64,000 nt of DNA from Bacteroidaceae bacterium. Its GTDB lineage: Bacteria > Bacteroidota > Bacteroidia > Bacteroidales > Bacteroidaceae. Positions 1-64,000 of the stretch are shown piece after piece. The position numbers and the translations under genes are program-made. The DNA lies in NCBI GenBank assembly GCA_024398515.1, contig JAKSIZ010000002.1:62001-126000 (forward strand). The letters run 5' to 3'. The notes beneath the pieces are model-generated. The model was not told where the DNA came from, searched no databases, and saw nothing but the letters and a program-made list of their open reading frames with translations. Numbering within the stretch: position 1 is the stretch's first letter; every line of letters begins with the position of its first letter.

Positions 1-261
1 GTGACGTTAAAAGATTTCTATAATGAAGGCAGCGAGACAAAGTTCGCGCTCGATGATAAAAGCACGATGGCATATATATTTAAAGGACTAACTACAAAGG
101 ATGGTAGTTATGGTTCATATCAGACAACACTGTTTGACGACATTGAATTTACCGAGTCTATGTCACATACATTTGTCGCAACGATGATGGATATGGATGC
201 AAAGGACAACAGCCGTTACCATCAGATGTTTGACTACCTTGAATTCATTCCATTAAAATAA
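1..261 (+). CDS. C-terminal end of an uncharacterised protein (5' end outside window)
   Basis: The reading frame is open from the first base and ends with TAA at 259-261, so this is the tail of a longer gene; the apparent GTG start is probably not real. The last 86 residues are rich in Asp, Thr and aromatic residues and end in FDYLEFIPLK, a type of beta-strand ending seen in secreted Bacteroidales jelly-roll domains that accompany fasciclin and SusC/D proteins. It lies 22 nt before the fasciclin-like lipoprotein and probably belongs to the same operon. No catalytic motif is visible and the function is unknown. Confidence 0.6.
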   Translation: MTLKDFYNEGSETKFALDDKSTMAYIFKGLTTKDGSYGSYQTTLFDDIEFTESMSHTFVATMMDMDAKDNSRYHQMFDYLEFIPLK

Positions 262-283
262 AGAAAACAATTATTCCAAGGAT

Positions 284-2155
284 ATGAAAAAAATAAATTT
301 ATGTATATTATTGCTTGTATCAATACTGCTGATTTGCAGTTGCTCTGATTGGAACGATCATTTTGAGGATGGTCAAATTTCGTCTGAGGAACAAACAATA
401 TTTAATGGTGATATTGTCACCTATTTGAAGACGACTGCAGAATTGAGTCAGATGTCGCAATTGCTTGAGAGTAATGGCGTATATGATAGCACATATACGA
501 ATAAGACATATACGTTTATAGTATGCGACAATGCTACGCTTTCTGCACATGCAAGTGAATTTGCCGATAGTGCATCGAAGTCAAACTTTGCATTGAATTC
601 AGTCTCAGATATGGAGGTCGCTCCATCTATGCTTAAAGATGGGCTTGGCATAAAAACGAGGTTTGGCAAGTGTGTATGGGTTTATGAACAGAATGATGGT
701 TTTCATTTTGATGAATGCAATGTAACAAAGAGCATAAAGACAAACAATGGCTATGTTTATTATGTAGATGGAATAGTGCCGATTCGTTTGTCAGTATATG
801 AATATCTCTTTAATAAACTTGGTTCTGAATACAATGATTTCAAGATACTGGTTATGACACGTCAAAAGCAGATGTTCGACCGTGAACATAGTGCAATCGT
901 AGGCGTCGATGAACAGGGAAGAACGGTTTATGATTCTGTTTTTACAATGCGGTGTGAACTCATGGACCGCTATACAAAAGATGGTGCAGATTATTGGAAT
1001 ATGCGTGATGAAAATTATGCTATGACAATGTTTGTACCAAGTAACACACAGATACGTCGAGCCATGAAGGCTGCTATCGATAGCATTCCTCGATGGCTGA
1101 ACCGACCAGCAAATGCTGCCGATTCAACAAAGTTTTATGATTGGATTGTAAAAGCTTGTTTCGTTGATCGTCGTGTAAATGAAAATGAACTTCCAACAAC
1201 TACTGACGCATCAAACCCTTATGGCTTTGATTTCGATTGTGTGGGAGGTTACCAAAAGATAATAAACGAACAAGCAGATGAGATAAAGTATAAAGAAGCT
1301 GAACCAGCACATTGGCGTCCAAGTGTTCAGCGAGTAGATGTAAGCAAAAAGATTACTTGCAGTAATGGTTTTATTTATCCTTGTACAAACTTCAAGATAC
1401 CAAACCATGTTGTCATATATCGAGTTAAGACACGCCTTTATCAGGTTTGGAATGCAATGAACGATAAGGAACGAAACCAATACTTCAAGTGGATTCATTG
1501 GAAAGAACCTCGTGCTGATATTGAGGGACAGTCTGCTTTTGACCTCGACCCTTCATTGCCAATGATGCAGTATTTCCTACTTTGCGCCATTCCTGACAAA
1601 GAGTCGATGGATGACGAACTTCCATGTTCGGTTACATATCGTGGCTTGCTTTACGATGAATCAACAAACAAGGTATCGGAAGCTAATTTACCTGCAGGAG
1701 AGTACTATTGGAGCATGGGATTCAAACACAGTATTCAATACTCATTAAGTATGAAATTCAATGATCAGCCATGGTCTGTTGAGGATATGGTAATGTATGC
1801 TCAGGGAAGTAATTTCCATTTTGATCGCGGTGCGGCATCTGAAGTTCCACATTTAGGAACAGGTGTAATCGCATATCCAGAAGGTTTCGACCCTGATGAT
1901 TGGATTAAGATAGATGCGAAGGCTATTGCATACGATACCGACGGCTATCTTGTCGATATAGTAAACCTGACGCATAGTGGTCCATTCACTATTACAATCA
2001 AATCTAACGATATGTCTCGTATATTCAAGGAGCAAATAGCATTGGGTAATTCCTCTGTGATAGATTCAAATGGCCAGATAGTTCGTACAAACAAGAACGT
2101 CAATCAATTGATGATGTATCATTGGTGTTTGCGCCCTACCAAGAACAACTATTAA
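284..2155 (+). CDS. fasciclin-like domain lipoprotein of a SusC/SusD locus
   Basis: The 623-residue product starts with a lipoprotein signal (hydrophobic run then ICSC, Cys20 the likely lipidated residue), so it should be an outer-membrane-anchored surface protein. Two stretches resemble fasciclin repeats: around residues 75-95 (YTFIVCDNATL) and around 245-260 (YAMTMFVPSNTQI), matching the family pattern of a beta-strand followed by 'F-x-P-x-N-x-x'. The C-terminal 200 residues look like a beta-rich domain. Fasciclin-like lipoproteins are commonly encoded beside SusC/SusD pairs in Bacteroidales and are thought to help bind extracellular ligands. SusC follows after about 12 nt, so co-transcription is likely. 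The ligand cannot be inferred. Confidence 0.75.
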   Translation: MKKINLCILLLVSILLICSCSDWNDHFEDGQISSEEQTIFNGDIVTYLKTTAELSQMSQLLESNGVYDSTYTNKTYTFIVCDNATLSAHASEFADSASKSNFALNSVSDMEVAPSMLKDGLGIKTRFGKCVWVYEQNDGFHFDECNVTKSIKTNNGYVYYVDGIVPIRLSVYEYLFNKLGSEYNDFKILVMTRQKQMFDREHSAIVGVDEQGRTVYDSVFTMRCELMDRYTKDGADYWNMRDENYAMTMFVPSNTQIRRAMKAAIDSIPRWLNRPANAADSTKFYDWIVKACFVDRRVNENELPTTTDASNPYGFDFDCVGGYQKIINEQADEIKYKEAEPAHWRPSVQRVDVSKKITCSNGFIYPCTNFKIPNHVVIYRVKTRLYQVWNAMNDKERNQYFKWIHWKEPRADIEGQSAFDLDPSLPMMQYFLLCAIPDKESMDDELPCSVTYRGLLYDESTNKVSEANLPAGEYYWSMGFKHSIQYSLSMKFNDQPWSVEDMVMYAQGSNFHFDRGAASEVPHLGTGVIAYPEGFDPDDWIKIDAKAIAYDTDGYLVDIVNLTHSGPFTITIKSNDMSRIFKEQIALGNSSVIDSNGQIVRTNKNVNQLMMYHWCLRPTKNNY

Positions 2156-2167
2156 TACTTGCTACGT

Positions 2168-5100
2168 ATGAAAGAAAATAGATATAGAATTGTAAAACGT
2201 ATATTTGGAATAGTTTTATATTTGTGCTTGTTTGCAACAAGTGCAAATGCACAAGCACTCAAGTCATCCATAATAAATAGCGACCAGTCGCCTGTAAAGG
2301 GTGCGATTGTTTCTGTTATTGGTGGCAAGGCAACTACACTGTCTGGTGATGACGGTTGTTTTGAGATACCCGTTCAGGAAGAGAATGCTATAATAAGTGT
2401 AAAGGCAGAAGGTTACTATGAACAACAAATTCCTGCAAAGAGGCTAAAACGTTCAAAATATATAGTTCTTGTGCCAGAAAACGAGCATTTGTACAATGGT
2501 ATAGTCATAGCTCCTTCCTCGCATCAAACTCGTGATACAAAGGCAGCTTCAACAGTAGCCATTGAAAAGAAGGACTTTACTCAAAAGTTGTCGATACCTT
2601 CTGCCATTCGCGATTTCTTGCCAGGTGTTCAGGTTGTTGAAAAAAGCGGAATGCCAGGTGAAGGTGCATATATCAATGTCCGTGGTGTACATTCCCTTGT
2701 GGCTGAAAACAATCCGTTGATAGTAATAAATGGTGTTCCTTATATGCCAAATCAAAAAGTATCAGATGTCATAACAGGTTATTCTCGTGAAATGCTGTTT
2801 GGTTATTCTCCGCGTGACATAAAAAGTATCACTGTGCTGAAAGGTGCCGATGCTGCCTTCTATGGATCGATGGGGTCGAATGGTGTTATTGAAATAGAAA
2901 CAGAGAAACCTACAAGCGACAATCTCAATACTCGTATCTCGTTCTCTGGGCAATACGGTGTGAACTTTGCAAAGAAGTCTCTTCCTGTCTTGGACGCATC
3001 CCAGTATAGAAACTATATGAAAAATATAGGTTTGACGAGATATTCATCAATGAATGCCCTTGTCAATGACTACCCTTTCCTCAACAATTCATCAAACTAC
3101 ATTAATAATTACCTTTTCAACGAGAACACCGACTGGATGAAAGAGGTTGAGCGTAATGGCTTTACTACAGAAAACATCTTCCGTGTTGAGGGTGGTGATG
3201 AAATAGCAAAATATAATATATCCTTTGGTTATACAGGAAACAAAGGAACGTTGAAGAATACTGGATCCGACCGTTATCATACATTGATTTCGTCTGACGT
3301 ATTGGTGAGCCGAAAGGTTGATATCTTTGCCAATGTTGCTCTCGCATACCAGACTTCTGACTTGCTGCCTATGGGTATGGTGATGCAAACAAATCCATTA
3401 ATTTCGGCAGCACATATCATGCCGTTGTTGAGTCCATATCAAAAACAGACCGATGGTTCAATGTTGAGCCGATATGCAACATACAATGGATGGAATACGA
3501 ATACTAATCCTTCATTTGGCTACGACAATGTGAGCAATCCGTTGGCAATAGTGAATACGATAGAAGCAAAGGACAAAATCTATGATGCAAACGCTAACGT
3601 AGGTCTGAATTTCAAGTGGAATAACTATCTCACCCTTACAGGTATGGTTAATCTATACTATAACTATACCGAGGAGAAAATGTTTGTTCCAGGTGTTACC
3701 GACAAGGCTATCATACCTCAGGTCTATGGCATCGGCTTGAACAAGGTTTCCAATGGTGTGATACGCCAGGTAATAAATCAGTATTCCTTACAGGCAAGAT
3801 ATAATCGCACTTTCGGTGACATTCACGAATTTAATGGATTAGCAAACATTCGTTTCTATGACAAGGACATAGAATATGATATTTCCGAAGGTTATAATAC
3901 CGCAAATGACTATTCTAAGACATTGGATCAAACAATCGACGAGAAAGATACTCGTGGAAGCAATCTGCGTTGGAAATATCTCGGACTTGCTTTCCATGCA
4001 GATTACATATACAATAGATTGCTGAAGACATCGGTTGGCGTGACTTTTGATGGTACAAGTGTCACGGGTGCTGATGCAAGTTCTATTGGTGCATTTCCTT
4101 CGGCAGGTTTGACATTTATGGTGCATAATCTCGGCACGTTACCATCATGGATTAATATGCTGAATGTCTCGCTCGAAGGTAGTCTTACTGGTAATAGTCG
4201 TTTCTCGTCAAATTACGGCAAGAACTACTATGTAAGCCAGAATTTGTTCAACATTGGTGCAATAGTTCGCTCAAATGTACCTAATACAAAATTGTCATGG
4301 GAAAAGAATCGTCAGTTTGAATTGGGCCTTGATGTATCAATGTTCCGCAACAGGTTTGACTTGGGTGTTAATCTCTTTACTAATACAGCATACGATTTGT
4401 TAATCAATAGCAATGTTTCTGCTGTTTATGGTTCTTATCAGTTCTATGATAATAGAGCAGAAATTAGTGGTAAGGGTATCGAACTCTCAACTCGTGTGAA
4501 GGCTATAGATACTCGCGATTTCAGTTTCATTCTTGCTGCAAATGCTTCGTTTATCAGTAATGAAGTTAAGAAACTTGGCGATAGTGAGCGTATGCTTATT
4601 ACATATACTGGGTATAACGATGACGATGCACAGATGTTGTTAAAGGTAGGCGAGAAACCTTATGAGTTTTATGGGTATGAAACGCGAGGCATTTATCCTA
4701 CATCAGCTGCTGCAATGCAATCAGGACTTGTAAACCGCAATGGCTTGGCTTATCAGGCTGGTGATGTAATCTTTGTTGACCAGAATGGCGATGGCATTAT
4801 CAACGATGCCGACAAAGTAAGTCTCGGAAGTGCTCGTCCAACTGTCTTTGGTGGCTTGAATTTGGAACTTCGTTATAAGAACATAGTCCTTGATGCCAAT
4901 TTTGCTTACTCTGTCGGGAATAAGGCATACAATGCTATACGTCGCGAAATGGAGTCAATGGACAAATTTTACAACCAAAGTACAGCAGTCCTTAACCGTT
5001 GGCAGGTGGAGGGACAACAGACGACGATGCCTCGTGCGAACTATGGCGACCCGTTGGGCAACAACGATTTCTCCGATCGATGGATTGAGAAAGCCGATTA

Positions 5101-5326
5101 TTTTAAGTGCCGCAGTTTGAAACTTGCATACAACTTTAAGAGCCTGTTCTCATTCATTCGTTCTGGTTCTGTGTATGTAGCAGCAGAAAACCTGTTCACA
5201 ATCACTAAATATCTGGGCAGCGACCCTGAGTTTGCCTACTCATACGACGAATCCCTCCGAGGTTTTGACTATGCAAAACTCTCATTGCCTCGAACAGTGA
5301 AAATAGGATTTAATCTGAATTTCTAA
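2168..5326 (+). CDS. SusC-like TonB-linked outer-membrane transporter
   Basis: The 1052-residue protein has a signal peptide ending near ANAQA, a carboxypeptidase-regulatory-like beta-sandwich (about residues 25-105), a TonB plug domain (about 115-245, with the RGVHSLVAENNPLIVING region and YGSMGSNGVIEI) and a long beta-barrel ending in the aromatic residue Phe (FNLNF). This is the normal SusC length. Together with the following SusD it should form a TonB-driven importer of oligosaccharides or other large nutrients. An upstream TTG at 2159 is in frame, but ATG at 2168 gives a better signal peptide. The usual 'YGSRGANGV' motif is altered to YGSMGSNGV. Substrate unknown. Confidence 0.92.
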   Translation: MKENRYRIVKRIFGIVLYLCLFATSANAQALKSSIINSDQSPVKGAIVSVIGGKATTLSGDDGCFEIPVQEENAIISVKAEGYYEQQIPAKRLKRSKYIVLVPENEHLYNGIVIAPSSHQTRDTKAASTVAIEKKDFTQKLSIPSAIRDFLPGVQVVEKSGMPGEGAYINVRGVHSLVAENNPLIVINGVPYMPNQKVSDVITGYSREMLFGYSPRDIKSITVLKGADAAFYGSMGSNGVIEIETEKPTSDNLNTRISFSGQYGVNFAKKSLPVLDASQYRNYMKNIGLTRYSSMNALVNDYPFLNNSSNYINNYLFNENTDWMKEVERNGFTTENIFRVEGGDEIAKYNISFGYTGNKGTLKNTGSDRYHTLISSDVLVSRKVDIFANVALAYQTSDLLPMGMVMQTNPLISAAHIMPLLSPYQKQTDGSMLSRYATYNGWNTNTNPSFGYDNVSNPLAIVNTIEAKDKIYDANANVGLNFKWNNYLTLTGMVNLYYNYTEEKMFVPGVTDKAIIPQVYGIGLNKVSNGVIRQVINQYSLQARYNRTFGDIHEFNGLANIRFYDKDIEYDISEGYNTANDYSKTLDQTIDEKDTRGSNLRWKYLGLAFHADYIYNRLLKTSVGVTFDGTSVTGADASSIGAFPSAGLTFMVHNLGTLPSWINMLNVSLEGSLTGNSRFSSNYGKNYYVSQNLFNIGAIVRSNVPNTKLSWEKNRQFELGLDVSMFRNRFDLGVNLFTNTAYDLLINSNVSAVYGSYQFYDNRAEISGKGIELSTRVKAIDTRDFSFILAANASFISNEVKKLGDSERMLITYTGYNDDDAQMLLKVGEKPYEFYGYETRGIYPTSAAAMQSGLVNRNGLAYQAGDVIFVDQNGDGIINDADKVSLGSARPTVFGGLNLELRYKNIVLDANFAYSVGNKAYNAIRREMESMDKFYNQSTAVLNRWQVEGQQTTMPRANYGDPLGNNDFSDRWIEKADYFKCRSLKLAYNFKSLFSFIRSGSVYVAAENLFTITKYLGSDPEFAYSYDESLRGFDYAKLSLPRTVKIGFNLNF

Positions 5327-5393
5327 AATGTTGTAAGTTTATAAGGTGAATCGCAAAACCATAAAACCGCACAACCGTAAAACCAATTTTAAT

Positions 5394-7292
5394 ATGAACA
5401 ATATATTTAAGATTTTTGCAGGATTGATTATTACAGTTTCAATTGTTGGTTGCTCCGACATACTCGAAACTAATCCAAACGACATTCTCGATACGGAAGA
5501 TTATATCAACAAGGAAGACGAAATGTACAAGGGTTTTCTTGGCATCCTCAACCGTATGCAGGAGGCTGGTGACCATTCTATATTCCTTACCGATACTCGC
5601 TGCAATTATCTCGAAGTTACCGACAATGCCCCAGATGCCTTGCAGGATATATACAACTATCAGCCAACTGATGGAAACGAATATGCTAATCCAACGTGCT
5701 ACTATGCTATTGTCATTGCTTGCAACGACTACTTCTACAAGATGGGTGAATACCATAAAACCGTAGGAGGAATGAGTGAAAGCGCAGAGACTCATTTCAA
5801 GGCTCTTATCAGTAGTGCTGTGCGCATCAAGGCTTGGGCATATTACATGCTAGGTCGTATTTATGGACAGGCTTATTGGACTGACGATCCTCTTACCGAG
5901 ATGAAAGACCTTGGCGATGCTTCTGTCTTTACGCATTGCGACATGAAGGCTCTTATGGACAAGTGTATCGCTTTACTTGATAATGGTGTCACTGTTGATG
6001 GAGTTGTCATTGATGCCAAACAAGAGATGAACTGGTATGAATGGCTCGACGAGGAAAACCAAAATGCAAGCAATTACTACAAGTGGCAGTATCTCACTCC
6101 CCCATGGTTGTTGCTGCGAGCAGAACTCCTTTCATGGCGATGCAACTACTTGCCTGCCGATGCAGCACGTGCCGACTGGCAGTGGATTCACGACAACATC
6201 CTGCAATATCTCTACGACCTCCACAACGGAAATATCACAGTTCCTGCCGTAAGCAACGAGAAGGACAACAATGGAAACTTCATAGAGACGCTTGGCTACA
6301 TATTCCAACTCAACATCCCTCTTCAGAGCGATGCAGCAAATGCATACTTTAAGATTTTCTGTTCTGAAGAGATTGGCAGCAAGATGCAGATAGCAAGTGC
6401 TATTATGTACGACTACGACAACCATCAGCGCAACCGCCTTGTGCAATACTTTTGCCCTACATGGCCAGGCACTGACGGTTTCTTCCTGAAACCTTCTGCT
6501 TACGGTGTCAATCTGTATAACGAACAAGACCTTCGCAGTCCTGTGCAGAAGATGGTAGTAAACAGCGACCTCAATGGCGAACCTGCCGTGACGAAGTTCT
6601 ATTATTGCTACGACTTCTTTACGCGTTCTTATCAGTATCTGCGTGAACGCATCAACGAAATACAGCCTACTATCCTCACCTTCCGTGGGCACGACTTCCA
6701 TTTCCTTCTTGCCGAAGCCGAGAATCACCTTGGTCATGAATGGTCATCGGCAGCACTTCTTGGAAACGGACTCACCAACGAGTTCGCTGATAAGACTATA
6801 CCTGTCAACGAACAATGGGGCACAGTCACAACTGTCATTGGTTCTCAAGGTCAGGACAGTCTTGTTATGACAACTCTCTACGATGGCAGTTGGTTTGGCG
6901 GAAACGGTGGCTATGGCAACTCTGGCATAGCAGGAACAATGCTTGACCAAACCTATTATGTCTCTACTTCTGGCGACCGCGTGCGGGTTGATAGTCTTCG
7001 TGCATACTGCAAGCAACAAATGTCGGCAGGTTTGATGACCGAGGAACAGCGTATGCGCCTTTACGATGAAGTCCTTGCCTACGAGTATTCAAAGGAATAC
7101 ATTGCTGAAGGAAAGGCGTATAGTTACCTGTGCAAGATGGCTGAACGCTACAACGACAAGAACATTGTTGTCCACATCGTTGAACCAAAGTATGCTGCAT
7201 CAGGCAAACCTGGCAAGTGCGCCAACTATATCGCATCCAATGGTTATTGGGTACAGTGGAACTTATTAAACGAGTCAAACACTAAAAAGTGA
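5394..7292 (+). CDS. SusD-like (RagB/SusD) outer-membrane lipoprotein
   Basis: The product (632 residues from the chosen start) begins with a lipoprotein signal, MNNIFKIFAGLIITVSIVGC, with Cys20 as lipid anchor. The N-terminal region has the helical layout of SusD proteins (RIKAWAYYMLGRIYGQAYW, about residues 145-165, resembles the 'A-x-A-x-Y-x-x-L-x-x-x-Y-G' pattern of the family). The C-terminal part has FHFLLAEAENHLG, the 'hLlaAEaxlxlg' SusD signature. An upstream in-frame GTG at 5346 would add 16 residues before the signal peptide, so ATG 5394 is preferred. It pairs with the preceding SusC as the ligand-binding lid of the transporter. Confidence 0.88.
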   Translation: MNNIFKIFAGLIITVSIVGCSDILETNPNDILDTEDYINKEDEMYKGFLGILNRMQEAGDHSIFLTDTRCNYLEVTDNAPDALQDIYNYQPTDGNEYANPTCYYAIVIACNDYFYKMGEYHKTVGGMSESAETHFKALISSAVRIKAWAYYMLGRIYGQAYWTDDPLTEMKDLGDASVFTHCDMKALMDKCIALLDNGVTVDGVVIDAKQEMNWYEWLDEENQNASNYYKWQYLTPPWLLLRAELLSWRCNYLPADAARADWQWIHDNILQYLYDLHNGNITVPAVSNEKDNNGNFIETLGYIFQLNIPLQSDAANAYFKIFCSEEIGSKMQIASAIMYDYDNHQRNRLVQYFCPTWPGTDGFFLKPSAYGVNLYNEQDLRSPVQKMVVNSDLNGEPAVTKFYYCYDFFTRSYQYLRERINEIQPTILTFRGHDFHFLLAEAENHLGHEWSSAALLGNGLTNEFADKTIPVNEQWGTVTTVIGSQGQDSLVMTTLYDGSWFGGNGGYGNSGIAGTMLDQTYYVSTSGDRVRVDSLRAYCKQQMSAGLMTEEQRMRLYDEVLAYEYSKEYIAEGKAYSYLCKMAERYNDKNIVVHIVEPKYAASGKPGKCANYIASNGYWVQWNLLNESNTKK

Positions 7293-7356
7293 CAGGAATA
7301 AGAGGCATTTCATGCTTCGTTAATAAGTTTTCAGTCTGACTACACCTTATTAATAA

Positions 7357-7380
7357 ACGCGCGCGTACGTACGCGCGCGT
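7357..7380. repeat. 24-bp perfect palindrome of alternating purine/pyrimidine
   Basis: The segment consists of ACGCGCGCGT, then ACGT, then ACGCGCGCGT. It is its own reverse complement over all 24 bases and alternates purine and pyrimidine throughout. Such tracts can extrude as a cruciform or adopt Z-DNA. It sits in the 214-bp gap between the SusD gene (plus) and the GNAT gene (minus), i.e. between convergent genes, just after a TACACCTTATTAATAA stretch. Confidence 0.85.
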
Positions 7381-7506
7381 GCAAATATTCAGTTGTTATC
7401 ACTCGAAAAGTTTCACTGTTCGACTATTATTTTCATGTCGCTGTGCAAATCTTGATATAAATCTACATCCTTGCTCCGTCATGCAAGAATGTCCATTTCA
7501 TTAAGA

Positions 7507-8142
7507 TTAATTGAACAATTCATCTGCCAGTTGTCCTTCGTGCCGTTTCTTCTCCTTTTTGGGGAAAGTTGCTTCGTAAGCATCGAAGGCATCTTTGTTT
7601 TCAAAGGCGACATAATACCCTTTTGGTGTATGGTAGGTACCTTCTATACCATTTAGGTAATCAGGAATGAGTTCTTGAGCGAGAAAATATGGCACCTCTG
7701 CTTCTTTCGGCTCTGCATGATAGTGGATGTGAAGAGTGCTTGCAACCACGAAACCTGCATGCTTGTAGAAGTCGATGTTTCCCTCCATGCAGATTACTCC
7801 TATGCCCATCTTGCAGGCTTTCTCAAGGGCATACCGCAGAAGTTTCAGTCCATAACCTTTACGCTTGTAGTCGGGATGGATGCTTATTGGACCAAAAGTC
7901 CAGGCAGGGAGGGTAGTACCATCCACCTTTGCTATCTCAGCCTTTGAAAACATCACATGACCTATAATCTTTCCATCCACCTCCATCACAAAGTCAAGTT
8001 CTGGAATGAAGTCAGGATTACTTCTGTATTGATTGAGCACATAATGCTCCACGCATCCTGGAGCATAGACATTCCAGAATGCTTCACGCGTAAGATTCTC
8101 TACTTCACGATAATCTGCGGGTTGTTCTAATCGTATGTTCAT
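7507..8142 (-). CDS. GNAT-family N-acetyltransferase
   Basis: The 211-residue soluble protein has the GNAT fold layout. N-terminal MNIRLEQPADYREVENLTREAF matches the first strand and helix. Residues about 83-105 (FGPISIHPDYKRKGYGLKLL) form the acetyl-CoA pyrophosphate-binding loop with an R/K-x-x-G-x-G/A type signature (KRKGYG). Then FYKHAGF follows, the usual strand near the end of the domain. It resembles the YhbS-like branch, but the acceptor substrate is unknown. It lies 15 nt downstream of the zinc-ribbon gene on the same strand and is probably co-transcribed. Confidence 0.85.
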   Translation of the reverse strand: MNIRLEQPADYREVENLTREAFWNVYAPGCVEHYVLNQYRSNPDFIPELDFVMEVDGKIIGHVMFSKAEIAKVDGTTLPAWTFGPISIHPDYKRKGYGLKLLRYALEKACKMGIGVICMEGNIDFYKHAGFVVASTLHIHYHAEPKEAEVPYFLAQELIPDYLNGIEGTYHTPKGYYVAFENKDAFDAYEATFPKKEKKRHEGQLADELFN

Positions 8143-8157
8143 TGTTTTTGGATTCTT

Positions 8158-8736
8158 TTATCTTCTCTTTAACATAACAAGTTCTGCATCCGCGCCATCC
8201 TTGCCGTATTCGCTCACGAGGATATACTGCTCACAGCAAGCTATGCCATAGCATTTAGCATCGTCTTTTATGACCTGATTGCCCCAATAGGTGGCATTGT
8301 CATCAAGTAGCTTCACCTCGTTGCCGTTGATGTTGTAAGCCTGATTGACGAACGAACCTTGCAGAATGTAGAGGTTATCAATGTGAAGGCCTGGGATGCC
8401 GAGGGCATTGACTTCATCGATGAACACTTTCTTCATTGGATGGTCTGCATGAGGAAGATTGGCATCATCACCTTTCCAGCGTTTCAAGGTTGGATAGAAC
8501 TGAAGCAACACATCCTTATACTGGCATGCTGTGAGATTCTGCCCTGTGTTTTTGTTATACTCCTCCACGAACATAGAGCAATACTCCGCCATCTGCTCCA
8601 TGGTGAAATCGCCCGTGAAGGCACCGTCCTTATAGCAGTAGATGCAATACTCTTCGTTCTTTGTACCGTCGGCATTTGTGCCGAGAATTTCTTCTGTAAG
8701 CGGCATACCGCAACTCTGACAAAATTTCTGTTCCAT
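8158..8736 (-). CDS. zinc-ribbon domain protein of unknown function
   Basis: The 192-residue protein begins with a four-cysteine zinc ribbon: FCQSCGMPL near residues 5-13 and YCIYCYKDG near 31-39 (C-x2-C ... C-x2-C). The ribbon is followed by a helical segment (FTMEQMAEYCSMFVEEYNK), as in proteins annotated with a 'putative zinc ribbon' domain. The second half (about 105-192) is a beta-rich domain without a motif I recognise. It is the first gene of a two-gene minus-strand unit with the GNAT gene. A minus-strand promoter lies at 8843-8874 inside a dispersed repeat. Confidence 0.7.
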   Translation of the reverse strand: MEQKFCQSCGMPLTEEILGTNADGTKNEEYCIYCYKDGAFTGDFTMEQMAEYCSMFVEEYNKNTGQNLTACQYKDVLLQFYPTLKRWKGDDANLPHADHPMKKVFIDEVNALGIPGLHIDNLYILQGSFVNQAYNINGNEVKLLDDNATYWGNQVIKDDAKCYGIACCEQYILVSEYGKDGADAELVMLKRR

Positions 8737-8785
8737 ATTTGTTTATATTTAGATGTTCTTATCTATTCTTTTCAATTATTATGGG

Positions 8786-8909
8786 TGCAAAGGTATTGTC
8801 TATGGTTTCATAAACTGAGTTTCACCTTATTTAATCGTGGTGCAAAATTACGTATTTTATCTTGATTCAGCAAGAAAAGTCCGAAAAGCTTTAATAATTT
8901 CGGACAAAA
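8786..8909. repeat. dispersed repeat, copy 1 (124 bp)
   Basis: This 124-bp segment recurs in the same orientation at 16298-16421 with about five mismatches by eye. It contains two minus-strand Bacteroidetes -7 sequences (TACCTTTG read from 8795 to 8788 and TAATTTTG from 8850 to 8843), the TTCACCTTATTTAAT motif, and at its right end an 8-bp inverted repeat (GTCCGAAA ... TTTCGGAC). In this copy the promoter elements point to the zinc-ribbon gene. Confidence 0.85.
8843..8874 (-). promoter_or_regulatory. candidate promoter of the zinc-ribbon/GNAT unit
   Basis: On the minus strand TAATTTTG (8850-8843) fits the -7 consensus TAnnTTTG, and CTTG (8874-8871) lies exactly 20 nt upstream in the -33 position (consensus TTTG). 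The gene starts at 8736, which would give a leader of about 100 nt. A second -7-like TACCTTTG at 8795-8788 would give a shorter leader. Confidence 0.45.
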
Positions 8910-9200
8910 CTACACCCTAATGCCATTTTGGACTAATCAGAAGACTAAAGTCGATAACACCAAGCGTAGCGACTGAAAAAACCTTACAACCAATCAAGTT
9001 ACACCCCCTTGCAATGTAGGTTAAATTTCCTCAAAACAAACGCTATCGACAGCCAAAGTCCTCTGAAGAGCGACTAATTCCGAAAATTTGACTTTTGCAG
9101 AACGGCTTCCTCTCGAATTTATGAATTAATAGAGCCTATCATTCTTGTTATCATAACTTTATTGACCGATATCAAGATTAAATAAAAAACAATCAAAAAG
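8910..9200. other. AT-rich intergenic stretch without a recognised feature
   Basis: Between the dispersed repeat and the promoter of the next transcription unit I see no open frame with coding character, no strong hairpin and no repeat shared with other parts of the window. Confidence 0.5.
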
Positions 9201-9232
9201 TTTGGTAATAAGAAATATATTCTATACTTTTG
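9201..9232 (+). promoter_or_regulatory. strong Bacteroidetes-type promoter
   Basis: TTTG at 9201-9204, 20 nt, then TACTTTTG at 9225-9232: a perfect match to the -33/-7 consensus of the primary sigma factor of Bacteroidetes. Transcription should start near 9239-9241, about 535 nt before the coding region at 9776. Confidence 0.8.
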
Positions 9233-9239
9233 CAACCAG

Positions 9240-9715
9240 ACAGTGAGTCCGCCGAAAGGGAGGGCTTGATGTCAGAAAGACATATTGGGAAAAAACGCAC
9301 CGCCTATAACAATAGGCAAAGCGTTTGAGAGGACGTTACAAACGTTATCTTCTGACGTGCTAACTTCGCAACTTAGAACTATACAGGAAGAAACGCAATG
9401 GACGGCCGCTATGAGGTGGTTATTTCAACTACTTTGTTATCATTGTATATATAATAAGGTGTTCTATAACTTATCTCGGCGTGGGCTCGCTGTTGCTTAT
9501 CTTGTATAGAGGCAATGCGAAGGCCTGCACGTGGGATAAGCGGGATGTTAGAACCCACGTCTTTTCACAAACAAACTTATCAACAAAACAATTACATTCC
9601 AGATGCAGGGTTCATATCTGGAGGAAAGGAACGTGTGCGTATGAAAGAACAGGAGAAGCTTAACCCTAAATAAGTCATTAGACTGTTATGCCTAATGACG
9701 TTTTGGGTGAAACAG
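9240..9715 (+). ncRNA. candidate structured RNA or long 5' leader
   Basis: The stretch starts at the expected transcription start of a textbook promoter and has no convincing ORF. It is packed with local helices: AGTCC/GGGCT closing a CC-GAAA-GG tetraloop near 9246-9267; ATGTC/GACAT near 9270-9282; AACGC/GCGTT enclosing CCTAT/ATAGG at 9294-9336; ACGTT/AACGT near 9343; CTAA..TT/AA..TTAG near 9360-9376; ACGTGGG/CCCACGT around 9530-9560; CCAGAT/ATCTGG around 9598-9622; and finally GTCATTAG/CTAATGAC nested in an ACCC/GGGT stem at 9663-9709. It could be a regulatory leader of the surface protein gene at 9776 or an independent RNA. I cannot match it to a known family from memory. Confidence 0.5.
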
Positions 9716-9775
9716 TAGAACATTTATTATATCTACATAACAAATATTTTTTATTAACTATTTAATTTTATAATT

Positions 9776-12337
9776 ATGAAAAGAATTACATTTTTGTTTA
9801 CATTGATGTTGCTCGCCTTCTCAACACAAGGCTGGGCAGAGAGTAAAAATGGAACCGACTTCCAAGAAGGAGATAATTGGTATCTAATGCTCGAGGATTT
9901 TGAGGGAACTGTACCTGCAATGGGGTCTAATATGTCAGGAGTTTCCGAAATTATTGAAGATGCAGGCAATCATTTAATGAAATACGCATGTAAAGCATAC
10001 AATTCCAGCGAATATATGTATGTTGATATTTTGATTCCAGAAGGGATATCCTTTTCATCTACAGTTTTTTCTGCAATAGAATTCAAATTAAAAAATAGTG
10101 GATGGGATGTTAGAAACAAGACACTTAATGTAAGCATAGGCGAGATAAACACTGTGATAGGTACTATTACAACACAGTCAGACGGTCAACCTATCAAAGT
10201 ATATGCTGTGCCATTAACAGAATTTGATGGTAATAACTCTGTTCGTTTGTATATTGGAGGAGGCTATACTACAAACTCATGCTATTTTGAACTTGATGAC
10301 ATTCGTTTGAAATACATTAATACTCCTGGTCCTGTTGGTCCAAAAGATTTAACTGGCGTATCACTTAAATCTGCTACAACAATCACGGTTGGTGGTTCTG
10401 AAAAGCTTGTTCCAACTTTCACTCCATCAAATGCTACAAACAAGAATGTGACATGGGAATCAAATAATACAGATGTTGCTACAGTTGATAACGATGGTAC
10501 AGTGCATGGTGTTGCTGCTGGAACAGCAACTATCACAGTTAAAACAGAAGATGGCGGTTACACAGCAACTTGTGAAGTGACTGTTGAAGAAACATCAAGC
10601 ATGAACGGACAACTTTATTTTGATGGCACAAATGTATGCTTGATGGTTGAAGACTTTGAAGGAAGTCCGGTAATTAGTCTTGTAAATGATAAAGGCGGCA
10701 ATGCAAGTCTTAAAGATATCACAATTAGTGATAAAACAACAAAAGCTCTCAAATACGAAACAGGAAAAGGCCAAGGAGACGAATATGTGGCAATAAAAGT
10801 AGCACTTCCAGCAGGAAAAACTCTTTCAGATGTGTATTCAGATTTGATATTTGATGTAGTATATGATGGAACAGGAAGTGACAATAATTACAAGCAGGTT
10901 AAAATATGCTTAAACGAAACTTCTAATATGATTAGTAATGCACAGTGGGGTGAAGCCGTAACAGATAATTGGGTGCTCAAATCATATAGTTTAAGCGGTA
11001 AATACACAAATGAAAATATATTTACTTTACTTGTCGGAGGTGTTTATTCGAATGGTATGAAATACTATATAGACAACATCCGCTTAAAGCTTACATCTAC
11101 AGCAAGTGGCACAAATGCAGGTGCAAATATTGGTTGGAGCTATAATGCCGCAAATACAACTTTGACTTTCGCTGGTACTGGAGCAATGGCTGATTTTTCT
11201 GGTTCAAGTAGCGTTCCATGGAAGGACTATAAATCGACTACAACTAATGTAATTGTAGCCGAAGGTATAACAACAATCGGCAAAACTTCTTTCTATCAGT
11301 TTAGTAAGATGACTTCCATAATATTACCTTCAACCTTAACCCTCATAAGAGAGCAATCTTTTAAGGCTGGTGACGGAACAACAAGCTGGGCGTTACCAGA
11401 AATCACTATTCCTGCCAATGTGGAAACAATCGAAAGCTCAGCTTTTAAATGCATTGGTGGCTCGTTTGCTACAGTTAATTTTGAAAATGGCTCAAAATTA
11501 ATTTCAATTAAAAGCGATGCATTCAATGGGTGCAATAATTTAACTTCTGTAAATATTACTTCACCTTATTTAGAGGAGTTAGGTACTAATGCTTTGCGTA
11601 TTAAGAATAAAGAAGTTGTGATAACACTGCATTCTAATCCGACTGGAATTAGTGGCGCATTATATTCTGGTAACTATAAAGAATGCAACTTAGTTCTCAA
11701 CGACGCAGAAAAGCCATTTATGGCTGCAACTTCTGAAAACACATATAATAATGTAACTTACACCCGCAATTACGCTTCTTTGTATAGCACAACAATATTG
11801 CCATTTGCTCCAGGAACTGTTGAGGGCGTTACATATTATGCTATTTCAAGTGCAACCGATAACTCTGTCACATTCACTACCGTTGATAATCCAATAGCAA
11901 ACACACCTTACTTGATTGGTCTGACAGCAGCAGGTGAAAAGGAATTCAGTGCTGCAAACGTAACAATCCCTGCTAATCAAACAGAAGTAAGCACAAGCGC
12001 TGCAGACTGGACGATGACAGGAACATACGTTAAGGCGGATAAGGCAGCTGCCGACAATGCGTACGGATTCTCAGGAGGTCAACTTTACAAAAACACAGGC
12101 ACCATGACCGTAAATCCATTCCGTGCATACTTCACAACAGCAAGCAGCAACGCAAAGGCTGTGATGGATGTAGAATTCGGTAATACTCCAACTGCTATAA
12201 ATAATCTTGAAAACGGTTCGTTTGAATTCAACGAAGTCTATAATCTCAACGGTGTTCGTCAGAACAGCTTACAGAATGGTGTCAACATTGTCAAGATGGC
12301 TAATGGCAAGACCATGAAAATTATCTTAAATAAATAA
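9776..12337 (+). CDS. secreted multidomain protein with Big2, CBM-like and leucine-rich-repeat (BspA-type) domains
   Basis: The 853-residue protein has a signal peptide (MKRITFLFTLMLLAFSTQGWA). The domains in order are as follows. A beta-sandwich CBM-like module (about 30-185) ends in FELDDIRLKY. A bacterial Ig-like Big2 domain follows (about 195-275: GGSEKLVPTFTPSNA ... VATVDNDGTVHGVAAGTATITV). A second copy of the CBM-like module (about 280-440) ends in YYIDNIRLKL. A BspA-type leucine-rich-repeat region follows (about 470-640: ITTIGKTSFYQFSKMTSIILP, then repeated 'I-x-x-x-A-F'). A beta-rich region and a C-terminal tail (EVYNLNGVRQ ... GKTMKIILNK) of the kind used for type IX sorting complete it. 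It is predicted to be exported and surface-attached, probably binding glycans. A long structured leader precedes it and two tiny genes follow. Confidence 0.75.
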   Translation: MKRITFLFTLMLLAFSTQGWAESKNGTDFQEGDNWYLMLEDFEGTVPAMGSNMSGVSEIIEDAGNHLMKYACKAYNSSEYMYVDILIPEGISFSSTVFSAIEFKLKNSGWDVRNKTLNVSIGEINTVIGTITTQSDGQPIKVYAVPLTEFDGNNSVRLYIGGGYTTNSCYFELDDIRLKYINTPGPVGPKDLTGVSLKSATTITVGGSEKLVPTFTPSNATNKNVTWESNNTDVATVDNDGTVHGVAAGTATITVKTEDGGYTATCEVTVEETSSMNGQLYFDGTNVCLMVEDFEGSPVISLVNDKGGNASLKDITISDKTTKALKYETGKGQGDEYVAIKVALPAGKTLSDVYSDLIFDVVYDGTGSDNNYKQVKICLNETSNMISNAQWGEAVTDNWVLKSYSLSGKYTNENIFTLLVGGVYSNGMKYYIDNIRLKLTSTASGTNAGANIGWSYNAANTTLTFAGTGAMADFSGSSSVPWKDYKSTTTNVIVAEGITTIGKTSFYQFSKMTSIILPSTLTLIREQSFKAGDGTTSWALPEITIPANVETIESSAFKCIGGSFATVNFENGSKLISIKSDAFNGCNNLTSVNITSPYLEELGTNALRIKNKEVVITLHSNPTGISGALYSGNYKECNLVLNDAEKPFMAATSENTYNNVTYTRNYASLYSTTILPFAPGTVEGVTYYAISSATDNSVTFTTVDNPIANTPYLIGLTAAGEKEFSAANVTIPANQTEVSTSAADWTMTGTYVKADKAAADNAYGFSGGQLYKNTGTMTVNPFRAYFTTASSNAKAVMDVEFGNTPTAINNLENGSFEFNEVYNLNGVRQNSLQNGVNIVKMANGKTMKIILNK

Positions 12338-12349
12338 TATCTATAGATT

Positions 12350-12496
12350 ATGCGAAAAGAATATATTTCACCAGGAATGAAACTAATCCACATGAGCTCT
12401 CATTCAGTTTTAGCGGCTTCATTTGATACCACTCAGGAAAAAGGTGGCAACTGGGATGCAGAATCTAAAGGAGAGATAGATGAAGATATATTTTGA
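12350..12496 (+). CDS. tiny acidic peptide, copy 1 (48 aa)
   Basis: A short frame, ATG at 12350 to TGA at 12494, encodes 48 residues beginning MRKEYISPGMKLI and ending with an acidic stretch (WDAESKGEIDEDIF). It starts 12 nt after the stop of the preceding surface protein. The next tiny gene (12520-12675) encodes a clear paralogue with the same plan: MRK-x-YISP-x-x-KL, a hydrophobic patch (SVLAAS / TILSGS), a Trp, then AESK and acidic residues. Two similar tandem frames make coding likely. Short Bacteroidales proteins starting 'M-K-K-x-Y-x-x-P' are common near surface-protein genes, but I know of no established function. Confidence 0.65.
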   Translation: MRKEYISPGMKLIHMSSHSVLAASFDTTQEKGGNWDAESKGEIDEDIF

Positions 12497-12519
12497 TTTA
12501 AATAATAGGAGATAGAACA

Positions 12520-12675
12520 ATGCGTAAAAAATATATATCACCAGAAACCAAGTTGTTTCGCGTACATCTGAATACGATTTTATCTGGTTCAGAAAGCTTT
12601 AGTGTCACGGACAAGGATGGATTATGGTCTGCTGAATCAAAAGACGAATTAGACGATATCCCATGGGGATGGTAA
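12520..12675 (+). CDS. tiny acidic peptide, copy 2 (51 aa)
   Basis: The frame runs from ATG at 12520 to TAA at 12673-12675 and encodes 51 residues: MRKKYISPETKLFRV, then TILSGS, then LWSAESKDELDDIPWGW. It is a paralogue of the 48-residue frame just upstream (24-nt gap). A good Shine-Dalgarno-like AGGAG lies about 10 nt before the start, and a rho-independent terminator follows at 12714-12750, so the two tiny genes close the transcription unit. There is no signal peptide in the usual sense; the mid-protein hydrophobic patch with Leu-Ser-Gly-Ser could be a processing site, but that is a guess. Confidence 0.68.
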   Translation: MRKKYISPETKLFRVHLNTILSGSESFSVTDKDGLWSAESKDELDDIPWGW

Positions 12676-12713
12676 ACCAGATTTTTGTTTTAATTGGATA
12701 ATTAGTTTAGTTG

Positions 12714-12750
12714 AAACTGGCTTCGCTGTTGTACTACGGAGCCAGTTTTT
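12714..12750 (+). terminator. rho-independent terminator
   Basis: An inverted repeat (AACTGGCTTCG ... CGGAGCCAGTT, one mismatch) ends in a run of T at 12746-12750. It lies 38 nt after the second tiny gene and 50 nt before the GH8 gene. Confidence 0.75.
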
Positions 12751-12799
12751 AGGAAAGATTAATCATTAATACTAATAGTTAAGTTAACAAATATAAATT

Positions 12800-15700
12800 A
12801 TGAAGTTTTTCAAATTATTAAGTGTCGTATCATTGGTTATGTTGTGCCTTCCTGTAAGTGCTGGCACAATCACCATTGATGCATCTACAATGTCGTACGG
12901 TGGTAAATATGCAGGATTAATTGATTCTCCATTTCCTGGCATTGCACTTTACGGCAATGGTGACTATGCAAGCAAAGATGTAAACTTCACTGAAGGAAAT
13001 GGCGTCTATACCATAAAGGTAACAGGAGCAAGCAGCAATGAATCAGCTGCGGGCGTGTCTCTTTATATAGGTGGCACAAAGATTCAGTCGTTTTCTTTTT
13101 CAGGCAAAAGTGCCAGTGTACAGCAGAGTAAGAATAAACTTTATTTTGAAAGTCAGCCAGTAGAAGTAAAGCTCTTGCTTGAGACAGACAACGGTTCTAA
13201 CGATACATATATTAATAAGGTGGAGTTTGTGTATGAGAAAGCAATCGTTGATCGTCCAGCTCCTGTCCTTCCTTCAACTGGCGCATACGAAAGCGGTAAG
13301 TACAGAAATATTCTTCTTGAAGCAGGCTATACTCAAAATGAAATCGACGCAAGACTGCAAATGCTCTGGGATAATTATTTCGAGGGTGATGCGGAGACAT
13401 ATCGAGTGTATTACGAGACAACTGACGATGAGGCATACATACTTGATGTGAATAATGACGATGTCAGGTCGGAAGGCATGTCGTATGGTATGATGATTTG
13501 CGTACAGCTCAATAAGCAGAAAGAGTTTAACAAACTATGGAAGTGGGCTAAAAATCACATGCAGGTCAAGTCAGGCCCAGCCAAGGGCTATTTCTCATGG
13601 CAGGTTTCAAAGACAGGCAATGTGATTGGCAGTAGTTGTGCCCCAGATGGTGATGAATACTTTGCTATGGTTTTGATGTTTGCAGCGGGCAGATGGGGGA
13701 ATGGCAGTGGTATTTTCAACTATTGGAAAGAAGCTAATGAAATACTCTATAATAGTACTTCGAAGGACAACTATATCAATTCGTCGCACGTCAACATGTT
13801 CAACGAGAAAGAACAGCAGGTAGTATTTGTGCCATACGCAAGTTCTGCCAAGCATACAGACCCTTCGTATCATCTTCCTGCATTCTACGAGTTGTGGGGA
13901 GAGTGGGCAGACTATAATCGTCCGTTCTGGAAATCGTTGGCAGTCAAGAGCCGTGAGATGTATCTGAAGTTTGCCAATTCCACGACAGGTCTTATGCCAG
14001 ACTATGCAAACTTTGATGGCACACCAACGGGTTCCGGTCACCAAGAGTTCCGTCATGACGCATGGCGCAATGCTATGAACATAGGAACAGACTACGCATG
14101 GTTTGCTAAAAGTACTAACGAGACTACAGTCATCAACAAGTTGTTTGACTTCTTCCAGAAAGAAGGAGCCACATCTTATGGGGCAGAATATAGTCTTGCA
14201 GGAAAAAAACTCTCTGACGACCATTCCCCAGGTTTGGTAGGATGTAACGCAGCTGGCACGTTGGCTTCGACACATAAAGTTTCTTGGGAAATACTTGACG
14301 ACCTTATGCAGGCAAGTCTAACAAGTGGAAGATATCGTTATTATGATGGGATGCTATTCTTTCTCGGCTTCCTTCATGCATCAGGCAACTATAAGATATA
14401 CAAGCCAGCAGAAGTTCTTGAAGTGGCATACGACGAACAGTTCAGATATACCGACAACAATACTTCACTCTTGATTGATGACTATGAGAAGATTCCTGCC
14501 GGATATCAATATTATATGTATATGACTGATAATTCAACAGCCAAAGCACAAGTGACAGCAAATCCGACGAATGCATCAGACCATTCACTACATATTACTC
14601 CTGGTAACTATGATGAATTCTATTATCTTGATTATACATTGCCGGAAGGAAGAACATTGTCTGACGATTATAAACAGATTGAGTTTGACGTGTATTACAA
14701 TCCAAGTGGCGATAACCACAATCAAACACTAAAAGTTGCCATCAATGAGTCAAGCAATGTAATATATACAGAGAGTACAGGCGATAGGACGACGCAAGGT
14801 GTGTGGAAGCATGTGGTAGCACCTATCAATGGTAATTACGGTAACAATGTAAAGATATTGGTTTCTGTTAGAACAAGAAATGCAGATTTCTATATTGATA
14901 ATCTCAAACTCAAGTGCAATTACACACCAGCTCCGACACCTGGACCAGGTCCTGATCCACAGCCAGAAGATCCTTCATCAACAGAAAACATGTTGAGTGG
15001 CGATAGTTATAACTTTGAGGGTGGCACAGCAGGCGAATGGCAAGTATGGGGAGACAATAATCCTACCCACGAGGTTGTTGCTCCTGGGTACAATTCAAGT
15101 GCATATTGTCTCAAGCTTACAAATACAACTGCTGGTACGGACTATTATGTAGCACAGGCCGGATTAAAGCTTGCATCACCACTTGTCAATGGAAAGACTT
15201 ACAAACTCAAGTTTAAGGCAAAGAGCAGCGTTGAAGGAGGTTCAATCCAATTCTGTTATCAAAACAGTGAAACATACGATGGCAGTGGCTATAACACGAT
15301 AGAACTCACTACAGATTGGGCAACCTATACTTACGATGTTGATGTAACCCTCGACAACATTGACCGTATTCTCTTTAACTTCGGCAAGGTAGTTGGAACA
15401 TATTATATTGACGAAATAGAGTTTGGTGAAGAAGGTTCTACACCTGAACCACAACCTGAAGATCCTTCAACTATAGAAAACATGTTGAATGGCGATAGTT
15501 ATAACTTTGAGGGTGGCACAGCAGGCGAATGGCAAGTATGGGGAGACAATAATCCTACCCACGAGGTTGTTGCTCCTGGGTACAATTCAAGTGCATATTG
15601 TCTCAAGCTTACAAATACAACTGCTGGTACGGACTATTATGTAGCACAGGCCGGATTAAAGCTTGCATCACCACTTGTCAATGGAAAGACTTACAAACTC

Positions 15701-16060
15701 AAGTTTAAGGCAAAGAGCAGCGTTGAAGGAGGTTCAATCCAATTCTGTTATCAAAACAGTGAAACATACGATGGCAGTGGCTATAACACGATAGAACTCA
15801 CTACAGATTGGGCAACCTATACTTACGATGTTGATGTAACCCTCGACAACATTGACCGTATTCTCTTTAACTTCGGCAAGGTAGTTGGAACATATTATAT
15901 TGACGAAATAGAGTTTGGTGAAGAAGGTTCTACACCTGCACCTACACCGATGCTTAAAGGTGATGTCAATGAAGATGGTGTCGTTGACGTGGCCGACATA
16001 ACAGCTGTTGCAAATATCATTCTATACAACGCTAAAATGGATGCTGAAATCAACGAATAA
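12800..16060 (+). CDS. secreted glycoside hydrolase family 8 enzyme (xylanase/oligoxylanase type) with duplicated CBM-like module and half dockerin
   Basis: The 1086-residue protein has a signal peptide (about 1-21) and an N-terminal beta-sandwich (about 22-148). The GH8 catalytic domain (about 160-530) shows the expected residues: Glu225 in SEGMSYGMM (general acid), Asp283 in PDGDEYF, and Asp420 in FRHDAWR (candidate base). This set resembles reducing-end xylose-releasing exo-oligoxylanases. A CBM-like module (about 550-712; LPEGRTLSD, ends FYIDNLKLK) follows and is homologous to those in the protein encoded at 9776. Then a Pro-rich linker and two copies of a CBM4/9-like module, identical over 448 bp of DNA, are followed by a single dockerin-type calcium-loop repeat (GDVNEDGVVDVADITAV). 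It should act outside the cell on xylan-type or related beta-glycans. Confidence 0.85.
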   Translation: MKFFKLLSVVSLVMLCLPVSAGTITIDASTMSYGGKYAGLIDSPFPGIALYGNGDYASKDVNFTEGNGVYTIKVTGASSNESAAGVSLYIGGTKIQSFSFSGKSASVQQSKNKLYFESQPVEVKLLLETDNGSNDTYINKVEFVYEKAIVDRPAPVLPSTGAYESGKYRNILLEAGYTQNEIDARLQMLWDNYFEGDAETYRVYYETTDDEAYILDVNNDDVRSEGMSYGMMICVQLNKQKEFNKLWKWAKNHMQVKSGPAKGYFSWQVSKTGNVIGSSCAPDGDEYFAMVLMFAAGRWGNGSGIFNYWKEANEILYNSTSKDNYINSSHVNMFNEKEQQVVFVPYASSAKHTDPSYHLPAFYELWGEWADYNRPFWKSLAVKSREMYLKFANSTTGLMPDYANFDGTPTGSGHQEFRHDAWRNAMNIGTDYAWFAKSTNETTVINKLFDFFQKEGATSYGAEYSLAGKKLSDDHSPGLVGCNAAGTLASTHKVSWEILDDLMQASLTSGRYRYYDGMLFFLGFLHASGNYKIYKPAEVLEVAYDEQFRYTDNNTSLLIDDYEKIPAGYQYYMYMTDNSTAKAQVTANPTNASDHSLHITPGNYDEFYYLDYTLPEGRTLSDDYKQIEFDVYYNPSGDNHNQTLKVAINESSNVIYTESTGDRTTQGVWKHVVAPINGNYGNNVKILVSVRTRNADFYIDNLKLKCNYTPAPTPGPGPDPQPEDPSSTENMLSGDSYNFEGGTAGEWQVWGDNNPTHEVVAPGYNSSAYCLKLTNTTAGTDYYVAQAGLKLASPLVNGKTYKLKFKAKSSVEGGSIQFCYQNSETYDGSGYNTIELTTDWATYTYDVDVTLDNIDRILFNFGKVVGTYYIDEIEFGEEGSTPEPQPEDPSTIENMLNGDSYNFEGGTAGEWQVWGDNNPTHEVVAPGYNSSAYCLKLTNTTAGTDYYVAQAGLKLASPLVNGKTYKLKFKAKSSVEGGSIQFCYQNSETYDGSGYNTIELTTDWATYTYDVDVTLDNIDRILFNFGKVVGTYYIDEIEFGEEGSTPAPTPMLKGDVNEDGVVDVADITAVANIILYNAKMDAEINE
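14999..15446 (+). repeat. in-frame tandem duplication, unit 1
   Basis: This 448-bp segment is repeated without visible change at 15491-15938 (offset 492 bp). It encodes a CBM4/9-like domain (NFEGGTAGEWQVWGDNNPTH to YYIDEIEFGEEGSTP). The 44 bp between the units encode a short Pro/Glu/Asp linker that has diverged slightly. Confidence 0.92.
15491..15938 (+). repeat. in-frame tandem duplication, unit 2
   Basis: Second unit of the GH8 gene duplication, apparently identical to 14999-15446 at the nucleotide level, including synonymous positions. That implies a very recent duplication or gene conversion. Unit 2 is followed directly by the half-dockerin segment. Confidence 0.92.
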
Positions 16061-16085
16061 TAGTTATCAGCATGATACAAAAAAG

Positions 16086-16122
16086 CAGTGTCATTGTCAA
16101 TCGCAGGCAGTGGCACTGTTTT
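16086..16122 (+). terminator. probable terminator of the GH8 gene
   Basis: CAGTGTCA at 16086 pairs with TGGCACTG at 16111-16118 (one G-U), followed by four T. The T-run is short, so termination may be partial. Confidence 0.45.
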
Positions 16123-16131
16123 CCACTGGGG

Positions 16132-16194
16132 GGTCACAGGGACAGGTTTCTGCGACCCATATTCAATTGGGTCACACAACCTGTCCCTGTGACC
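16132..16194. repeat. REP-like nested inverted repeat
   Basis: GGTCACAGGGACAGGTT (16132-16148) is the exact reverse complement of 16178-16194. Inside it GACCCA (16154-16159) pairs with TGGGTC (16168-16173). The 'GTCACAGGGACAGG' type of sequence is typical of REP-like hairpins found scattered in many bacterial genomes, sometimes mobilised by REP-associated Y1 transposases. No such transposase gene is in this window. Confidence 0.75.
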
Positions 16195-16297
16195 TGTTGT
16201 TATTGCCATATCTTGATTTATATATTGAGCCTTGCGACTCGTCTCGATTTTTCTTTTATTGAGTCAATTTACGTTTTCCCGTCAGTCGAACTTTGAA

Positions 16298-16421
16298 TGC
16301 AAAGGTATTGTCTATGGTTTCATAAACTGAGTTTCACCTTATTTAATTGTGGTGCAAAATTACGTATTTTATCTTGATTCAGCAAGAAAAGTCCGAGAAA
16401 CTGTAATAATTTCGGACAGAA
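16298..16421. repeat. dispersed repeat, copy 2 (124 bp)
   Basis: Second copy of the segment at 8786-8909 (same orientation, about five mismatches by eye). It retains the two minus-strand -7 sequences (TACCTTTG and TAATTTTG) and the terminal GTCCGA ... TCGGAC hairpin, but the nearest gene in the minus direction is the convergent GH8 gene, so the promoter-like parts have no obvious gene to serve here. Confidence 0.85.
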
Positions 16422-16519
16422 TAGTATGTTGGGTGGTGCTTGACGACTTGTAATTTACAGAAAATCTTGATGAATTTTTAACAAATCGATGCTTCCTGGT
16501 GATAATTTTTGGGCAAATG

Positions 16520-16551
16520 TTTGGTAATCATGCAAAAATATCGTAACTTTG
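16520..16551 (+). promoter_or_regulatory. promoter of the beta-helix/dockerin gene
   Basis: TTTG at 16520-16523, 20 nt, TAACTTTG at 16544-16551: full match to the Bacteroidetes consensus. The ATG follows at 16598. The -33 region reads TTTGGTAAT, as in the promoter at 9201. Confidence 0.8.
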
Positions 16552-16597
16552 CCAACAGATTATATTTTTAATAACTAAAAACTTAAAAAAAGTGCTT

Positions 16598-18877
16598 ATG
16601 AAAAAATTTTTTCCTTTTGTTTTGGTGGCAATGCTGATGCTGCCATTGAGTGTTAAGGCTGACTGGGTGAAGGAGGTTACTACAAAGGCTGAATTCACAT
16701 CGGCACTGAATGCGTTCGAGAATGTGCCTGGATGCGTTGACAAGATTATTGTCAAGGGCGACGAGAGCACGGTTATCAACTTGGGTAACTACACTATGGC
16801 ATCGAACATTGTTGGTGGCAAGCTTATTGTGACATCTGAACAGACCGACATCAACAAGGTGCCTCAGATTCAGTTGGGCTTTAACTTTACCGACACGGGT
16901 GATGACCCTAAGTTCTCTATGGAGTGGTCAAACCTCGGCTTACAGTACCGTTCGGGTGCAACGGCAAGTTCGGGACAGATCTTCTACTCAAACATCAAGA
17001 AGTGTGCGTTCGACTCAATTATCATCCGCAACTGCGACATCAACAACATTGCACGTTGCCTCTATCGTACTGTGCCTGACACAGCGGAGACTGGCGAACG
17101 CCTCACTTACCCTATCAACTACTTCGAGATGAGTGGCTGTAAGATTCACAACATCTGCACTCAGTCGGGTAATTCTTGGGGTGTAATCTATTTCGGACAG
17201 TGTACAAGGGAGATTGTTATCAACAACAACATCTGGTATGACATCCCTTACGCTAAGGCTCTTATCTATTACGGCTACATCGACTCAACGGGTGAAGACC
17301 CAAGTGTAAGCTTCTGCAACAACACAGTGATATGGGGTAGTGGCGACTTGCAGAACAAGAAACCTGTGTTTGACGCAAGCACATTCCTCGGCGACCTGTC
17401 GTTCTACACGGTAAACAACAACATATTCATGTCGCCTGAGGGTGGTGAGTATATCCAGAACGAATACAACGACTCGGCAATAGTTATGCGTGCAACGGGT
17501 GGTCTGCATGAGTTCAACAACAACATAATGCGTGGATTCCAACCTTACGAAGCAGGAATCACCGACGGTCTTGACATTGCCGAGAGCAATACAATGACTC
17601 TTGAGGAAGCTGGTTTGGCATGGACAGACTTCTATAATCCTGACCAGGGCGACTTCCGTATGCTGAAAGCACATCCGCTCTATACATTGGCAGACGGCGA
17701 ACCTATCGGCTCAACGTTGATGTATGTTGACGAATTCCCAGTAGAGTGCAAGGTAAACATTACGGTTGACGGTCCGGCATACGCTGGTTATACTATCACC
17801 CCTAACAAGCCAAAGTACTATAAGGATGACGTGATAACCATCAAGGCAACTGCTCACAACAACTATTACCGTATGCTTGCAACGTTTGACGGCTGGAGCG
17901 ATGGCGAAACAGAACCTGAACGACAGATAACATTGACCGAAGATATTGACCTGACTGCTAAGTTCACTGAGGTTGCAAAGGTGCTCACATTCTTCGATTT
18001 CACTGGTACAGGTATTGGCAGTCGCATGTCAAGTTATGATGCTGACGTATATTATGGCATGGAAAACGCCGACGATACTTACAAGGGAACAGTCTATGAA
18101 ATGATGTGCGACACTACAAACCAGTCGTTGGGCATGGCTTCATACGAATACATCTCTTCAATCTCCGACATTGCTACACGCCAATTCGAGACACGTTCAG
18201 GCAAGTTTGCTGAGGATGATGCATCGGAACAGATGAACATCATAAGCCGTCGTACTCCTTGGCAAATCAAGGATGGCGTGGATACTCTCGACATTAACAA
18301 CTACGACGGATGGCAGCGCGACCACGCTATCTTCAAGTTCTCTACAAAGGGTGCAAAGGGTCTGAACTTCTCATGCTACGTTGGAACTGACAACAATGCG
18401 TCGAAATATCAGCAACTCTATTACTCACTCGACGGTGAGAACTGGACATTCCTCACTGAGACTGAACTCGAAGCATGGTACTGGTCAGAGCTTGCAGCCG
18501 ACCTGCCGACTGAATGCGAGGGCAAGGATTCGGTATTCATCAAGGTGATAGGCGACCCTACACGTGGTTCTGTACGCATCAATGGTGAAAAGGGCGAGAC
18601 TGTTCAGACTGAGGAAGAGTACATGAAACAAGAAGGTTTCGAGTATGTAGCAAACGTATTGGTATCATATACTGAGCTTGATGCACCTGTTGGCGGCATG
18701 AAGGGCGACGCAGACGAAGACGGCAGCGTTACGGTATCAGACATCACGACGATTGCATCATACATCCTCGGCAACAATCCGCAGCCATTCAATATGAAGA
18801 ATGCTGACGTTGATGGCGACGATGCTATCACCGTATCAGACATCACAGGTACTGCAGGTATAATCTTAGGAAACTAA
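16598..18877 (+). CDS. secreted beta-helix-like protein with C-terminal dockerin
   Basis: From ATG 16598 the product has 759 residues. (A GTG two codons upstream is in frame.) A signal peptide (MKKFFPFVLVAMLMLPLSVKA) precedes a region of about 350 residues full of short strands with Asn/Cys/Ile ladders (IIIRNCDINNIARC, MSGCKIHNICTQSG, FCNNTVIW, YTVNNNIFMS, EFNNNIM). This is the pattern of a right-handed parallel beta-helix as in pectate-lyase-like and chondroitinase-B-like proteins. Then comes an Ig-like repeat with FDGWSDGETEPERQITLTED (about 380-460), a beta-sandwich (about 465-690), and a complete two-repeat dockerin (GDADEDGSVTVSDITTIAS ... ADVDGDDAITVSDITGTA). No catalytic residues can be assigned by eye. 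It is probably a polysaccharide-binding or lyase-like extracellular protein. Confidence 0.75.
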   Translation: MKKFFPFVLVAMLMLPLSVKADWVKEVTTKAEFTSALNAFENVPGCVDKIIVKGDESTVINLGNYTMASNIVGGKLIVTSEQTDINKVPQIQLGFNFTDTGDDPKFSMEWSNLGLQYRSGATASSGQIFYSNIKKCAFDSIIIRNCDINNIARCLYRTVPDTAETGERLTYPINYFEMSGCKIHNICTQSGNSWGVIYFGQCTREIVINNNIWYDIPYAKALIYYGYIDSTGEDPSVSFCNNTVIWGSGDLQNKKPVFDASTFLGDLSFYTVNNNIFMSPEGGEYIQNEYNDSAIVMRATGGLHEFNNNIMRGFQPYEAGITDGLDIAESNTMTLEEAGLAWTDFYNPDQGDFRMLKAHPLYTLADGEPIGSTLMYVDEFPVECKVNITVDGPAYAGYTITPNKPKYYKDDVITIKATAHNNYYRMLATFDGWSDGETEPERQITLTEDIDLTAKFTEVAKVLTFFDFTGTGIGSRMSSYDADVYYGMENADDTYKGTVYEMMCDTTNQSLGMASYEYISSISDIATRQFETRSGKFAEDDASEQMNIISRRTPWQIKDGVDTLDINNYDGWQRDHAIFKFSTKGAKGLNFSCYVGTDNNASKYQQLYYSLDGENWTFLTETELEAWYWSELAADLPTECEGKDSVFIKVIGDPTRGSVRINGEKGETVQTEEEYMKQEGFEYVANVLVSYTELDAPVGGMKGDADEDGSVTVSDITTIASYILGNNPQPFNMKNADVDGDDAITVSDITGTAGIILGN

Positions 18878-18898
18878 CATTCGTTGCTTTCCTCGTAT

Positions 18899-18951
18899 AG
18901 CATACGGCGTATGGCTTACCCAATAAAAGCCATGCGCCGTATGCTTTTTTT
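18899..18951 (+). terminator. strong rho-independent terminator
   Basis: A 19-bp stem (AGCATACGGCGTATGGCTT against AAGCCATGCGCCGTATGCT, one G-U) closes a 9-nt loop and runs into seven T. It lies 21 nt after the beta-helix gene. Confidence 0.88.
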
Positions 18952-18989
18952 CGGTATGCCTTGTAGGTATCTCTGTTGGGGGGCTTTGC

Positions 18990-19069
18990 ACATTCTTAGA
19001 ATGTTCACGTGAACATTCTAAGAATGTTACGCGGAACATTCTAAGAATGTGCAAACGGCTTAAACGTTC
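18990..19069 (+). repeat. triple-palindrome element TP1
   Basis: Three 15-bp palindromes of the type ACATTCT(A/T)AGAATGT lie at 18990-19004, 19013-19027 and 19036-19050 (period 23 bp), separated by 8-bp spacers TCACGTGA and TACGCGGA. After 9 bp comes TTAAACGTTC (19060-19069). The first two palindromes plus spacer form one perfect 38-bp dyad. GTTGGGGGGC lies just upstream, as in TP3 and TP5. It sits between the beta-helix gene terminator and the convergent exbD-like gene. Confidence 0.9.
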
Positions 19070-19163
19070 ATGTCACTGTTCCGACGGTTTCAACCGTCGC
19101 CAAAAGAGCGAAAGAGAACTCCACACTAAACGGGTAAACGACGAATTTACGAAACAACTAACT

Positions 19164-19700
19164 TTATTTTTCGCTTACTCGTTGAGGGATTGCTTCGTCG
19201 ATGACTTGGAGTTGGCGGTCGTTAAGGGCATCGTACGGTTTGCCGAAACGCTTGCGCGATGCTTCGTTGCGCAGTTGCTTGTAGGCATTGACTATCTGGT
19301 TCTCGACTGCAAAATAGGATTCATACTTTGAATTATCGTCGGCATTTATTAGTATGATATGCTTTGCAGGACTCTCTGACAATGTCTCGTCGTGCTTTGG
19401 ATTGACGATAAACTCTTTCATCATTGCACACAACTTATCAGCCTCCACCTCTTCGTCGTTGTGGATAATCTTGCCGTCGGCAGTTAAGTCGATTTCAAAG
19501 ACATTGCGTCGGTCAACAACCTTTTCTATGTGTTCAAGGTGCTTAGGTGCGGGCTTCGACAGTTGGTAGGGCAGTCCGAAGTTGCGGTCCATTGAGGTGG
19601 TCACAAGAAACAGAATGAGCAGCATGAACGAAATATCGGCTGTTGAGGTCGTATTAAGTTCAGGTATCTCGTGACTTGAAAAGTTCTTCTTGAACAACAT
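19164..19700 (-). CDS. ExbD/TolR-family proton-channel accessory protein
   Basis: The 178-residue protein has the ExbD layout: a short cytoplasmic N-terminus, then one membrane segment with the family's key Asp (LNTTSTADISFMLLILFLVTT, Asp near residue 22), then a periplasmic domain. It is the last gene of a four-gene minus-strand operon with an ExbB-type protein, so together they should form an inner-membrane proton-driven motor that energises TonB or a Tol-like envelope system. The periplasmic region is slightly longer than in classical ExbD. No TonB gene is adjacent. Confidence 0.85.
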   Translation of the reverse strand: MLFKKNFSSHEIPELNTTSTADISFMLLILFLVTTSMDRNFGLPYQLSKPAPKHLEHIEKVVDRRNVFEIDLTADGKIIHNDEEVEADKLCAMMKEFIVNPKHDETLSESPAKHIILINADDNSKYESYFAVENQIVNAYKQLRNEASRKRFGKPYDALNDRQLQVIDEAIPQRVSEK

Positions 19701-19710
19701 GAGGGGAGAT

Positions 19711-20187
19711 TTACTTACGTTTTAATGCAGAAAACAGTATGAGAGCAATGGCACCGACGATGAGAATAAATGCCGTGACGATAAACATGGTGCTTGTGCG
19801 GAGCCAAAGTGTATCGTTGTATGGCGTGCCGTTGATGGTGATGGCATCGGTGTTGCTAAGTAGAAATGTGGCGGCAAGAGTGACTGCTACGGGTATTGCA
19901 ACCATCCATGCGATGCGACGAATGCGTATGTTGTTGACAGTTGAAGTGTGGTTTTGCTTCTTGAAACCTATTACGGCACTTGTTATTGCAATAGACAACG
20001 TGGCAACAACCATGACAATCATGAGCCAGATAATGGCTGGAGTGAGCATCGGTTCATTAAATGTCGGGTTGAATGAGCACGGCATGTCGTAGCCTAAAGT
20101 GTAGAACGCCAGGAATACAACCGCTATCAGCAGGATAAGACTTATCTTGATTTTCTTTATCATATCGGATATGTTTAACCCTTTCAA
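19711..20187 (-). CDS. small integral membrane protein of the ExbB/ExbD operon
   Basis: The 158-residue protein has about four hydrophobic segments (near residues 14-30, 48-72, 91-108, 131-153) and a basic KKQNHTSTVNNIRIRR loop. I recognise no enzymatic motif. It lies between the ExbB-like gene (11 nt gap) and the ExbD-like gene (10 nt gap), so it is probably an accessory subunit or assembly partner of the motor. An alternative start at the second Met (20163) would shorten the N-terminus. Confidence 0.6.
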   Translation of the reverse strand: MKGLNISDMIKKIKISLILLIAVVFLAFYTLGYDMPCSFNPTFNEPMLTPAIIWLMIVMVVATLSIAITSAVIGFKKQNHTSTVNNIRIRRIAWMVAIPVAVTLAATFLLSNTDAITINGTPYNDTLWLRTSTMFIVTAFILIVGAIALILFSALKRK

Positions 20188-20198
20188 TGCTTAATCAC

Positions 20199-20870
20199 CT
20201 AACTTTTTTTCTTGTATTCCGCAATCATATCCATAAGAGTGATGTAACTTTCCTCCATCTGTGAGGTGATGTTTTCAATCTTGTTGAGGATGTAATTGTA
20301 GAAACATTGCAGCACGAGAGCCACGATGATACCAAAGATTGTGGTTATCAGAGCCACTTTCATGCCCGATGCCACGATGGTAGGGCTGATGTCGCCGGCA
20401 CTTTCAATGTTGTCGAAGGCAATCACCATGCCTATTACCGTGCCGAGGAAACCCAAGGATGGAGCCATGGCAATGAAGAGTTTTATCCACGAACAACCCT
20501 TTTCGAGTGCCGATGTCTGCACGGTTCCATAGTTTGTTACCGACCGTTGTATCTCGTCCATAGTGTCGTTTATGTGCATCAGAGCTTGGTAGCAGATGCT
20601 TGCAACGGGTCCGCGAGTGTTGCGACAAAGGTCTTTTGCACCATCGATGTCGTTTGTCTGGAGTTTGTTTTCCACTTCTTTCATCAGTTTTCGGGCGTTG
20701 ATTTCGGAAAGTGTAAGGAAGATAATCCTCTCGATACAGAAAGCCAAACCCAATACTAATGCTAAGCTTACGAGCGACATGAAGCCCGCATTGCCCTCGA
20801 TAAACTTAACCTTGAAGGCATTTATAAATAGTAAATAAGGTATCATAAATAATAAATTATCAAATTTCAA
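20199..20870 (-). CDS. MotA/TolQ/ExbB-family proton channel protein
   Basis: The 223-residue protein has an N-terminal membrane segment (about 24-45), a cytoplasmic helical region, and two C-terminal membrane segments (about 125-150 and 165-192). Typical ExbB/TolQ sequences are present: LFIAMAPSLGFLGTVIGMVIAF and ISPTIVASGMKVALITTIFGIIVAL, including the Gly-Thr-Val-x-Gly motif and the small-residue helix of the channel. With the ExbD-like protein it forms the proton channel. The gene is preceded by a secreted-protein gene (13 nt gap) in the same operon. Confidence 0.9.
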   Translation of the reverse strand: MKFDNLLFMIPYLLFINAFKVKFIEGNAGFMSLVSLALVLGLAFCIERIIFLTLSEINARKLMKEVENKLQTNDIDGAKDLCRNTRGPVASICYQALMHINDTMDEIQRSVTNYGTVQTSALEKGCSWIKLFIAMAPSLGFLGTVIGMVIAFDNIESAGDISPTIVASGMKVALITTIFGIIVALVLQCFYNYILNKIENITSQMEESYITLMDMIAEYKKKS

Positions 20871-20883
20871 TTATCAGTTTTAA

Positions 20884-21522
20884 TCATTCTGCCAGCACCC
20901 GCAGCACTTTTTTAAGGCATTCTGCTTTTGTCCAATCGAAGCCATACTGCTTGATACAGGCATCATAGAGGCTTCTTTTCTTCTTAGGCACTACGAGTTT
21001 TACGCTGCGCTCATGGCATCGAACCTCTTTTCCGCCGATGACGAAATAGTAGGTGACGACAAGCGGAAACTTCAATGACTCTGCGTCAGGGTCAAGTCGT
21101 GTGACAGCAATGTTGTCGCCAAGAGAGATGTTTGTTATGTCCGACTCGTTCAGAAGCGTGCCTTTGAATGCTTCGACATCGATATTCTTGACGCAAAGAA
21201 GTTGGCAGTTGGAGCATGTGTCAATAACTTCTGCCAGTTGGTTCTTGAGGTTTACGAACTGACGTTTGTTGATGAATACCGTCTTAACGATGTTCATGTT
21301 CGCCCTCAAGTCCTTGCCTAACTGTTTATATACGAGACTTGCATCCTTTAGAAAGATGTTTGCCTCACGTTGTTGGTGTATGCTTCCGTCGGTTAGTTCG
21401 ATGACTGCCGGCGCATATTCCTTAAAGAGAGTAACCCTTTCGGTCTCTCCGGCAGGAATCTGCGACATGATATGCAGAGCCACAAACATCATGGCAACGA
21501 GTGAGAACAGACGCTTTTTCAT
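20884..21522 (-). CDS. exported protein of unknown function heading the ExbB/ExbD operon
   Basis: The frame is open back to 21564, but a TACTTTTG promoter element lies at 21552-21545, so translation should start at ATG 21522, giving 212 residues with a signal peptide (MKKRLFSLVAMMFVALHIMSQ). The mature protein has CSNCQLLC (two closely spaced Cys pairs) and a basic C-terminal part (KLVVPKKKRSLYDACI). No family is recognised. Its position as first gene of the motor operon suggests a periplasmic or outer-membrane partner of the motor. Confidence 0.65.
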   Translation of the reverse strand: MKKRLFSLVAMMFVALHIMSQIPAGETERVTLFKEYAPAVIELTDGSIHQQREANIFLKDASLVYKQLGKDLRANMNIVKTVFINKRQFVNLKNQLAEVIDTCSNCQLLCVKNIDVEAFKGTLLNESDITNISLGDNIAVTRLDPDAESLKFPLVVTYYFVIGGKEVRCHERSVKLVVPKKKRSLYDACIKQYGFDWTKAECLKKVLRVLAE

Positions 21523-21544
21523 TCTTGTAATCTTATATTGAGTG

Positions 21545-21552
21545 CAAAAGTA
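21545..21552 (-). promoter_or_regulatory. -7 element of the ExbB/ExbD operon
   Basis: TACTTTTG on the minus strand matches TAnnTTTG; only a weak ATTG is present at the -33 position. It places the transcription start near 21537, downstream of the longest possible ORF start, and decides the start of the first gene. Confidence 0.5.
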
Positions 21553-21595
21553 ATAAAAAAACATAGAATTACAATTTCTTTTTATGTTTTATTAA

Positions 21596-21632
21596 ATAAA
21601 AAATGAGCGGTTCAATATCGAACCGCCCATTT
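21596..21632 (-). terminator. terminator of the fimbrillin-like gene
   Basis: GCGGTTC (21607-21613) pairs with GAACCGC (21620-21626). On the minus strand the stem is followed by a CATTTTTTATTT run. It lies about 35 nt after the stop of the minus-strand lipoprotein gene. Confidence 0.7.
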
Positions 21633-21666
21633 GGTTATTGTCTTTCCTTATTATATATAAGGTGAA

Positions 21667-23940
21667 TTACATGTGTGTTGCTGCTGGCTTTGCGATTGCG
21701 TATGCCTGCTGTGCACTTGCTGCTGCAGATGCGATACCAGTTGTGTTCTGGTACTGTGGAGCAAAGTTGAATGTGTAGTCGTATCTCAAGATAGCCTTAG
21801 TAGGGTCTGTAACAGGCTCGTTGGTTGTCTTGTCAAGATAGTGACCTTGTGCATCAAGATTGTAAACTGGAGTCATTTCTGCCAAAGTAACGATTACCTT
21901 AACAGGAACAGCAGTGTAAACTACATTAGTTGATGTTGTCTTCCAGAAGAATGCCTTGTATGTTGGGAATGTATGTGAGCCAGTAAGTTCCTTGTATGCA
22001 GTTTGCTGCGCTAAAGTAAGAGCTGTAGTATCCATGACAGCATAATTGTCATAAGCTACCGTAGTAGTGCCAACTGCTGAAGCTGTGATGTCCTCGAACA
22101 GTGACTCACCCTTAGTCCACTTGAAGTTTTTGCCAGTAGCGTCAACTGTTACAACGCCTGTTGTTGGGTCAACAATTTCGAAACCTGGAGTTACAACCTC
22201 AGCGATGTCTGCTGCATTAACCATGCCGCGTGACTTGTAGAGACCGCCTGACATTGGCCAGAATGAAGGGTTGCTGATAGTCCATTCGTCTTCAGGATTA
22301 ATCTTGCCAGTTTCACCTGTTACGTAGTCAACAACTTCGATACCATCGAATACGATTGGCTTCAATGCTGGATCGTCTGGTACACGTGGGTCATCTGGAT
22401 CTACGTAAGGGTCGTTAGGGTCTTTACCTGGGTCTGGAGGAGTTGGGCCTGGGTTAGGATTTGGATTGATTGAATCGGTAGGATTCGTGCTTGAAGAAGC
22501 TGGGTCAACCTTGTCAGGGTCTGTTGTACCGTTAGTGTTAGAAGTGATCTTGAATACGTATGTATAGCAAGTACCTGCTTCCCACTTACAGAACATTGGA
22601 TCTACATATACACGAGCATCATAGATTGTAGTTTCCTTTGAGCCATCTTCAGGGATGAGCTTGTAAGATACGTGGAGTGTGAAACCAGTTTCAGCACCTA
22701 CACCACCAGTGATGTTAGTTGCACCTTGGTAACGTGGCAAAGCGTAGAGAACAGTTGCAAGCTTTGTAGGATTGTCCTTCAATTCGCTGATGCAATTAAC
22801 TGTCTTAGACTTTGTAGCAGACTTGATAAGTGCAGTTGCATCGTTAGCAGGAGCATAGATGAAGTTGTCAACAACTGGAAGTGCACCGTTAGCTGGAGCA
22901 GCAACTTTGATAGAATCAACATCCTTGATGCCCTTAACTGTTACGTCAGCCTGATCGTAATAAGCTGGCTTGTCGCCGTTAGCTGGCTGTGGATAGTAGT
23001 CACCAACGAATGCGCCAGATACGCCGTCATGCAACCAGTTTGTCTGAGCCGGCTTAGCTGGAGTAAGTTGGATACCCTGATATGTTTCGCCCCATGCGTT
23101 TGCTTCTGGGAGAAGGTCGATAAGTTCAACCTTATAACCCTTGATAGCCTCGTAGAAAGCAATTTTAATCTGTGAGTTTACGTGATTGAAAAGGATTGAA
23201 ACATCGTTGCCGTATGAGCTCTTGTTTACGTTAGTGTAAGCGTAGAGAGCTTCGTTAGCGTTGATGAGTTCTGTGTTTGTGTCGTATGCACCTTCGCCAG
23301 TATAAGGAGCAGTTGCTGTAGCAATCTGCTGAACTGGGTCAGTGTAGAATGTTGAAAGGTTCTGGAACTTGAGAGTTTCAGCGCCCTTAGTTGCAGACTC
23401 TGTATATTCTACAGCCTTATCGTTAGCTGTCTTAACTGCTACCTGATTATAATAAGGTGCGTAAGCAGAGAAATAAGTTGCTGCAGTTGACTCGTCCCAA
23501 TACTTCAAAGACTGTGCAACGTCAGGAATAACCGGAGCCTTGTAGTTTGAAGCATTGTCAAGTCCTTCATAGAACCATGAAGAAACGCCATCGCCTGGAA
23601 CTGTAGTAGAAGCTTCAGCACCTGCCATCCAAGTAGAAGCACCTGCTGCGAGGTCCTTATAAGGATTTGTAAGTGATCCGTAAGCAACAAGGTAGTTTTC
23701 CATAATCTGGTCGCCATTAACGTCAGCTTCTGCGCCAGAGTAACCAAATACACCAAACTCATAGTGTCCCTTTGTCTGAAGAGCATCGGCACGTGTAGAG
23801 TTTGCAGTTGTCATGTTGAACCCAATGTTCACCTTGCTCACGTCGTACTTTTTCTGAGAAAAGTCATCTACGAGTGAGTCATTTGTACAGCTCGCCATTA
23901 TCATGCAGGCGATTGCTGCGAGAGAAAAAATCTTTTTCAT
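21667..23940 (-). CDS. fimbrillin-family surface lipoprotein
   Basis: The 757-residue protein has a lipoprotein signal (MKKIFSLAAIACMIMASC, Cys18). A fimbrillin-like N-terminal domain follows: VNIGFNMTTANSTRADAL is the usual start, with 'TRA' near the protease-processed region of major fimbrial subunits, then FGVFGYSGAEADVNGDQIM and the long beta-rich domain. Around residues 480-525 there is a linker very rich in Pro, Asp and Asn (PNPNPGPTPPDPGKDPND), followed by a second beta domain (about 540-757). Fimbrillin-family proteins form or decorate short fimbriae on the surface of Bacteroidales. The neighbours show no anchor or tip genes, so this may be a stand-alone adhesin-like lipoprotein. Confidence 0.7.
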   Translation of the reverse strand: MKKIFSLAAIACMIMASCTNDSLVDDFSQKKYDVSKVNIGFNMTTANSTRADALQTKGHYEFGVFGYSGAEADVNGDQIMENYLVAYGSLTNPYKDLAAGASTWMAGAEASTTVPGDGVSSWFYEGLDNASNYKAPVIPDVAQSLKYWDESTAATYFSAYAPYYNQVAVKTANDKAVEYTESATKGAETLKFQNLSTFYTDPVQQIATATAPYTGEGAYDTNTELINANEALYAYTNVNKSSYGNDVSILFNHVNSQIKIAFYEAIKGYKVELIDLLPEANAWGETYQGIQLTPAKPAQTNWLHDGVSGAFVGDYYPQPANGDKPAYYDQADVTVKGIKDVDSIKVAAPANGALPVVDNFIYAPANDATALIKSATKSKTVNCISELKDNPTKLATVLYALPRYQGATNITGGVGAETGFTLHVSYKLIPEDGSKETTIYDARVYVDPMFCKWEAGTCYTYVFKITSNTNGTTDPDKVDPASSSTNPTDSINPNPNPGPTPPDPGKDPNDPYVDPDDPRVPDDPALKPIVFDGIEVVDYVTGETGKINPEDEWTISNPSFWPMSGGLYKSRGMVNAADIAEVVTPGFEIVDPTTGVVTVDATGKNFKWTKGESLFEDITASAVGTTTVAYDNYAVMDTTALTLAQQTAYKELTGSHTFPTYKAFFWKTTSTNVVYTAVPVKVIVTLAEMTPVYNLDAQGHYLDKTTNEPVTDPTKAILRYDYTFNFAPQYQNTTGIASAAASAQQAYAIAKPAATHM

Positions 23941-24023
23941 TTTTTGTTAATATAAAGTTGTTTGTAGTTGTTATATCCGCAACCAAGTTATCCTTATGGA
24001 AAAACTATTCTCCAAAATCGCGG

Positions 24024-24031
24024 CAAAGGTA
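24024..24031 (-). promoter_or_regulatory. -7 element of the fimbrillin-like gene
   Basis: TACCTTTG on the minus strand, about 84 nt before the ATG. No clear TTTG is found at -33. Confidence 0.5.
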
Positions 24032-24211
24032 CAACATATATATGAATATATATAAGTCGTTAACATTTTTTTGCATAAAAATCGCAAAATGTTGCTTTTT
24101 GGCGATAAAATGAACATGTTGACTTGTTTAATATCAAGAGTAAGAGCATTTTTGTTATCAAATAACTAAACATACTTCGATGACTTGAAGTCTTAAAATT
24201 CGTATAAAAAT

Positions 24212-24242
24212 TTTGTCATATCTTATATTTATACTAATTTTG
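24212..24242 (+). promoter_or_regulatory. promoter of the outer-membrane protein/lptC unit
   Basis: TTTG at 24212-24215, 19 nt, TAATTTTG at 24235-24242; the ATG is at 24267, giving a very short leader. Confidence 0.75.
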
Positions 24243-24266
24243 CAAACTGATTTTTAAGACTTAAAG

Positions 24267-25577
24267 ATGATTATAAAAAAACACTCTCTTGCTTTGACTT
24301 TGGCGTTGGCATTGACGCTGATGCTTGAAAACGTGGACACATACGCCCAAAGTGGAACCAATTCACCATATAGTATGTACGGTATGGGCGTTCTTTCCGA
24401 CCGTTCTACTGGGTTCAACCGTGGTATGTCGGGCGTTTCGCAAGGCTTTAATGACGGCAACCAAGTCAACCCTATGAACCCAGCATCGTATGCTAACGTA
24501 GATTCGTTGACCTTTATTTTTGATGCAGGTCTTTCATTGCTCAACACAAATTTAAAGGAAGGCGACAACAAACGCAACGCAAAGACTGCAAACTTCGAGT
24601 ATGCTGTTGCAGCTTTCCGCGTATGGAAAAACGTAGGATGTAGTTTCGGAGTCCTTCCATACACCAATGTCGGTTACAATTTCTATCGCACAAACAAGGA
24701 AACTGGTGCTGTTGAGGACACTTATACCAATACATACACAGGTAGCGGCGGTATTCATGAAGCATATTTAGGCTTTGCTTGGAAACCTGTAAAGTTCTTT
24801 GCGCTTGGTTTCAATGCGGGTTATCTCTGGGGCGATTATTCGAAAACGATAACGAGTGTACACTCTTTGTCAAGTGCCACCAGCCTTTTCCGTATATACG
24901 ATGGAACGGTCAGGTCGTACAAAATTGACCTTGGCGTGCAAGGAATCATCCCAATCAACAAGGACAATACTCTCACTTTGGGAGCGTCGTACGTCATTGG
25001 ACACAGCATGAACAACACTGTTGAATTGCTCGACATAAAGGCTGACACCACCGCATACCGTGTTGGAGATGCCTTTTTCGTGCCTACAACAATCAGCGGA
25101 GGTTTCGCCTGGAACCACAAAAACAAACTAAAGTTTGGTGCAGACTTCACTTTGTATAAGTTCGCAGACCAAGATTTCCCAACGGTATTCGACAATGGAA
25201 AGACATTCTCATACGTTAAGGCGGGCAATCAACTCCTTGACCGGACGCGAATAGCAGTGGGTGGCGAATGGATTCCCGACGAATATTCCAACAAATTCTT
25301 CGAGCGTATCCACTATAAAGTAGGCGGATACTACGCTACGCCGTACATTAAGGTGAGCGACAGTCAGGGCAAACTTGTTGACGGACCAAAGGAAATAGGG
25401 CTCAGTTTTGGTGTTGGTGTGCCTATCATCAACACATGGAACAACCGTTCCCTTCTCAATCTCTCGGCTCAATGGGTGCGTAGTTCGGCTTCAAACCTCA
25501 TTACCGAGAACTATTGGCGCATCAATGTTGGCATAACTTTCAACGAGCGTTGGTTCGCAAAATGGAAGTTTGAGTAA
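24267..25577 (+). CDS. outer-membrane beta-barrel protein
   Basis: The 436-residue protein has a signal peptide (to about TYAQS) and an all-beta, aromatic-rich sequence with alternating hydrophobic residues, ending WFAKWKFE. The N-terminal SPYSMYGMGVLSDRSTGFNRGMSGVSQGF, with its Asn/Gly/Ser-rich turns, resembles Bacteroidetes barrels of the FadL/PorV-like type. Homologues next to lptC are, as I recall, a usual arrangement in Bacteroidales. The gene is followed by lptC after 57 nt. Its cargo is unknown; a role in envelope biogenesis is inferred from position only. Confidence 0.7.
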   Translation: MIIKKHSLALTLALALTLMLENVDTYAQSGTNSPYSMYGMGVLSDRSTGFNRGMSGVSQGFNDGNQVNPMNPASYANVDSLTFIFDAGLSLLNTNLKEGDNKRNAKTANFEYAVAAFRVWKNVGCSFGVLPYTNVGYNFYRTNKETGAVEDTYTNTYTGSGGIHEAYLGFAWKPVKFFALGFNAGYLWGDYSKTITSVHSLSSATSLFRIYDGTVRSYKIDLGVQGIIPINKDNTLTLGASYVIGHSMNNTVELLDIKADTTAYRVGDAFFVPTTISGGFAWNHKNKLKFGADFTLYKFADQDFPTVFDNGKTFSYVKAGNQLLDRTRIAVGGEWIPDEYSNKFFERIHYKVGGYYATPYIKVSDSQGKLVDGPKEIGLSFGVGVPIINTWNNRSLLNLSAQWVRSSASNLITENYWRINVGITFNERWFAKWKFE

Positions 25578-25634
25578 TCTTTTTCGGGCTTACACCTTAT
25601 TTATATATATAGTCGGAATATCGGAAACGGAACC

Positions 25635-26354
25635 TTGAAACGCTTGTTTTTTTCAATCATCATTGCTGCTTTCCTCATTGGTTGCAACGAGGGGAAGGAA
25701 CATACTGCGCCTGCAATAAACGATAAAGACTCCGTTGCAACGATGATAAGTTATGGAGTCAATACGCTTATTTCCGATTCGGGAGTGATGAAATACCGCA
25801 TTGTGGCTGAATCCTGGGAGGTGAACGAGGTGACAAATCCGCCAAAATGGACGTTTATCAAAGGCATTTTCTTCCAACAGTTCGACAAAGACTTCCATAT
25901 TGCCGCCACGATAAGTGCCGATACAGCATGGTTTTACAACACTTTGCAGTTGTGGGAACTGCGTGGTAGGGTAGAGATGAGAAACGTGAACGGCACCCTT
26001 TTCAACAGCGAAGAACTCTTCTGGGACCAGAGGATGCACGAATTATACTCGCACAAATATTCCCGACTCTTCACTCCCGAGCGTCAACTTGAGGGTTCAG
26101 AGTTCCGAAGTGACGAGTATATGACCAAATATTATGTGAATAACTCCATCGGAGCGTTCCCTACAAACGACGTAATGGAGGAAGAACCTGCGCCTCCTCC
26201 TTCGCCAGCAGCAGCCAACGACTCTGCCGTAGTGGTGAACGAAGACCCTAAACCTCACCCTGCACCATTAGCCAGAAGGAAGCACGTGATAGACCAATCG
26301 TCGATAAATCGTGCAAAGGAAGACATAAATGCACGCAGACAAACAATAAACTGA
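25635..26354 (+). CDS. lptC: LPS export ABC transporter periplasmic protein LptC (lipoprotein form)
   Basis: The 239-residue protein starts with a TTG codon and a lipoprotein-type signal (MKRLFFSIIIAAFLIGC, Cys17). The body has the LptC/OstA-like beta-jellyroll pattern: ISDSGVMKYRIVAESW, IFFQQFDKDFHIAATISADTAWFYN, LWELRGRVEMRN, LFNSEELFWDQRMHELYS. It should connect the inner-membrane LptBFG complex to the periplasmic LPS bridge. The C-terminal 60 residues are Pro/Ala-rich (EEPAPPPSPAAAND) and basic, a tail not needed for the core fold. It stops 4 nt before the CNNM gene, consistent with one operon. Confidence 0.85.
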   Translation: MKRLFFSIIIAAFLIGCNEGKEHTAPAINDKDSVATMISYGVNTLISDSGVMKYRIVAESWEVNEVTNPPKWTFIKGIFFQQFDKDFHIAATISADTAWFYNTLQLWELRGRVEMRNVNGTLFNSEELFWDQRMHELYSHKYSRLFTPERQLEGSEFRSDEYMTKYYVNNSIGAFPTNDVMEEEPAPPPSPAAANDSAVVVNEDPKPHPAPLARRKHVIDQSSINRAKEDINARRQTIN

Positions 26355-26358
26355 TGCG

Positions 26359-27681
26359 ATGATATCACTGATAATAGGCGTTGTGGTGACGCTAATGTTC
26401 TCGGCTTTCTTCTCAGGAATGGAGATTGCGTTCGTCTCAAGCAACAAGATGCTTGCCGAGATGGAGCGTGAAGAGAAGAACGGATTGCCGCAGAAGTGCC
26501 TTCACCGCTTCTATGTAAACTCAAACAATTTCATTTCAACTATGCTCGTAGGCAACAATATCTCGCTTGTTGTCTATGGTATATTCATTGCGAAACTCTT
26601 TGACACCACCATCTTTTCAGGCATGCCGACGGGTTTCACGGTGCCTGCCGACACCATACTCAGCACATGTGTTGTGCTTGTGACAGGCGAATTCCTGCCC
26701 AAGACGCTCTTCAAGATTAACCCGAACAAGACATTGACCACCTTTGCAGTGCCCACATACCTGTTGTATGTGGTGCTTTTCCCTGTGTCGCGCTTCGCTA
26801 CAGCATTGTCGCATGGACTGCTGAGACTCTTCGGAGTGAAGGTTGACAAGGACAAAGACAAGCTTCAGTTTTCGCGTATAGACCTTGATCATTTGGTGCA
26901 ATCGTCGATTGACAATGCCCGAAACGACGACGAGATAACCGACGAAGTAAGGATATTCCAGAACGCATTGGACTTCTCCGACACGAAAGTCCGCGACTGC
27001 ATGATACCTCGGACAGAGATTGTGGCGGTCGATGTGAACTGCCGGATGTCGGAACTCCTCGATATGTTTGTCGAGAGTGGAAAGTCAAAACTCATCGTTT
27101 TCGAGGATGACATTGACCATATCCTCGGCTATGTACACTCGTCGGAAATGTTTCGCATAGCCCAACGCAACAGCACAAGTGGCGTGAAGTCAGACTATAG
27201 ACAAGCCACATTGAAGTCGATGATAGGCAGCATCAACATTATCGATATGCCGATAGCGCCCGAGATAATGGCTGCGAGGAAGCTTATGCACACGTTCATG
27301 CAGGAGAAGAAGACACTCGGAGTAGTGGTCGATGAGTTCGGAGGAACGAGTGGAATCGTGGCACTCGAAGACTTGGTGGAGGAGATATTCGGCGACATAG
27401 AAGACGAACACGACACTGAAACCGAATTTGCGCAGTGCATAGGCGAAGGCGAATACATGCTTTCGGCACGCATGGAAATATCGAAAGTCAATGAGCGTTT
27501 TGAACTCGATTTGCCTGAGAGCGACGATTACATCACCGTTGGTGGACTGATACTCCACGAGGCTGGACGCTTCCCGAAGCTCAACGAGACGGTTGACATA
27601 GGCAAGTTCCGCTTCAAGATTCTACGCAAGACAGCGACCAAGCTTGAGATTGTCAAGCTTGTGATTAACGGCAAACACTGA
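26359..27681 (+). CDS. CNNM/CorC (hemolysin-type) transporter-family membrane protein
   Basis: The 440-residue protein has an N-terminal DUF21/CNNM membrane domain with four hydrophobic helices (about 1-165; FSAFFSGMEIAFVSSNKM matches the family's first helix). Two CBS domains follow (about 205-330; DCMIPRTEIVAVDVN, then LKSMIGSINIIDM), with the GVVVDEFGGTSGIVALEDLVEEIFGDI segment. A CorC/HlyC C-terminal domain (about 350-435) completes it. Family members handle Mg2+/Co2+ ions; the name 'hemolysin' is historical. It follows lptC closely, as is common in Bacteroidales. Confidence 0.9.
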   Translation: MISLIIGVVVTLMFSAFFSGMEIAFVSSNKMLAEMEREEKNGLPQKCLHRFYVNSNNFISTMLVGNNISLVVYGIFIAKLFDTTIFSGMPTGFTVPADTILSTCVVLVTGEFLPKTLFKINPNKTLTTFAVPTYLLYVVLFPVSRFATALSHGLLRLFGVKVDKDKDKLQFSRIDLDHLVQSSIDNARNDDEITDEVRIFQNALDFSDTKVRDCMIPRTEIVAVDVNCRMSELLDMFVESGKSKLIVFEDDIDHILGYVHSSEMFRIAQRNSTSGVKSDYRQATLKSMIGSINIIDMPIAPEIMAARKLMHTFMQEKKTLGVVVDEFGGTSGIVALEDLVEEIFGDIEDEHDTETEFAQCIGEGEYMLSARMEISKVNERFELDLPESDDYITVGGLILHEAGRFPKLNETVDIGKFRFKILRKTATKLEIVKLVINGKH

Positions 27682-27763
27682 CCAATTAATTTCAAACAAA
27701 CGCATGTGTTATGCGGGACGAACGCTTTCGTTTCGCATGACGACTGTATGCATCTCTCAGGTT

Positions 27764-27843
27764 GAACGCTTAAGTGGCTCAAACATTGCAGCAATGTTCG
27801 AGTCAACATTGTAGCAATGTTCGGACCAACATTGCAGCAATGT
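27764..27843 (-). repeat. triple-palindrome element TP2
   Basis: Palindromes ACATTGC(A)GCAATGT lie at 27783-27797, 27806-27820 (one arm changed: GTAGC) and 27829-27843, period 23 bp. The 8-bp spacers are TCGAGTCA and TCGGACCA. GAACGCTTAA (27764-27773) lies 9 bp to the left. On the right a degenerate TTAACGCTC (27854-27862) lies 10 bp away, so this copy has boxes on both sides. It lies between the CNNM gene and cpsB. Confidence 0.9.
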
Positions 27844-27978
27844 TTTTCCGACCTTAACGCTCAACCCTTGAAGTGCAACCAAACGATACCCGCAACGCAA
27901 ACGCTCGACAAAAAAGAAAAATTACGACGCAAGTGCATTTTTATGGCAAAAAATGTTCCGTGAATAAATTTTATTTAT

Positions 27979-27986
27979 TACCTTTG
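27979..27986 (+). promoter_or_regulatory. -7 element of the cpsB-wza-wzc operon
   Basis: TACCTTTG, 20 nt before the ATG of the first gene; no perfect TTTG is seen at -33. The element lies 136 bp downstream of TP2. Confidence 0.55.
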
Positions 27987-28005
27987 CAGCAGATTATCGA
28001 TAATT

Positions 28006-28716
28006 ATGTTTTTTAGGAAAAAGAAAACGTTGGAGCAGACAGGTTTCTTCGGAAACTTTGTTGACTATCATTGCCACATATTGCCAGGGGTTGATGATGG
28101 TGTAGCCGACATGGCTACATCGCTCGAAATCCTGCGTCGCTACGAGGAACTCGGAGTGAGCACCGTGTGGTTTACGCCTCATGTCATGGAGGATATGCCT
28201 AACACAACCGAGGCATTGAAGGCTCGATTTGAGGAACTTATGGAGGCATACACAAAGGAAGTGAACGACGGCAATCGCCGTGCGCTTGAACTTCACCTCG
28301 CAGCAGAGTATATGCTTGACGACGGTTTCGAGGAAAGACTCGAACGCAAAGACCTCCTTACGCTTGGAACAAGAGACCAAGTGCTTGTCGAGACGAGTTA
28401 CTATAACCCTCCGATAAACATGGTTGAACGCTTGAACCGCATCAAGTCAAAGGGCTATTACCCTGTTCTTGCCCATCCTGAACGCTATATGTATATGGAC
28501 AAGAAGGACTACAAACAGCTCAAGGACATGGGTATAAGGTTTCAACTCAACCTCGGTTCATTGAGTAATGGGTATGGCAGTCTCGTGAAAAAGAAAGCTT
28601 TGAAGATGCTTAAAGACGGATGGTATCAGTATCGGGGCACCGATTGTCACCGCATGAGCATGGTAGATTTGATTCTTCAAGCCGAAGCACCAAAGGAATT
28701 GCAGACAAACAATTAA
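28006..28716 (+). CDS. CpsB/CapC-type PHP-fold tyrosine-protein phosphatase
   Basis: The 236-residue protein has the PHP metal-binding motifs: VDYHCHILPGVDDG (about residues 20-33), WFTPHVM (about 63-69), LAAEYMLDD (Glu ligand), LAHPERYMYM and TDCHRMS (about 219-225). These are the features of CpsB (Wzb/CpsB family) manganese-dependent phosphotyrosine phosphatases, which dephosphorylate the Wzc-type kinase to regulate polysaccharide polymerisation and export. It is followed after 16 nt by the Wza-like gene and then the BY-kinase, which supports this role. The protein is cytoplasmic. Confidence 0.92.
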   Translation: MFFRKKKTLEQTGFFGNFVDYHCHILPGVDDGVADMATSLEILRRYEELGVSTVWFTPHVMEDMPNTTEALKARFEELMEAYTKEVNDGNRRALELHLAAEYMLDDGFEERLERKDLLTLGTRDQVLVETSYYNPPINMVERLNRIKSKGYYPVLAHPERYMYMDKKDYKQLKDMGIRFQLNLGSLSNGYGSLVKKKALKMLKDGWYQYRGTDCHRMSMVDLILQAEAPKELQTNN

Positions 28717-28732
28717 CATAAAAATAGTAGAA

Positions 28733-29527
28733 ATGAAGAAGACTTTTATTGGAATTGCAGGCGTATTGACGTGCTTGATACTGATGGCGACGTCGTGCAG
28801 CTCGCACAAGCAGGTGGCTTATTTCCAAGACACCGACACATTTAACATCGTGACGACGCATGCCGCATCGCCTATCACAATACAGAGTGGCGATAAACTC
28901 TATGTGCAGGTAAAGGCACAGGGAAGCGACGTAATCAACAACATGTTCTCCATGGTGGGTGGAACAGGTTACTCTAACGTGACAACAGTGCAGAATTCAC
29001 CGTATGCTTACACCGTTAATCCTAATGGTGACATCGACTTTCCTGTAATAGGTACGGTACATGTAGCGGGCTTGACACGCTCACAAGCGGAGGAAACGAT
29101 AAAGAATAACATTATTAGTAGCGGACAAGCACGCTCGGTTACAGTCAACGTAACGTTCACCAACCTTGAAGTAAGCGTACTCGGCGAAGTAACAAGCCCA
29201 GGAAGATTTGTCATTGACCGTGACGAATTGACCATCCTTGACGCTCTCTCAATGGCACGCGACCTCACAATCTATGGTAAACGTGAGAACGTAAAGGTGC
29301 TCAGAGTAGAAAACGGACACCAACATGTATATAAGGTAAACCTCTGCGATGCGAAGTCGCTGATGAGTTCACCGGTATATTATCTGAAGCAAAACGACAT
29401 AGTTTATGTTGAACCAAACAAGGTTAAGTCGCAAAATTCCGAAATCGGTAGCATGACAACACTGTGGTTCAGTGCAACAAGTATCGTAGTTTCAATCGCA
29501 TCATTGCTCGCTAACATCTTAAAGTAA
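28733..29527 (+). CDS. polysaccharide export protein (Wza/OPX family)
   Basis: The 264-residue lipoprotein (signal MKKTFIGIAGVLTCLILMATSC, Cys22) has a Poly_export domain (about 45-140; ITIQSGDKLYVQV, YTVNPNGDIDFPVIGTVHVAGLTRSQ) and one SLBB-type beta-grasp domain (about 145-235; VTFTNLEVSVLGEVTSPGRF). A C-terminal hydrophobic segment (LWFSATSIVVSIASLLANIL) could be the outer-membrane-spanning helix. It should form the exit channel for exopolysaccharide or capsule. It is shorter than E. coli Wza, as usual for Bacteroidales. Confidence 0.9.
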   Translation: MKKTFIGIAGVLTCLILMATSCSSHKQVAYFQDTDTFNIVTTHAASPITIQSGDKLYVQVKAQGSDVINNMFSMVGGTGYSNVTTVQNSPYAYTVNPNGDIDFPVIGTVHVAGLTRSQAEETIKNNIISSGQARSVTVNVTFTNLEVSVLGEVTSPGRFVIDRDELTILDALSMARDLTIYGKRENVKVLRVENGHQHVYKVNLCDAKSLMSSPVYYLKQNDIVYVEPNKVKSQNSEIGSMTTLWFSATSIVVSIASLLANILK

Positions 29528-29533
29528 TACATC

Positions 29534-32005
29534 ATGGCACTTCAACAAACGCAAAATAACACTACCCTTGCACCGCAGAACAAGGGAAACGAAGATTTCC
29601 TTCGCATAAAAGAAATGCTTTATATCTGCTTGGCTAAATGGTATTGGTTTGTATTCTCAGTGCTCGCAACACTCGTGATAGCCTATATATATATAGGAAA
29701 GAAACAGCCAGTTTATACAAGAACAGCACAGGTAGAGATAAAAGACGACAAGGCTGGAAAGAGTGTAAGCAACAGAGCATCGGGTATTACAGATATCGGT
29801 CTGTTCAATACAACATCAACAGTTGACAACGAAAAGTACGTGTTCCAGTCGCCTGACCTTATGTATGAGGTTGTAGATAGGCTTAAACTTCAGGACAATT
29901 ATGCCTTGAAAGGACGATTGCGTACAGCTACTTTGTACGGAGAGCAACTTCCTGTAGAGGTGAAATTAGGAGGAGTTGAACCCGAAGATTACGTATCTTT
30001 CACTATGGAAATAGATGGAGATAAACTTACGTTGTCGAACCTTCGCAGGAATAAAGAACAGTATGATGGTTCTGTCAAGGCACAACTGAACAAGACTGTA
30101 AGGACTTCTGTAGGTACGGTTTTTGTTAAGCAACTGAAGTTTTCGGAAGGAAAGCAGACCATTCACTATACACATTCAAAGAAATCAAGCACTACGAATG
30201 GTTACATGGCGGCTGTTGGCGTGGCAATAGCAGACAAGATGGCAGAGATTCTTACGCTGACAATTAGCGACGTTTCGCCTAAACGTGCCGAGGATGTGCT
30301 TAATACTTTGATTCAAGTTTATAACGAACGTTGGGTACAAGACAAGAACCAAGTGACGGTTGCAACTACAAAATTCATTCGCGATCGTCTTGGTATGCTT
30401 GAGAATGACCTTTCGGGAGTTGATGAATCAATCTCTGAATTCAAGAGCCAGAACATGGTGCCTGACGTAGAGAAGGCTGCTCAGATGTATATGGAAAAGG
30501 GTGAAGAGAGCAAGGATAAGGTAGTAGAACTCTCTGGACAACTTGAAATGGGCAAGTACATGAGGAGTTTTGTTGCGTCTTCAGGCAAGGGTGTCATCAT
30601 TCCATCTGGTTCTGGTTTGACATCTTCAGCACTCGAAAAGCAAATAGATGCTTATAACGACCTTGTATTGAAACGTCAGAGTTTGATTGACAACAGTAGT
30701 GAGAAGAACTCTTTGTTGCCTGGACTTGACGAACAGATAAAGAATCTCCGTCAGGCTATATTGAAGAGTCTCGACAATCAGAACATTGCATTGCAGACAC
30801 AAATAGGCAATCTTGAGGCTGCAACTTCGAAGAAAATGGAGCAGGTTCAGTCTAATCCAAAGCAGGCAAAAGAACTTCTTTCTGTTGAACGTCAGCAGGC
30901 TGTAAAGCAGAGTTTGTATATGTTCCTCCTCCAGAAGCTTGAGGAAAATGAACTTTCACAGGCATTCACGGCTTACAACACACGTATTGTAATGCTGCCA
31001 TACGGTAGTTTGCTGCCAACTTCACCAAAGAAAATGCAGATTTACCTGATTGCACTCATCCTTGGTTTGCTGATACCATTTGCTATTATTTACTTGAAGC
31101 GAATGATGACAACCACTCTCCAGACGCGTAAAGAACTGCAAGAAGTTGTCACCATGCCGTTCCTTGGTGAAATTCCAGAGGTACCAAACGACGAACGCAA
31201 GTGGCGTTGGCCATGGCAGTCGAAGCTTACGAAGACGGAACTTGTCGTTGTTAAGCATGGTAAACGTGACGTTATCAACGAAGCATTCCGCGTGCTCAGA
31301 ACCAATATGGAGTTTATCAATGCAGATGCAGCAAACAAGGTCATGGCTATTACATCGTATAATGTTAACTCAGGTAAGACTTTCCTTGCAGTCAACTTAG
31401 GCTTAACTTTCTCATTGAAGAAGAAAAAGGTACTCCTTATTGACTGTGACTTGCGTAAGGCATCAAGTTCAAAGTATGTGAACAATCCGGCACAAGGTCT
31501 TTCAGATTACCTCGCAGGACAAGTGGGCAATTACCATGATGTAATCGTAAGTTATCCTGACAACAACTATCTTGATGTGCTCCCTGTAGGTAAGATTCCA
31601 CCTAACCCAACCGAACTTCTCACAGAAGAACGCTTCAAGCAACTCATTGACAGCGTTCGTGGAGAGTATGATGTGATACTCATCGACTGTCCTCCTGTAG
31701 AAATTCTTGCCGATACTCAGGTTATCGCACAGCATGTTGATGCGAACTGTTTCGTTGTTCGTGCAAGACTTATGGAGCGTGCGTTGCTGCCAGAACTCGA
31801 ACAACTCTACAAAGAGAACAAACTCAAGAACATGGGAGTTATCCTCAACGGTACGATTGGAGCCGATGGACGCTATGGATATGGACATCGTTATGGCTAT
31901 GGATATGGCTACAGCTATGGTTACCGTTATGGTTATCACTATGGTTACGGAGGAAAGGAAAGTGGCGCAAGCAAGAAACTTGGCTTGAAATTCTTCTCCT
32001 TCTAA
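29534..32005 (+). CDS. Wzc-like polysaccharide co-polymerase / BY-kinase with Tyr-rich tail
   Basis: The 823-residue protein has a Wzz domain with a first membrane helix (about 35-53), a long periplasmic coiled-coil/GNVR region (about 280-480), and a second membrane helix (about 500-522). A cytoplasmic tyrosine kinase domain follows, with Walker A (SYNVNSGKTF, Lys near 615), Walker A' (VLLIDCDLRK) and Walker B (VILIDCPP). The C-terminus (about residues 775-805) alternates Tyr and Gly with His/Arg (YGYGYSYGYRYGYHYGYGG), a cluster of more than ten tyrosines as autophosphorylation sites. Cyclic phosphorylation, reversed by the CpsB-type phosphatase upstream, controls polysaccharide chain length and export. 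Confidence 0.93.
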   Translation: MALQQTQNNTTLAPQNKGNEDFLRIKEMLYICLAKWYWFVFSVLATLVIAYIYIGKKQPVYTRTAQVEIKDDKAGKSVSNRASGITDIGLFNTTSTVDNEKYVFQSPDLMYEVVDRLKLQDNYALKGRLRTATLYGEQLPVEVKLGGVEPEDYVSFTMEIDGDKLTLSNLRRNKEQYDGSVKAQLNKTVRTSVGTVFVKQLKFSEGKQTIHYTHSKKSSTTNGYMAAVGVAIADKMAEILTLTISDVSPKRAEDVLNTLIQVYNERWVQDKNQVTVATTKFIRDRLGMLENDLSGVDESISEFKSQNMVPDVEKAAQMYMEKGEESKDKVVELSGQLEMGKYMRSFVASSGKGVIIPSGSGLTSSALEKQIDAYNDLVLKRQSLIDNSSEKNSLLPGLDEQIKNLRQAILKSLDNQNIALQTQIGNLEAATSKKMEQVQSNPKQAKELLSVERQQAVKQSLYMFLLQKLEENELSQAFTAYNTRIVMLPYGSLLPTSPKKMQIYLIALILGLLIPFAIIYLKRMMTTTLQTRKELQEVVTMPFLGEIPEVPNDERKWRWPWQSKLTKTELVVVKHGKRDVINEAFRVLRTNMEFINADAANKVMAITSYNVNSGKTFLAVNLGLTFSLKKKKVLLIDCDLRKASSSKYVNNPAQGLSDYLAGQVGNYHDVIVSYPDNNYLDVLPVGKIPPNPTELLTEERFKQLIDSVRGEYDVILIDCPPVEILADTQVIAQHVDANCFVVRARLMERALLPELEQLYKENKLKNMGVILNGTIGADGRYGYGHRYGYGYGYSYGYRYGYHYGYGGKESGASKKLGLKFFSF

Positions 32006-32020
32006 AGCTGATTACACAAA

Positions 32021-32061
32021 AGGTCATCTTGAGACTTAGAGCTTAGGATGACCTATTTTTT
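32021..32061 (+). terminator. rho-independent terminator after the Wzc gene
   Basis: AGGTCATC (32021) pairs with GATGACCT (32047-32054), and the hairpin is followed by ATTTTTTAT. Confidence 0.82.
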
Positions 32062-32107
32062 ATAAGAACTAACAGAACTATTACTTAACAAACAAATTAC
32101 TTTGATT

Positions 32108-33925
32108 ATGAAATATCCAAAGATTGGTATTCGCCCTGTTATCGACGGACGTCAGGGTGGTATTCGTGAAGGGCTTGAAGAAAAGACAATGAGCCTTGCA
32201 AAAGCAGTAAAAGAACTTATTGAGAGCAACCTCAAGAATGGCGATGGCTCAAAGGTTGAGTGCGTGATTGCCGACACAACAATAGGACGCGTGGCTGAAA
32301 GTGCAGCATGTGCCGAGAAATTTGAACGTGAAGGTGTTGGTTCATCAATAACAGTTACATCATGCTGGTGCTATGGCTCTGAAACAATGGACATGAATCC
32401 ATACTATCCAAAGGCTGTTTGGGGATTCAACGGAACAGAACGTCCAGGCGCTGTTTATCTTGCAGCTGTCTTGGCAGCACACAATCAGAAGGGACTTCCT
32501 GCATTTGGCATTTATGGACACGACGTTCAGGATTTGAACGACAATACTATACCTGAGGATGTTTGTGAGAAGATTCTTCGCTTTGCACGTGCCGCTCAGG
32601 CTGTGGCAACTATGCGTGGCAAGAGTTATCTCTCTATGGGAAATACGTGTATGGGTATTGCTGGCTCAATCGTAAATGCCGACTTCTTGCAGAATTATCT
32701 TGGTATGCGTACAGAATATGTTGACCTTGTTGAGATTCTTCGCCGTGTTGATTTCGAGATTTACGACCACGAGGAGTTCAAGAAAGCAATGGAATGGGTT
32801 GACAAATACTGCAAACCACAGGAAGGACACGACTATAACGAGGACCGCGAACTCTTTCCTGGAGTGCCAATGACAACGTTCAACGGCAAGGGCAAAGGCA
32901 AGAATCGTGAAGAAAAAGATGCCGACTGGGAGTTCACTGTAAAGAATATGATGATCATCCGCGACCTGATGGAAGGTAATCCGCGACTTCTTGAAATGGG
33001 ATACAAGGAGGAAGCTCTCGGTCACAATGCCATCTGTGCTGGCGTACAAGGACAGCGTCAGTGGACTGACTACAAGCCAAACTTCGACTTCCCTGAGTCT
33101 TTGATCTGTACATCTTTTGACTGGAACGGCATTCGCGAAGCAAAGATTCTTGCAACGGAAAACGACTTCTGCAACGGTATCTCTATGCTCTTCGGTCATT
33201 TGTTGACCAATCGCGGCGTGATGTTCAGCGATGTTCGCACTTATTGGAGTCCTGAAGCAGTAGAGCGCGTGACGGGTAAAGCACCTCAAGGTCTTGCTGC
33301 TGGTGGCTTCATTCACCTCATCAACTCTGGTGCCACAACGCTTGATGCAACTGGTGCTATGTCTGATGCTGACGGAAAACCAACCATCAAGGAACCTTGG
33401 AACATGACTCAAACTGATGTCGAGGCTTGCTTGAAGGCAACAAATTGGATGCCTGCCGACCGTGATTACTTCCGTGGCGGTGGCTACTCTGCACACTTCG
33501 TAACCCGTGAAGGTATGCCTATGACCATGCTTCGCCTCAATATGGTGCAAGGTCTTGGCCCTGTTCTTCAGATTGCAGAAGGCTGGACAGCAGAGCTTCC
33601 AAAGGAACAGCACGACATTCTCGACAAGCGTACCGACCCAACATGGCCAACAACATGGTTCGTTCCACGCACTGACGCTAAGCTCGATGCCTTTAAGGAT
33701 GTATATAGTGTAATGAACAACTGGGGCGCAAACCACGGTGCAATTGCTTACGGACACATTGGTGCTGACCTCATCTCATTGTGTTCAATGCTCAGAATAC
33801 CTGTTTGTATGCACAATGTTCCTGAGGAAAAGATATTCCGTCCTTCGGCTTGGAATGCTTTCGGCATGGATAAGGAAGGCTCCGACTACCGTGCTTGTCA
33901 GAATTTTGGTCCTATATATAAATAA
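32108..33925 (+). CDS. fucI: L-fucose isomerase
   Basis: The 605-residue protein (ATG 32108; a TTG two codons upstream is in frame) matches L-fucose isomerase along its length: [21 protein letters not shown] at the N-terminus, [33 protein letters not shown] and the C-terminal [18 protein letters not shown]. The enzyme converts L-fucose to L-fuculose in the cytoplasm (and can act on D-arabinose), with Mn2+ as cofactor. It is followed after 9 nt by a fucose permease. fucK, fucA and a fucR regulator are not in this window, so the rest of the pathway must be elsewhere. Confidence 0.95.
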
Positions 33926-33934
33926 GGTGTAACC

Positions 33935-35287
33935 ATGGCAAAAGTTGTAGAAAAGAAATATATTTTTCCTTTTATACTCATAACAAGTCTGTTTTTGTTA
34001 TGGGGAATTGCAAACAACATGACTGATACGTTGCTTGCAGCATTCAAGCGAATCATGAGCATGACCGATGCGCAGACCTCGCTCATACAGTTTGCGTTCT
34101 ATGGATCATACTTCTGCTTTGCTCTGCCAGCAGCTTTGTATATCAAAAAGTTCTCATATAAGAGCGGTGTTATACTCGGTTTGATACTCTACGCGGCTGG
34201 TGCGATGCTGTTCTATCCGGCATCGCGAATGGCAAGTTATGGCTTTTATCTTGTTGCGATATACATCCTCGCAGGCGGATGTTCCATTCTTGAAACCACA
34301 GCAAACCCTTATATCTTGTCGATGGGCTCGCAGGAAACAGCCACGCGCAGACTTAATATTGCCCAGGCATTTAACCCTATGGGCAGCATCACGGGCATTA
34401 TGCTCAGCATGTTCTTCATTCTTGGTGAACTCAGTTCTGCCTCTGCCGACGACCGTGCAACGATGAGCGAAGAGAAACTTCAGACAATGCAAGCCCATGA
34501 ACTAAGCGCTGTTACGGGTACATACATGGCTGTAGGCTTCGTACTCATTGCTGTTCTCGTGTGCATGTTATTGTCAAAGATGCCAAAGGGAGGCGATACT
34601 GACCATTCGATACGCCTTAAATCTACGTTCAAGCGACTGATTGCAAACAAGAAATACTCGTATGGAGTCCTTGCACAGTTCTTCTATGTAGGCGCACAGA
34701 TAGGCGTATGGTCGTTCACTATCCGCATCGTGATGCAGGAAACCAACGTCATTCAGGACATCCAGGCACTGTGTCACAACATCTTCTCGGAGAATATCTT
34801 TGGCTATGTTGCCTCTACTGCAGAGCAGACAGGAGCGTCGCTCTACCTGTTCAGCATCATCTGCTTCACTATCGCACGCTTCGTTTTCACGTGGTTGATG
34901 AAGTACATACGTCCTTCAAAACTGCTTGCTGTGGCTGCTGTGGCTGACATTGTATGCACGATATTCGTCGTTCTCACAGGCGGAAGCGGCTGGCTTCTCG
35001 TAGCATTCCTAATAGGAATAAGCTTCTTCATGAGCCTTATGTTCCCAACGATTTACGGCATTGCACTCGACGGATTAGGCGATGACGCAAAGATCGGAGC
35101 CAGTGGTTTGATCATGGCCATCCTTGGTGGAGCAGTGATAACTCCGCTTCAGGGAATCATCTCCGACGGTTATGGCATCAACATTGCGTATATCGTTCCG
35201 CTCATCTGCTTTGTTTTCGTACTCGCATACGCCGTTTACATCGTAAAAGTCGAAAATAAGACAATGTTTGCGCACACAGAAAAATAA
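33935..35287 (+). CDS. fucP: L-fucose:H+ symporter (MFS family)
   Basis: The 450-residue protein has 12 predicted membrane helices. Typical FucP sequences are present: FLLWGIANNMTDTLLAAFKRIM (helix 1 with the conserved Asn-Asn region), QFAFYGSYFCFALPAALYIKKFSYK, and LETTANPYILSMG with the Glu used in proton-coupled transport. The gene follows fucI directly; the short gap carries TATATATAAATAAGGTGTAA, with AAGGTG placed 9 nt before the ATG like a ribosome-binding site. It imports L-fucose into the cytoplasm. A related hexose specificity cannot be excluded. Confidence 0.9.
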   Translation: MAKVVEKKYIFPFILITSLFLLWGIANNMTDTLLAAFKRIMSMTDAQTSLIQFAFYGSYFCFALPAALYIKKFSYKSGVILGLILYAAGAMLFYPASRMASYGFYLVAIYILAGGCSILETTANPYILSMGSQETATRRLNIAQAFNPMGSITGIMLSMFFILGELSSASADDRATMSEEKLQTMQAHELSAVTGTYMAVGFVLIAVLVCMLLSKMPKGGDTDHSIRLKSTFKRLIANKKYSYGVLAQFFYVGAQIGVWSFTIRIVMQETNVIQDIQALCHNIFSENIFGYVASTAEQTGASLYLFSIICFTIARFVFTWLMKYIRPSKLLAVAAVADIVCTIFVVLTGGSGWLLVAFLIGISFFMSLMFPTIYGIALDGLGDDAKIGASGLIMAILGGAVITPLQGIISDGYGINIAYIVPLICFVFVLAYAVYIVKVENKTMFAHTEK

Positions 35288-35399
35288 TTAACATTTTTTA
35301 ATCATAGGTAAAGTATTGAAATACATAGCATTGCAAAAAAGTTACATAAAACACTAAAAAAAAGTGTAAAAAAAAGTACAACGTATCAAAAAAATACCT

Positions 35400-35407
35400 T
35401 ACCTTTG
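35400..35407 (+). promoter_or_regulatory. -7 element of the small acidic lipoprotein gene
   Basis: TACCTTTG 53 nt before the ATG; the -33 region is A-rich without a clear TTTG. Confidence 0.5.
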
Positions 35408-35459
35408 CATCGGATTTAATAACGAATTGATTGTTTTACAAATTTAAAAAAGCAAAAAA

Positions 35460-35678
35460 ATGAAAAAGTTAGTATTTATGTTCGCAGCTGTTGCTGCTAT
35501 TTCTTTCGCTTCTTGTGGTAATAAGACTGCTGCTACAGCTGAGGTTGCTGATTCTGATACAGTAGCTGTAGAAGAAGTTGTTGACTCTCTTGACTCAACT
35601 GTTGCTGAAGTTGCTGACTCAGCTGAAGCTGTTGTTGAAGAGGCTACAGAAGCTGTTGAAGAAGCTGTTGCTGAATAA
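35460..35678 (+). CDS. small, highly acidic lipoprotein
   Basis: The 72-residue product has a lipoprotein signal (MKKLVFMFAAVAAISFASC, Cys19). The mature part is made almost entirely of Ala, Val, Glu, Asp, Thr and Ser in a roughly seven-residue rhythm (VADSAEAVVEEATEAVEEAV), suggesting an amphipathic helix or coiled coil, as in Lpp-like proteins. It has its own promoter and terminator, so it is monocistronic and probably abundant. Function is unknown; a structural envelope role is a guess. Confidence 0.75.
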   Translation: MKKLVFMFAAVAAISFASCGNKTAATAEVADSDTVAVEEVVDSLDSTVAEVADSAEAVVEEATEAVEEAVAE

Positions 35679-35703
35679 TTTTAGCATTAACTTACGAAAC
35701 AAA

Positions 35704-35736
35704 GTCCGCTTGGCGATACGTCAGGCGGATTTTTTT
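35704..35736 (+). terminator. terminator of the small lipoprotein gene
   Basis: TCCGC at 35705 pairs with GCGGA at 35725-35729 (with an imperfect inner stem), followed by seven T. Confidence 0.75.
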
Positions 35737-35843
35737 ATGCCTATTTATTCCTCGGATAAACATATAAAAACAGTGGGGGTGATGCTTTGAATTTTATGCA
35801 TCGTTATATATGCCTCAGAACATCCTCTGGTGGGGGGCGAAAA

Positions 35844-35920
35844 AAGTTGTACAACTTTCAGTGAAAAGTTGTACAACTTTTGCGCGAAAGTTGTACAACT
35901 TTTTTCCGAGTTAAGCGTTC
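35844..35920 (+). repeat. triple-palindrome element TP3
   Basis: Three copies of the 14-bp palindrome AAGTTGTACAACTT lie at 35844-35857, 35866-35879 and 35888-35901 (period 22 bp), separated by the 8-bp spacers TCAGTGAA and TTGCGCGA. After 9 bp comes TTAAGCGTTC (35911-35920). GGTGGGGGGC lies upstream. It sits between the small lipoprotein terminator and the rmlA promoter. Confidence 0.92.
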
Positions 35921-36001
35921 GTCTCAAATCGCGATAAAAGTCGCCCTGCGAAAAACATATAAAAAAGTGGCGTAGGATTTCGCTTTGTCGAAAGAATTTC
36001 T

Positions 36002-36009
36002 TATCTTTG
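36002..36009 (+). promoter_or_regulatory. -7 element of the rmlA-rmlD unit
   Basis: TATCTTTG, about 64 nt before the ATG, with TTTC 20 nt upstream as a possible -33. It lies 82 bp after TP3. Confidence 0.5.
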
Positions 36010-36072
36010 TAAGCACTTTTGAATAACATTTGGTCAAACATCAGAAATCGTAACCTTAAACACAGACAAAAT

Positions 36073-36987
36073 ATGAAAGGAATTGTACTTGCCGGAGGCT
36101 CCGGCACACGCCTCTACCCGATAACAAAAGGCGTCAGCAAGCAGTTGCTGCCTATCTACGACAAACCAATGGTGTATTACCCCATCAGCGTGCTCATGCT
36201 TGCCGGCATAAAGGACATACTGATTATAAGCACTCCGCAGGACTTACCTGGCTTCCGCCGTCTGCTTGGCGACGGGTCGGACTATGGAGTGAGTTTCACC
36301 TACGCCGAGCAACCTTCGCCCGACGGACTTGCACAGGCGTTTATCATCGGCGAAGAGTTTGTAGGCAACGACTCCGTGTGCCTCGTTCTTGGCGATAATA
36401 TCTTCCACGGCGCAGGTTTCACCGGTATGCTGAAGGAGGCTGTGCGCATGGCTGATGAACAACATAAGGCAACAGTCTTCGGCTATTGGGTTAACGACCC
36501 TGAACGATATGGCGTGGCAGAGTTCGACAAGGAAGGCAACTGCCTGAGCATAGAGGAAAAACCAACGGAACCAAAGAGCAACTATGCCGTTGTGGGACTG
36601 TACTTCTACCCGAACAAGGTGGTCGATGTAGCCAAGCATATACGCCCGTCGGCACGTGGAGAACTGGAGATAACAACCGTCAACCAGCGTTTCCTCGACG
36701 ATGGCGAACTGAAGGTGCAGACACTCGGACGCGGCTTTGCATGGCTCGACACGGGTACTCACGACTCACTATCAGAGGCGAGTACGTTTGTCGAAGTCAT
36801 CGAAAAGCGCCAGGGATTGAAGATTGCCTGCCTCGAAGGAATAGCATATCGCAAGGGTTGGATTGACGATGAGAAGATGAAACAGCTTGCCCAACCGATG
36901 ATAAAGAACCAGTATGGGCAGTATTTGCTGCACGTTATCGACGAGAAAAAGAAGGAAATCAATAGCGATTCATTTGAGGATTTATAA
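36073..36987 (+). CDS. rmlA: glucose-1-phosphate thymidylyltransferase
   Basis: From ATG 36073 the protein is 304 residues, the usual RmlA length; an upstream in-frame TTG at 36019 would add a non-homologous extension. The signature [20 protein letters not shown] and [22 protein letters not shown] opens the protein, with LGDNIFHG (Asp for metal binding) and [21 protein letters not shown] further on. It makes dTDP-glucose from dTTP and glucose-1-phosphate, the first step to dTDP-L-rhamnose. rmlD follows 26 nt later; rmlB and rmlC are not in the window. Confidence 0.95.
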
Positions 36988-37013
36988 ACTTAAATCAGTT
37001 TCTTCAATAGATT

Positions 37014-37922
37014 ATGAACGTACTTGTAACTGGTGCAAACGGGCAACTCGGCAATGAAATGCGAGTGATAAACCGCGATTCTGCCGAAAGATTTGTCTAT
37101 ACTGACGTTAACCAGGTGGAAGGAAACGAGACCATCCACCTCGATATAACCGACATTGATGCCGTTCGCAGCATTGTAAAGGAGAATAAAATAGACGTAA
37201 TCGTGAACTGCGCAGCATACACAAACGTAGATGCAGCCGAGGAAAACGAGCCACTTGCAGAGATGCTCAACGCCAAAGCACCGCAGAACCTTGCCGTTGT
37301 AGCAAGCGAAAACAATGCACTCTTGGTGCATGTCAGCACCGATTATGTGTTTGGCAAAGAGCCTTATAACAGACCTTGCCGCGAAGATCAGCAGGGAACT
37401 CCGACGGGTGTATATGGCATGACAAAGCTGCATGGCGAGGAAAATATCATGGCATCAGGCTGTAAATACGTCATCATTCGCACCGCTTGGCTCTATTCTG
37501 AGTATGGAAAGAACTTCTGCAAGACGATGCTGAACCTCACTTCAAGCAAACCGCGACTGAAAGTAGTGTTCGATCAGGTGGGTACACCAACCTATGCTCT
37601 CGACCTTGCAAAGGCAATCATGGCAATCATTGCGGACTATTCGGCTGACATGAATGCTCAGTCATACGCACATACAGGCATATACCACTACTCAAATGAA
37701 GGCGTTTGCAGTTGGTTTGACTTTACAAAAATGATAGCAGAGTACAGTGGGCAGACTGTTTGCAGCATCGAACCATGCCACAGCAACGAGTTCCCAAGTC
37801 CTGTAGTGCGGCCGTCGTATTCGGTTTTAGACAAGACAAAGATAAAGGAAACGTTTGGCATCAGCGTTCCGTATTGGACAGATTCGCTGCGCAAATGTAT
37901 TGAAAACATAAAGGGAAAATAA
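37014..37922 (+). CDS. rmlD: dTDP-4-dehydrorhamnose reductase
   Basis: The 302-residue protein has an NAD(P)-binding Rossmann start (MNVLVTGANGQLGNEMR), the CAAYTNVDAAEE motif, VSTDYVF with the catalytic Thr/Asp region, and YGMTKLHGE carrying the YxxxK active-site pair. It carries out the last step in dTDP-L-rhamnose synthesis. It pairs with the preceding rmlA; rhamnose could feed the exopolysaccharide system upstream (cpsB-wza-wzc). Confidence 0.93.
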   Translation: MNVLVTGANGQLGNEMRVINRDSAERFVYTDVNQVEGNETIHLDITDIDAVRSIVKENKIDVIVNCAAYTNVDAAEENEPLAEMLNAKAPQNLAVVASENNALLVHVSTDYVFGKEPYNRPCREDQQGTPTGVYGMTKLHGEENIMASGCKYVIIRTAWLYSEYGKNFCKTMLNLTSSKPRLKVVFDQVGTPTYALDLAKAIMAIIADYSADMNAQSYAHTGIYHYSNEGVCSWFDFTKMIAEYSGQTVCSIEPCHSNEFPSPVVRPSYSVLDKTKIKETFGISVPYWTDSLRKCIENIKGK

Positions 37923-37946
37923 CACTATAACTGAAAAATAAGTATT

Positions 37947-38570
37947 ATGAAGAAGTTTTTATTGATGATTTTGGTAGCTATGGCAGCAACAGAATGTATG
38001 GCACAGGCAAGTGCCGGAGACTTGAACAACAAGGTGATTGAGACAATAATGCAGCGTAGATCGATACGTCAGTACACGAATAAACCAGTTGAGCGCGAGA
38101 AATTGCAGCTCGTGGCAGAGTGCGGAATCAATGCACCAAGCGCGATGAACCGCCAGAAATGGGCTGTCCGCATTGTTGATGACCCTAAGTATATCAATGG
38201 TGCAACAGAGGTTTTGAAGAAGAAAATGCCTGAAATGGTGGCACGCGACAAGTCGTTCCGCAATATGTTTCGCAATGCTCCGGCAATAATCTGCGTTGGT
38301 ATTGAAGCAAAAGAAGACGAATATTCAAAGGTTGATGCGGGTCTGATGGGCGAGAACATGATGCTTGCTGCACAGTCTTTGGGCTTGGGCACATGCTGCT
38401 TGGGCATGGCTGCGTCGCAGTTGAACACTATTCCAGAGTTGAAAGAATACTATGCCAAACTGAATTTGCCAGAGGGTTATAGGCTTATTTACGTTCTTGC
38501 AATAGGTTATCCAGACGAGAGTCCGGCTGCAAAACCGCGCGACAGGAACAAGATTCAGTTTGTGGAGTAA
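37947..38570 (+). CDS. nitroreductase-family protein with signal peptide
   Basis: The 207-residue protein has an N-terminal signal peptide (MKKFLLMILVAMAATECMAQ) followed by a complete nitroreductase fold: IMQRRSIRQYTNKPVEREKL (FMN phosphate-binding Arg residues), APSAMNRQKWAVRIV, and GLGTCCLGMAASQL. Nitroreductase-family FMN enzymes are normally cytoplasmic; the export signal is unusual, although similar exported forms exist in Bacteroidales. It could reduce quinones, nitro compounds or flavin-dependent substrates in the periplasm. It follows rmlD after 24 nt and precedes ispE after 30 nt, with no link in function evident. Confidence 0.85.
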   Translation: MKKFLLMILVAMAATECMAQASAGDLNNKVIETIMQRRSIRQYTNKPVEREKLQLVAECGINAPSAMNRQKWAVRIVDDPKYINGATEVLKKKMPEMVARDKSFRNMFRNAPAIICVGIEAKEDEYSKVDAGLMGENMMLAAQSLGLGTCCLGMAASQLNTIPELKEYYAKLNLPEGYRLIYVLAIGYPDESPAAKPRDRNKIQFVE

Positions 38571-38600
38571 CATTCCTATTATATATATAAGGTGTAGCAA

Positions 38601-39410
38601 ATGAAGATTCCTGCAAAAATAAACCTCGGACTTAACGTAGTCAGTAAGCGCGAGGATGGTTATCACGACCTTGAAACCGTCTTTTATCCAGTGCCGATTT
38701 ACGACGAACTTACGCTCACGTATTCGCCGTCAAAAGGTGAAAATGGTGCGGTAGAACTCTGTCTTGATGGTATTTCTGTGCTCGGAAGGGTAGAGGATAA
38801 CCTTGTTGTGAAGGCATGTAACCTGTTGAAAGCAGATTTTGCAGCGCTCAAATCGATGGACTTAAAACTTCATCTTACCAAAAACATACCGACACAGGCA
38901 GGAATGGGAGGAGGTTCGGCAGATGCTTCTTACACCTTAATATTATTGAACAAAACGTTCAGACTCGGGCTAACTGACGCTCAACTCGAGGCATACGCAT
39001 TGAGGCTTGGGGCAGATTGTCCGTTCTTCGTGAGGTCGAAACCTGCATACGCAACGGGTGTTGGCGAGGTGCTTTCGCCAATTGACATAGACCTGTCGGG
39101 CAAGTATTTGGCTGTGATTAAGCCTGAAATAGCAATATCTACACGCGAAGCATTCTCGAAAATCGTGCCTATGAAACCGCGGAAATGTTGTCGTGACATA
39201 GTGATTCAACCGATAAGAACGTGGAAGGACGAGTTGAAAAACGATTTTGAAACCTCGGCATTTGCCTTGTATCCAGAGCTTTTGAGCATAAAGCAAAGGC
39301 TTTACGACGCTGGTGCTGACTATGCAGCAATGTCGGGAAGTGGCAGTGCAATGTTTGGAATCTTTGAAGAAAAGCCCAAACTTGCCGATGCGATAGTTGT
39401 GGATTTGTAA
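38601..39410 (+). CDS. ispE: 4-diphosphocytidyl-2-C-methyl-D-erythritol kinase
   Basis: The 269-residue GHMP kinase starts MKIPAKINLGLNVVSKREDGYHDLETVFYP, the standard IspE opening. It has the ATP-binding glycine motif TQAGMGGGSADA (about 96-107) and the C-terminal GADYAAMSGSGSAMFG. It phosphorylates CDP-methylerythritol in the non-mevalonate isoprenoid pathway. The ATG lies after TTATATATATAAGGTG, again with AAGGTG in ribosome-binding position. Confidence 0.94.
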   Translation: MKIPAKINLGLNVVSKREDGYHDLETVFYPVPIYDELTLTYSPSKGENGAVELCLDGISVLGRVEDNLVVKACNLLKADFAALKSMDLKLHLTKNIPTQAGMGGGSADASYTLILLNKTFRLGLTDAQLEAYALRLGADCPFFVRSKPAYATGVGEVLSPIDIDLSGKYLAVIKPEIAISTREAFSKIVPMKPRKCCRDIVIQPIRTWKDELKNDFETSAFALYPELLSIKQRLYDAGADYAAMSGSGSAMFGIFEEKPKLADAIVVDL

Positions 39411-39419
39411 AACTTTTAT

Positions 39420-39427
39420 TATCTTTG
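39420..39427 (+). promoter_or_regulatory. -7 element for dnaB
   Basis: TATCTTTG, 24 nt before the ATG at 39452. It makes the upstream TTG at 39425 an unlikely start because that codon overlaps the promoter. Confidence 0.55.
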
Positions 39428-39451
39428 CACCCAATTCTTCAAGATAAAATC

Positions 39452-40963
39452 ATGGCAGAAACTACAAGCAGAAGCAAGAAAACAAAGGCGATGGCACCGA
39501 TAAACAATGCTTATGGGCACTTGCAGCCGCAAGCATTGGATGTAGAAAAAGCGGTGCTTGGAGCATTGATGATGGACAAGGACGCATATTCTATCGTTTG
39601 CGAACTCCTTAAACCTGAGACGTTTTACGATCCAAGACATCAAAGTATCTATGCTGCAGTGGCAACACTCAGCATGGATCAGCACCCAATTGATATGCTC
39701 ACAGTGGCAGAACAATTGGAAAAAGACGGTGAACTTGATAATGTTGGTGGTCCGGTTTATCTGTCGGAACTCACGTCGGACATTGCTTCTTCGGCGCATG
39801 TTGAGTATCATGCAAAGATACTTGCACAGAAACATCTGGCGCGTGAACTCATTTCTTTCTCAAACCGAATCGAAACAAAAGCCTTCGATGAAACGGTTGA
39901 CGTGAACGATTTGATGCAAGAAGCCGAACAAGATTTGTTTGGATTGTCGCAGACAAACATGAAGAACGACTATGCCCACATATCTTCTGCCATTATGGAA
40001 GCAGAGGATGCAATGCGGAAAGCAGCGGAGAGCAAGGGTGGTATCACTGGTTTGGCAAGTGGTTTCCATAAACTCGACGACGTGACTGCAGGTTGGCAAC
40101 CGTCGGATTTGATTATCCTGGCAGGTCGTCCTGCGATGGGAAAAACCTCGTTTGCATTGTCTCTGTGCAAGAATATCGCCGTTGATTACAATGAACCTGT
40201 TGCATTCTTCTCGCTTGAAATGAGTTCAAAACAACTCGCCAACCGCCTTATTTCGCAAGTTTGCGAGATTACTGGTCATAAGATTTTAACGGGTCAACTT
40301 GATAAATTGGAGTGGGAACGCTTTGACAAACGCGTTGGAAACTTGTTCAATGCTCCGATTTATGTTGACGACACGCCAGGTTTGTCTATCTTTGAACTCC
40401 GGACAAAAGCACGTAGATTGGTGCGTGAACACCATGTGAAGATGATAATGATTGACTACCTTCAGCTTATGACAGGTAGCGGCAAGCATTTTGGTTCGCG
40501 TCAGGAAGAGGTTTCGAGCATCAGTCAGTCGCTTAAAGGACTTGCAAAGGAACTTGATATACCTATCTTGGCACTGTCGCAGTTGAACCGTGACGTAGAA
40601 AAACGCGACAATAAAGACGGCAAGGAAGGCAAGCGCCCACAGCTTTCTGACCTTCGTGAATCGGGTGCGATAGAGCAGGATGCCGATATGGTAATCTTCG
40701 TTCATCGCCCTGAATACTACCATATCTACCAAGATGAGAACGGAAATGATACTCATGGCAAGGCTCAAATCATCATAGCAAAGCACAGAAAGGGTGCAAC
40801 AAAAGACGTGATGCTTGCATTCAAAGGCGAATACACAGCATTCCTGAATGAGGAAGATGGGTATGTCCCACCTACAGAAGGAGTGTATAAATCAAAGTTG
40901 GGTGACGGTGATGTTGACGAGGCTATACCTGTAGGAATGCCTTCAGACCCACCACCATTCTAA
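39452..40963 (+). CDS. dnaB: replicative DNA helicase
   Basis: The 503-residue protein has an N-terminal DnaB domain (about 20-125; LQPQALDVEKAVLGALMMD) and a RecA-like helicase domain (about 200-470) with Walker A (AGRPAMGKTSFAL), Walker B region (IMIDYLQLM), and LSQLNRDVEKR plus DLRESGAIEQDADMVIFVHR. It unwinds DNA at the replication fork. The ATG at 39452 is chosen because the -7 element at 39420-39427 precedes it. The gene ends with a 4-nt overlap with the convergent small gene on the other strand. Confidence 0.95.
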   Translation: MAETTSRSKKTKAMAPINNAYGHLQPQALDVEKAVLGALMMDKDAYSIVCELLKPETFYDPRHQSIYAAVATLSMDQHPIDMLTVAEQLEKDGELDNVGGPVYLSELTSDIASSAHVEYHAKILAQKHLARELISFSNRIETKAFDETVDVNDLMQEAEQDLFGLSQTNMKNDYAHISSAIMEAEDAMRKAAESKGGITGLASGFHKLDDVTAGWQPSDLIILAGRPAMGKTSFALSLCKNIAVDYNEPVAFFSLEMSSKQLANRLISQVCEITGHKILTGQLDKLEWERFDKRVGNLFNAPIYVDDTPGLSIFELRTKARRLVREHHVKMIMIDYLQLMTGSGKHFGSRQEEVSSISQSLKGLAKELDIPILALSQLNRDVEKRDNKDGKEGKRPQLSDLRESGAIEQDADMVIFVHRPEYYHIYQDENGNDTHGKAQIIIAKHRKGATKDVMLAFKGEYTAFLNEEDGYVPPTEGVYKSKLGDGDVDEAIPVGMPSDPPPF

Positions 40964-41202
40964 AAGAACCATTTGCTGATGCGCTTGTTCCTGCGCCCCA
41001 TCAGGCGGCGAACAAGCATAAAGCCATCGTAAATCGTGAATGCATTTCCTGCGATTTGTGCCAACATCTCACCGCGGTTCGACGGTCTCTTTGAGTGAAA
41101 CAGTTCGTGCCAAACCTCGGAAATCTCGGATTTATTAGTCATCAACTCCCTGTTGATGGCTTCTTTTTTTAATTTGATGTCGTATAATGTGCGATAACTC
41201 AT
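40960..41202 (-). CDS. small conserved-looking protein of a three-gene envelope unit
   Basis: The 80-residue basic protein (MSYRTLYDIKLKKEAINREL ... RRLMGRRNKRISKWFF) is without signal peptide; one moderately hydrophobic segment (IAGNAFTIYDGFMLVRRLM) may be membrane-associated. It overlaps the upstream holin-like gene by 4 nt, which supports translation coupling. Its stop overlaps the end of dnaB on the opposite strand. I recognise no family beyond its regular company with YtxH/holin-like genes. Confidence 0.7.
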   Translation of the reverse strand: MSYRTLYDIKLKKEAINRELMTNKSEISEVWHELFHSKRPSNRGEMLAQIAGNAFTIYDGFMLVRRLMGRRNKRISKWFF

Positions 41203-41555
41203 ACCTTCTTATCTAAAAACAAACCAACAAGAAACCTTAGCAAAGGGCGTTCAATCCATGCCTTTTTGAATGCGATGAAAAGGATGATAAGCAATAGATA
41301 GAAACCTGAAATAATGAGATAACTGCCTGCTGCACCGATTGCTGGAGTCATCCATGATGCTGCAGCTGACGTGAGATAGAACAGGAAAACCAAGAAAAGA
41401 ATAAGCAGAATAAAGGCTGTGACAAGTGCTGTAAACAACTTGACAAGCTTCTCCACGGCATCGAACTTAAGGTATTCGCCTTTAAGTTCGATAAACCGCT
41501 TGAGTTTTTCTATGAGCACTTCAATGTGCCCAATGTTCTTCTCACTTGATAACAT
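41199..41555 (-). CDS. phage-holin-family-like membrane protein
   Basis: The 118-residue protein has an N-terminal amphipathic helix, two membrane helices (about 44-68 and 77-99) and a basic C-terminus. This is the plan of proteins called 'phage holin family' (Holin-X type) that occur in non-phage settings next to YtxH-like genes. It is the second gene of a minus-strand unit. No lysis gene is near, so a stress or envelope role rather than phage lysis is more likely. Confidence 0.7.
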   Translation of the reverse strand: MLSSEKNIGHIEVLIEKLKRFIELKGEYLKFDAVEKLVKLFTALVTAFILLILFLVFLFYLTSAAASWMTPAIGAAGSYLIISGFYLLLIILFIAFKKAWIERPLLRFLVGLFLDKKV

Positions 41556-41567
41556 TTTGCAAAGTTT

Positions 41568-41786
41568 TTATAGGTCGTCGTCCTCGACAGCCTCTTTAAC
41601 ATCGTCAACCAAGTCTTCCATCTCTTTGCGCGAAAGCTTGATGTTATGCTTTTTCATGAAACCGTCGATAGCATTACCGACTTTAACTCTTGTGTCAACG
41701 CCCTTTTCAGGAGCAACTAACAAACCAATCGCAGCACCGGCAACTGCGCCACCGAGGAATGCTGCAAGATAACCTAAACTTCTCAT
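41568..41786 (-). CDS. YtxH-domain small protein
   Basis: The 72-residue protein begins with a Gly/Ala-rich hydrophobic segment (LGYLAAFLGGAVAGAAIGLLVAPEKG), the hallmark of YtxH-type proteins, followed by an acidic/basic helix (MKKHNIKLSRKEMEDLVDDV). YtxH proteins are small, stress-linked, membrane-associated proteins. It is the first gene of the minus-strand unit; a consensus promoter lies at 41849-41818. Confidence 0.85.
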   Translation of the reverse strand: MRSLGYLAAFLGGAVAGAAIGLLVAPEKGVDTRVKVGNAIDGFMKKHNIKLSRKEMEDLVDDVKEAVEDDDL

Positions 41787-41817
41787 ATCATTTCAATGTT
41801 TAATACGTTCAACGTGG

Positions 41818-41849
41818 CAAAAGTAAGAAAAGTTTATGAAAGAATCAAA
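41818..41849 (-). promoter_or_regulatory. promoter of the YtxH/holin-like unit
   Basis: On the minus strand TTTG (41849-41846), 20 nt, TACTTTTG (41825-41818): full consensus, about 32 nt before the ATG. Confidence 0.75.
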
Positions 41850-41996
41850 CTTTTTGTGATAAAAAAGATGATTTGATGTGATTTTTATCGCTTTTAACAA
41901 ACTTTATGCTATGTTTTGTGTGTGTTTTCAATGTTTTTCACTAACTTCGCACCGAATAAGAGAAACAATTTTTATAATTAAATACAAATAGGAAAA

Positions 41997-42488
41997 ATGA
42001 AAAAGTACATCGTTATTTGCGCAGGTCTTTGCCTCGCATTGGGTTTTACAGGTTGTAAGTCAAGTGAAAGTGCCTACAAATTAGCTTACGATAGAGCTAA
42101 AGCACAAGAAGCTACAGTTGTTCAGGAGGTTGAACCTACAACTACAGTTGTTGCTCCAGTGCAGACAACAACAGTCGCTCCAACTGCTTCTTCTTACGAC
42201 AACAACGACAATGTAAATGTTCGTCAGGAAAAACTTTCAGTAGTTAACGGTGATGGTCTGCAGGATTTTAGCGTTGTTGTAGGCTCGTACGGACTGAAGG
42301 CAAATGCCGAAGGAATGGTTGAAAAGCTTCGTTCACAGGGTTATAAGGCACAGTTGGCTTATAATGCTGAGCGTGGAATGTACCGTGTTGTTGCTTCAAC
42401 TTTCGCAAGCAAGGCCGACGCTGTTGCAAGTCGCGACAAGTTCCGCGCATACTATCCTGATGCATGGTTGCTCTATAACTTAAAGTAA
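41997..42488 (+). CDS. SPOR-domain lipoprotein
   Basis: The 163-residue protein has a lipoprotein signal (MKKYIVICAGLCLALGFTGC, Cys20), a Thr/Val/Pro-rich linker (about 40-70) and a C-terminal SPOR domain (about 88-160; FSVVVGSYGLKANAEGMVEKL, RVVASTFASKADAVASRDKF). SPOR domains bind glycan strands of peptidoglycan lacking stem peptides, often at division sites. It precedes ruvX by 7 nt. A weak -7 (TAACTTCG) lies at 41942-41949. Confidence 0.9.
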   Translation: MKKYIVICAGLCLALGFTGCKSSESAYKLAYDRAKAQEATVVQEVEPTTTVVAPVQTTTVAPTASSYDNNDNVNVRQEKLSVVNGDGLQDFSVVVGSYGLKANAEGMVEKLRSQGYKAQLAYNAERGMYRVVASTFASKADAVASRDKFRAYYPDAWLLYNLK

Positions 42489-42495
42489 ATAAGTC

Positions 42496-42918
42496 TTGGG
42501 ACGCATTCTTTCTATTGATTACGGAAAGAAACGTACAGGTTTGGCAGTTACCGATCCTCTGAAGATTATAGCCGGAGGATTGGCAACTGTCTCTACTTTT
42601 GAGTTGTTTGATTACCTGAAGTCATACGTTTCGCGTGAGTCGGTCGAACTTATTGTTGTCGGCGATCCAAAGCAAACGGATGGCACTCCGAGCGAAAACA
42701 AGGCGCGAATCGTAGAATTTGTGAACCGCTGGAAACGCAATTTCCCGCAGATTCCGGTCGTTTTTTACGACGAGCGTTTCACGTCAGTAATAGCCCATCG
42801 TGCGATGATTGATGGCGGAATGAAGAAAAAAGACCGTCGCGACAAGGGTATTGTCGATGAAATTTCTGCCGTAATAATCCTCGAAGACTACATGCGAAGC
42901 AAGCAACTCATGCCGTAG
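42496..42918 (+). CDS. ruvX: RuvX/YqgF family Holliday-junction resolvase
   Basis: The 140-residue protein uses a TTG start (TTG GGA CGC) directly after the SPOR gene. The RNase-H-like YqgF fold is visible from [18 protein letters not shown] (catalytic Asp), [16 protein letters not shown], and [13 protein letters not shown] (Glu). Family members are linked to Holliday-junction resolution and to 5'-end processing of pre-16S rRNA. The order ruvX, def, TPR protein, thrS is, as I recall, conserved in Bacteroidales. Confidence 0.93.
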
Positions 42919-42959
42919 AAGAGATAAGAACAAGTTTTCACACGATTGATTTTTTTATT

Positions 42960-43517
42960 ATGATATTACCTATATATATATATGGTCAGCCGGTTTTGAG
43001 GAAAGTCGCAGCTGATGTTGAGCCTGACAATGCCGAGTTGAAACAGTTAATAGCCGACATGTACGAGACTCTCGACAAGTCTGGCGGCGTTGGTCTGGCG
43101 GCTCCACAAATAGGAAAAGCCATCAGAGTGGTAGTCATCGACCTCGATGCACTTGCTGAAGACTACCCAGAATATGCCGGTTTCCGTCGCACATACATCA
43201 ATGCACACATCGTGGAATACGGTGACGAAAAGGATTCTTCTGACGAAGGATGCCTCAGCTTGCCTGGTTTGAGCGAGAAGGTTGTGCGCCCAACTCGCAT
43301 TCGTGTACAGTATCTTGATGGCGATTTGCAGCCTCACGACGAGTGGGTAGAGGGTTATCTTGCCCGAGTGATGCAGCATGAGTTCGACCATTTGGAGGGT
43401 AAACTTTATATTGACCACATATCTCCCTTGCGCAAACAGTTGATAAAAGCCAAGCTGTCGCGCCTTCTGCGTGGGCAAGTTTCGTGCAACTACAAGTGCA
43501 AGGTCGCAAAGAAATAG
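42960..43517 (+). CDS. def: peptide deformylase
   Basis: The 185-residue protein has all three deformylase motifs: [10 protein letters not shown] (motif 1), EGCLSLPG (motif 2 with the metal-binding Cys) and QHEFDHLEG (motif 3, HExxH). It removes the N-formyl group from new proteins. The first codons (ILPIYIYG) are written as a run of TA dinucleotides. It is followed 3 nt later by the TPR gene. Confidence 0.96.
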
Positions 43518-43520
43518 ACC

Positions 43521-45089
43521 TTGAAAAAGCTCATTGTCTTCGTTTTTCTGCTGATACAAACATTGCTATCGGTGGCGCAAATCAATACCGAGAAGGTTAT
43601 GATTGTCGGTCGTGTTGCGCTAAGCTACGAAGACTACGTGCTTGCAATCCATTATTTCAACCAGATTATTTCAGCCAAACCATATCTTTACCAGCCGTGG
43701 TTCTACCGTGGTTTGGCTAAATATAACCTTGATGACTACAGCGGAGCAGAGGCTGACTGCAACAAGGCGATAAGTCTGAACCCCTTTGTCGAGAACATAT
43801 ATGAGCTTCGCGGACTGTGCAAGATACAGCAGAAGCGCTATGAAGAAGCCGTAGAAGACTACAACAAAGCCCTTAGTTTTAACCCAAGAAACCAGTCGGT
43901 ATTGCATAATCGCATGGTATGCCGCATTGAGCAGAAGGATTATGATCAGGCTGAAACTGAGGTTGACACGCTCATTTCCCTTTGGAGCGACAATGCTCGG
44001 CTCTATGCTATAAAGGCTGAGATATGCCTGATGAAGAAAGATACGGCGCGTGGCATCGAAGCTCTCGACAAGAGTCTTGCGCTCGACGAGTTCAATGGCT
44101 CGGCTTGGGCATCGAGGGCACAGATTAGTCTGGCGCGTGAACAGTGGAAAGAGAGCGAGACTTACCTCGATAAAGCCATACATTTCATGCCTAAATATGT
44201 GCCGCTGTATCTTAATCGTGCACTCGTGAGATACAAGTTGAACAAGCTCCGTGGCTGCTTGGAGGACTATGACCTTGCGCTCACACTCGATCCGAACAGC
44301 TTCTTTGCGCACTATAATCGCGGTCTTCTTCGTGCACAGGTAGGCGATGACAATGCCGCGATACTCGATTTCGACTTCGTGCTCAAGCTTGAACCTGACA
44401 ACCTTTCTGCGCTTGTGAACCGTGCTACGTTGCTGCAAAACACCGGCGACATACGTGGTGCAATACGTGATTATTCGCGTGTGATAGCCCGATACCCCGA
44501 TTTCTACATGGGACTATACAACCGTGCTGTGTGTTATCGAAGGCTTGGCGACGTGGCAAATGCCGAAAAGGATGAGTTCCGCATCATGAAGTCGCAGCAG
44601 GAACGTCACCTTGGCATACGTCATTCGAGGCGTAAGGTTGACCGTACTACACGCCTGTATAGCGATGAAGACATTGAACGCTACAATCAACTTGTCGTTG
44701 CCGACCAGGAGGAATCGGCTGCTATCAAGTACGATAATGAGTATCGAGGTAAGGTGCAGAACCTTCAGGTGAGCGTTGACCTGCAGCCTGATGCGAAGAT
44801 TGATTCCACTCTGTTGTCGAAACCGGAGGCAGAACTGCACTCATGGGAGCGTGCTGTAGTCTTGTTCAATCGTGCAAACTCTTTGTCTGCGTCGAAAGAA
44901 TATCAGCAAGCCATCGAACTTTACAACGAGGCATTGCTCTTGGACGAAGGGCTTGCCGACGCTTATTATAACCGCGGATTGACAAAGATTTTCGACAATC
45001 GTATCGATGAGGGCATCCACGACCTCAGCATTGCAGGCGAACGCGGCATATACCGAGCCTACAGTGTAATCAAGAAATATCGCAAATAG
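43521..45089 (+). CDS. exported tetratricopeptide-repeat protein
   Basis: The 522-residue protein (TTG start) has a signal peptide (MKKLIVFVFLLIQTLLSVAQ) and at least nine TPR units. Examples are YYEDYVLAIHYFNQI-like, YNLDDYSGAEADCNKAISLNP, RYEEAVEDYNKALSFNP, LRGCLEDYDLALTLDPNS, and after a non-TPR basic stretch (HSRRKVDRTTRLYSDEDIE) a last pair near the C-terminus (YQQAIELYNEALLLDE). It probably acts as a periplasmic or outer-membrane scaffold. The partner is unknown; position after def is typical for Bacteroidales. Confidence 0.85.
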   Translation: MKKLIVFVFLLIQTLLSVAQINTEKVMIVGRVALSYEDYVLAIHYFNQIISAKPYLYQPWFYRGLAKYNLDDYSGAEADCNKAISLNPFVENIYELRGLCKIQQKRYEEAVEDYNKALSFNPRNQSVLHNRMVCRIEQKDYDQAETEVDTLISLWSDNARLYAIKAEICLMKKDTARGIEALDKSLALDEFNGSAWASRAQISLAREQWKESETYLDKAIHFMPKYVPLYLNRALVRYKLNKLRGCLEDYDLALTLDPNSFFAHYNRGLLRAQVGDDNAAILDFDFVLKLEPDNLSALVNRATLLQNTGDIRGAIRDYSRVIARYPDFYMGLYNRAVCYRRLGDVANAEKDEFRIMKSQQERHLGIRHSRRKVDRTTRLYSDEDIERYNQLVVADQEESAAIKYDNEYRGKVQNLQVSVDLQPDAKIDSTLLSKPEAELHSWERAVVLFNRANSLSASKEYQQAIELYNEALLLDEGLADAYYNRGLTKIFDNRIDEGIHDLSIAGERGIYRAYSVIKKYRK

Positions 45090-45176
45090 ATTCCTGTTCT
45101 TACGTCATTCAAAGCAGCGCTTTCCGGCGGTCGTGCTTTATCGTTGCCCAACGCGAGCGTTAGGGTTTCTTGGATT

Positions 45177-45256
45177 GAACGCTTAAGTCCGCCAAACATT
45201 GCTGCAATGTTTGGTCCAACATTGGAGCAATGTTGACTCGAACATTGCAGCAATGT
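45177..45256 (-). repeat. triple-palindrome element TP4
   Basis: Palindromes lie at 45196-45210 (ACATTGCTGCAATGT), 45219-45233 (ACATTGGAGCAATGT, one arm changed) and 45242-45256 (ACATTGCAGCAATGT), period 23 bp. The spacers are TTGGTCCA and TGACTCGA. GAACGCTTAA (45177-45186) lies 9 bp to the left. The second spacer is the reverse complement of the first spacer of TP2. It lies between the TPR gene and the small gene at 45427. Confidence 0.92.
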
Positions 45257-45366
45257 TTGACGGAGTATAAAGGTCGTTCTTGGAGAGCAAAACGCACGAG
45301 TTGGGCAACGATAACGCTCAAATTGCACGAATACAAAAGAAAAGATGTGAAATTTTTCCTAAATAC

Positions 45367-45398
45367 TATGGTAATCTCGCGTATTTTCGTTAACTTTG
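45367..45398 (+). promoter_or_regulatory. promoter of the small gene at 45427
   Basis: TATG at 45367-45370 (near TTTG), 20 nt, TAACTTTG at 45391-45398; the ATG follows 29 nt later. Confidence 0.6.
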
Positions 45399-45426
45399 CA
45401 CATTGATAAAAAGCAAAGTATAAACT

Positions 45427-45681
45427 ATGATACGAACAATGCAAATATCGCTTCCGCAGTCGGATGCAAGCTTTCTTCGCAAACTTTCAGCCAATATGGG
45501 CTGGACATTGAGAACTGTTCCTGCAAAAAAGGTTGCGATGCCAAAAGTCGAAATGACCGAGGCTGAGTATCGTGCAAAGATTGAAAAGTCGAGTGAGCAG
45601 GGTGCATCGGGCAATGTCATTGCCATGCAGCCTGACGAGACAGGTGCTCAATTCATAAATCGTTTGCTATGTATGCGGTAA
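45427..45681 (+). CDS. small antitoxin-like protein of unknown function
   Basis: The 84-residue protein begins IRTMQISLPQSDASFLRKLSANMGWTL, a pattern (strand, 'lP-x-x-D', helix, 'MGW') that I associate with short Bacteroidales proteins often annotated as antitoxins or hypothetical proteins. The rest is polar and acidic. It has its own promoter, but no toxin gene follows: the next 290 bp are REP-like repeats and then thrS. It may be an orphan antitoxin or unrelated to toxin systems. The first Met could also be the internal one (residue 5). Confidence 0.6.
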   Translation: MIRTMQISLPQSDASFLRKLSANMGWTLRTVPAKKVAMPKVEMTEAEYRAKIEKSSEQGASGNVIAMQPDETGAQFINRLLCMR

Positions 45682-45737
45682 TGATGTTTACACAAAGTAT
45701 TGAATAAAATAAATTAAAGTCTTGTACGACAAGGATA

Positions 45738-45930
45738 CGGGCTGTAAGCCCAGTAAGCATATAGCCCAGGGCAACACCCTGGGTGGGAAGTAAAAAAATA
45801 CAACGCCCTGTAAGGGCAATAGCATTAATGGCGAAGAAAAGCTTTTGCCCTTTCAGGGCGTATGACAATCAATCCCATCACCCAGGGCGTTGCCCTGGGC
45901 TAAGTGGAAGTTGCCCTTTCAGGGCGTTTT
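45738..45930. repeat. REP-like cluster of GC-rich inverted repeats
   Basis: The cluster contains GGGCTGTAAGCCC, an AGCCCAGGG/CCCTGGGT dyad at 45763-45784, GCCCTGTAAGGGC, TTGCCCTTTCAGGGCG twice (near 45845 and 45911), and CCCAGGGCGTTGCCCTGGG at 45881-45899. The 'cccagggc-aacgccctggg' and 'gccctttcagggc' motifs are a well-known dispersed repeat type in Bacteroidales genomes and give spurious ORFs. It separates the small gene from thrS. Confidence 0.88.
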
Positions 45931-45971
45931 CTATTTGTTAGATTGAATGAAATTATTAAAATTAATATAAG

Positions 45972-47915
45972 ATGATTAAAATTACATTTCCCGATGGTTC
46001 TGTTCGTGAGTACGAACAGGGCGTGACTGGTCTGCAGATTGCAGAGAGTATTTCACCTGCTTTGGCACGCGACGTGCTGGCTTGCGGCGTGAATGGCGAG
46101 ACAACAGAGTTGAACCGTCCTATCAACGAGGACGCAACTATCAACCTTTACAAGTGGGACGACGCTGAAGGCAAGCACGCTTTCTGGCATACTTCGGCTC
46201 ACTTATTAGCTCAAGCATTGAAGGAACTCTATCCTGGAATACAGTTCGGCTTCGGTCCGGCAGTTGAAAACGGCTTCTTCTACGACGTGAAACTGAAGGA
46301 CGGAGCGAACATCAGCGACACTGATTTCCCTAAGATTGAGAAGAAGATGCTGGAACTTGCATCGCAGAAATACGACCTTGTACGCAAGGAAGTATCAAAG
46401 GCTGATGCACTTGCAGAGTTCAAAGCCGACGGACAAGAGTATAAGTGCGAGCATATTGCCGAAGACCTTGAGGACGGAAGCATCACAACTTACACGCAAG
46501 GAACGTTCACCGACCTCTGCAAAGGCCCTCACCTCACCAATACTGCACCTATCAAGGCAGTGAAGTTGATGTCTGTTGCCGGAGCATTCTGGCGCGGAGA
46601 TGCCGAGAAAGATCAGCTCAATCGCGTATATGGCATATCGTTCCCTAAGAAGAAGATGCTCGACGAATACCTTGCTCTTATCGAAGAAGCAAAGAAGCGC
46701 GACCATAGGAAAATAGGTAAGGAAATGGAACTTTTCATGTTCTCTGACCGTGTAGGCAAGGGACTTCCAATGTGGTTGCCAAAGGGAACAGAGCTTCGTC
46801 TGCGTCTGCAAGATGCTCTCCGCAAGATACAACGCCGCTATGGTTATCAGGAAGTAATCACTCCTAACATCGGTAGTAAGGACCTTTACGTCACTTCAGG
46901 ACACTATGCTCACTATGGCAAAGACTCGTTCCAGCCTATACATACGCCTGAGGAGAATGAGGAATACATGTTGAAACCGATGAACTGTCCTCACCACTGC
47001 GAGATTTTTGCATGGAAACCACGCTCATATAAAGACCTGCCTTTGCGTATTGCAGAGTTCGGTACGGTATATCGTTACGAGCAAAGCGGTGAACTTCACG
47101 GCTTCACTCGCGTGCGTTGTTTCACTCAGGACGATGCTCATATCTTCTGCCGTGCTGACCAAGTAAAGCAGGAATTCCTGAATGTAATGGACATTATTCG
47201 CGTCGTATTCGGTACATTCGGCTTTGAATTTGAGGCACAGATCTCACTCCGTGACCCTAACGACAAGGAAAAATACATCGGTAGCGACGAAGTTTGGGAG
47301 CAGGCAGAACGTGCAATCGTTGAGGCTTGCGAAGAGAAAGGACTTCCTGCAAAGGTAGAACTTGGCGAGGCTGCGTTCTATGGACCGAAGCTCGACTTCA
47401 TGGTTAAGGATGCTCTCGGCCGTCGTTGGCAGTTGGGTACTATTCAGGTTGACTACAATCTGCCACAGCGTTTCCAACTTGAATACATGGGCGACGACAA
47501 TCAGAAGCATACACCAGTAATGATTCACCGTGCTCCTTTCGGTAGCATGGAGCGTTTCACTGCCGTACTCATTGAGCATACAGCAGGTCATTTCCCACTC
47601 TGGCTCACTCCTGACCAGGTGATGATACTCCCAATTTCGGAGAAGTTCAACGACTACGCTGAGAAGCTTTGCAAGTATTTCGACACAGTTGGAGTGCGTG
47701 CACAGGTTGACGATCGCAACGAAAAGATTGGAAGAAAGATTCGCGACAACGAGTTGAAACGCATACCTTACATGCTTATCGTAGGCGAACAAGAGGCTGC
47801 AAACGGTACTGTTGCCATGCGTCAGCAGGGTGGTGGCGAGCAGAAGGTGATGACTTACCAAGAGTTTGCCGAAAGAATCAACGCCGAAGTAGCCAAGATG
47901 ACGAAAGATTTTTAA
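45972..47915 (+). CDS. thrS: threonyl-tRNA synthetase
   Basis: The 647-residue protein has the full ThrRS domain order: TGS domain (about 1-62; [17 protein letters not shown]), the second additional domain with zinc-type editing motifs ([11 protein letters not shown], about 74-84, and the later Cys/His pair), the class II catalytic core with the zinc-binding [10 protein letters not shown] (about 337-346), and the C-terminal anticodon-binding domain (about 545-645). It charges tRNA-Thr. In many Bacteroidales infC-rpmI-rplT follow thrS; here the next gene is a different one. Confidence 0.96.
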
Positions 47916-47934
47916 GTAAAAACAACCCGTGATA

Positions 47935-47983
47935 GATGCTATAGACACTATAGAATAAACTATAGATTTCTATAGCATCTATT
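47935..47983. repeat. CTATAG-rich inverted repeat after thrS
   Basis: ATAGATGCTATAG (from 47935) is the reverse complement of CTATAGCATCTAT (ending 47983). Between the arms lie two more CTATAG palindromes, so four occur within 37 bp (47939, 47948, 47960, 47970). It may act as a terminator-like hairpin, although the following T-run is poor. Confidence 0.7.
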
Positions 47984-48006
47984 CTTTTATATACCTTATA
48001 TCAGCT

Positions 48007-49449
48007 TTGGAACAACTATCATCACTTTACAAATCGCGTTTTGGACGTGTGCCTTGCAAGGTTGAACGCTTGCCTGGCGCAGGAAGTAATCGTGTATATT
48101 ATCGTTTGTATGCCGAGGATGGAACATCGGTTATTGGTGTTGTGGGCACTTCTGTCGAAGAAAACAATGCCTTTATTACGTTGTCGCGGCATTTCTCGTC
48201 GAAGCATTTGCCTGTGCCTTGCGTTCTGCAAGTGAGCGATGATGGGCTGCGGTACCTTCAAACTGACTTGGGAAATAGGTCTTTGTTTGAAGAAATAAAG
48301 GCTGGCGACTACTCGCATCTCAAGGCGACAATGCGCATTTTGCCACGTCTGCAGGTTGAAGGCGGCGAAGGATTGGACTTCTCTGTATGCTATCCACAGC
48401 CTGAATTTGACAAGTATAACGTGATGTTCGACTTGAATTATTTCAAGTATTGTTTCCTTAAAGCAACTGGTGTTGACTTCCACGAAATGCGATTGCAACG
48501 TGACTTTGAGCAGTTGGCTGACGATTTGCTCGCGTTGTGTTCGGGTTCATACTTCATGTATCGTGACTTTCAGTCGCGCAATGTGATGCTCAAGGACGGT
48601 GAACCTTACTTCATCGACTATCAGGGTGGACGCAAAGGACCGCTGTATTATGACGTGGCATCATTTGTTTGGCAGGCATCAGCACAGTATCCGGCAGAGG
48701 TTAAGGCGATGCTTATTGATGAGTATTATGATTCATTGAAGCAACTTGTTGCGGTGGAGTCGAAGGATACATTCCTTGAAAACTTGCGATTGTTTGTGTT
48801 CTTCCGTACACTTCAAGTGCTTGGCGCGTATGGCTTCCGAGGTTATTTCGAACGGAAAAAACATTTTATTGATAGTATTCCTGCTGCAATCGATAACCTC
48901 TCTGCGCTTATCAGTGAGGGTGTTGCAGACGGATATAATGAGTTGAAACCGACTCTGCTTGCACTTGTAGAGAAGTTCCGGACGAAGGAGAATGCTCCAA
49001 AAAGCCAATACGACCAAGTTGCACCAAAGGCTGATAACCCAAAACCTTTGGTTGTTCGAGTGAATAGTTTCTCGTTCAAGCAGGGCATTCCGCAGGATGA
49101 AAGTGGCAATGGAGGAGGTTATGTCTTTGATTGTAGAAGCACGCATAACCCAGGTCGCTATGCTGAATACAAGCAACTGACAGGACTTGATGAGCCGGTT
49201 ATAAAGTTTCTTGAGGATGATGGTGAGATTACGACGTATCTTGAGAGCGTTTTTCGTTTGGCAGATCATCATGTGGAACGTTTCATGCAACGTGGTTTTT
49301 CCGATCTTATGTTCTCTTTTGGCTGCACAGGTGGCCAGCATCGCAGTGTCTATTGTGCCCAGCACTTAGCAGAACATCTCCACTCAAAGTACGGCATAAA
49401 AGTCCATGTTAACCATATTGCCCAGACCCGCACCTATGATTTCGAGTAA
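48007..49449 (+). CDS. AmgK-like amino-sugar kinase fused to a RapZ C-terminal domain
   Basis: The 480-residue protein (TTG start) has an aminoglycoside-phosphotransferase-fold kinase (about 1-320). It has a glycine loop LPGAGSNRVYYRL, the catalytic YRDFQSRNVM (Asp and Asn as in HxD-x4-N of the family), and the metal-binding DYQGGRKGPLYYDVAS. The C-terminal domain (about 345-480) has FGCTGGQHRSVYCAQHLAEHL, which matches the C-terminal half of the RNase adaptor RapZ; RapZ's N-terminal P-loop ATPase domain is absent. AmgK kinases phosphorylate MurNAc/GlcNAc at C1, and a MurU-like gene lies downstream, which suggests cell-wall sugar recycling. RapZ-C binds glucosamine-6-phosphate in E. coli, so here it might sense amino-sugar status. 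Confidence 0.8.
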   Translation: MEQLSSLYKSRFGRVPCKVERLPGAGSNRVYYRLYAEDGTSVIGVVGTSVEENNAFITLSRHFSSKHLPVPCVLQVSDDGLRYLQTDLGNRSLFEEIKAGDYSHLKATMRILPRLQVEGGEGLDFSVCYPQPEFDKYNVMFDLNYFKYCFLKATGVDFHEMRLQRDFEQLADDLLALCSGSYFMYRDFQSRNVMLKDGEPYFIDYQGGRKGPLYYDVASFVWQASAQYPAEVKAMLIDEYYDSLKQLVAVESKDTFLENLRLFVFFRTLQVLGAYGFRGYFERKKHFIDSIPAAIDNLSALISEGVADGYNELKPTLLALVEKFRTKENAPKSQYDQVAPKADNPKPLVVRVNSFSFKQGIPQDESGNGGGYVFDCRSTHNPGRYAEYKQLTGLDEPVIKFLEDDGEITTYLESVFRLADHHVERFMQRGFSDLMFSFGCTGGQHRSVYCAQHLAEHLHSKYGIKVHVNHIAQTRTYDFE

Positions 49450-49469
49450 AAATAAACAACAATGACCGT

Positions 49470-49594
49470 TTTATGAAAGATATTATCTTCGATAATTTGC
49501 TGACATGTAATAGCATGTATGCCAAGAACAAGTTCTTGCATTCTTGCTATTACATGTCAGCAAACATGCCAACGGCATGTATATCTTTCATAAA
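49470..49594. repeat. cloverleaf-like nested inverted repeat upstream of the GxxExxY gene
   Basis: An outer perfect 14-bp stem (TTTATGAAAGATAT at 49470-49483 with 49581-49594) encloses three hairpins: ATTATC-TTC-GATAAT (49482-49496), a 20-bp perfect stem starting TTTGCTGACATG (49496-49515 with 49545-49564) capped by CAAGAAC-AA-GTTCTTG (49523-49538), and CATGCC-AAC-GGCATG (49565-49579). The first hairpin shares bases with the neighbouring stems, so not all can form at once. The stretch begins 21 nt after the kinase-RapZ gene. Confidence 0.88.
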
Positions 49595-49680
49595 AATGAT
49601 TCAACAATGTTTTAACAATGCCATAAATGGAATAAAAATTGTAAAATCAAAATGCTACATAAAAAAGTATCAATTCTTAG

Positions 49681-50103
49681 ATGACTCAATATTATAATGA
49701 TATGGACAATAGTGAGAAATTGTATAATATAATTGGTGCAGCTATGGAAGTCCATAACGAGTTGCATCGTGGACTTACTGAACTTGTGTATCAAGAAGCT
49801 TTGGAATGTGAACTAAGCGATAGAAACATCCCGTGCTCAAGAGAAGTAAAGGTTCCAATTAGGTATAAGAAACATTTGTTGAACAAGTATTATCAACTGG
49901 ACTTTATATGTTATGATGATATTATTGTTGAGTTAAAAGCGGCTGAGACGATAACATCTGATTTTCGTTTTCAACTATTCAATTATTTACGTTTAACTAA
50001 GAAACCTTGCGGACTACTGATAAATTTTGGTGAAGAAAGGCTACATGTTGAGCGATACCGATATGATGTAGAGAAAAATGAATGTTTTGTTTTTGCAAAG
50101 TAA
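49681..50103 (+). CDS. GxxExxY-family protein (PD-(D/E)xK nuclease-like)
   Basis: The 140-residue protein carries the family signature GLTELVYQEAL (G-x2-E-x2-Y-x2-A-L, about residues 31-41), preceded by IIGAAMEVHNELHRG. It also has a nuclease-like core: LDFICYDDIIVELKA (D ... E-x-K, about 78-92), then FRFQLFNYLRLTKKPCGLLINFG. The E-L-K and the Gln in the following helix fit the PD-(D/E)xK superfamily; no target is known for this family. It is flanked by large hairpins (49470-49594 and 50148-50237) and lies between two genes that elsewhere are neighbours, so it looks inserted. Met8 (49702) is an alternative start. Confidence 0.85.
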   Translation: MTQYYNDMDNSEKLYNIIGAAMEVHNELHRGLTELVYQEALECELSDRNIPCSREVKVPIRYKKHLLNKYYQLDFICYDDIIVELKAAETITSDFRFQLFNYLRLTKKPCGLLINFGEERLHVERYRYDVEKNECFVFAK

Positions 50104-50147
50104 GCCCAGAAAAACTCTTATTATTAAACGTAATATTGTTAAAAAAT

Positions 50148-50237
50148 GTTTTGCTGCATATAGAGTTTGCCCATAGCTTTTGTCTGCAAGCTTGCTTGCA
50201 AGGAAAAGATATGGACAAACTCTATATGCAGCAAAAC
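50148..50237. repeat. long nested hairpin downstream of the GxxExxY gene
   Basis: A perfect 22-bp stem (50148-50169 with 50216-50237, beginning GTTTTGCTGCATATAG) encloses CCATA/TATGG, CTTTT/AAAAG and TGCAAGC-TT-GCTTGCA. The outer arm begins with TTTGCTG and ends with CAGCAAA, as does the long stem of the upstream structure. Confidence 0.88.
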
Positions 50238-50278
50238 CGAAACATTGTAGAACATTGTTGTTAAAATATAAATAAGAT

Positions 50279-51019
50279 ATGAATGTAATGATATTTGCGG
50301 CGGGGCTGGGGACACGGCTGAAACCGTTGACTGATACGATGCCAAAGGCACTTGTTCCTGTAGGAGATAAACCTCTGCTTCGTCATGTCGTTGAGAAGAT
50401 AAAGTCGGACTTTGGCCTTAACGACCGAGCAATCGAACGAGCAGACAACCAGATTGTCGTTAATGTGCACCATTTTGCGCAGCAGATAAAAGACTATCTA
50501 AAGGAAAACAATAACTTTGGTTTGAACATCGCAATCAGCGATGAGAGCGAACAATTGCTTGAAACCGGTGGCGGCATAAAGAAAGCTGCACCATTGTTTA
50601 AGTCAGACAATCCTATACTAATACACAATGTCGATATTTTGAGCAATGTCGATTTGGCTAAGTTCTATGAGCAGGGTAGGGGAAACGATGCAACACTTTT
50701 GGTTAGTAAACGTGAGTCGAGCAGATACCTTGTGTTTGATGATGACGACAACTTAATAGGATGGAAGAATGTAAAAACAGGCGAAGTGCGTGGCAATGTT
50801 GATGGTCGTTGCTTTGCATTCTCTGGAATTCATACGTTTTCACCAAACTTGTTCCAATACTTTGACGAGTTCCCAAAGAGGTTTGGCATTATAGACTTCT
50901 ATATATATATATGTACGCGCGCGAGGATAAAGTGTGTTGTCAAGGAAGATTTACGTTTGCTTGATGTAGGAAAACTGAACTCTCTCGCTACAGCAGAAAC
51001 ATTTATTGAGCATTGTTAA
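50279..51019 (+). CDS. MurU-like sugar-1-phosphate nucleotidyltransferase
   Basis: The 246-residue protein starts MNVMIFAAGLGTRLKPLTDTMPKALVPVGDKPLL, the nucleotide-binding G-x-G-T-R-L and K-P-x-x-L-x-P-V motif of NTP-transferases. ILIHNVDIL holds the metal-binding Asp. Together with the AmgK-like kinase it would convert amino-sugar-1-phosphate (MurNAc-1-P in the known MurU pathway) to the UDP-sugar. Near residues 207-217 the sequence reads FYIYICTRARIK, coded by a 24-nt run of alternating purine and pyrimidine (50900-50923), where relatives usually have a different helix. It ends in a terminator. Confidence 0.82.
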   Translation: MNVMIFAAGLGTRLKPLTDTMPKALVPVGDKPLLRHVVEKIKSDFGLNDRAIERADNQIVVNVHHFAQQIKDYLKENNNFGLNIAISDESEQLLETGGGIKKAAPLFKSDNPILIHNVDILSNVDLAKFYEQGRGNDATLLVSKRESSRYLVFDDDDNLIGWKNVKTGEVRGNVDGRCFAFSGIHTFSPNLFQYFDEFPKRFGIIDFYIYICTRARIKCVVKEDLRLLDVGKLNSLATAETFIEHC

Positions 51020-51040
51020 TCAAAACAACAAGACACAAAA

Positions 51041-51072
51041 AAGGGAAATGCCGAAACATTTCCCTTATTTTT
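51041..51072. terminator. bidirectional terminator
   Basis: AAGGGAAATG (51041-51050) pairs with CATTTCCCTT (51057-51066). It has A-runs before and T-runs after, so it can serve both the MurU-like gene (plus) and the secreted-protein gene (minus). Confidence 0.85.
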
Positions 51073-51091
51073 GTGTAAATGATGTCTTGAA

Positions 51092-51685
51092 TTACTTGAT
51101 GTACTTCTTACCACCCTGGATGAACATCTTAGCGTCCTTAACTTGAACACCCTGGAAGTTGTACTTAGGAGCGTTTACGTCAATAGCCTTAACATCGTTG
51201 ATACCTGTTGTTTCAGCAATTGAGATAACCTCTGAGTCAGCAACAGTTGTCTTAGGGTCAGTAAAGATAGTACCCTTGAACTGAGCGTCACCACCCTTGA
51301 AAGCAGCATCTGCTGCAAGAGTAAGCTTCATAACAGAACCCTGGTCAGCAGTGAACTTAATCAATTCAGAAGTGTAGATCAAAATCTTCCAACCTTCAGC
51401 GCCCTTATTTGAGAACTGGCAAGTGTGGATGTTTTCGCCGTCTTCATCCTTAGTAAGGTCTGAGTTAGCCTTCTTTGTGATAGTAACACCTTCTGGCAAG
51501 AAGAGGTTAGATTCGAGAGCACAGAATGTAGAAGCACCTGTTACATAAACATAAGCTGTAGCATCTGCGCCTGCTGTCAAAACAACTGGAGCAATTTCCT
51601 TAGTTGAACCTGACAATGTGATTGTCTGAGCGTTAACTGCGATTGCACATACGAGTGCGAATGCGAAAGTAAAAATTTTCTTCAT
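51092..51685 (-). CDS. small secreted protein with cohesin-like domain and C-terminal sorting tail
   Basis: The 197-residue protein has a signal peptide (MKKIFTFAFALVCAIAVNAQ). The middle (about 25-155) is all-beta with a pattern that recalls cohesin domains: a strand with TLSGSTKEIAPVVLTAGADA, ESNLFLPEGVTITK, then LIYTSELIKFTADQGSVMKLTLAADAAFKGGDAQFKGTIFT. The C-terminal 40 residues (GINDVKAIDVNAPKYNFQGV ... GGKKYIK) resemble the Prevotella-type sorting tail also seen in the protein encoded at 9776. The gene lies just downstream of a dockerin-bearing gene on the same strand. The cohesin assignment is a by-eye fold guess. Confidence 0.5.
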   Translation of the reverse strand: MKKIFTFAFALVCAIAVNAQTITLSGSTKEIAPVVLTAGADATAYVYVTGASTFCALESNLFLPEGVTITKKANSDLTKDEDGENIHTCQFSNKGAEGWKILIYTSELIKFTADQGSVMKLTLAADAAFKGGDAQFKGTIFTDPKTTVADSEVISIAETTGINDVKAIDVNAPKYNFQGVQVKDAKMFIQGGKKYIK

Positions 51686-51739
51686 AATTTTTTAAAGTTT
51701 TAAAAAGTTTATATAATACAATAAATTTCGAAATCGTTG

Positions 51740-51770
51740 CAAAGATAAGCATTCTTTATCAGTTATCAAA
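51740..51770 (-). promoter_or_regulatory. promoter of the small cohesin-like gene
   Basis: On the minus strand TTTG (51770-51767), 19 nt, TATCTTTG (51747-51740), about 55 nt before the ATG. Confidence 0.7.
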
Positions 51771-51822
51771 GCATTTTACATTTTTTAACTAAATAAAAAG
51801 AATGCTTGTCTTTATTTTAACT

Positions 51823-53166
51823 TTAGTTTCCTAAGATTATACCTGCTGTTCCAGTGATGTCGGACACAGTAATATCGCCGTCCTTATCAACGTCAGCATT
51901 TGTTTTGTTGAATGGACTTGGGTTGTTGCCAAGAATAAATGATGCAATGGTTGTGATGTCTGAAACTGTTACTGAACCATCTTCATCCGCATCACCCTTC
52001 TTTCCTGTTGGTTCAGGATCTGTGCCAGCGCCCCAAGGCTGTGCTGGATCCATTTCAGGGCAAGGGTTTCCATAATACTCTTCTTCGCAAAGGTTTGGTT
52101 TACCTGTCCATTCAGCTTCAGGGTCATTTGCATGACCAAACCATTTCTGTCCGTTTTCATCACTGATGAATGAGATACCGCAGAGTACCAAGCGGTTCTT
52201 AACCTTTATTTGAATAGGAGTTTCCTCTGTCCAACCAATCTTTGTACCCCATTTCTTGTCGAAGCAGTTATAACCTGTAGCAGCATCCTTGGATGTTGCA
52301 TAGGTTTCTGGGTCGGTAGATGAAGGGCAAGTACCATGCTTAGCAAAATAATACTTGATGACAGCTTCGTTCATGCCATCAATATTCAAATTAAGGTATT
52401 CGCTACCGCTATGTCCTTCGCCCCAATCCATGAAATCTTCAAAATTCTTAGGGTCTTCTTGATTGGTAAGGTCGTATGTAATCTTAAACAAAGAGCTTAC
52501 CGAAACGTAGCGTGGGTCGTAGTCAATACCGAAACGATTTGTGCACTTGAAGTCGAGGAAGTTAGGATAAGTGTAGATAGCCTTTGACCAATCGTCTTCA
52601 ACTTTTACTGACTCGGTCTTAACCTTTATCTCACGATATGCTTCATTTGAAATCTGAACGGCAGTACCATCATCAGCAAGTACTGGTGAATTATAGGTAG
52701 CCTGTACTCGACCTGTTGAGATGTCCTGGTGGTTAATACCCAGTTCTTCATTCTTTGCATTTGGCAAACCAAGTACATAAAGCACCACTTTCTTTAAGTT
52801 TGTCATTCCTGCAGTGTAATCACCGCCATCAGTTTTTCCGGCAAAGTTCAGCGTACCTGTATTTAAAGTAAGGAACTTATAGTAACCCTTGTTAAGCATA
52901 AAGCCTGTTTCTGGGTCTTGATAGTCCTTAGTAAGAGCCCACTTGTAACCATAGTCAACAGTAGCAATGTCCTCGAAAGGAATGTCAAGGCTGTTGAATC
53001 CTGGCTTAAGCATAGTAGCTGTAAGACCGTCCTCCATGTCATCGTGGAATACAGTGTCGCAAGTCATGTAGATAGTTCTGATACCATCCATTTCAAGATA
53101 CTGTGCATTAGCACAGATGGCAAATGCCATCATTGAAATCAGAGTAAATAATTTCTTCATAAGCAT
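51823..53166 (-). CDS. secreted protein of unknown function with C-terminal dockerin
   Basis: The 447-residue protein has a signal peptide (KKLFTLISMMAFAICANAQ) and a central region (about 25-375) with many aromatic and acidic residues but no recognised catalytic motif. A complete two-repeat dockerin (about 388-447) follows: GDADEDGSVTVSDITTIASF and ADVDKDGDITVSDITGTAG, nearly identical to the tail of the beta-helix protein encoded at 16598. Start could be the first ATG (53166) or the third codon (53160). It has its own promoter and is separated from the SusD gene by a terminator. Confidence 0.65.
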   Translation of the reverse strand: MLMKKLFTLISMMAFAICANAQYLEMDGIRTIYMTCDTVFHDDMEDGLTATMLKPGFNSLDIPFEDIATVDYGYKWALTKDYQDPETGFMLNKGYYKFLTLNTGTLNFAGKTDGGDYTAGMTNLKKVVLYVLGLPNAKNEELGINHQDISTGRVQATYNSPVLADDGTAVQISNEAYREIKVKTESVKVEDDWSKAIYTYPNFLDFKCTNRFGIDYDPRYVSVSSLFKITYDLTNQEDPKNFEDFMDWGEGHSGSEYLNLNIDGMNEAVIKYYFAKHGTCPSSTDPETYATSKDAATGYNCFDKKWGTKIGWTEETPIQIKVKNRLVLCGISFISDENGQKWFGHANDPEAEWTGKPNLCEEEYYGNPCPEMDPAQPWGAGTDPEPTGKKGDADEDGSVTVSDITTIASFILGNNPSPFNKTNADVDKDGDITVSDITGTAGIILGN

Positions 53167-53210
53167 AAAGTTTTTATTATTTAAGATGTGTTATATTTTT
53201 AATTCGGGTG

Positions 53211-53241
53211 TAAAGGTACGAATATTTTTGGAACTGACAAA
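53211..53241 (-). promoter_or_regulatory. promoter of the dockerin-bearing gene
   Basis: On the minus strand TTTG (53241-53238), 19 nt, TACCTTTA (53218-53211), close to the consensus. Confidence 0.6.
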
Positions 53242-53250
53242 CTTTTTAAC

Positions 53251-53283
53251 AAAAAAAGAACGTGTTTGGCACGTTCTTTTTTT
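53251..53283 (-). terminator. terminator of the SusC/SusD pair
   Basis: AGAACGTG (53257-53264) pairs with CACGTTCT (53270-53277), flanked by A-runs and T-runs, so it is active on the minus strand 19 nt after the SusD stop. Confidence 0.85.
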
Positions 53284-53301
53284 AGATTTTGTAGTATTTG
53301 C

Positions 53302-55362
53302 TTACTTGAGATATTCTTCAAGACCTGATTTTGCAGTTGTACCGTAACCATTGTCGCCATATTCCTCGGTGTTGTCAATCTGCTGGAGGAAGGTTCCTGA
53401 CATAGGACGCCAATAGTTTCTGTCGAGGAACGACTTTGCTGCACGGACGTTGTATTTCTGCAAACGATCTTTCATCGTAGCAAGACCATGACGCTGCAAG
53501 AGAGCCCAACGCTGGAACTCACCGCACATCTCGCGTGCATATTCATCGAAGATATCTTCCTCTGTTGCATTCTGCAACTTCACGTCGCCAGAATATGTCG
53601 GACGCTTTGCACGTTCGCGCAGAACATTAAGATATTCGGCAGCCTTTGCTCCATTGCCAAGGTGTTGTTCTGCTTCTGCTGCGATGAGATAAATTTCTGC
53701 AAAGCGTTGAACCATTATATCTCCATTGCGAATCTGCAGATTGTTTGAATTATAAACGCCGTCATAGTTCCACAGATACTTGTTGAGTGAAGGCCAAGTC
53801 TCCCATACGTTGTTCGACTCGTTTGTCAGTGTTGTCATCTCCGATGCAGAAGCCACATAGCGTGTGTTATTCTCTGTCATGAGGTCATCGATTGCTGCTG
53901 TAACGTATATACGGCCAGACTTGTCGAACCCGTCCTTATATTCATCAGCCCAGTTTGGATAGAGATAGAGGAAGAAACGATTGTCGTCCTGTGCAATAGG
54001 ATAGTCAACAACATAAATCTTCTTTACCTTTTCTGTCTTTGAAACATCACCGCTGGTGTTGCCTTTAGGCCATACTGTTCCAATATACTGCGCACCACCG
54101 TTTGTATAAGTCTTTATCTCCAAATCAACGTATGGCAATATAGGCTTGTTCTTCATGCTGACATCAATATCATACTTTGTGCAAAGGTCGCGGCTTCTGT
54201 CCTTAACGACTTTAACCTGACTCTTGGCATAAGTGTAGTTTGCATCGCCCGAATTGACCATTGAATAGTTGAAGAAAGCTGTCTGGAATGTATTTTCCCA
54301 ACGCTTGTCCCAGCTTGGATTGAAGCAGTGGAGCAGGTAATAAGATGGTGCAAGGTGGCTCTCGTTTGTCTTGCCGTAAAGGTAACTTGTGGCATAGTCT
54401 GACGTATTGTTGAGGTCAGCCATGTTAGAAATACCCCAATAGCAATGTGCAAACAGTTTGTTGTTGCCTGGATTAGCATATCCGTATGTGTCCAAATCCT
54501 CGCAAGCATCAATGCCGGCTGCTACAAACAGAGCCTCTTTGTTGTTGCGGTTGTTGGTGTCTGCCCATGTGTCGGAAATGTCGTCATACAGTTCTGCACC
54601 GTATGAAGCCTTGTTTGCTATGAAGTCTTCAGCCTCTTCCTTTGCACGCTGCCAGAAAGAAACGCCGTTCTCTTCAAGTCCCTGACCTGCACCTTGTATA
54701 TATGCACGGCAAAGCAAACCCTTTGCTGCCTTCTTCGTGGCACGTGCACGGTTGCCTTCAAACGGCTGAACAGGAAGGTCCTGAATAGCACCTTTGAGGT
54801 CTGTCGTTATTGAAGCATAGATTTCCGATAAGGTATTTCTTTTCGGAGAAAGGTTCACATTCTCCGATGGTTCTTCTATTACGAGTGTGATAGGACCATA
54901 ATACGTGGTTAGGATGAGGTGGTAGAAAGCACGCAGATACTTTGCCTCGGCTTTTAGAATCTTTACGTTTTCTGGATTTTCTGTAATGTTGTCACAACGC
55001 TTGATTACCGTATTGACAATGCCGAGGGCACTATATGCTTGTGTGAAAGCCTTGTCCCATGCCTTCTCAGTGCTTGTGGTGAGCTCTTCGTAGTAGAAAA
55101 GTTGTTCTGCCCAACTCTTATTGTTTGAATGCCACCAGATGTCTGTACCGCATTCTGACATTGAAAGGAAGTCGAACACTGTGAACAACTGACCGTAAAT
55201 TGGCTTGTAGCACTCTGCTTGCATTCCATATACTCCTTCGTATGTAGCGAGGATTTCGTCGCCTGTCACTTCCCTTGGATTATATTCGTCAAGTGAACAT
55301 GAAGACATCAACACCATGACTGCTGTCATCACGATTGACAACCTTGAAATATACTTTTTCAT
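53302..55362 (-). CDS. SusD-like (RagB/SusD) outer-membrane lipoprotein
   Basis: The 686-residue protein has a lipoprotein signal (MKKYISRLSIVMTAVMVLMSSC, Cys22). The SusD body shows ILKAEAKYLRAFYHLILTTYYGPITL (about 130-155), RATKKAAKGLLCRAYIQG (about 205-222) and IMVQRFAEIYLIAAEAEQHLGNG (about 570-592). Its length is at the upper end for the family. It is the second gene of the minus-strand pair, 23 nt after SusC, and ends at a terminator. Confidence 0.92.
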   Translation of the reverse strand: MKKYISRLSIVMTAVMVLMSSCSLDEYNPREVTGDEILATYEGVYGMQAECYKPIYGQLFTVFDFLSMSECGTDIWWHSNNKSWAEQLFYYEELTTSTEKAWDKAFTQAYSALGIVNTVIKRCDNITENPENVKILKAEAKYLRAFYHLILTTYYGPITLVIEEPSENVNLSPKRNTLSEIYASITTDLKGAIQDLPVQPFEGNRARATKKAAKGLLCRAYIQGAGQGLEENGVSFWQRAKEEAEDFIANKASYGAELYDDISDTWADTNNRNNKEALFVAAGIDACEDLDTYGYANPGNNKLFAHCYWGISNMADLNNTSDYATSYLYGKTNESHLAPSYYLLHCFNPSWDKRWENTFQTAFFNYSMVNSGDANYTYAKSQVKVVKDRSRDLCTKYDIDVSMKNKPILPYVDLEIKTYTNGGAQYIGTVWPKGNTSGDVSKTEKVKKIYVVDYPIAQDDNRFFLYLYPNWADEYKDGFDKSGRIYVTAAIDDLMTENNTRYVASASEMTTLTNESNNVWETWPSLNKYLWNYDGVYNSNNLQIRNGDIMVQRFAEIYLIAAEAEQHLGNGAKAAEYLNVLRERAKRPTYSGDVKLQNATEEDIFDEYAREMCGEFQRWALLQRHGLATMKDRLQKYNVRAAKSFLDRNYWRPMSGTFLQQIDNTEEYGDNGYGTTAKSGLEEYLK

Positions 55363-55385
55363 AATCTTTTCCTTTCCTTATAATA

Positions 55386-58300
55386 TTAGAATGAAACGTT
55401 AACACCAAATACGAGTTGTTTAGTCAGTGGGTAGTTCATGCTACCGTTCTGCTCTGGGTCGTAGTCTTTCAGTAAGTTGCTCTTTGCAACAATGAGAGGG
55501 TTGGTAATTGTTCCATAGATGCGGAACTTTGTGATACCTGCCTTGGCAAGCCATTTCTGTGGGAATGTATAGCCGAGGCTGATGTTCTTAATCTTGAAGA
55601 ATGATCCGTTGACGTATGCCAAGCCTGAGAATTCAGTGATTTCGTTTGCTCCCTTATTGGCATTGAGACGTGGGAAGTAGCTTCCGATTTCGTCGAGGAA
55701 GTATGCTGGGAAGTTACGTGTTTCAACTGTAGGGTCATAGTTGGTAAGCATAGAATACTTAATCATCTGTCCCCAACGCATGTACATATAAATACTCAGG
55801 TCGAAGCCCTTGTATGCAAGTGTGTTCTTAAAGCCTAAGCTCCAGTCAGGAGAATTGTGTCCGAGTGGCTGCATGTCGCTGCTTGAGATGGTGTAGAGGT
55901 TCTCTTCTGCCTTTGCATCATAGCGAACGGTCTCGCCATTGGCATTAACCTTTGTGTAGTATATTGAACCATCTGTGTCAACATGACGCTCTATGCCAGG
56001 AATATCAATCTTCATGTCGCCTGGTTCGCGCTGGAAGATTGCTGCGTCGGCTGCTTCGTCTTCGCCCCAAATGCCATTAACCTTGTAGTGATAGAACTCG
56101 TTAACAGCATGTCCGATGGCATAAACCTTGTCGCCATTCACTACATTGTTCTCTGATGCGAGTCCCTTTATCTCTTCCTTATTATATGAGAAGGTGAGGG
56201 CTGACTCCCATGAGAAGTCCTTGGTTTCTATATTGCGGGTGTTGAGAGCTACTTCAATACCGCTGTTCCTTGTCTTTGCAAGGTTGATGTTTGAATAGTA
56301 TTGAGTGTTGAAACTGTATGCACCGTTGGTTACTGGCAACTTCTTTGACCAGAGCACGCCGTCGGTATTTGTGATGTAATAGTCCAATACAAGATTGATA
56401 CGGCTGTTCAAGAAGTTGGCGTCAATACCGAAGTTCCAACTCTTCGACACCTCCCATTTCAGTGCATGGTTGGCTACTGCCTGGGTGTTGAGATATGTAG
56501 GCTGAATCAATTGTCCGCCAAGAGTGAACTTGTTTGCGCTGAGTGAAGTGACCGATGTGTAAGGTTCAATGCCGCCATTACCTGTTTCTCCATACGATAC
56601 ACGAACCTTGAGGTTGTCCAACCAGTTGCGTGTGCTTGCCATAAACTTCTCGTCGGATATTCTCCAACCTGCTGAGAATGCTGGGAATGATGCCCATTTA
56701 TGTCCTTCGGCAAGTACTGAAGCTCCGTCCCAACGCATTGATGCGCTGAAGAGATATTTGCCTTTGTATGAATAATTGATACGTCCGATGTATGCCATTC
56801 CCTTTGACATTGAGTAAGAAGAAGAGATATCCTTCGTTACTGCGCTGCCAAGATTGTACCAGAGGAACGAGTTTTCGCTGATACCTGTGCCCATTGGACT
56901 ATCGCTTTCGTTGCGGTTGTGGTTCCACGATGTCACGCCTGTGAGCGTAAATTCATGGTCGTCCTTGATGTTGAAGTTGTATGTGACGATGTTTTCCCAC
57001 TTGTAGCTCAAGCCATTTGAATGCGAAATAGATGCCTTTGTGCTCGTTTCAACGTTCTCGCCTGTCTTGTAATAGTTGTAGGAACCAATGCCCTGGAAGC
57101 TGTTCGACTTCGAATAAGTTATCGAAGCATTCACTCTTGACTCCCAAGTAAGGCCCTTCAAAGGTGTCACGCGGATGTATGGATTGAAGTACATCCTGAA
57201 GTTCTGCGACTGGTTGCGATAGTTGCTCTTGTTGTTTATGAGCGGATTGATGAAGTCTGCATCGTCGTTGATTAACGTCGTGAGGTTGCCTTCGTCATCG
57301 CGGACTGAACCGTAAGGGAACTTAGGATATACGTCCTCGATGTTTGCGAAAGGCTTATTCTGGTGTACGTATGATATCTGTGTGTTCACTCCGGCAGAGA
57401 GGAATTTGTTGATCTTGTGGTCAACGCGGATGTTTGATGAATACACTTTGTACTCGTCGTCCTTGTATTGGCCGTTCTCATTGGCAAAGTTAAGCGACAT
57501 GTATGCCTTTGTCTTTTCCGTGCCACCACTCAAAGAGAGTGAATAGTTCTGTATCACACCTGTCTTCAGCAACTCGTCAGGCCAGTCGATATTCTTGCCT
57601 GCGAGGTATGCTTCGTAGTATTTTGCCTTTGCTGCTCCGAACATGTCTTCGTCGCTTACATACGTTCCGGCGTTCTGCATAGCCGTGCGTTTTGCGTTGA
57701 GGAACGTGTCGCCCATCATCATCTTAGGCGTTTTCGACCATCCGTTGATGCCGAGATATGCGTTGAAGTTGGCTACGAGTTTGCCTTCCTTTGCGCTTTT
57801 GGTGGTGATGATGATAACTCCGTTTGCTCCACTCGAACCGTAGATTGCCGTCGAAGATGCGTCCTTCAGCACTTCTACGCTCTCAATGTCGTTAGGGTTG
57901 AGCGTATTGTAGTCGCCTGGCATACCGTCGATGATGAACAATGGATTGCCATTGCCACTGATTGTGCGGTTTCCACGCAACTGGAGATTGATGCCTGAAC
58001 CTGCCTGACCTGACGTCTTGGTGATGTCGAGACCTGCAACTTTTCCTTGCAACGACTCCATTGGGTTCATCACAGGGCTTGCTACGACGTCGTCGGACTT
58101 GATTGAAGTGACTGCACCCGTGAGGTCACGCTTCTTGATTGTACCGTAACCGATTACTACAACGTCGTTGAGGCTTGTGCTCTCCTCCTGCATTGTCACG
58201 CTGATGCTTGACCTGCCGTTGATGCTGACCTCCTGGCTTTTCATGCCGACGTATGAGATTTGTAGCGGTGACTTGCCGCTTACTTTCAGGGTAAAATTGC

Positions 58301-58478
58301 CGTTCAAGTCGGTCGTCGTGCCGTTCTTTGTGCCTTTCTCAAGCACTGTAGCACCGATGACCTCCTCGCCATTTGCATCCTTTACCGTACCCTTGATAGT
58401 TGTTTGTGCCGATACGCTGATTGCCACGAAAGCAAACACCGTCATCAGCACCGTTCGAAAGATTTTAGAATTTGACAT
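55386..58478 (-). CDS. SusC-like TonB-linked outer-membrane transporter
   Basis: The 1030-residue protein has a signal peptide (to about SVSAQ), a carboxypeptidase-regulatory-like domain (about 27-112; GTVKDANGEEVIGATVLEKG), the canonical DVVVIGYGTIKKRDLTGAV segment, a plug (about 120-230) with FIIDGMPG and DASSTAIYGSSGANGVIIITT, and a barrel ending in VNVSF. With the following SusD it forms a nutrient importer. A textbook promoter is 27 nt upstream of the ATG. Substrate cannot be read from the sequence. Confidence 0.94.
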   Translation of the reverse strand: MSNSKIFRTVLMTVFAFVAISVSAQTTIKGTVKDANGEEVIGATVLEKGTKNGTTTDLNGNFTLKVSGKSPLQISYVGMKSQEVSINGRSSISVTMQEESTSLNDVVVIGYGTIKKRDLTGAVTSIKSDDVVASPVMNPMESLQGKVAGLDITKTSGQAGSGINLQLRGNRTISGNGNPLFIIDGMPGDYNTLNPNDIESVEVLKDASSTAIYGSSGANGVIIITTKSAKEGKLVANFNAYLGINGWSKTPKMMMGDTFLNAKRTAMQNAGTYVSDEDMFGAAKAKYYEAYLAGKNIDWPDELLKTGVIQNYSLSLSGGTEKTKAYMSLNFANENGQYKDDEYKVYSSNIRVDHKINKFLSAGVNTQISYVHQNKPFANIEDVYPKFPYGSVRDDEGNLTTLINDDADFINPLINNKSNYRNQSQNFRMYFNPYIRVTPLKGLTWESRVNASITYSKSNSFQGIGSYNYYKTGENVETSTKASISHSNGLSYKWENIVTYNFNIKDDHEFTLTGVTSWNHNRNESDSPMGTGISENSFLWYNLGSAVTKDISSSYSMSKGMAYIGRINYSYKGKYLFSASMRWDGASVLAEGHKWASFPAFSAGWRISDEKFMASTRNWLDNLKVRVSYGETGNGGIEPYTSVTSLSANKFTLGGQLIQPTYLNTQAVANHALKWEVSKSWNFGIDANFLNSRINLVLDYYITNTDGVLWSKKLPVTNGAYSFNTQYYSNINLAKTRNSGIEVALNTRNIETKDFSWESALTFSYNKEEIKGLASENNVVNGDKVYAIGHAVNEFYHYKVNGIWGEDEAADAAIFQREPGDMKIDIPGIERHVDTDGSIYYTKVNANGETVRYDAKAEENLYTISSSDMQPLGHNSPDWSLGFKNTLAYKGFDLSIYMYMRWGQMIKYSMLTNYDPTVETRNFPAYFLDEIGSYFPRLNANKGANEITEFSGLAYVNGSFFKIKNISLGYTFPQKWLAKAGITKFRIYGTITNPLIVAKSNLLKDYDPEQNGSMNYPLTKQLVFGVNVSF

Positions 58479-58504
58479 AGTAAATTAAGTTTAATTTATG
58501 CGTG

Positions 58505-58536
58505 CAAAATTACGACAATAATATAACATATACAAA
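58505..58536 (-). promoter_or_regulatory. promoter of the minus-strand SusC/SusD pair
   Basis: On the minus strand TTTG (58536-58533), 20 nt, TAATTTTG (58512-58505): full consensus, about 27 nt before the ATG. Confidence 0.8.
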
Positions 58537-58799
58537 TTTTTCATCGTTTTTTTCGCACCACGGGCGATAAGCTTTAATAAGTCCGACTGGCGTGGCGCTG
58601 AAAACATGGAAAGTCGAGGAATTTTTTCCCTTATATATAAAAAGGTGTATTTCTTGGGAATTTGCCAAATTGTTTTTGTCATTTGGAGAGCAAAACTTAT
58701 AAAAAATCGTCCGAATCCGTATTGTTTTGCGCAAGTGAACGGTTCTTTTTTGAACGGCGTTCGATACCCCTCTACAATACGTTCTGTTGGGGGCGAAAA

Positions 58800-58876
58800 A
58801 AGTTGTACAACTTTCAACTGAATGTTGTACAACTTTCGCGCGAAAGTTGTACAACTTTTTTCCGAGTTAAGCGTTC
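58800..58876 (+). repeat. triple-palindrome element TP5
   Basis: Copies of AAGTTGTACAACTT lie at 58800-58813, 58822-58835 (first arm changed to ATGTTG) and 58844-58857, period 22 bp. The spacers are TCAACTGA and TCGCGCGA. TTAAGCGTTC follows at 58867-58876 after 9 bp. GTTGGGGGC lies just upstream. It is the same type as TP3 and sits in the divergent region between the two SusC genes. Confidence 0.92.
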
Positions 58877-58978
58877 GTTCCGAACAACGACACCGTATTT
58901 ACAGCAAAAACGAAGCATCGATGCCCCGCGTCAATTTATATAATTTTTGCGAGTTAGAGCAAAAAAAGTTGCAAAAAA

Positions 58979-59010
58979 TTTGTAAGTAATGAATAAATAT
59001 GTTAAATTTG
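58979..59010 (+). promoter_or_regulatory. promoter of the plus-strand SusC/SusD pair
   Basis: TTTG at 58979-58982, 20 nt, TAAATTTG at 59003-59010: full consensus, with a leader of about 100 nt to the ATG. Confidence 0.8.
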
Positions 59011-59118
59011 CAGCGATAACAAAGATTTAAAACTTATGTGACAATGGATTAATCTTAAAGAAACAAGTAAAGATTAGAGTGTTATTATACATTATTTATT
59101 AATTTAAAACCAAAATTT

Positions 59119-62100
59119 ATGTCAAATTTGAAAATCTTTCGAATGGTGCTGGCATTGTTGTTCGTTTCGTTTACGACAGCAGTTTCAGCTCAGACAGTCA
59201 GTGGTAGCGTCGTCGATGAGAATGGCGAAGCCCTGATTGGCGTAACGGTTGCCCTGGTAAAAGGCAACGGCGGTGCGATTTCAGACATTTACGGAAAGTT
59301 CAACGTAAAGGCTGCCCCTGGCGACCAGTTGAAATTCTCGTACACAGGTTACAAGACAAAGACTCTCGCCGCAAAGAACGGCATGAAGGTCAGCCTCGAA
59401 CCTGATGCAGTAGGTCTGGAAGACTTAGTTGTAGTAGGTTACGGTACTCGTAAGAAGAGCGACGTAACAGGTTCACTTGCTCACGTAGGCGAGAAAGAAC
59501 TCAACACAAAGCCTGTATCGAACGCTTTTGAAGCAATGCAAGGCAAAATTGCAGGTGTTGACATTACGTCAAATCAGCGTCCAGGTGAACTGGGAAGTAT
59601 CTTAATCCGTGGTAAGCGTTCAATCAATGCATCGTCTGACCCTCTTTATGTAGTTGACGGTGTGCCTCTCCAGTCAGGCGGTATTGAGTCGTTGAATCCA
59701 AACGACATCGAAAGCGTTGACGTGCTCAAGGACGCATCTTCGACTGCAATCTATGGTTCTCGTGGTGCAAACGGTGTTGTTCTCATCACAACAAAGCACG
59801 GAACTGCAGGCAAATTCCAGTTGAACTACAATGGTTCAATAACATTTGAAAAGCTCGTTGACAAGTCACCAGCAATGTCTGCATCAGACTATATCACTTG
59901 GCGTCGTTGGGCTTATTACAACTCCAGCCCTACAAGTTATACTCCAGGTGACCAACCTGATTACACACAAGACCAGAGTTTCTTCTCAGGCGATGAGTTT
60001 GCATTGGCAAACGTAAACAAGGGTTGGGCTAATGGTCAATGGGACGGTTCACTCGTGGACAACACAGATTGGGCTGATATGGTAACCCGTACCGGTGTCA
60101 CTCATTCGCACACAATCAGCGGAAGTGGTGGTAATGACAAGATGAAAGGCTACTTCAGTTTCGGTTATCTTGACAATAAGGGAACTCAGAAAGGTCAGGA
60201 ATACAAGCGCTACAACTTCACTGTTGCTACCGATATTCAGGCAACTCCTTGGTTGAAACTCGGTGGAAGCATCAATGGATCATGGGCTGATCAGGACTAT
60301 GGTTTCTCTCGTACAGGTCAGGTAGGAACTTCTTCTGGTCCAACAGATATCTATGGCGCAGCAAAGGCTTTGCCTCGCTACACTGTTGCTTATAAGGATA
60401 ATGGCGAACTCATTACGAACCCTGGCGGTTCTGTAGTCAATCAATATACTTGCGTTGACGAATGGAGCAAGTCAACAAACAACCGTCAGACTTTCCGTGC
60501 TCTCGGTAGTTTCTATGGTTTACTTGACTTTGGCAAGATTACAAGTGCACTCGAAGGCTTGACTTACAAGATTTCATTCGGTCCTGACTTCCGTCACTTC
60601 CGCAACGGTATCTTCCTCAGTTCGCAGAGTGCAAACCGTAATGGTGGCAAGAACTATGCATCAGATGCACAGAGCCGCTATATTTCTTGGACACTCGACA
60701 ACCAGATTGACTGGAACCGTACATTCGGTGACCACACATTTGGTGTTACATTGTTGCAGACAGCATCACAGTATAACTTTGAAAAAATAGATACTAAAGC
60801 TGAAGCAATACCTAATGAAAACTTCTTATTCTACGGTCTTTCACAAGGTATCGTAGATATTACGGATGCTGATACTTACAAGGCATCTATAGGCAATGGC
60901 TTGATAGAATCAAGTATGACTTCATACATGATTCGTGCAAACTATGGCTACAAGAACAAATACTTGTTGACAGTAACAGGACGTTGGGATGGCTCTTCAG
61001 TCCTCGCAGCAGGTCACAAGTGGGACTTCTTCCCATCTGCAGCTATCGCATGGCGTGCTGACCAGGAAGAATTCTTGAAGAATATCGATTGGTTGCACCA
61101 GTTGAAGGTTCGCGTAGGTGTAGGTACAACAGGTAACTCAGCCGTTTCTCCTTATGGAACACTTGGAAACATTCAGTCATTCTTCGTTCCTTTCGGAGCT
61201 ACAGCTGTTCAGGCTTTCGCAACTAACGAGCCTTACTATACAAACAACCAGGTAGGTATGGCAAACAAGGAACTCGGTTGGGAAAAGACAACTCAGTGGA
61301 ACTTTGGTGTTGACTTTGCATTCCTCAAGGGTAGAGTTGGTGGTAGCATCGATATCTATACTTCAAGAACAAACGATCTTCTTTATAATATGAAGATACC
61401 TACATTGACAGGTTTCCCTAACATGATGGCTAATGCTGCCAAGACTAAGAACTTTGGTGTTGAAGTTGGCCTTTATGGCACTCCTGTCAAAGTTGCAGGT
61501 TTCGAGTGGAACACAAACTTGAACTTTGCTTATTCAAAGGATGAAATCGTAGAACTTGCTAACGGTAAGGAAGACGATATAGCAAATAAACTCTTCATTG
61601 GTCAGTCTATTGGTGTATTCTATGGCTTCGAAAATGCAGGTCTCTGGCAGGAAGCAGACAAGGATGAAATGGCTAAGTTTACAAAAGAAAAGTTCTCTGC
61701 AGGTTCTGTACGTCCAGTTGACCAGAACGGCGACTATGTAATCGATGACAAGGACCGTGTTATCCTTGGTAACACTGTTCCTCGTTGGACTGCAGGTTGG
61801 ACAAACACATTCACTTGGAAGGGACTTGAACTCACGGTTGAACTCTATGGACGTTTCAAGTATATGATTTCAACTGGTGGTGAAGCTCAGCTTGGTATGT
61901 ATGCACAGCGCGAGATTGACTACTGGCGTCCAGACAACACAGGTGCTGAATGGCAGAAACCAGTTTATAACACAGCAGGTGGTGATTCGTATGCAGGACT
62001 CCTTGGCTTCAAGGATGCTTCGTTCATTAAGCTCCGCAACCTCTCTCTCGGTTACAATCTTCCAAAGGCTGTTTGCAAGAACATTGGCATTAGCAACTTG

Positions 62101-62223
62101 AAGGTTTACGTTCAAGGCAGAAACCTAGGAAACATCTACTCTTCTGTTGACTTCTTGGATCTTGACTTAGGTTCAACTTATTACAACCGCGGATGTACTG
62201 TAGGTTTGCAAGTAGGCTTCTAA
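59119..62223 (+). CDS. SusC-like TonB-linked outer-membrane transporter
   Basis: The 1034-residue protein has a signal peptide (to about AVSAQ), a carboxypeptidase-regulatory-like domain (about 27-105; VVDENGEALIGVTVALVKG), LEDLVVVGYGTRKKSDVTGSL, a plug (about 115-230) with YVVDGVPL and DASSTAIYGSRGANGVVLITT, and a barrel ending in GLQVGF. It is a full-length, canonical SusC. It is followed by the SusD gene after 50 nt. It resembles the divergent SusC in its N-terminus (MSNxKIFRxVL), suggesting related transport loci. Confidence 0.95.
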   Translation: MSNLKIFRMVLALLFVSFTTAVSAQTVSGSVVDENGEALIGVTVALVKGNGGAISDIYGKFNVKAAPGDQLKFSYTGYKTKTLAAKNGMKVSLEPDAVGLEDLVVVGYGTRKKSDVTGSLAHVGEKELNTKPVSNAFEAMQGKIAGVDITSNQRPGELGSILIRGKRSINASSDPLYVVDGVPLQSGGIESLNPNDIESVDVLKDASSTAIYGSRGANGVVLITTKHGTAGKFQLNYNGSITFEKLVDKSPAMSASDYITWRRWAYYNSSPTSYTPGDQPDYTQDQSFFSGDEFALANVNKGWANGQWDGSLVDNTDWADMVTRTGVTHSHTISGSGGNDKMKGYFSFGYLDNKGTQKGQEYKRYNFTVATDIQATPWLKLGGSINGSWADQDYGFSRTGQVGTSSGPTDIYGAAKALPRYTVAYKDNGELITNPGGSVVNQYTCVDEWSKSTNNRQTFRALGSFYGLLDFGKITSALEGLTYKISFGPDFRHFRNGIFLSSQSANRNGGKNYASDAQSRYISWTLDNQIDWNRTFGDHTFGVTLLQTASQYNFEKIDTKAEAIPNENFLFYGLSQGIVDITDADTYKASIGNGLIESSMTSYMIRANYGYKNKYLLTVTGRWDGSSVLAAGHKWDFFPSAAIAWRADQEEFLKNIDWLHQLKVRVGVGTTGNSAVSPYGTLGNIQSFFVPFGATAVQAFATNEPYYTNNQVGMANKELGWEKTTQWNFGVDFAFLKGRVGGSIDIYTSRTNDLLYNMKIPTLTGFPNMMANAAKTKNFGVEVGLYGTPVKVAGFEWNTNLNFAYSKDEIVELANGKEDDIANKLFIGQSIGVFYGFENAGLWQEADKDEMAKFTKEKFSAGSVRPVDQNGDYVIDDKDRVILGNTVPRWTAGWTNTFTWKGLELTVELYGRFKYMISTGGEAQLGMYAQREIDYWRPDNTGAEWQKPVYNTAGGDSYAGLLGFKDASFIKLRNLSLGYNLPKAVCKNIGISNLKVYVQGRNLGNIYSSVDFLDLDLGSTYYNRGCTVGLQVGF

Positions 62224-62273
62224 CGGATTGATGATTGAAATTTTATTGGTAAAATATTAAATAAGGAATCATT

Positions 62274-64000
62274 ATGAAAAAGATTATAAGTAAAATTGCT
62301 ATATCAGCTTTGTTGTTGGCTGGCATGACAACTGTTTCTTCTTGTGGTGACAGTTTCTTGGAAGAAAACAACAGACAAGCTTACAGCACCGCTTATTTTG
62401 AGACAGAACAAGGTATTACTGACTTGGCTACTGCTCTTTATGCTAATATCCGCTGGCACTTCGGTTACGAATGGGCATACGGTATTACCATTTATGGTTG
62501 TGATGAGTTTACAAGTGCTGCTGACCTTACGGCTGAGCCTTGGAACAATTATGATGGTCGTTTGAACCCATTAGACTGTACGGCTGAACTTGGTGCAGCC
62601 AACAAGAACTGTCCTCCTGTGTCAGGTCTTTGGGACCAGATGTATTATGGTATTTCCACAGCAAATACATTGATAGGAAGTGCAGACCAAATCTCTGATG
62701 CAAACGTTCGTCAGACTTGTCTTGGCGAGGCTTATTTCCTCAGAGGATATAACTACTATCGCCTGTTTGCTCAGTACGGCGCAGTCGTTCTCCAACTTAA
62801 AGCTTTAGATGCTCCAGTTACAACCTTCACTCGTGCAACAGAAGAAGAAGTCCTCAACTCTGTAATCAGCGACTTTGAGCAGGCTTATCAGATGCTGCCA
62901 GAGGAAAGTTCACGTGGCGTAGGCGGTTGGAACAAATATACTGCTGCTCACTTCTTAGCTAAGGCTCTCTTGTTCCGTCAGTCAGAACGTTGTGCATCTT
63001 GGAATGCAAATTATAAGGCTGAAACCGACCTCAACAGAGTTATTTCTCTTTGTGACGAGGTTATCAAGGCTCATCCTCTTACCAGTGACTATAACGACCT
63101 TTATGCTCGTTGGACTGGTATTGACTGCAAACAGGAGGCTAACTCTGAAATCCTTATGTGTGCTCAGCACTCTTCTGATACTTATGCAGGACGTTTCGGC
63201 AACCGTACTTACAACTATTTCAACCCTCAGTTCTCTAACTTCTCAGGTGGTTTCGTTCAGCGTGGACAGTATATCGGTGGTATGGACTTCCAGCGTTGTC
63301 GTCCTAACGAGTATGCTTACATAGTATTCGACAATGTAAACGACTCTCGTATGTGGAAGACTTTCAAGACTGTCTATGGTTATAACAACTATCAGACTAA
63401 TGAAAAAATGCAGACACTTGGTTGCCCTGCTGGTGCTGAACCTGCACTTGGAGACCCTGGAATCATGTTTATCCTGAATACGAAGGCATACGATCCTAAC
63501 TGCGGAACATACGGCAACGGTACGGAATCACACACATTTGTCAACTCTGAGAACGGCAAATGGGTGCCAAATGTTGTGGCTGTCTATGAAAAAGGCAACT
63601 ACGTTATGGACCAGCACGGTATGAGCAAGAACCCTGCAACATGTAACTTCTTCTGCGGTATCAACAAGACCGACGACGGTACTCGTACTGCTGAAAAGGG
63701 TGATTCACACCGCGACGTAATCATGGCACGTACTGGTGAGACTGTCCTTGTCAAGGCTGAAGCTCAGGTTCGCTTGGGTAAGTATGAAGAAGCTATCGCT
63801 ACTGTCAACACACTTCGTGCACGTGCTCAGTGGAAGAATGGTGAAGACCGTTCATTCTACACGGATGGTACTATGGCATTTGCCAAGGAGTTTGGCGGTG
63901 ATGCTGACAATACAACGGCTTCTGCTGTACTCGGAAAGTGCATAAACGCTGCTGGTGCTAAGATGACAAACCTTGAAGCTTGCCGCGTATCGTTCCTCCA
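62274..64000 (+). CDS. SusD-like outer-membrane lipoprotein (3' end outside window)
   Basis: The frame opens at ATG 62274 and stays open to the window end (575 codons seen). It has a lipoprotein signal (MKKIISKIAISALLLAGMTTVSSC, Cys24), then DSFLEENNRQAYSTAYFETEQGI (the usual SusD beginning 'l-x-x-x-P/N ... F-x-T-x-x-d'), ANTLIGSA, LGEAYFLRGYNYYRLFAQYGAVV, and near the end VLVKAEAQVRLGKYEEAIATVNTLRARAQ, the C-terminal SusD signature. It partners the SusC just upstream. Confidence 0.92.
   Translation, partial: MKKIISKIAISALLLAGMTTVSSCGDSFLEENNRQAYSTAYFETEQGITDLATALYANIRWHFGYEWAYGITIYGCDEFTSAADLTAEPWNNYDGRLNPLDCTAELGAANKNCPPVSGLWDQMYYGISTANTLIGSADQISDANVRQTCLGEAYFLRGYNYYRLFAQYGAVVLQLKALDAPVTTFTRATEEEVLNSVISDFEQAYQMLPEESSRGVGGWNKYTAAHFLAKALLFRQSERCASWNANYKAETDLNRVISLCDEVIKAHPLTSDYNDLYARWTGIDCKQEANSEILMCAQHSSDTYAGRFGNRTYNYFNPQFSNFSGGFVQRGQYIGGMDFQRCRPNEYAYIVFDNVNDSRMWKTFKTVYGYNNYQTNEKMQTLGCPAGAEPALGDPGIMFILNTKAYDPNCGTYGNGTESHTFVNSENGKWVPNVVAVYEKGNYVMDQHGMSKNPATCNFFCGINKTDDGTRTAEKGDSHRDVIMARTGETVLVKAEAQVRLGKYEEAIATVNTLRARAQWKNGEDRSFYTDGTMAFAKEFGGDADNTTASAVLGKCINAAGAKMTNLEACRVSFL

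What the first reader, a model, noticed from the sequence alone, without database searches (positions are those of the whole stretch)
18990..58876. A family of five intergenic triple-palindrome elements with constant geometry and a conserved TTAAGCGTTC box
TP1 (18990-19069), TP2 (27764-27843), TP3 (35844-35920), TP4 (45177-45256) and TP5 (58800-58876) share one plan: three near-identical 14- or 15-bp palindromes, exact 8-bp spacers (period 22 or 23 bp), then 9 bp and a TTAAGCGTTC-like box. The palindrome sequence differs between elements (AAGTTGTACAACTT; ACATTGCWGCAATGT; ACATTCTWAGAATGT) but is kept alike within each element, so the copies evolve together while geometry is conserved. All ten spacers start with T and end with A, and most are dyad-symmetric (TCACGTGA and TCGCGCGA perfectly). 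All five lie outside genes. This could be a binding array for a dimeric protein, a hairpin substrate for a transposase or recombinase, or an RNA. I know of no described family with this layout.
Basis: seen in the sequence. Interest (0 to 1): 0.9.

Follow-up and report, generated by a model that had tools for sequence, protein, structure and literature searches.

The report
Evenly spaced palindrome arrays across chromosomes
A Prevotella genome carries some two hundred small DNA elements, each built on phased mirror-image sequences and set about 10,000 bases apart between genes; two related species show similar spacing with different sequences, which hints at an undescribed way of organising bacterial chromosomes.

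Summary
The five triple-palindrome elements are real. They belong to one family of about 227 elements (palindrome-pair counts). Each has three palindromes at a 22- or 23-bp period, type-specific spacers, and ~65-bp arms repeating a weaker motif every 22 bp. There are four palindrome types; D is new here.

The main new result is spacing. In 784,723 bases, 67 gaps average 10.2 kb and none is under 4.1 kb; random placement predicts 15-22 under 4 kb. Exclusion acts across types. Of 34 long intergenic regions within 4 kb of another element, 0 carry one.

A sister species has the same layout with another palindrome, plus a second, four-palindrome family; both share ~9-kb spacing (11 gaps). A third species has 54 arrays of period 22 in 500 kb, also over-dispersed. 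Elsewhere in the genus such arrays exist but were sparser in the pieces seen.

REP/RAYT, MITE and BrickBuilt each fail a tested feature; PINSR (PMC4755523), the closest published repeat, could not be compared. Best explanation: arrays bound by dimeric proteins that organise the chromosome. Spacing and phasing are shown; protein and function are inferred.

The parts
18924..19116 (.). TP1, type C element; three palindromes at 18989-19051 (period 23), ~65-bp arms, box TTAAACGTTC at 19060-19069
27717..27909 (.). TP2, type B element; palindromes 27782-27844 (period 23), box on the left at 27764-27773 (reverse strand)
35778..35967 (.). TP3, type A element; palindromes 35843-35902 (period 22), box 35911-35920
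45130..45322 (.). TP4, type B element upstream of a gene with threonyl-tRNA synthetase domains; palindromes 45195-45257 (period 23), box on the left at 45177-45186
58734..58923 (.). TP5, type A element between two divergent genes with TonB-receptor plug domains; palindromes 58799-58858 (period 22), box 58867-58876. A G234 array of a different family is predicted 61 bp from this position

Best explanation
Each element is a docking array on double-stranded DNA. SHOWN: three strong dyad sites in register at 22/23 bp (about two helical turns, so on one face of the helix), flanked by weaker sites at 22 bp, about one array per 10 kb, with an exclusion zone of about 4 kb that ignores palindrome type. 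INFERRED: a dimeric DNA-binding protein occupies the dyads and joins neighbours along one face; the arrays act as regularly placed anchors of the nucleoid (loop, supercoil-domain or segregation anchors), so selection keeps about one per domain and removes close pairs. Because function would lie in phase and spacing more than in letters, the recognised palindrome can drift together with its protein, or be replaced by another family, giving different sequences on similar spacing in different species.
For: Under-dispersion: CV 0.405, 0 of 67 gaps <4 kb; null CV 0.917 (lowest of 5000: 0.633) for random intergenic sites and 0.815 (lowest 0.508) for intergenic regions >=200 bp; adding a missed two-copy element gives 68 gaps, CV 0.392, same minimum. 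Exclusion across types: smallest gap 4119 bp between types, 5020 bp within a type; order of types random, p=0.35. Long intergenic regions at least 4 kb from contig ends: 0 of 34 occupied within 4 kb of another element, 47 of 59 beyond 6 kb. Sister G234: 11 gaps between arrays of two families, mean 9.0 kb, smallest 5989 bp. G124: 52 arrays, 5 gaps <4 kb against 16.6 or 14.3 expected, 0 of 3000 simulations as low under either null. Arms repeat at lag 22 (0.392; other lags 0.213-0.287). Middle palindrome marked in A, B and D (B: 22/28 against 7/56, p=3e-9; A p=0.0004, D p=0.006). Gene contexts like those of long intergenic regions in general (co 42, div 16, conv 13), so no sign of a tie to termination or promoters.
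Against: No binding protein, chromosome-contact or expression data. The ~10-kb spacing is shown in three species only: 19 intergenic arrays of period 22 (35 of period 20-22) were found in 1.41 Mb of 80 named loci, 17 of 80 loci holding one of period 22; 11 single loci (204,751 bases) and G044 had none of period 22, G016 two and G024 three. Positions are only partly shared with the sister species: of 15 G234 arrays that could be mapped (27 distinct arrays tried), three are within 150 bp of an own element, seven 0.4-2.4 kb and five 3.7-5.6 kb away. The association of arrays at block edges cannot be separated from an effect of long intergenic regions (6/11 against 3/6). In G124 the gap CV for arrays found by TRF alone is not significant (0.80, p=0.10 and 0.27), and some gaps between families are 2-4 kb. 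Type C does not show the marked middle: its departures are at the outermost base, more often in the outer copies (7, 3, 7).
Confidence: 0.47

Rival explanations
1. The elements are non-autonomous transposable elements whose ends carry 22-bp transposase sites (recalled: MuA and TnsB bind ~22-bp sites) and whose transposition machinery has target immunity, which would give the exclusion zone.
For: Dispersed family; 22-bp repeated sites; exclusion zone of a few kb; G234's four-palindrome element has sharp inverted ends AGCCCTTC...GAAGGGCT; species-specific families.
Against: No same-type pair has both arms >=80% identical (0 of 775 pairs, best 0.65), while cores are 85-95% identical, so no sign of recent copying; immunity would have to work across four palindrome types and, in G234, across two families; no sharp end in the own flank profile; MuA/TnsB sites are not dyads (recalled). 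A Mu/TnsB-like transposase was not searched for.
Confidence: 0.24
2. Transcription boundary elements: bidirectional terminators or RNA hairpin arrays at operon borders.
For: Palindromes can form hairpins; elements sit at borders of conserved gene blocks (2 of 19 element borders syntenic with G234 against 67 of 95 for intergenic regions <200 bp, paralogue hits not removed); some arms form hairpins.
Against: 16 of 71 lie between divergent genes, where no terminator is needed; a terminator has no reason to be absent from all 34 long intergenic regions within 4 kb of another element; exact 22-bp phasing is not needed for hairpins; no Rfam match in the window at gathering threshold.
Confidence: 0.13
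3. Self-identity or processing tags, like Chi or DNA-uptake sequences: species-specific words that must occur at least once per some length of DNA.
For: Species-specific sequence, broad dispersal; exact patterns of types A, B and D gave no match in IMG/VR viral contigs.
Against: Known tags are short single words, not phased arrays with arms (recalled); several families in one genome would each need a reader; tags need a minimum density but no exclusion of close pairs. One viral contig carries a G124-type array near its end.
Confidence: 0.07
4. The even spacing is passive: close pairs are lost by recombination between repeats.
For: Repeats can recombine; the flanks of one G234 array (L127) map to two own places that each lie near a different element.
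Against: Exclusion is as strong between types with different palindromes (47 gaps, minimum 4119 bp) and, in G234, between different families; no same-type pair has both arms above 65% identity.
Confidence: 0.06

Closest known systems
[quoted passage not shown] 2015, PMC4755523; section 3.4 read in full, other passages seen)
   Same: 188-bp non-coding intergenic repeat, 177-184 copies per genome, lineage-specific within Prevotella, about three quarters of positions shared between two strains, reported to lack terminal inverted repeats, said to have played some role in rearrangement; length close to our arm-core-arm unit (~190 bp)
   Different: The section describes no palindrome array, 22-bp phase or regular spacing; its consensus is in a figure that is not held, so relatedness could not be tested
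REP/BIME elements (GTAG and CGTC families, PMC3733652; start of abstract and passages seen; gyrase at BIME-2, PMC6379681, passages seen)
   Same: Short intergenic palindromes in high copy; [quoted passage not shown]
   Different: REPs carry a GTAG or CGTC tag at one end, GTAG families go with RAYT genes and clusters are frequent; here almost no tag adjoins the cores (1 of 76, CGTC), no intact RAYT was found in the own genome, the period is fixed at 22/23 bp and close pairs are absent
BrickBuilt MITE of Porphyromonas gingivalis (PMC4596501; abstract, sections 5 and 8 and part 1 of section 7 read)
   Same: 23-bp units, intergenic, Bacteroidales; predicted stem-loops; the paper cites 22- and 23-nt tandem repeats in strain W83
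   Different: 1 to 22.8 tandem copies, IS5-like terminal inverted repeats (GAGACC...), 19 copies per genome; the word 'palindrom' does not occur in its main text

Membership tests
REP (GTAG families) | GTAG tag at one end of the hairpin | tested here: not met
   GTAG or its complement within 6 bp of a core end in 0 of 76 elements, in a spacer in 0; it occurs inside palindrome centres in 32 of 76
REP (CGTC families) | CGTC tag at one end of the hairpin | tested here: inconclusive
   CGTC or its complement beside a core end in 1 of 76 and in spacers of 3; but it occurs 15-24 bases out in 27 of 152 arms, too far to be a hairpin tag as defined
REP (GTAG families) | RAYT (Y1 transposase) in the genome | tested here: not met
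   Own genome: one partial Y1_Tnp match with an inner stop; G032 and G222 have arrays and no Y1_Tnp match; G234 has four. Own genome is only 87.8% complete
BIME | elements often clustered close together | tested here: not met
   0 of 67 gaps under 4 kb
MITE | similar full-length copies with sharp terminal inverted repeats | tested here: not met
   0 of 775 same-type pairs have both arms >=80% identical; conservation fades at ~65 bp with no sharp end. G234's second family does have sharp inverted ends
MITE | target-site duplication and empty sites | not tested
   Of 44 intergenic regions syntenic on both sides with the sister species, one held arrays in both species and none in only one; no duplications were sought systematically
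BrickBuilt | variable number of tandem 23-bp units and IS5-like ends | tested here: not met
   Three palindromes in the 76 scanned own elements (the scan required three; a two-copy case exists); no GAGACC-like end in the flank profile
PINSR | sequence similarity to the 188-bp consensus | not testable with these tools
   Consensus is in a figure only
Site array for a chromosome-organising protein | a bound protein and an effect on chromosome structure | not testable with these tools
   Needs pulldown, ChIP-seq and Hi-C

The most novel reading that the evidence does not exclude
Some Prevotella chromosomes are divided into ~10-kb intervals by anchor elements whose identity lies in a two-turn (22-bp) phase and in mutual spacing rather than in sequence, so that unrelated palindrome families can replace one another on similar spacing during speciation: a bacterial counterpart of rapidly evolving centromere-like or boundary DNA.
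Probability: 0.33. Interest if true: 0.96.

Novelty: categorically new. Interest (0 to 1): 0.86.

Why it matters
How bacteria outside the well-studied model species partition their chromosomes is largely open, and I recall no sequence element placed at regular ~10-kb intervals with a hard exclusion zone. If these arrays are anchors, they give a sequence handle to find the proteins and to test domain models in a major gut genus. The turnover of sequence at fixed phase and spacing would be a bacterial case of fast-evolving structural DNA.

Tried and rejected
BrickBuilt and other Porphyromonas MITEs: rejected after reading parts of the paper. RAYT as mover: disfavoured. Sequence-only search for the own palindromes elsewhere: type B in 99 relatives, none; type A in the GTDB r220 genome-contig collection, none, though records near the own genome may be left out there; box in 8 relatives, background level. 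Covariance model in 398 same-genus genomes drawn from a larger group: strong hits only in G000 and G234, weak ones in G193, G150, G136 (nine candidates per genome scored). Rfam: nothing in the window at gathering threshold. Block-edge association with sister arrays: p=0.009 against all other edges but p=1.0 against long intergenic regions, so not used as proof. Element borders as rearrangement hot spots: long intergenic regions without elements are equally non-syntenic (0 of 14 against 2 of 19), so no special claim. Match of L190 to C8:21126 (96 bp) rests on weak hits to several places and is not counted. Literature searches; nothing beyond PINSR, REP/BIME and BrickBuilt was seen in the listings; only open-licence PMC papers are held. 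Passages of PMC5771137 and PMC8040213 were seen and gave nothing on such arrays.

Rows dropped before counts: 5 of the 80 scan hits were AT-rich chance hits; one search kept hits at a lower score with a known type and period 22/23 (76 elements). In one search, 2 of 76 overlapped a mechanical ORF >=150 aa and 3 lacked a neighbour on one side. Two AT-rich two-copy hits in G234 (C325:12737, C94:37315) were left out of its 11 gaps. In one search, sister places hit by more than one own gene were dropped as paralogues. In one search seven members of one G124 family that TRF missed were added by pattern; both versions are reported. The 76-element set misses two-palindrome elements such as C1:108.5 kb.

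Confidence of the best explanation went from 0.48 to 0.47 for the type C exception and the low density.
Full report
WHAT WAS CHECKED. The five elements are present as described. A scan for any three palindromes at one period found exactly these five in the window at score >=18 of 21; ten shuffles together gave one hit at that score. The window is C12:62001-126000 of a 2,652,605-base assembly in 90 contigs, 87.8% complete.

GENOME-WIDE FAMILY. Palindrome-pair searches of the own genome gave 107 pairs of type A (up to 3 mismatches), 144 of B (up to 2), 51 of C (up to 3) and 151 of D (up to 3); controls were 0. Two pairs per element makes about 227 elements. Type D, AAAACTG(CTA/TAG)CAGTTTT, came out of the blind scan of 784,723 bases. 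That stretch holds 76 elements: B 28, D 20, A 19, C 9.

ANATOMY. Core: palindrome-6-palindrome-6-palindrome, period 22 (A) or 23 (B, C, D). The half-sites AAAGTTG, AACATTG, AACATTC and AAAACTG all fit AAMRYTS, so the types look like relatives. Spacers are type-specific: the commonest are CGCGCG and CAACTG in A, CGAGTC and CGGACC in B, CACGTG and ACGCCG in C, CGATCG and CAAGTC in D. Arms: ~65 bp on both sides, pooled consensus outward ...CCGAGTTAAACGTTCGTCCT..., with a repeating A.CG.TCG.......AAA. The finder's box in the form TTAA[AG]CG[CT]TC is on at least one side of 45 of 76 elements and on both sides of 6; others carry variants such as TATAAAGGTC or a GGGGG arm. Base matches within arms peak sharply at lag 22 (0.392; all other lags from 8 to 33 at 0.213-0.287; further out lag 22 gives 0.295 and the rest 0.262-0.290). 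In A, B and D the outer two palindromes are nearly perfect and the middle one is marked: B centre not CAG/CTG in 22 of 28 middle against 7 of 56 outer palindromes; half-site changes in 9 of 19 middle against 2 of 38 outer for A and 10 of 20 against 6 of 40 for D. Type C is the exception: 3 changes in the middle against 7 and 7 in the outer copies, all at the outermost base. Some elements have only two palindromes.

HISTORY OF THE COPIES. Within types, cores are 85-95% identical, arms 41-49%, flanks further out 27-28%; none of 775 same-type pairs has both arms >=80% identical. Recent copy-and-paste is therefore not seen; I infer that the cores are held alike by selection or conversion.

SPACING. 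67 gaps, mean 10,171 bp, CV 0.405, minimum 4119 bp. Random choice of intergenic regions gives CV 0.917 (lowest of 5000: 0.633) and 21.9 gaps <4 kb (lowest 12); choice among intergenic regions >=200 bp gives CV 0.815 (lowest 0.508) and 15.4 (lowest 6); observed 0. Exclusion ignores type: 47 gaps between different types, minimum 4119; 20 within type, minimum 5020; order of types random, p=0.35. By distance to the nearest other element, long intergenic regions are occupied 0 of 14 (<2 kb), 0 of 20 (2-4), 12 of 26 (4-6), 21 of 24 (6-8), 19 of 26 (8-12), 7 of 9 (>12 kb). Elements lengthen their own intergenic region, which raises the later ratios but not the zeros; the first null model avoids this bias. 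Genes were called mechanically (ORFs >=300 nt). Gene contexts are 42 co-directional, 16 divergent, 13 convergent, against 74, 36, 21 for all intergenic regions >=200 bp.

SISTER SPECIES. G234 (thrS 87% identical; the next among 200 sampled genomes 76%) has the same layout with AAAGTTG(ATA etc.)CAACTTT and box GAGTTAAACGGAC, found by a covariance model built from 48 own B, C and D elements, and another version, AAGTTTTGCAAAACTT, e.g. at C94:26007. It also has a second family, mostly four palindromes ACACCTNAGGTGT at 23, 24, 23 bp with ends AGCCCTTC and GAAGGGCT. On G234 contigs the two families share one spacing: 11 gaps, mean 9.0 kb, CV 0.27, minimum 5989 bp; many of these contigs were fetched because they hold an array, which can bias the mean but hardly the minimum. 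Positions are partly shared: an own type B element and a G234 four-palindrome array lie in the same intergenic region (C3:17096; the only occupied one of 44 syntenic regions); TP5's place and a G234 array are predicted 61 bp apart from one flank; C3:37759 (A) and a G234 element are predicted 47 bp apart from one flank. Of 15 mapped G234 arrays of the second family, three are within 150 bp of an own element, seven at 0.4-2.4 kb, five at 3.7-5.6 kb.

BEYOND. In 500 kb of G124, 54 of 73 tandem repeats with period >=12 have period 22, in several unrelated families; 45 are intergenic after merging. With seven family members that TRF missed, 52 intergenic arrays have mean gap 9.6 kb and 5 gaps <4 kb against 16.6 or 14.3 expected, 0 of 3000 simulations as low; CV p=0.002 and 0.007. 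With TRF arrays alone the CV is not significant (p=0.10 and 0.27), but short gaps are still rare (p=0.0017 and 0.010). In 80 named loci (1.41 Mb), 22 is the commonest intergenic period (19 of 71; 14: 15; 21: 12; 20: 4; 23: none), and 17 of 80 loci hold one: about one array of period 20-22 per 40 kb, so the ~10-kb spacing is shown in three species, not genus-wide. 100 kb of E. coli had no intergenic array by the same test.

MECHANISM. Dyads at two helical turns on one face, weaker sites continuing the phase, a marked middle site in three types, even placement and indifference of the exclusion to sequence point to a protein-bound array with a chromosome-scale role. Shown: phase, dyads, family, spacing. 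Inferred: a dimeric protein, cooperative binding, anchoring, selection for spacing. The main rival is a transposable element with target immunity; against it stand diverged arms and exclusion across types and families, for it the 22-bp sites, the short range of exclusion and the sharp ends of G234's second family.

KNOWN THINGS. PINSR of P. intermedia (188 bp, intergenic, 177-184 copies, lineage-specific) may be a member of the same kind; this could not be tested, and if it is, the kind was known as an unexplained repeat. GTAG REP/RAYT, MITE and BrickBuilt each fail a tested feature; the CGTC REP tag is inconclusive. My literature searches showed no description of regularly spaced phased palindrome arrays; they cover open-licence PMC papers only.

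Noticed in passing
G124 pieces L106, L166-L169, L225-L244: Several unrelated 22-bp array families in one genome (GTTTTGCA..AAAAGCG, TTATTTACACGTAAAGAAATAT, AAATATGACGTCATATTT, ACGAAAGTATAT..CCCC) and one array of 14 copies of period 22 at 108 kb of the joined stretch.
   Followed up: partly
L120-L149 (G234): A second element family in the sister species: mostly four palindromes ACACCTNAGGTGT with recurring spacers (central one often AGGGGTGGT) and sharp inverted ends AGCCCTTC/GAAGGGCT.
   Followed up: partly
L127 (G234:C94:4452): The array sits between flanks that in the own genome map near two different elements (C45:12533 type A, C23:89656 type C), which suggests a rearrangement with elements at the break points.
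   Followed up: partly
window 58767-58793 and arms of other A and C elements: One arm type contains its own possible hairpin, e.g. CCCCTCTACAATACGTTCTGTTGGGGG, in place of the usual CG-rich arm.
   Followed up: no
window 19002-19015 and the other type C elements: Spacer CACGTG with its flanks gives TGTTCACGTGAACA, close to the parS consensus as I recall it; all nine scanned type C elements have this spacer.
   Followed up: no
L327 (IMGVR_UViG_2874429018_000001), 102-152: A G124-type array lies near the end of a viral contig, probably host flank of a provirus.
   Followed up: no
window 1-18900 (C12:52988-80997): The longest element-free gap found, 28 kb, GC 41% against 45% overall, with a TonB-receptor plug protein, a GH8 glycosidase with CBM_4_9 and a protein with a dockerin-type domain; possibly acquired DNA.
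   Followed up: partly
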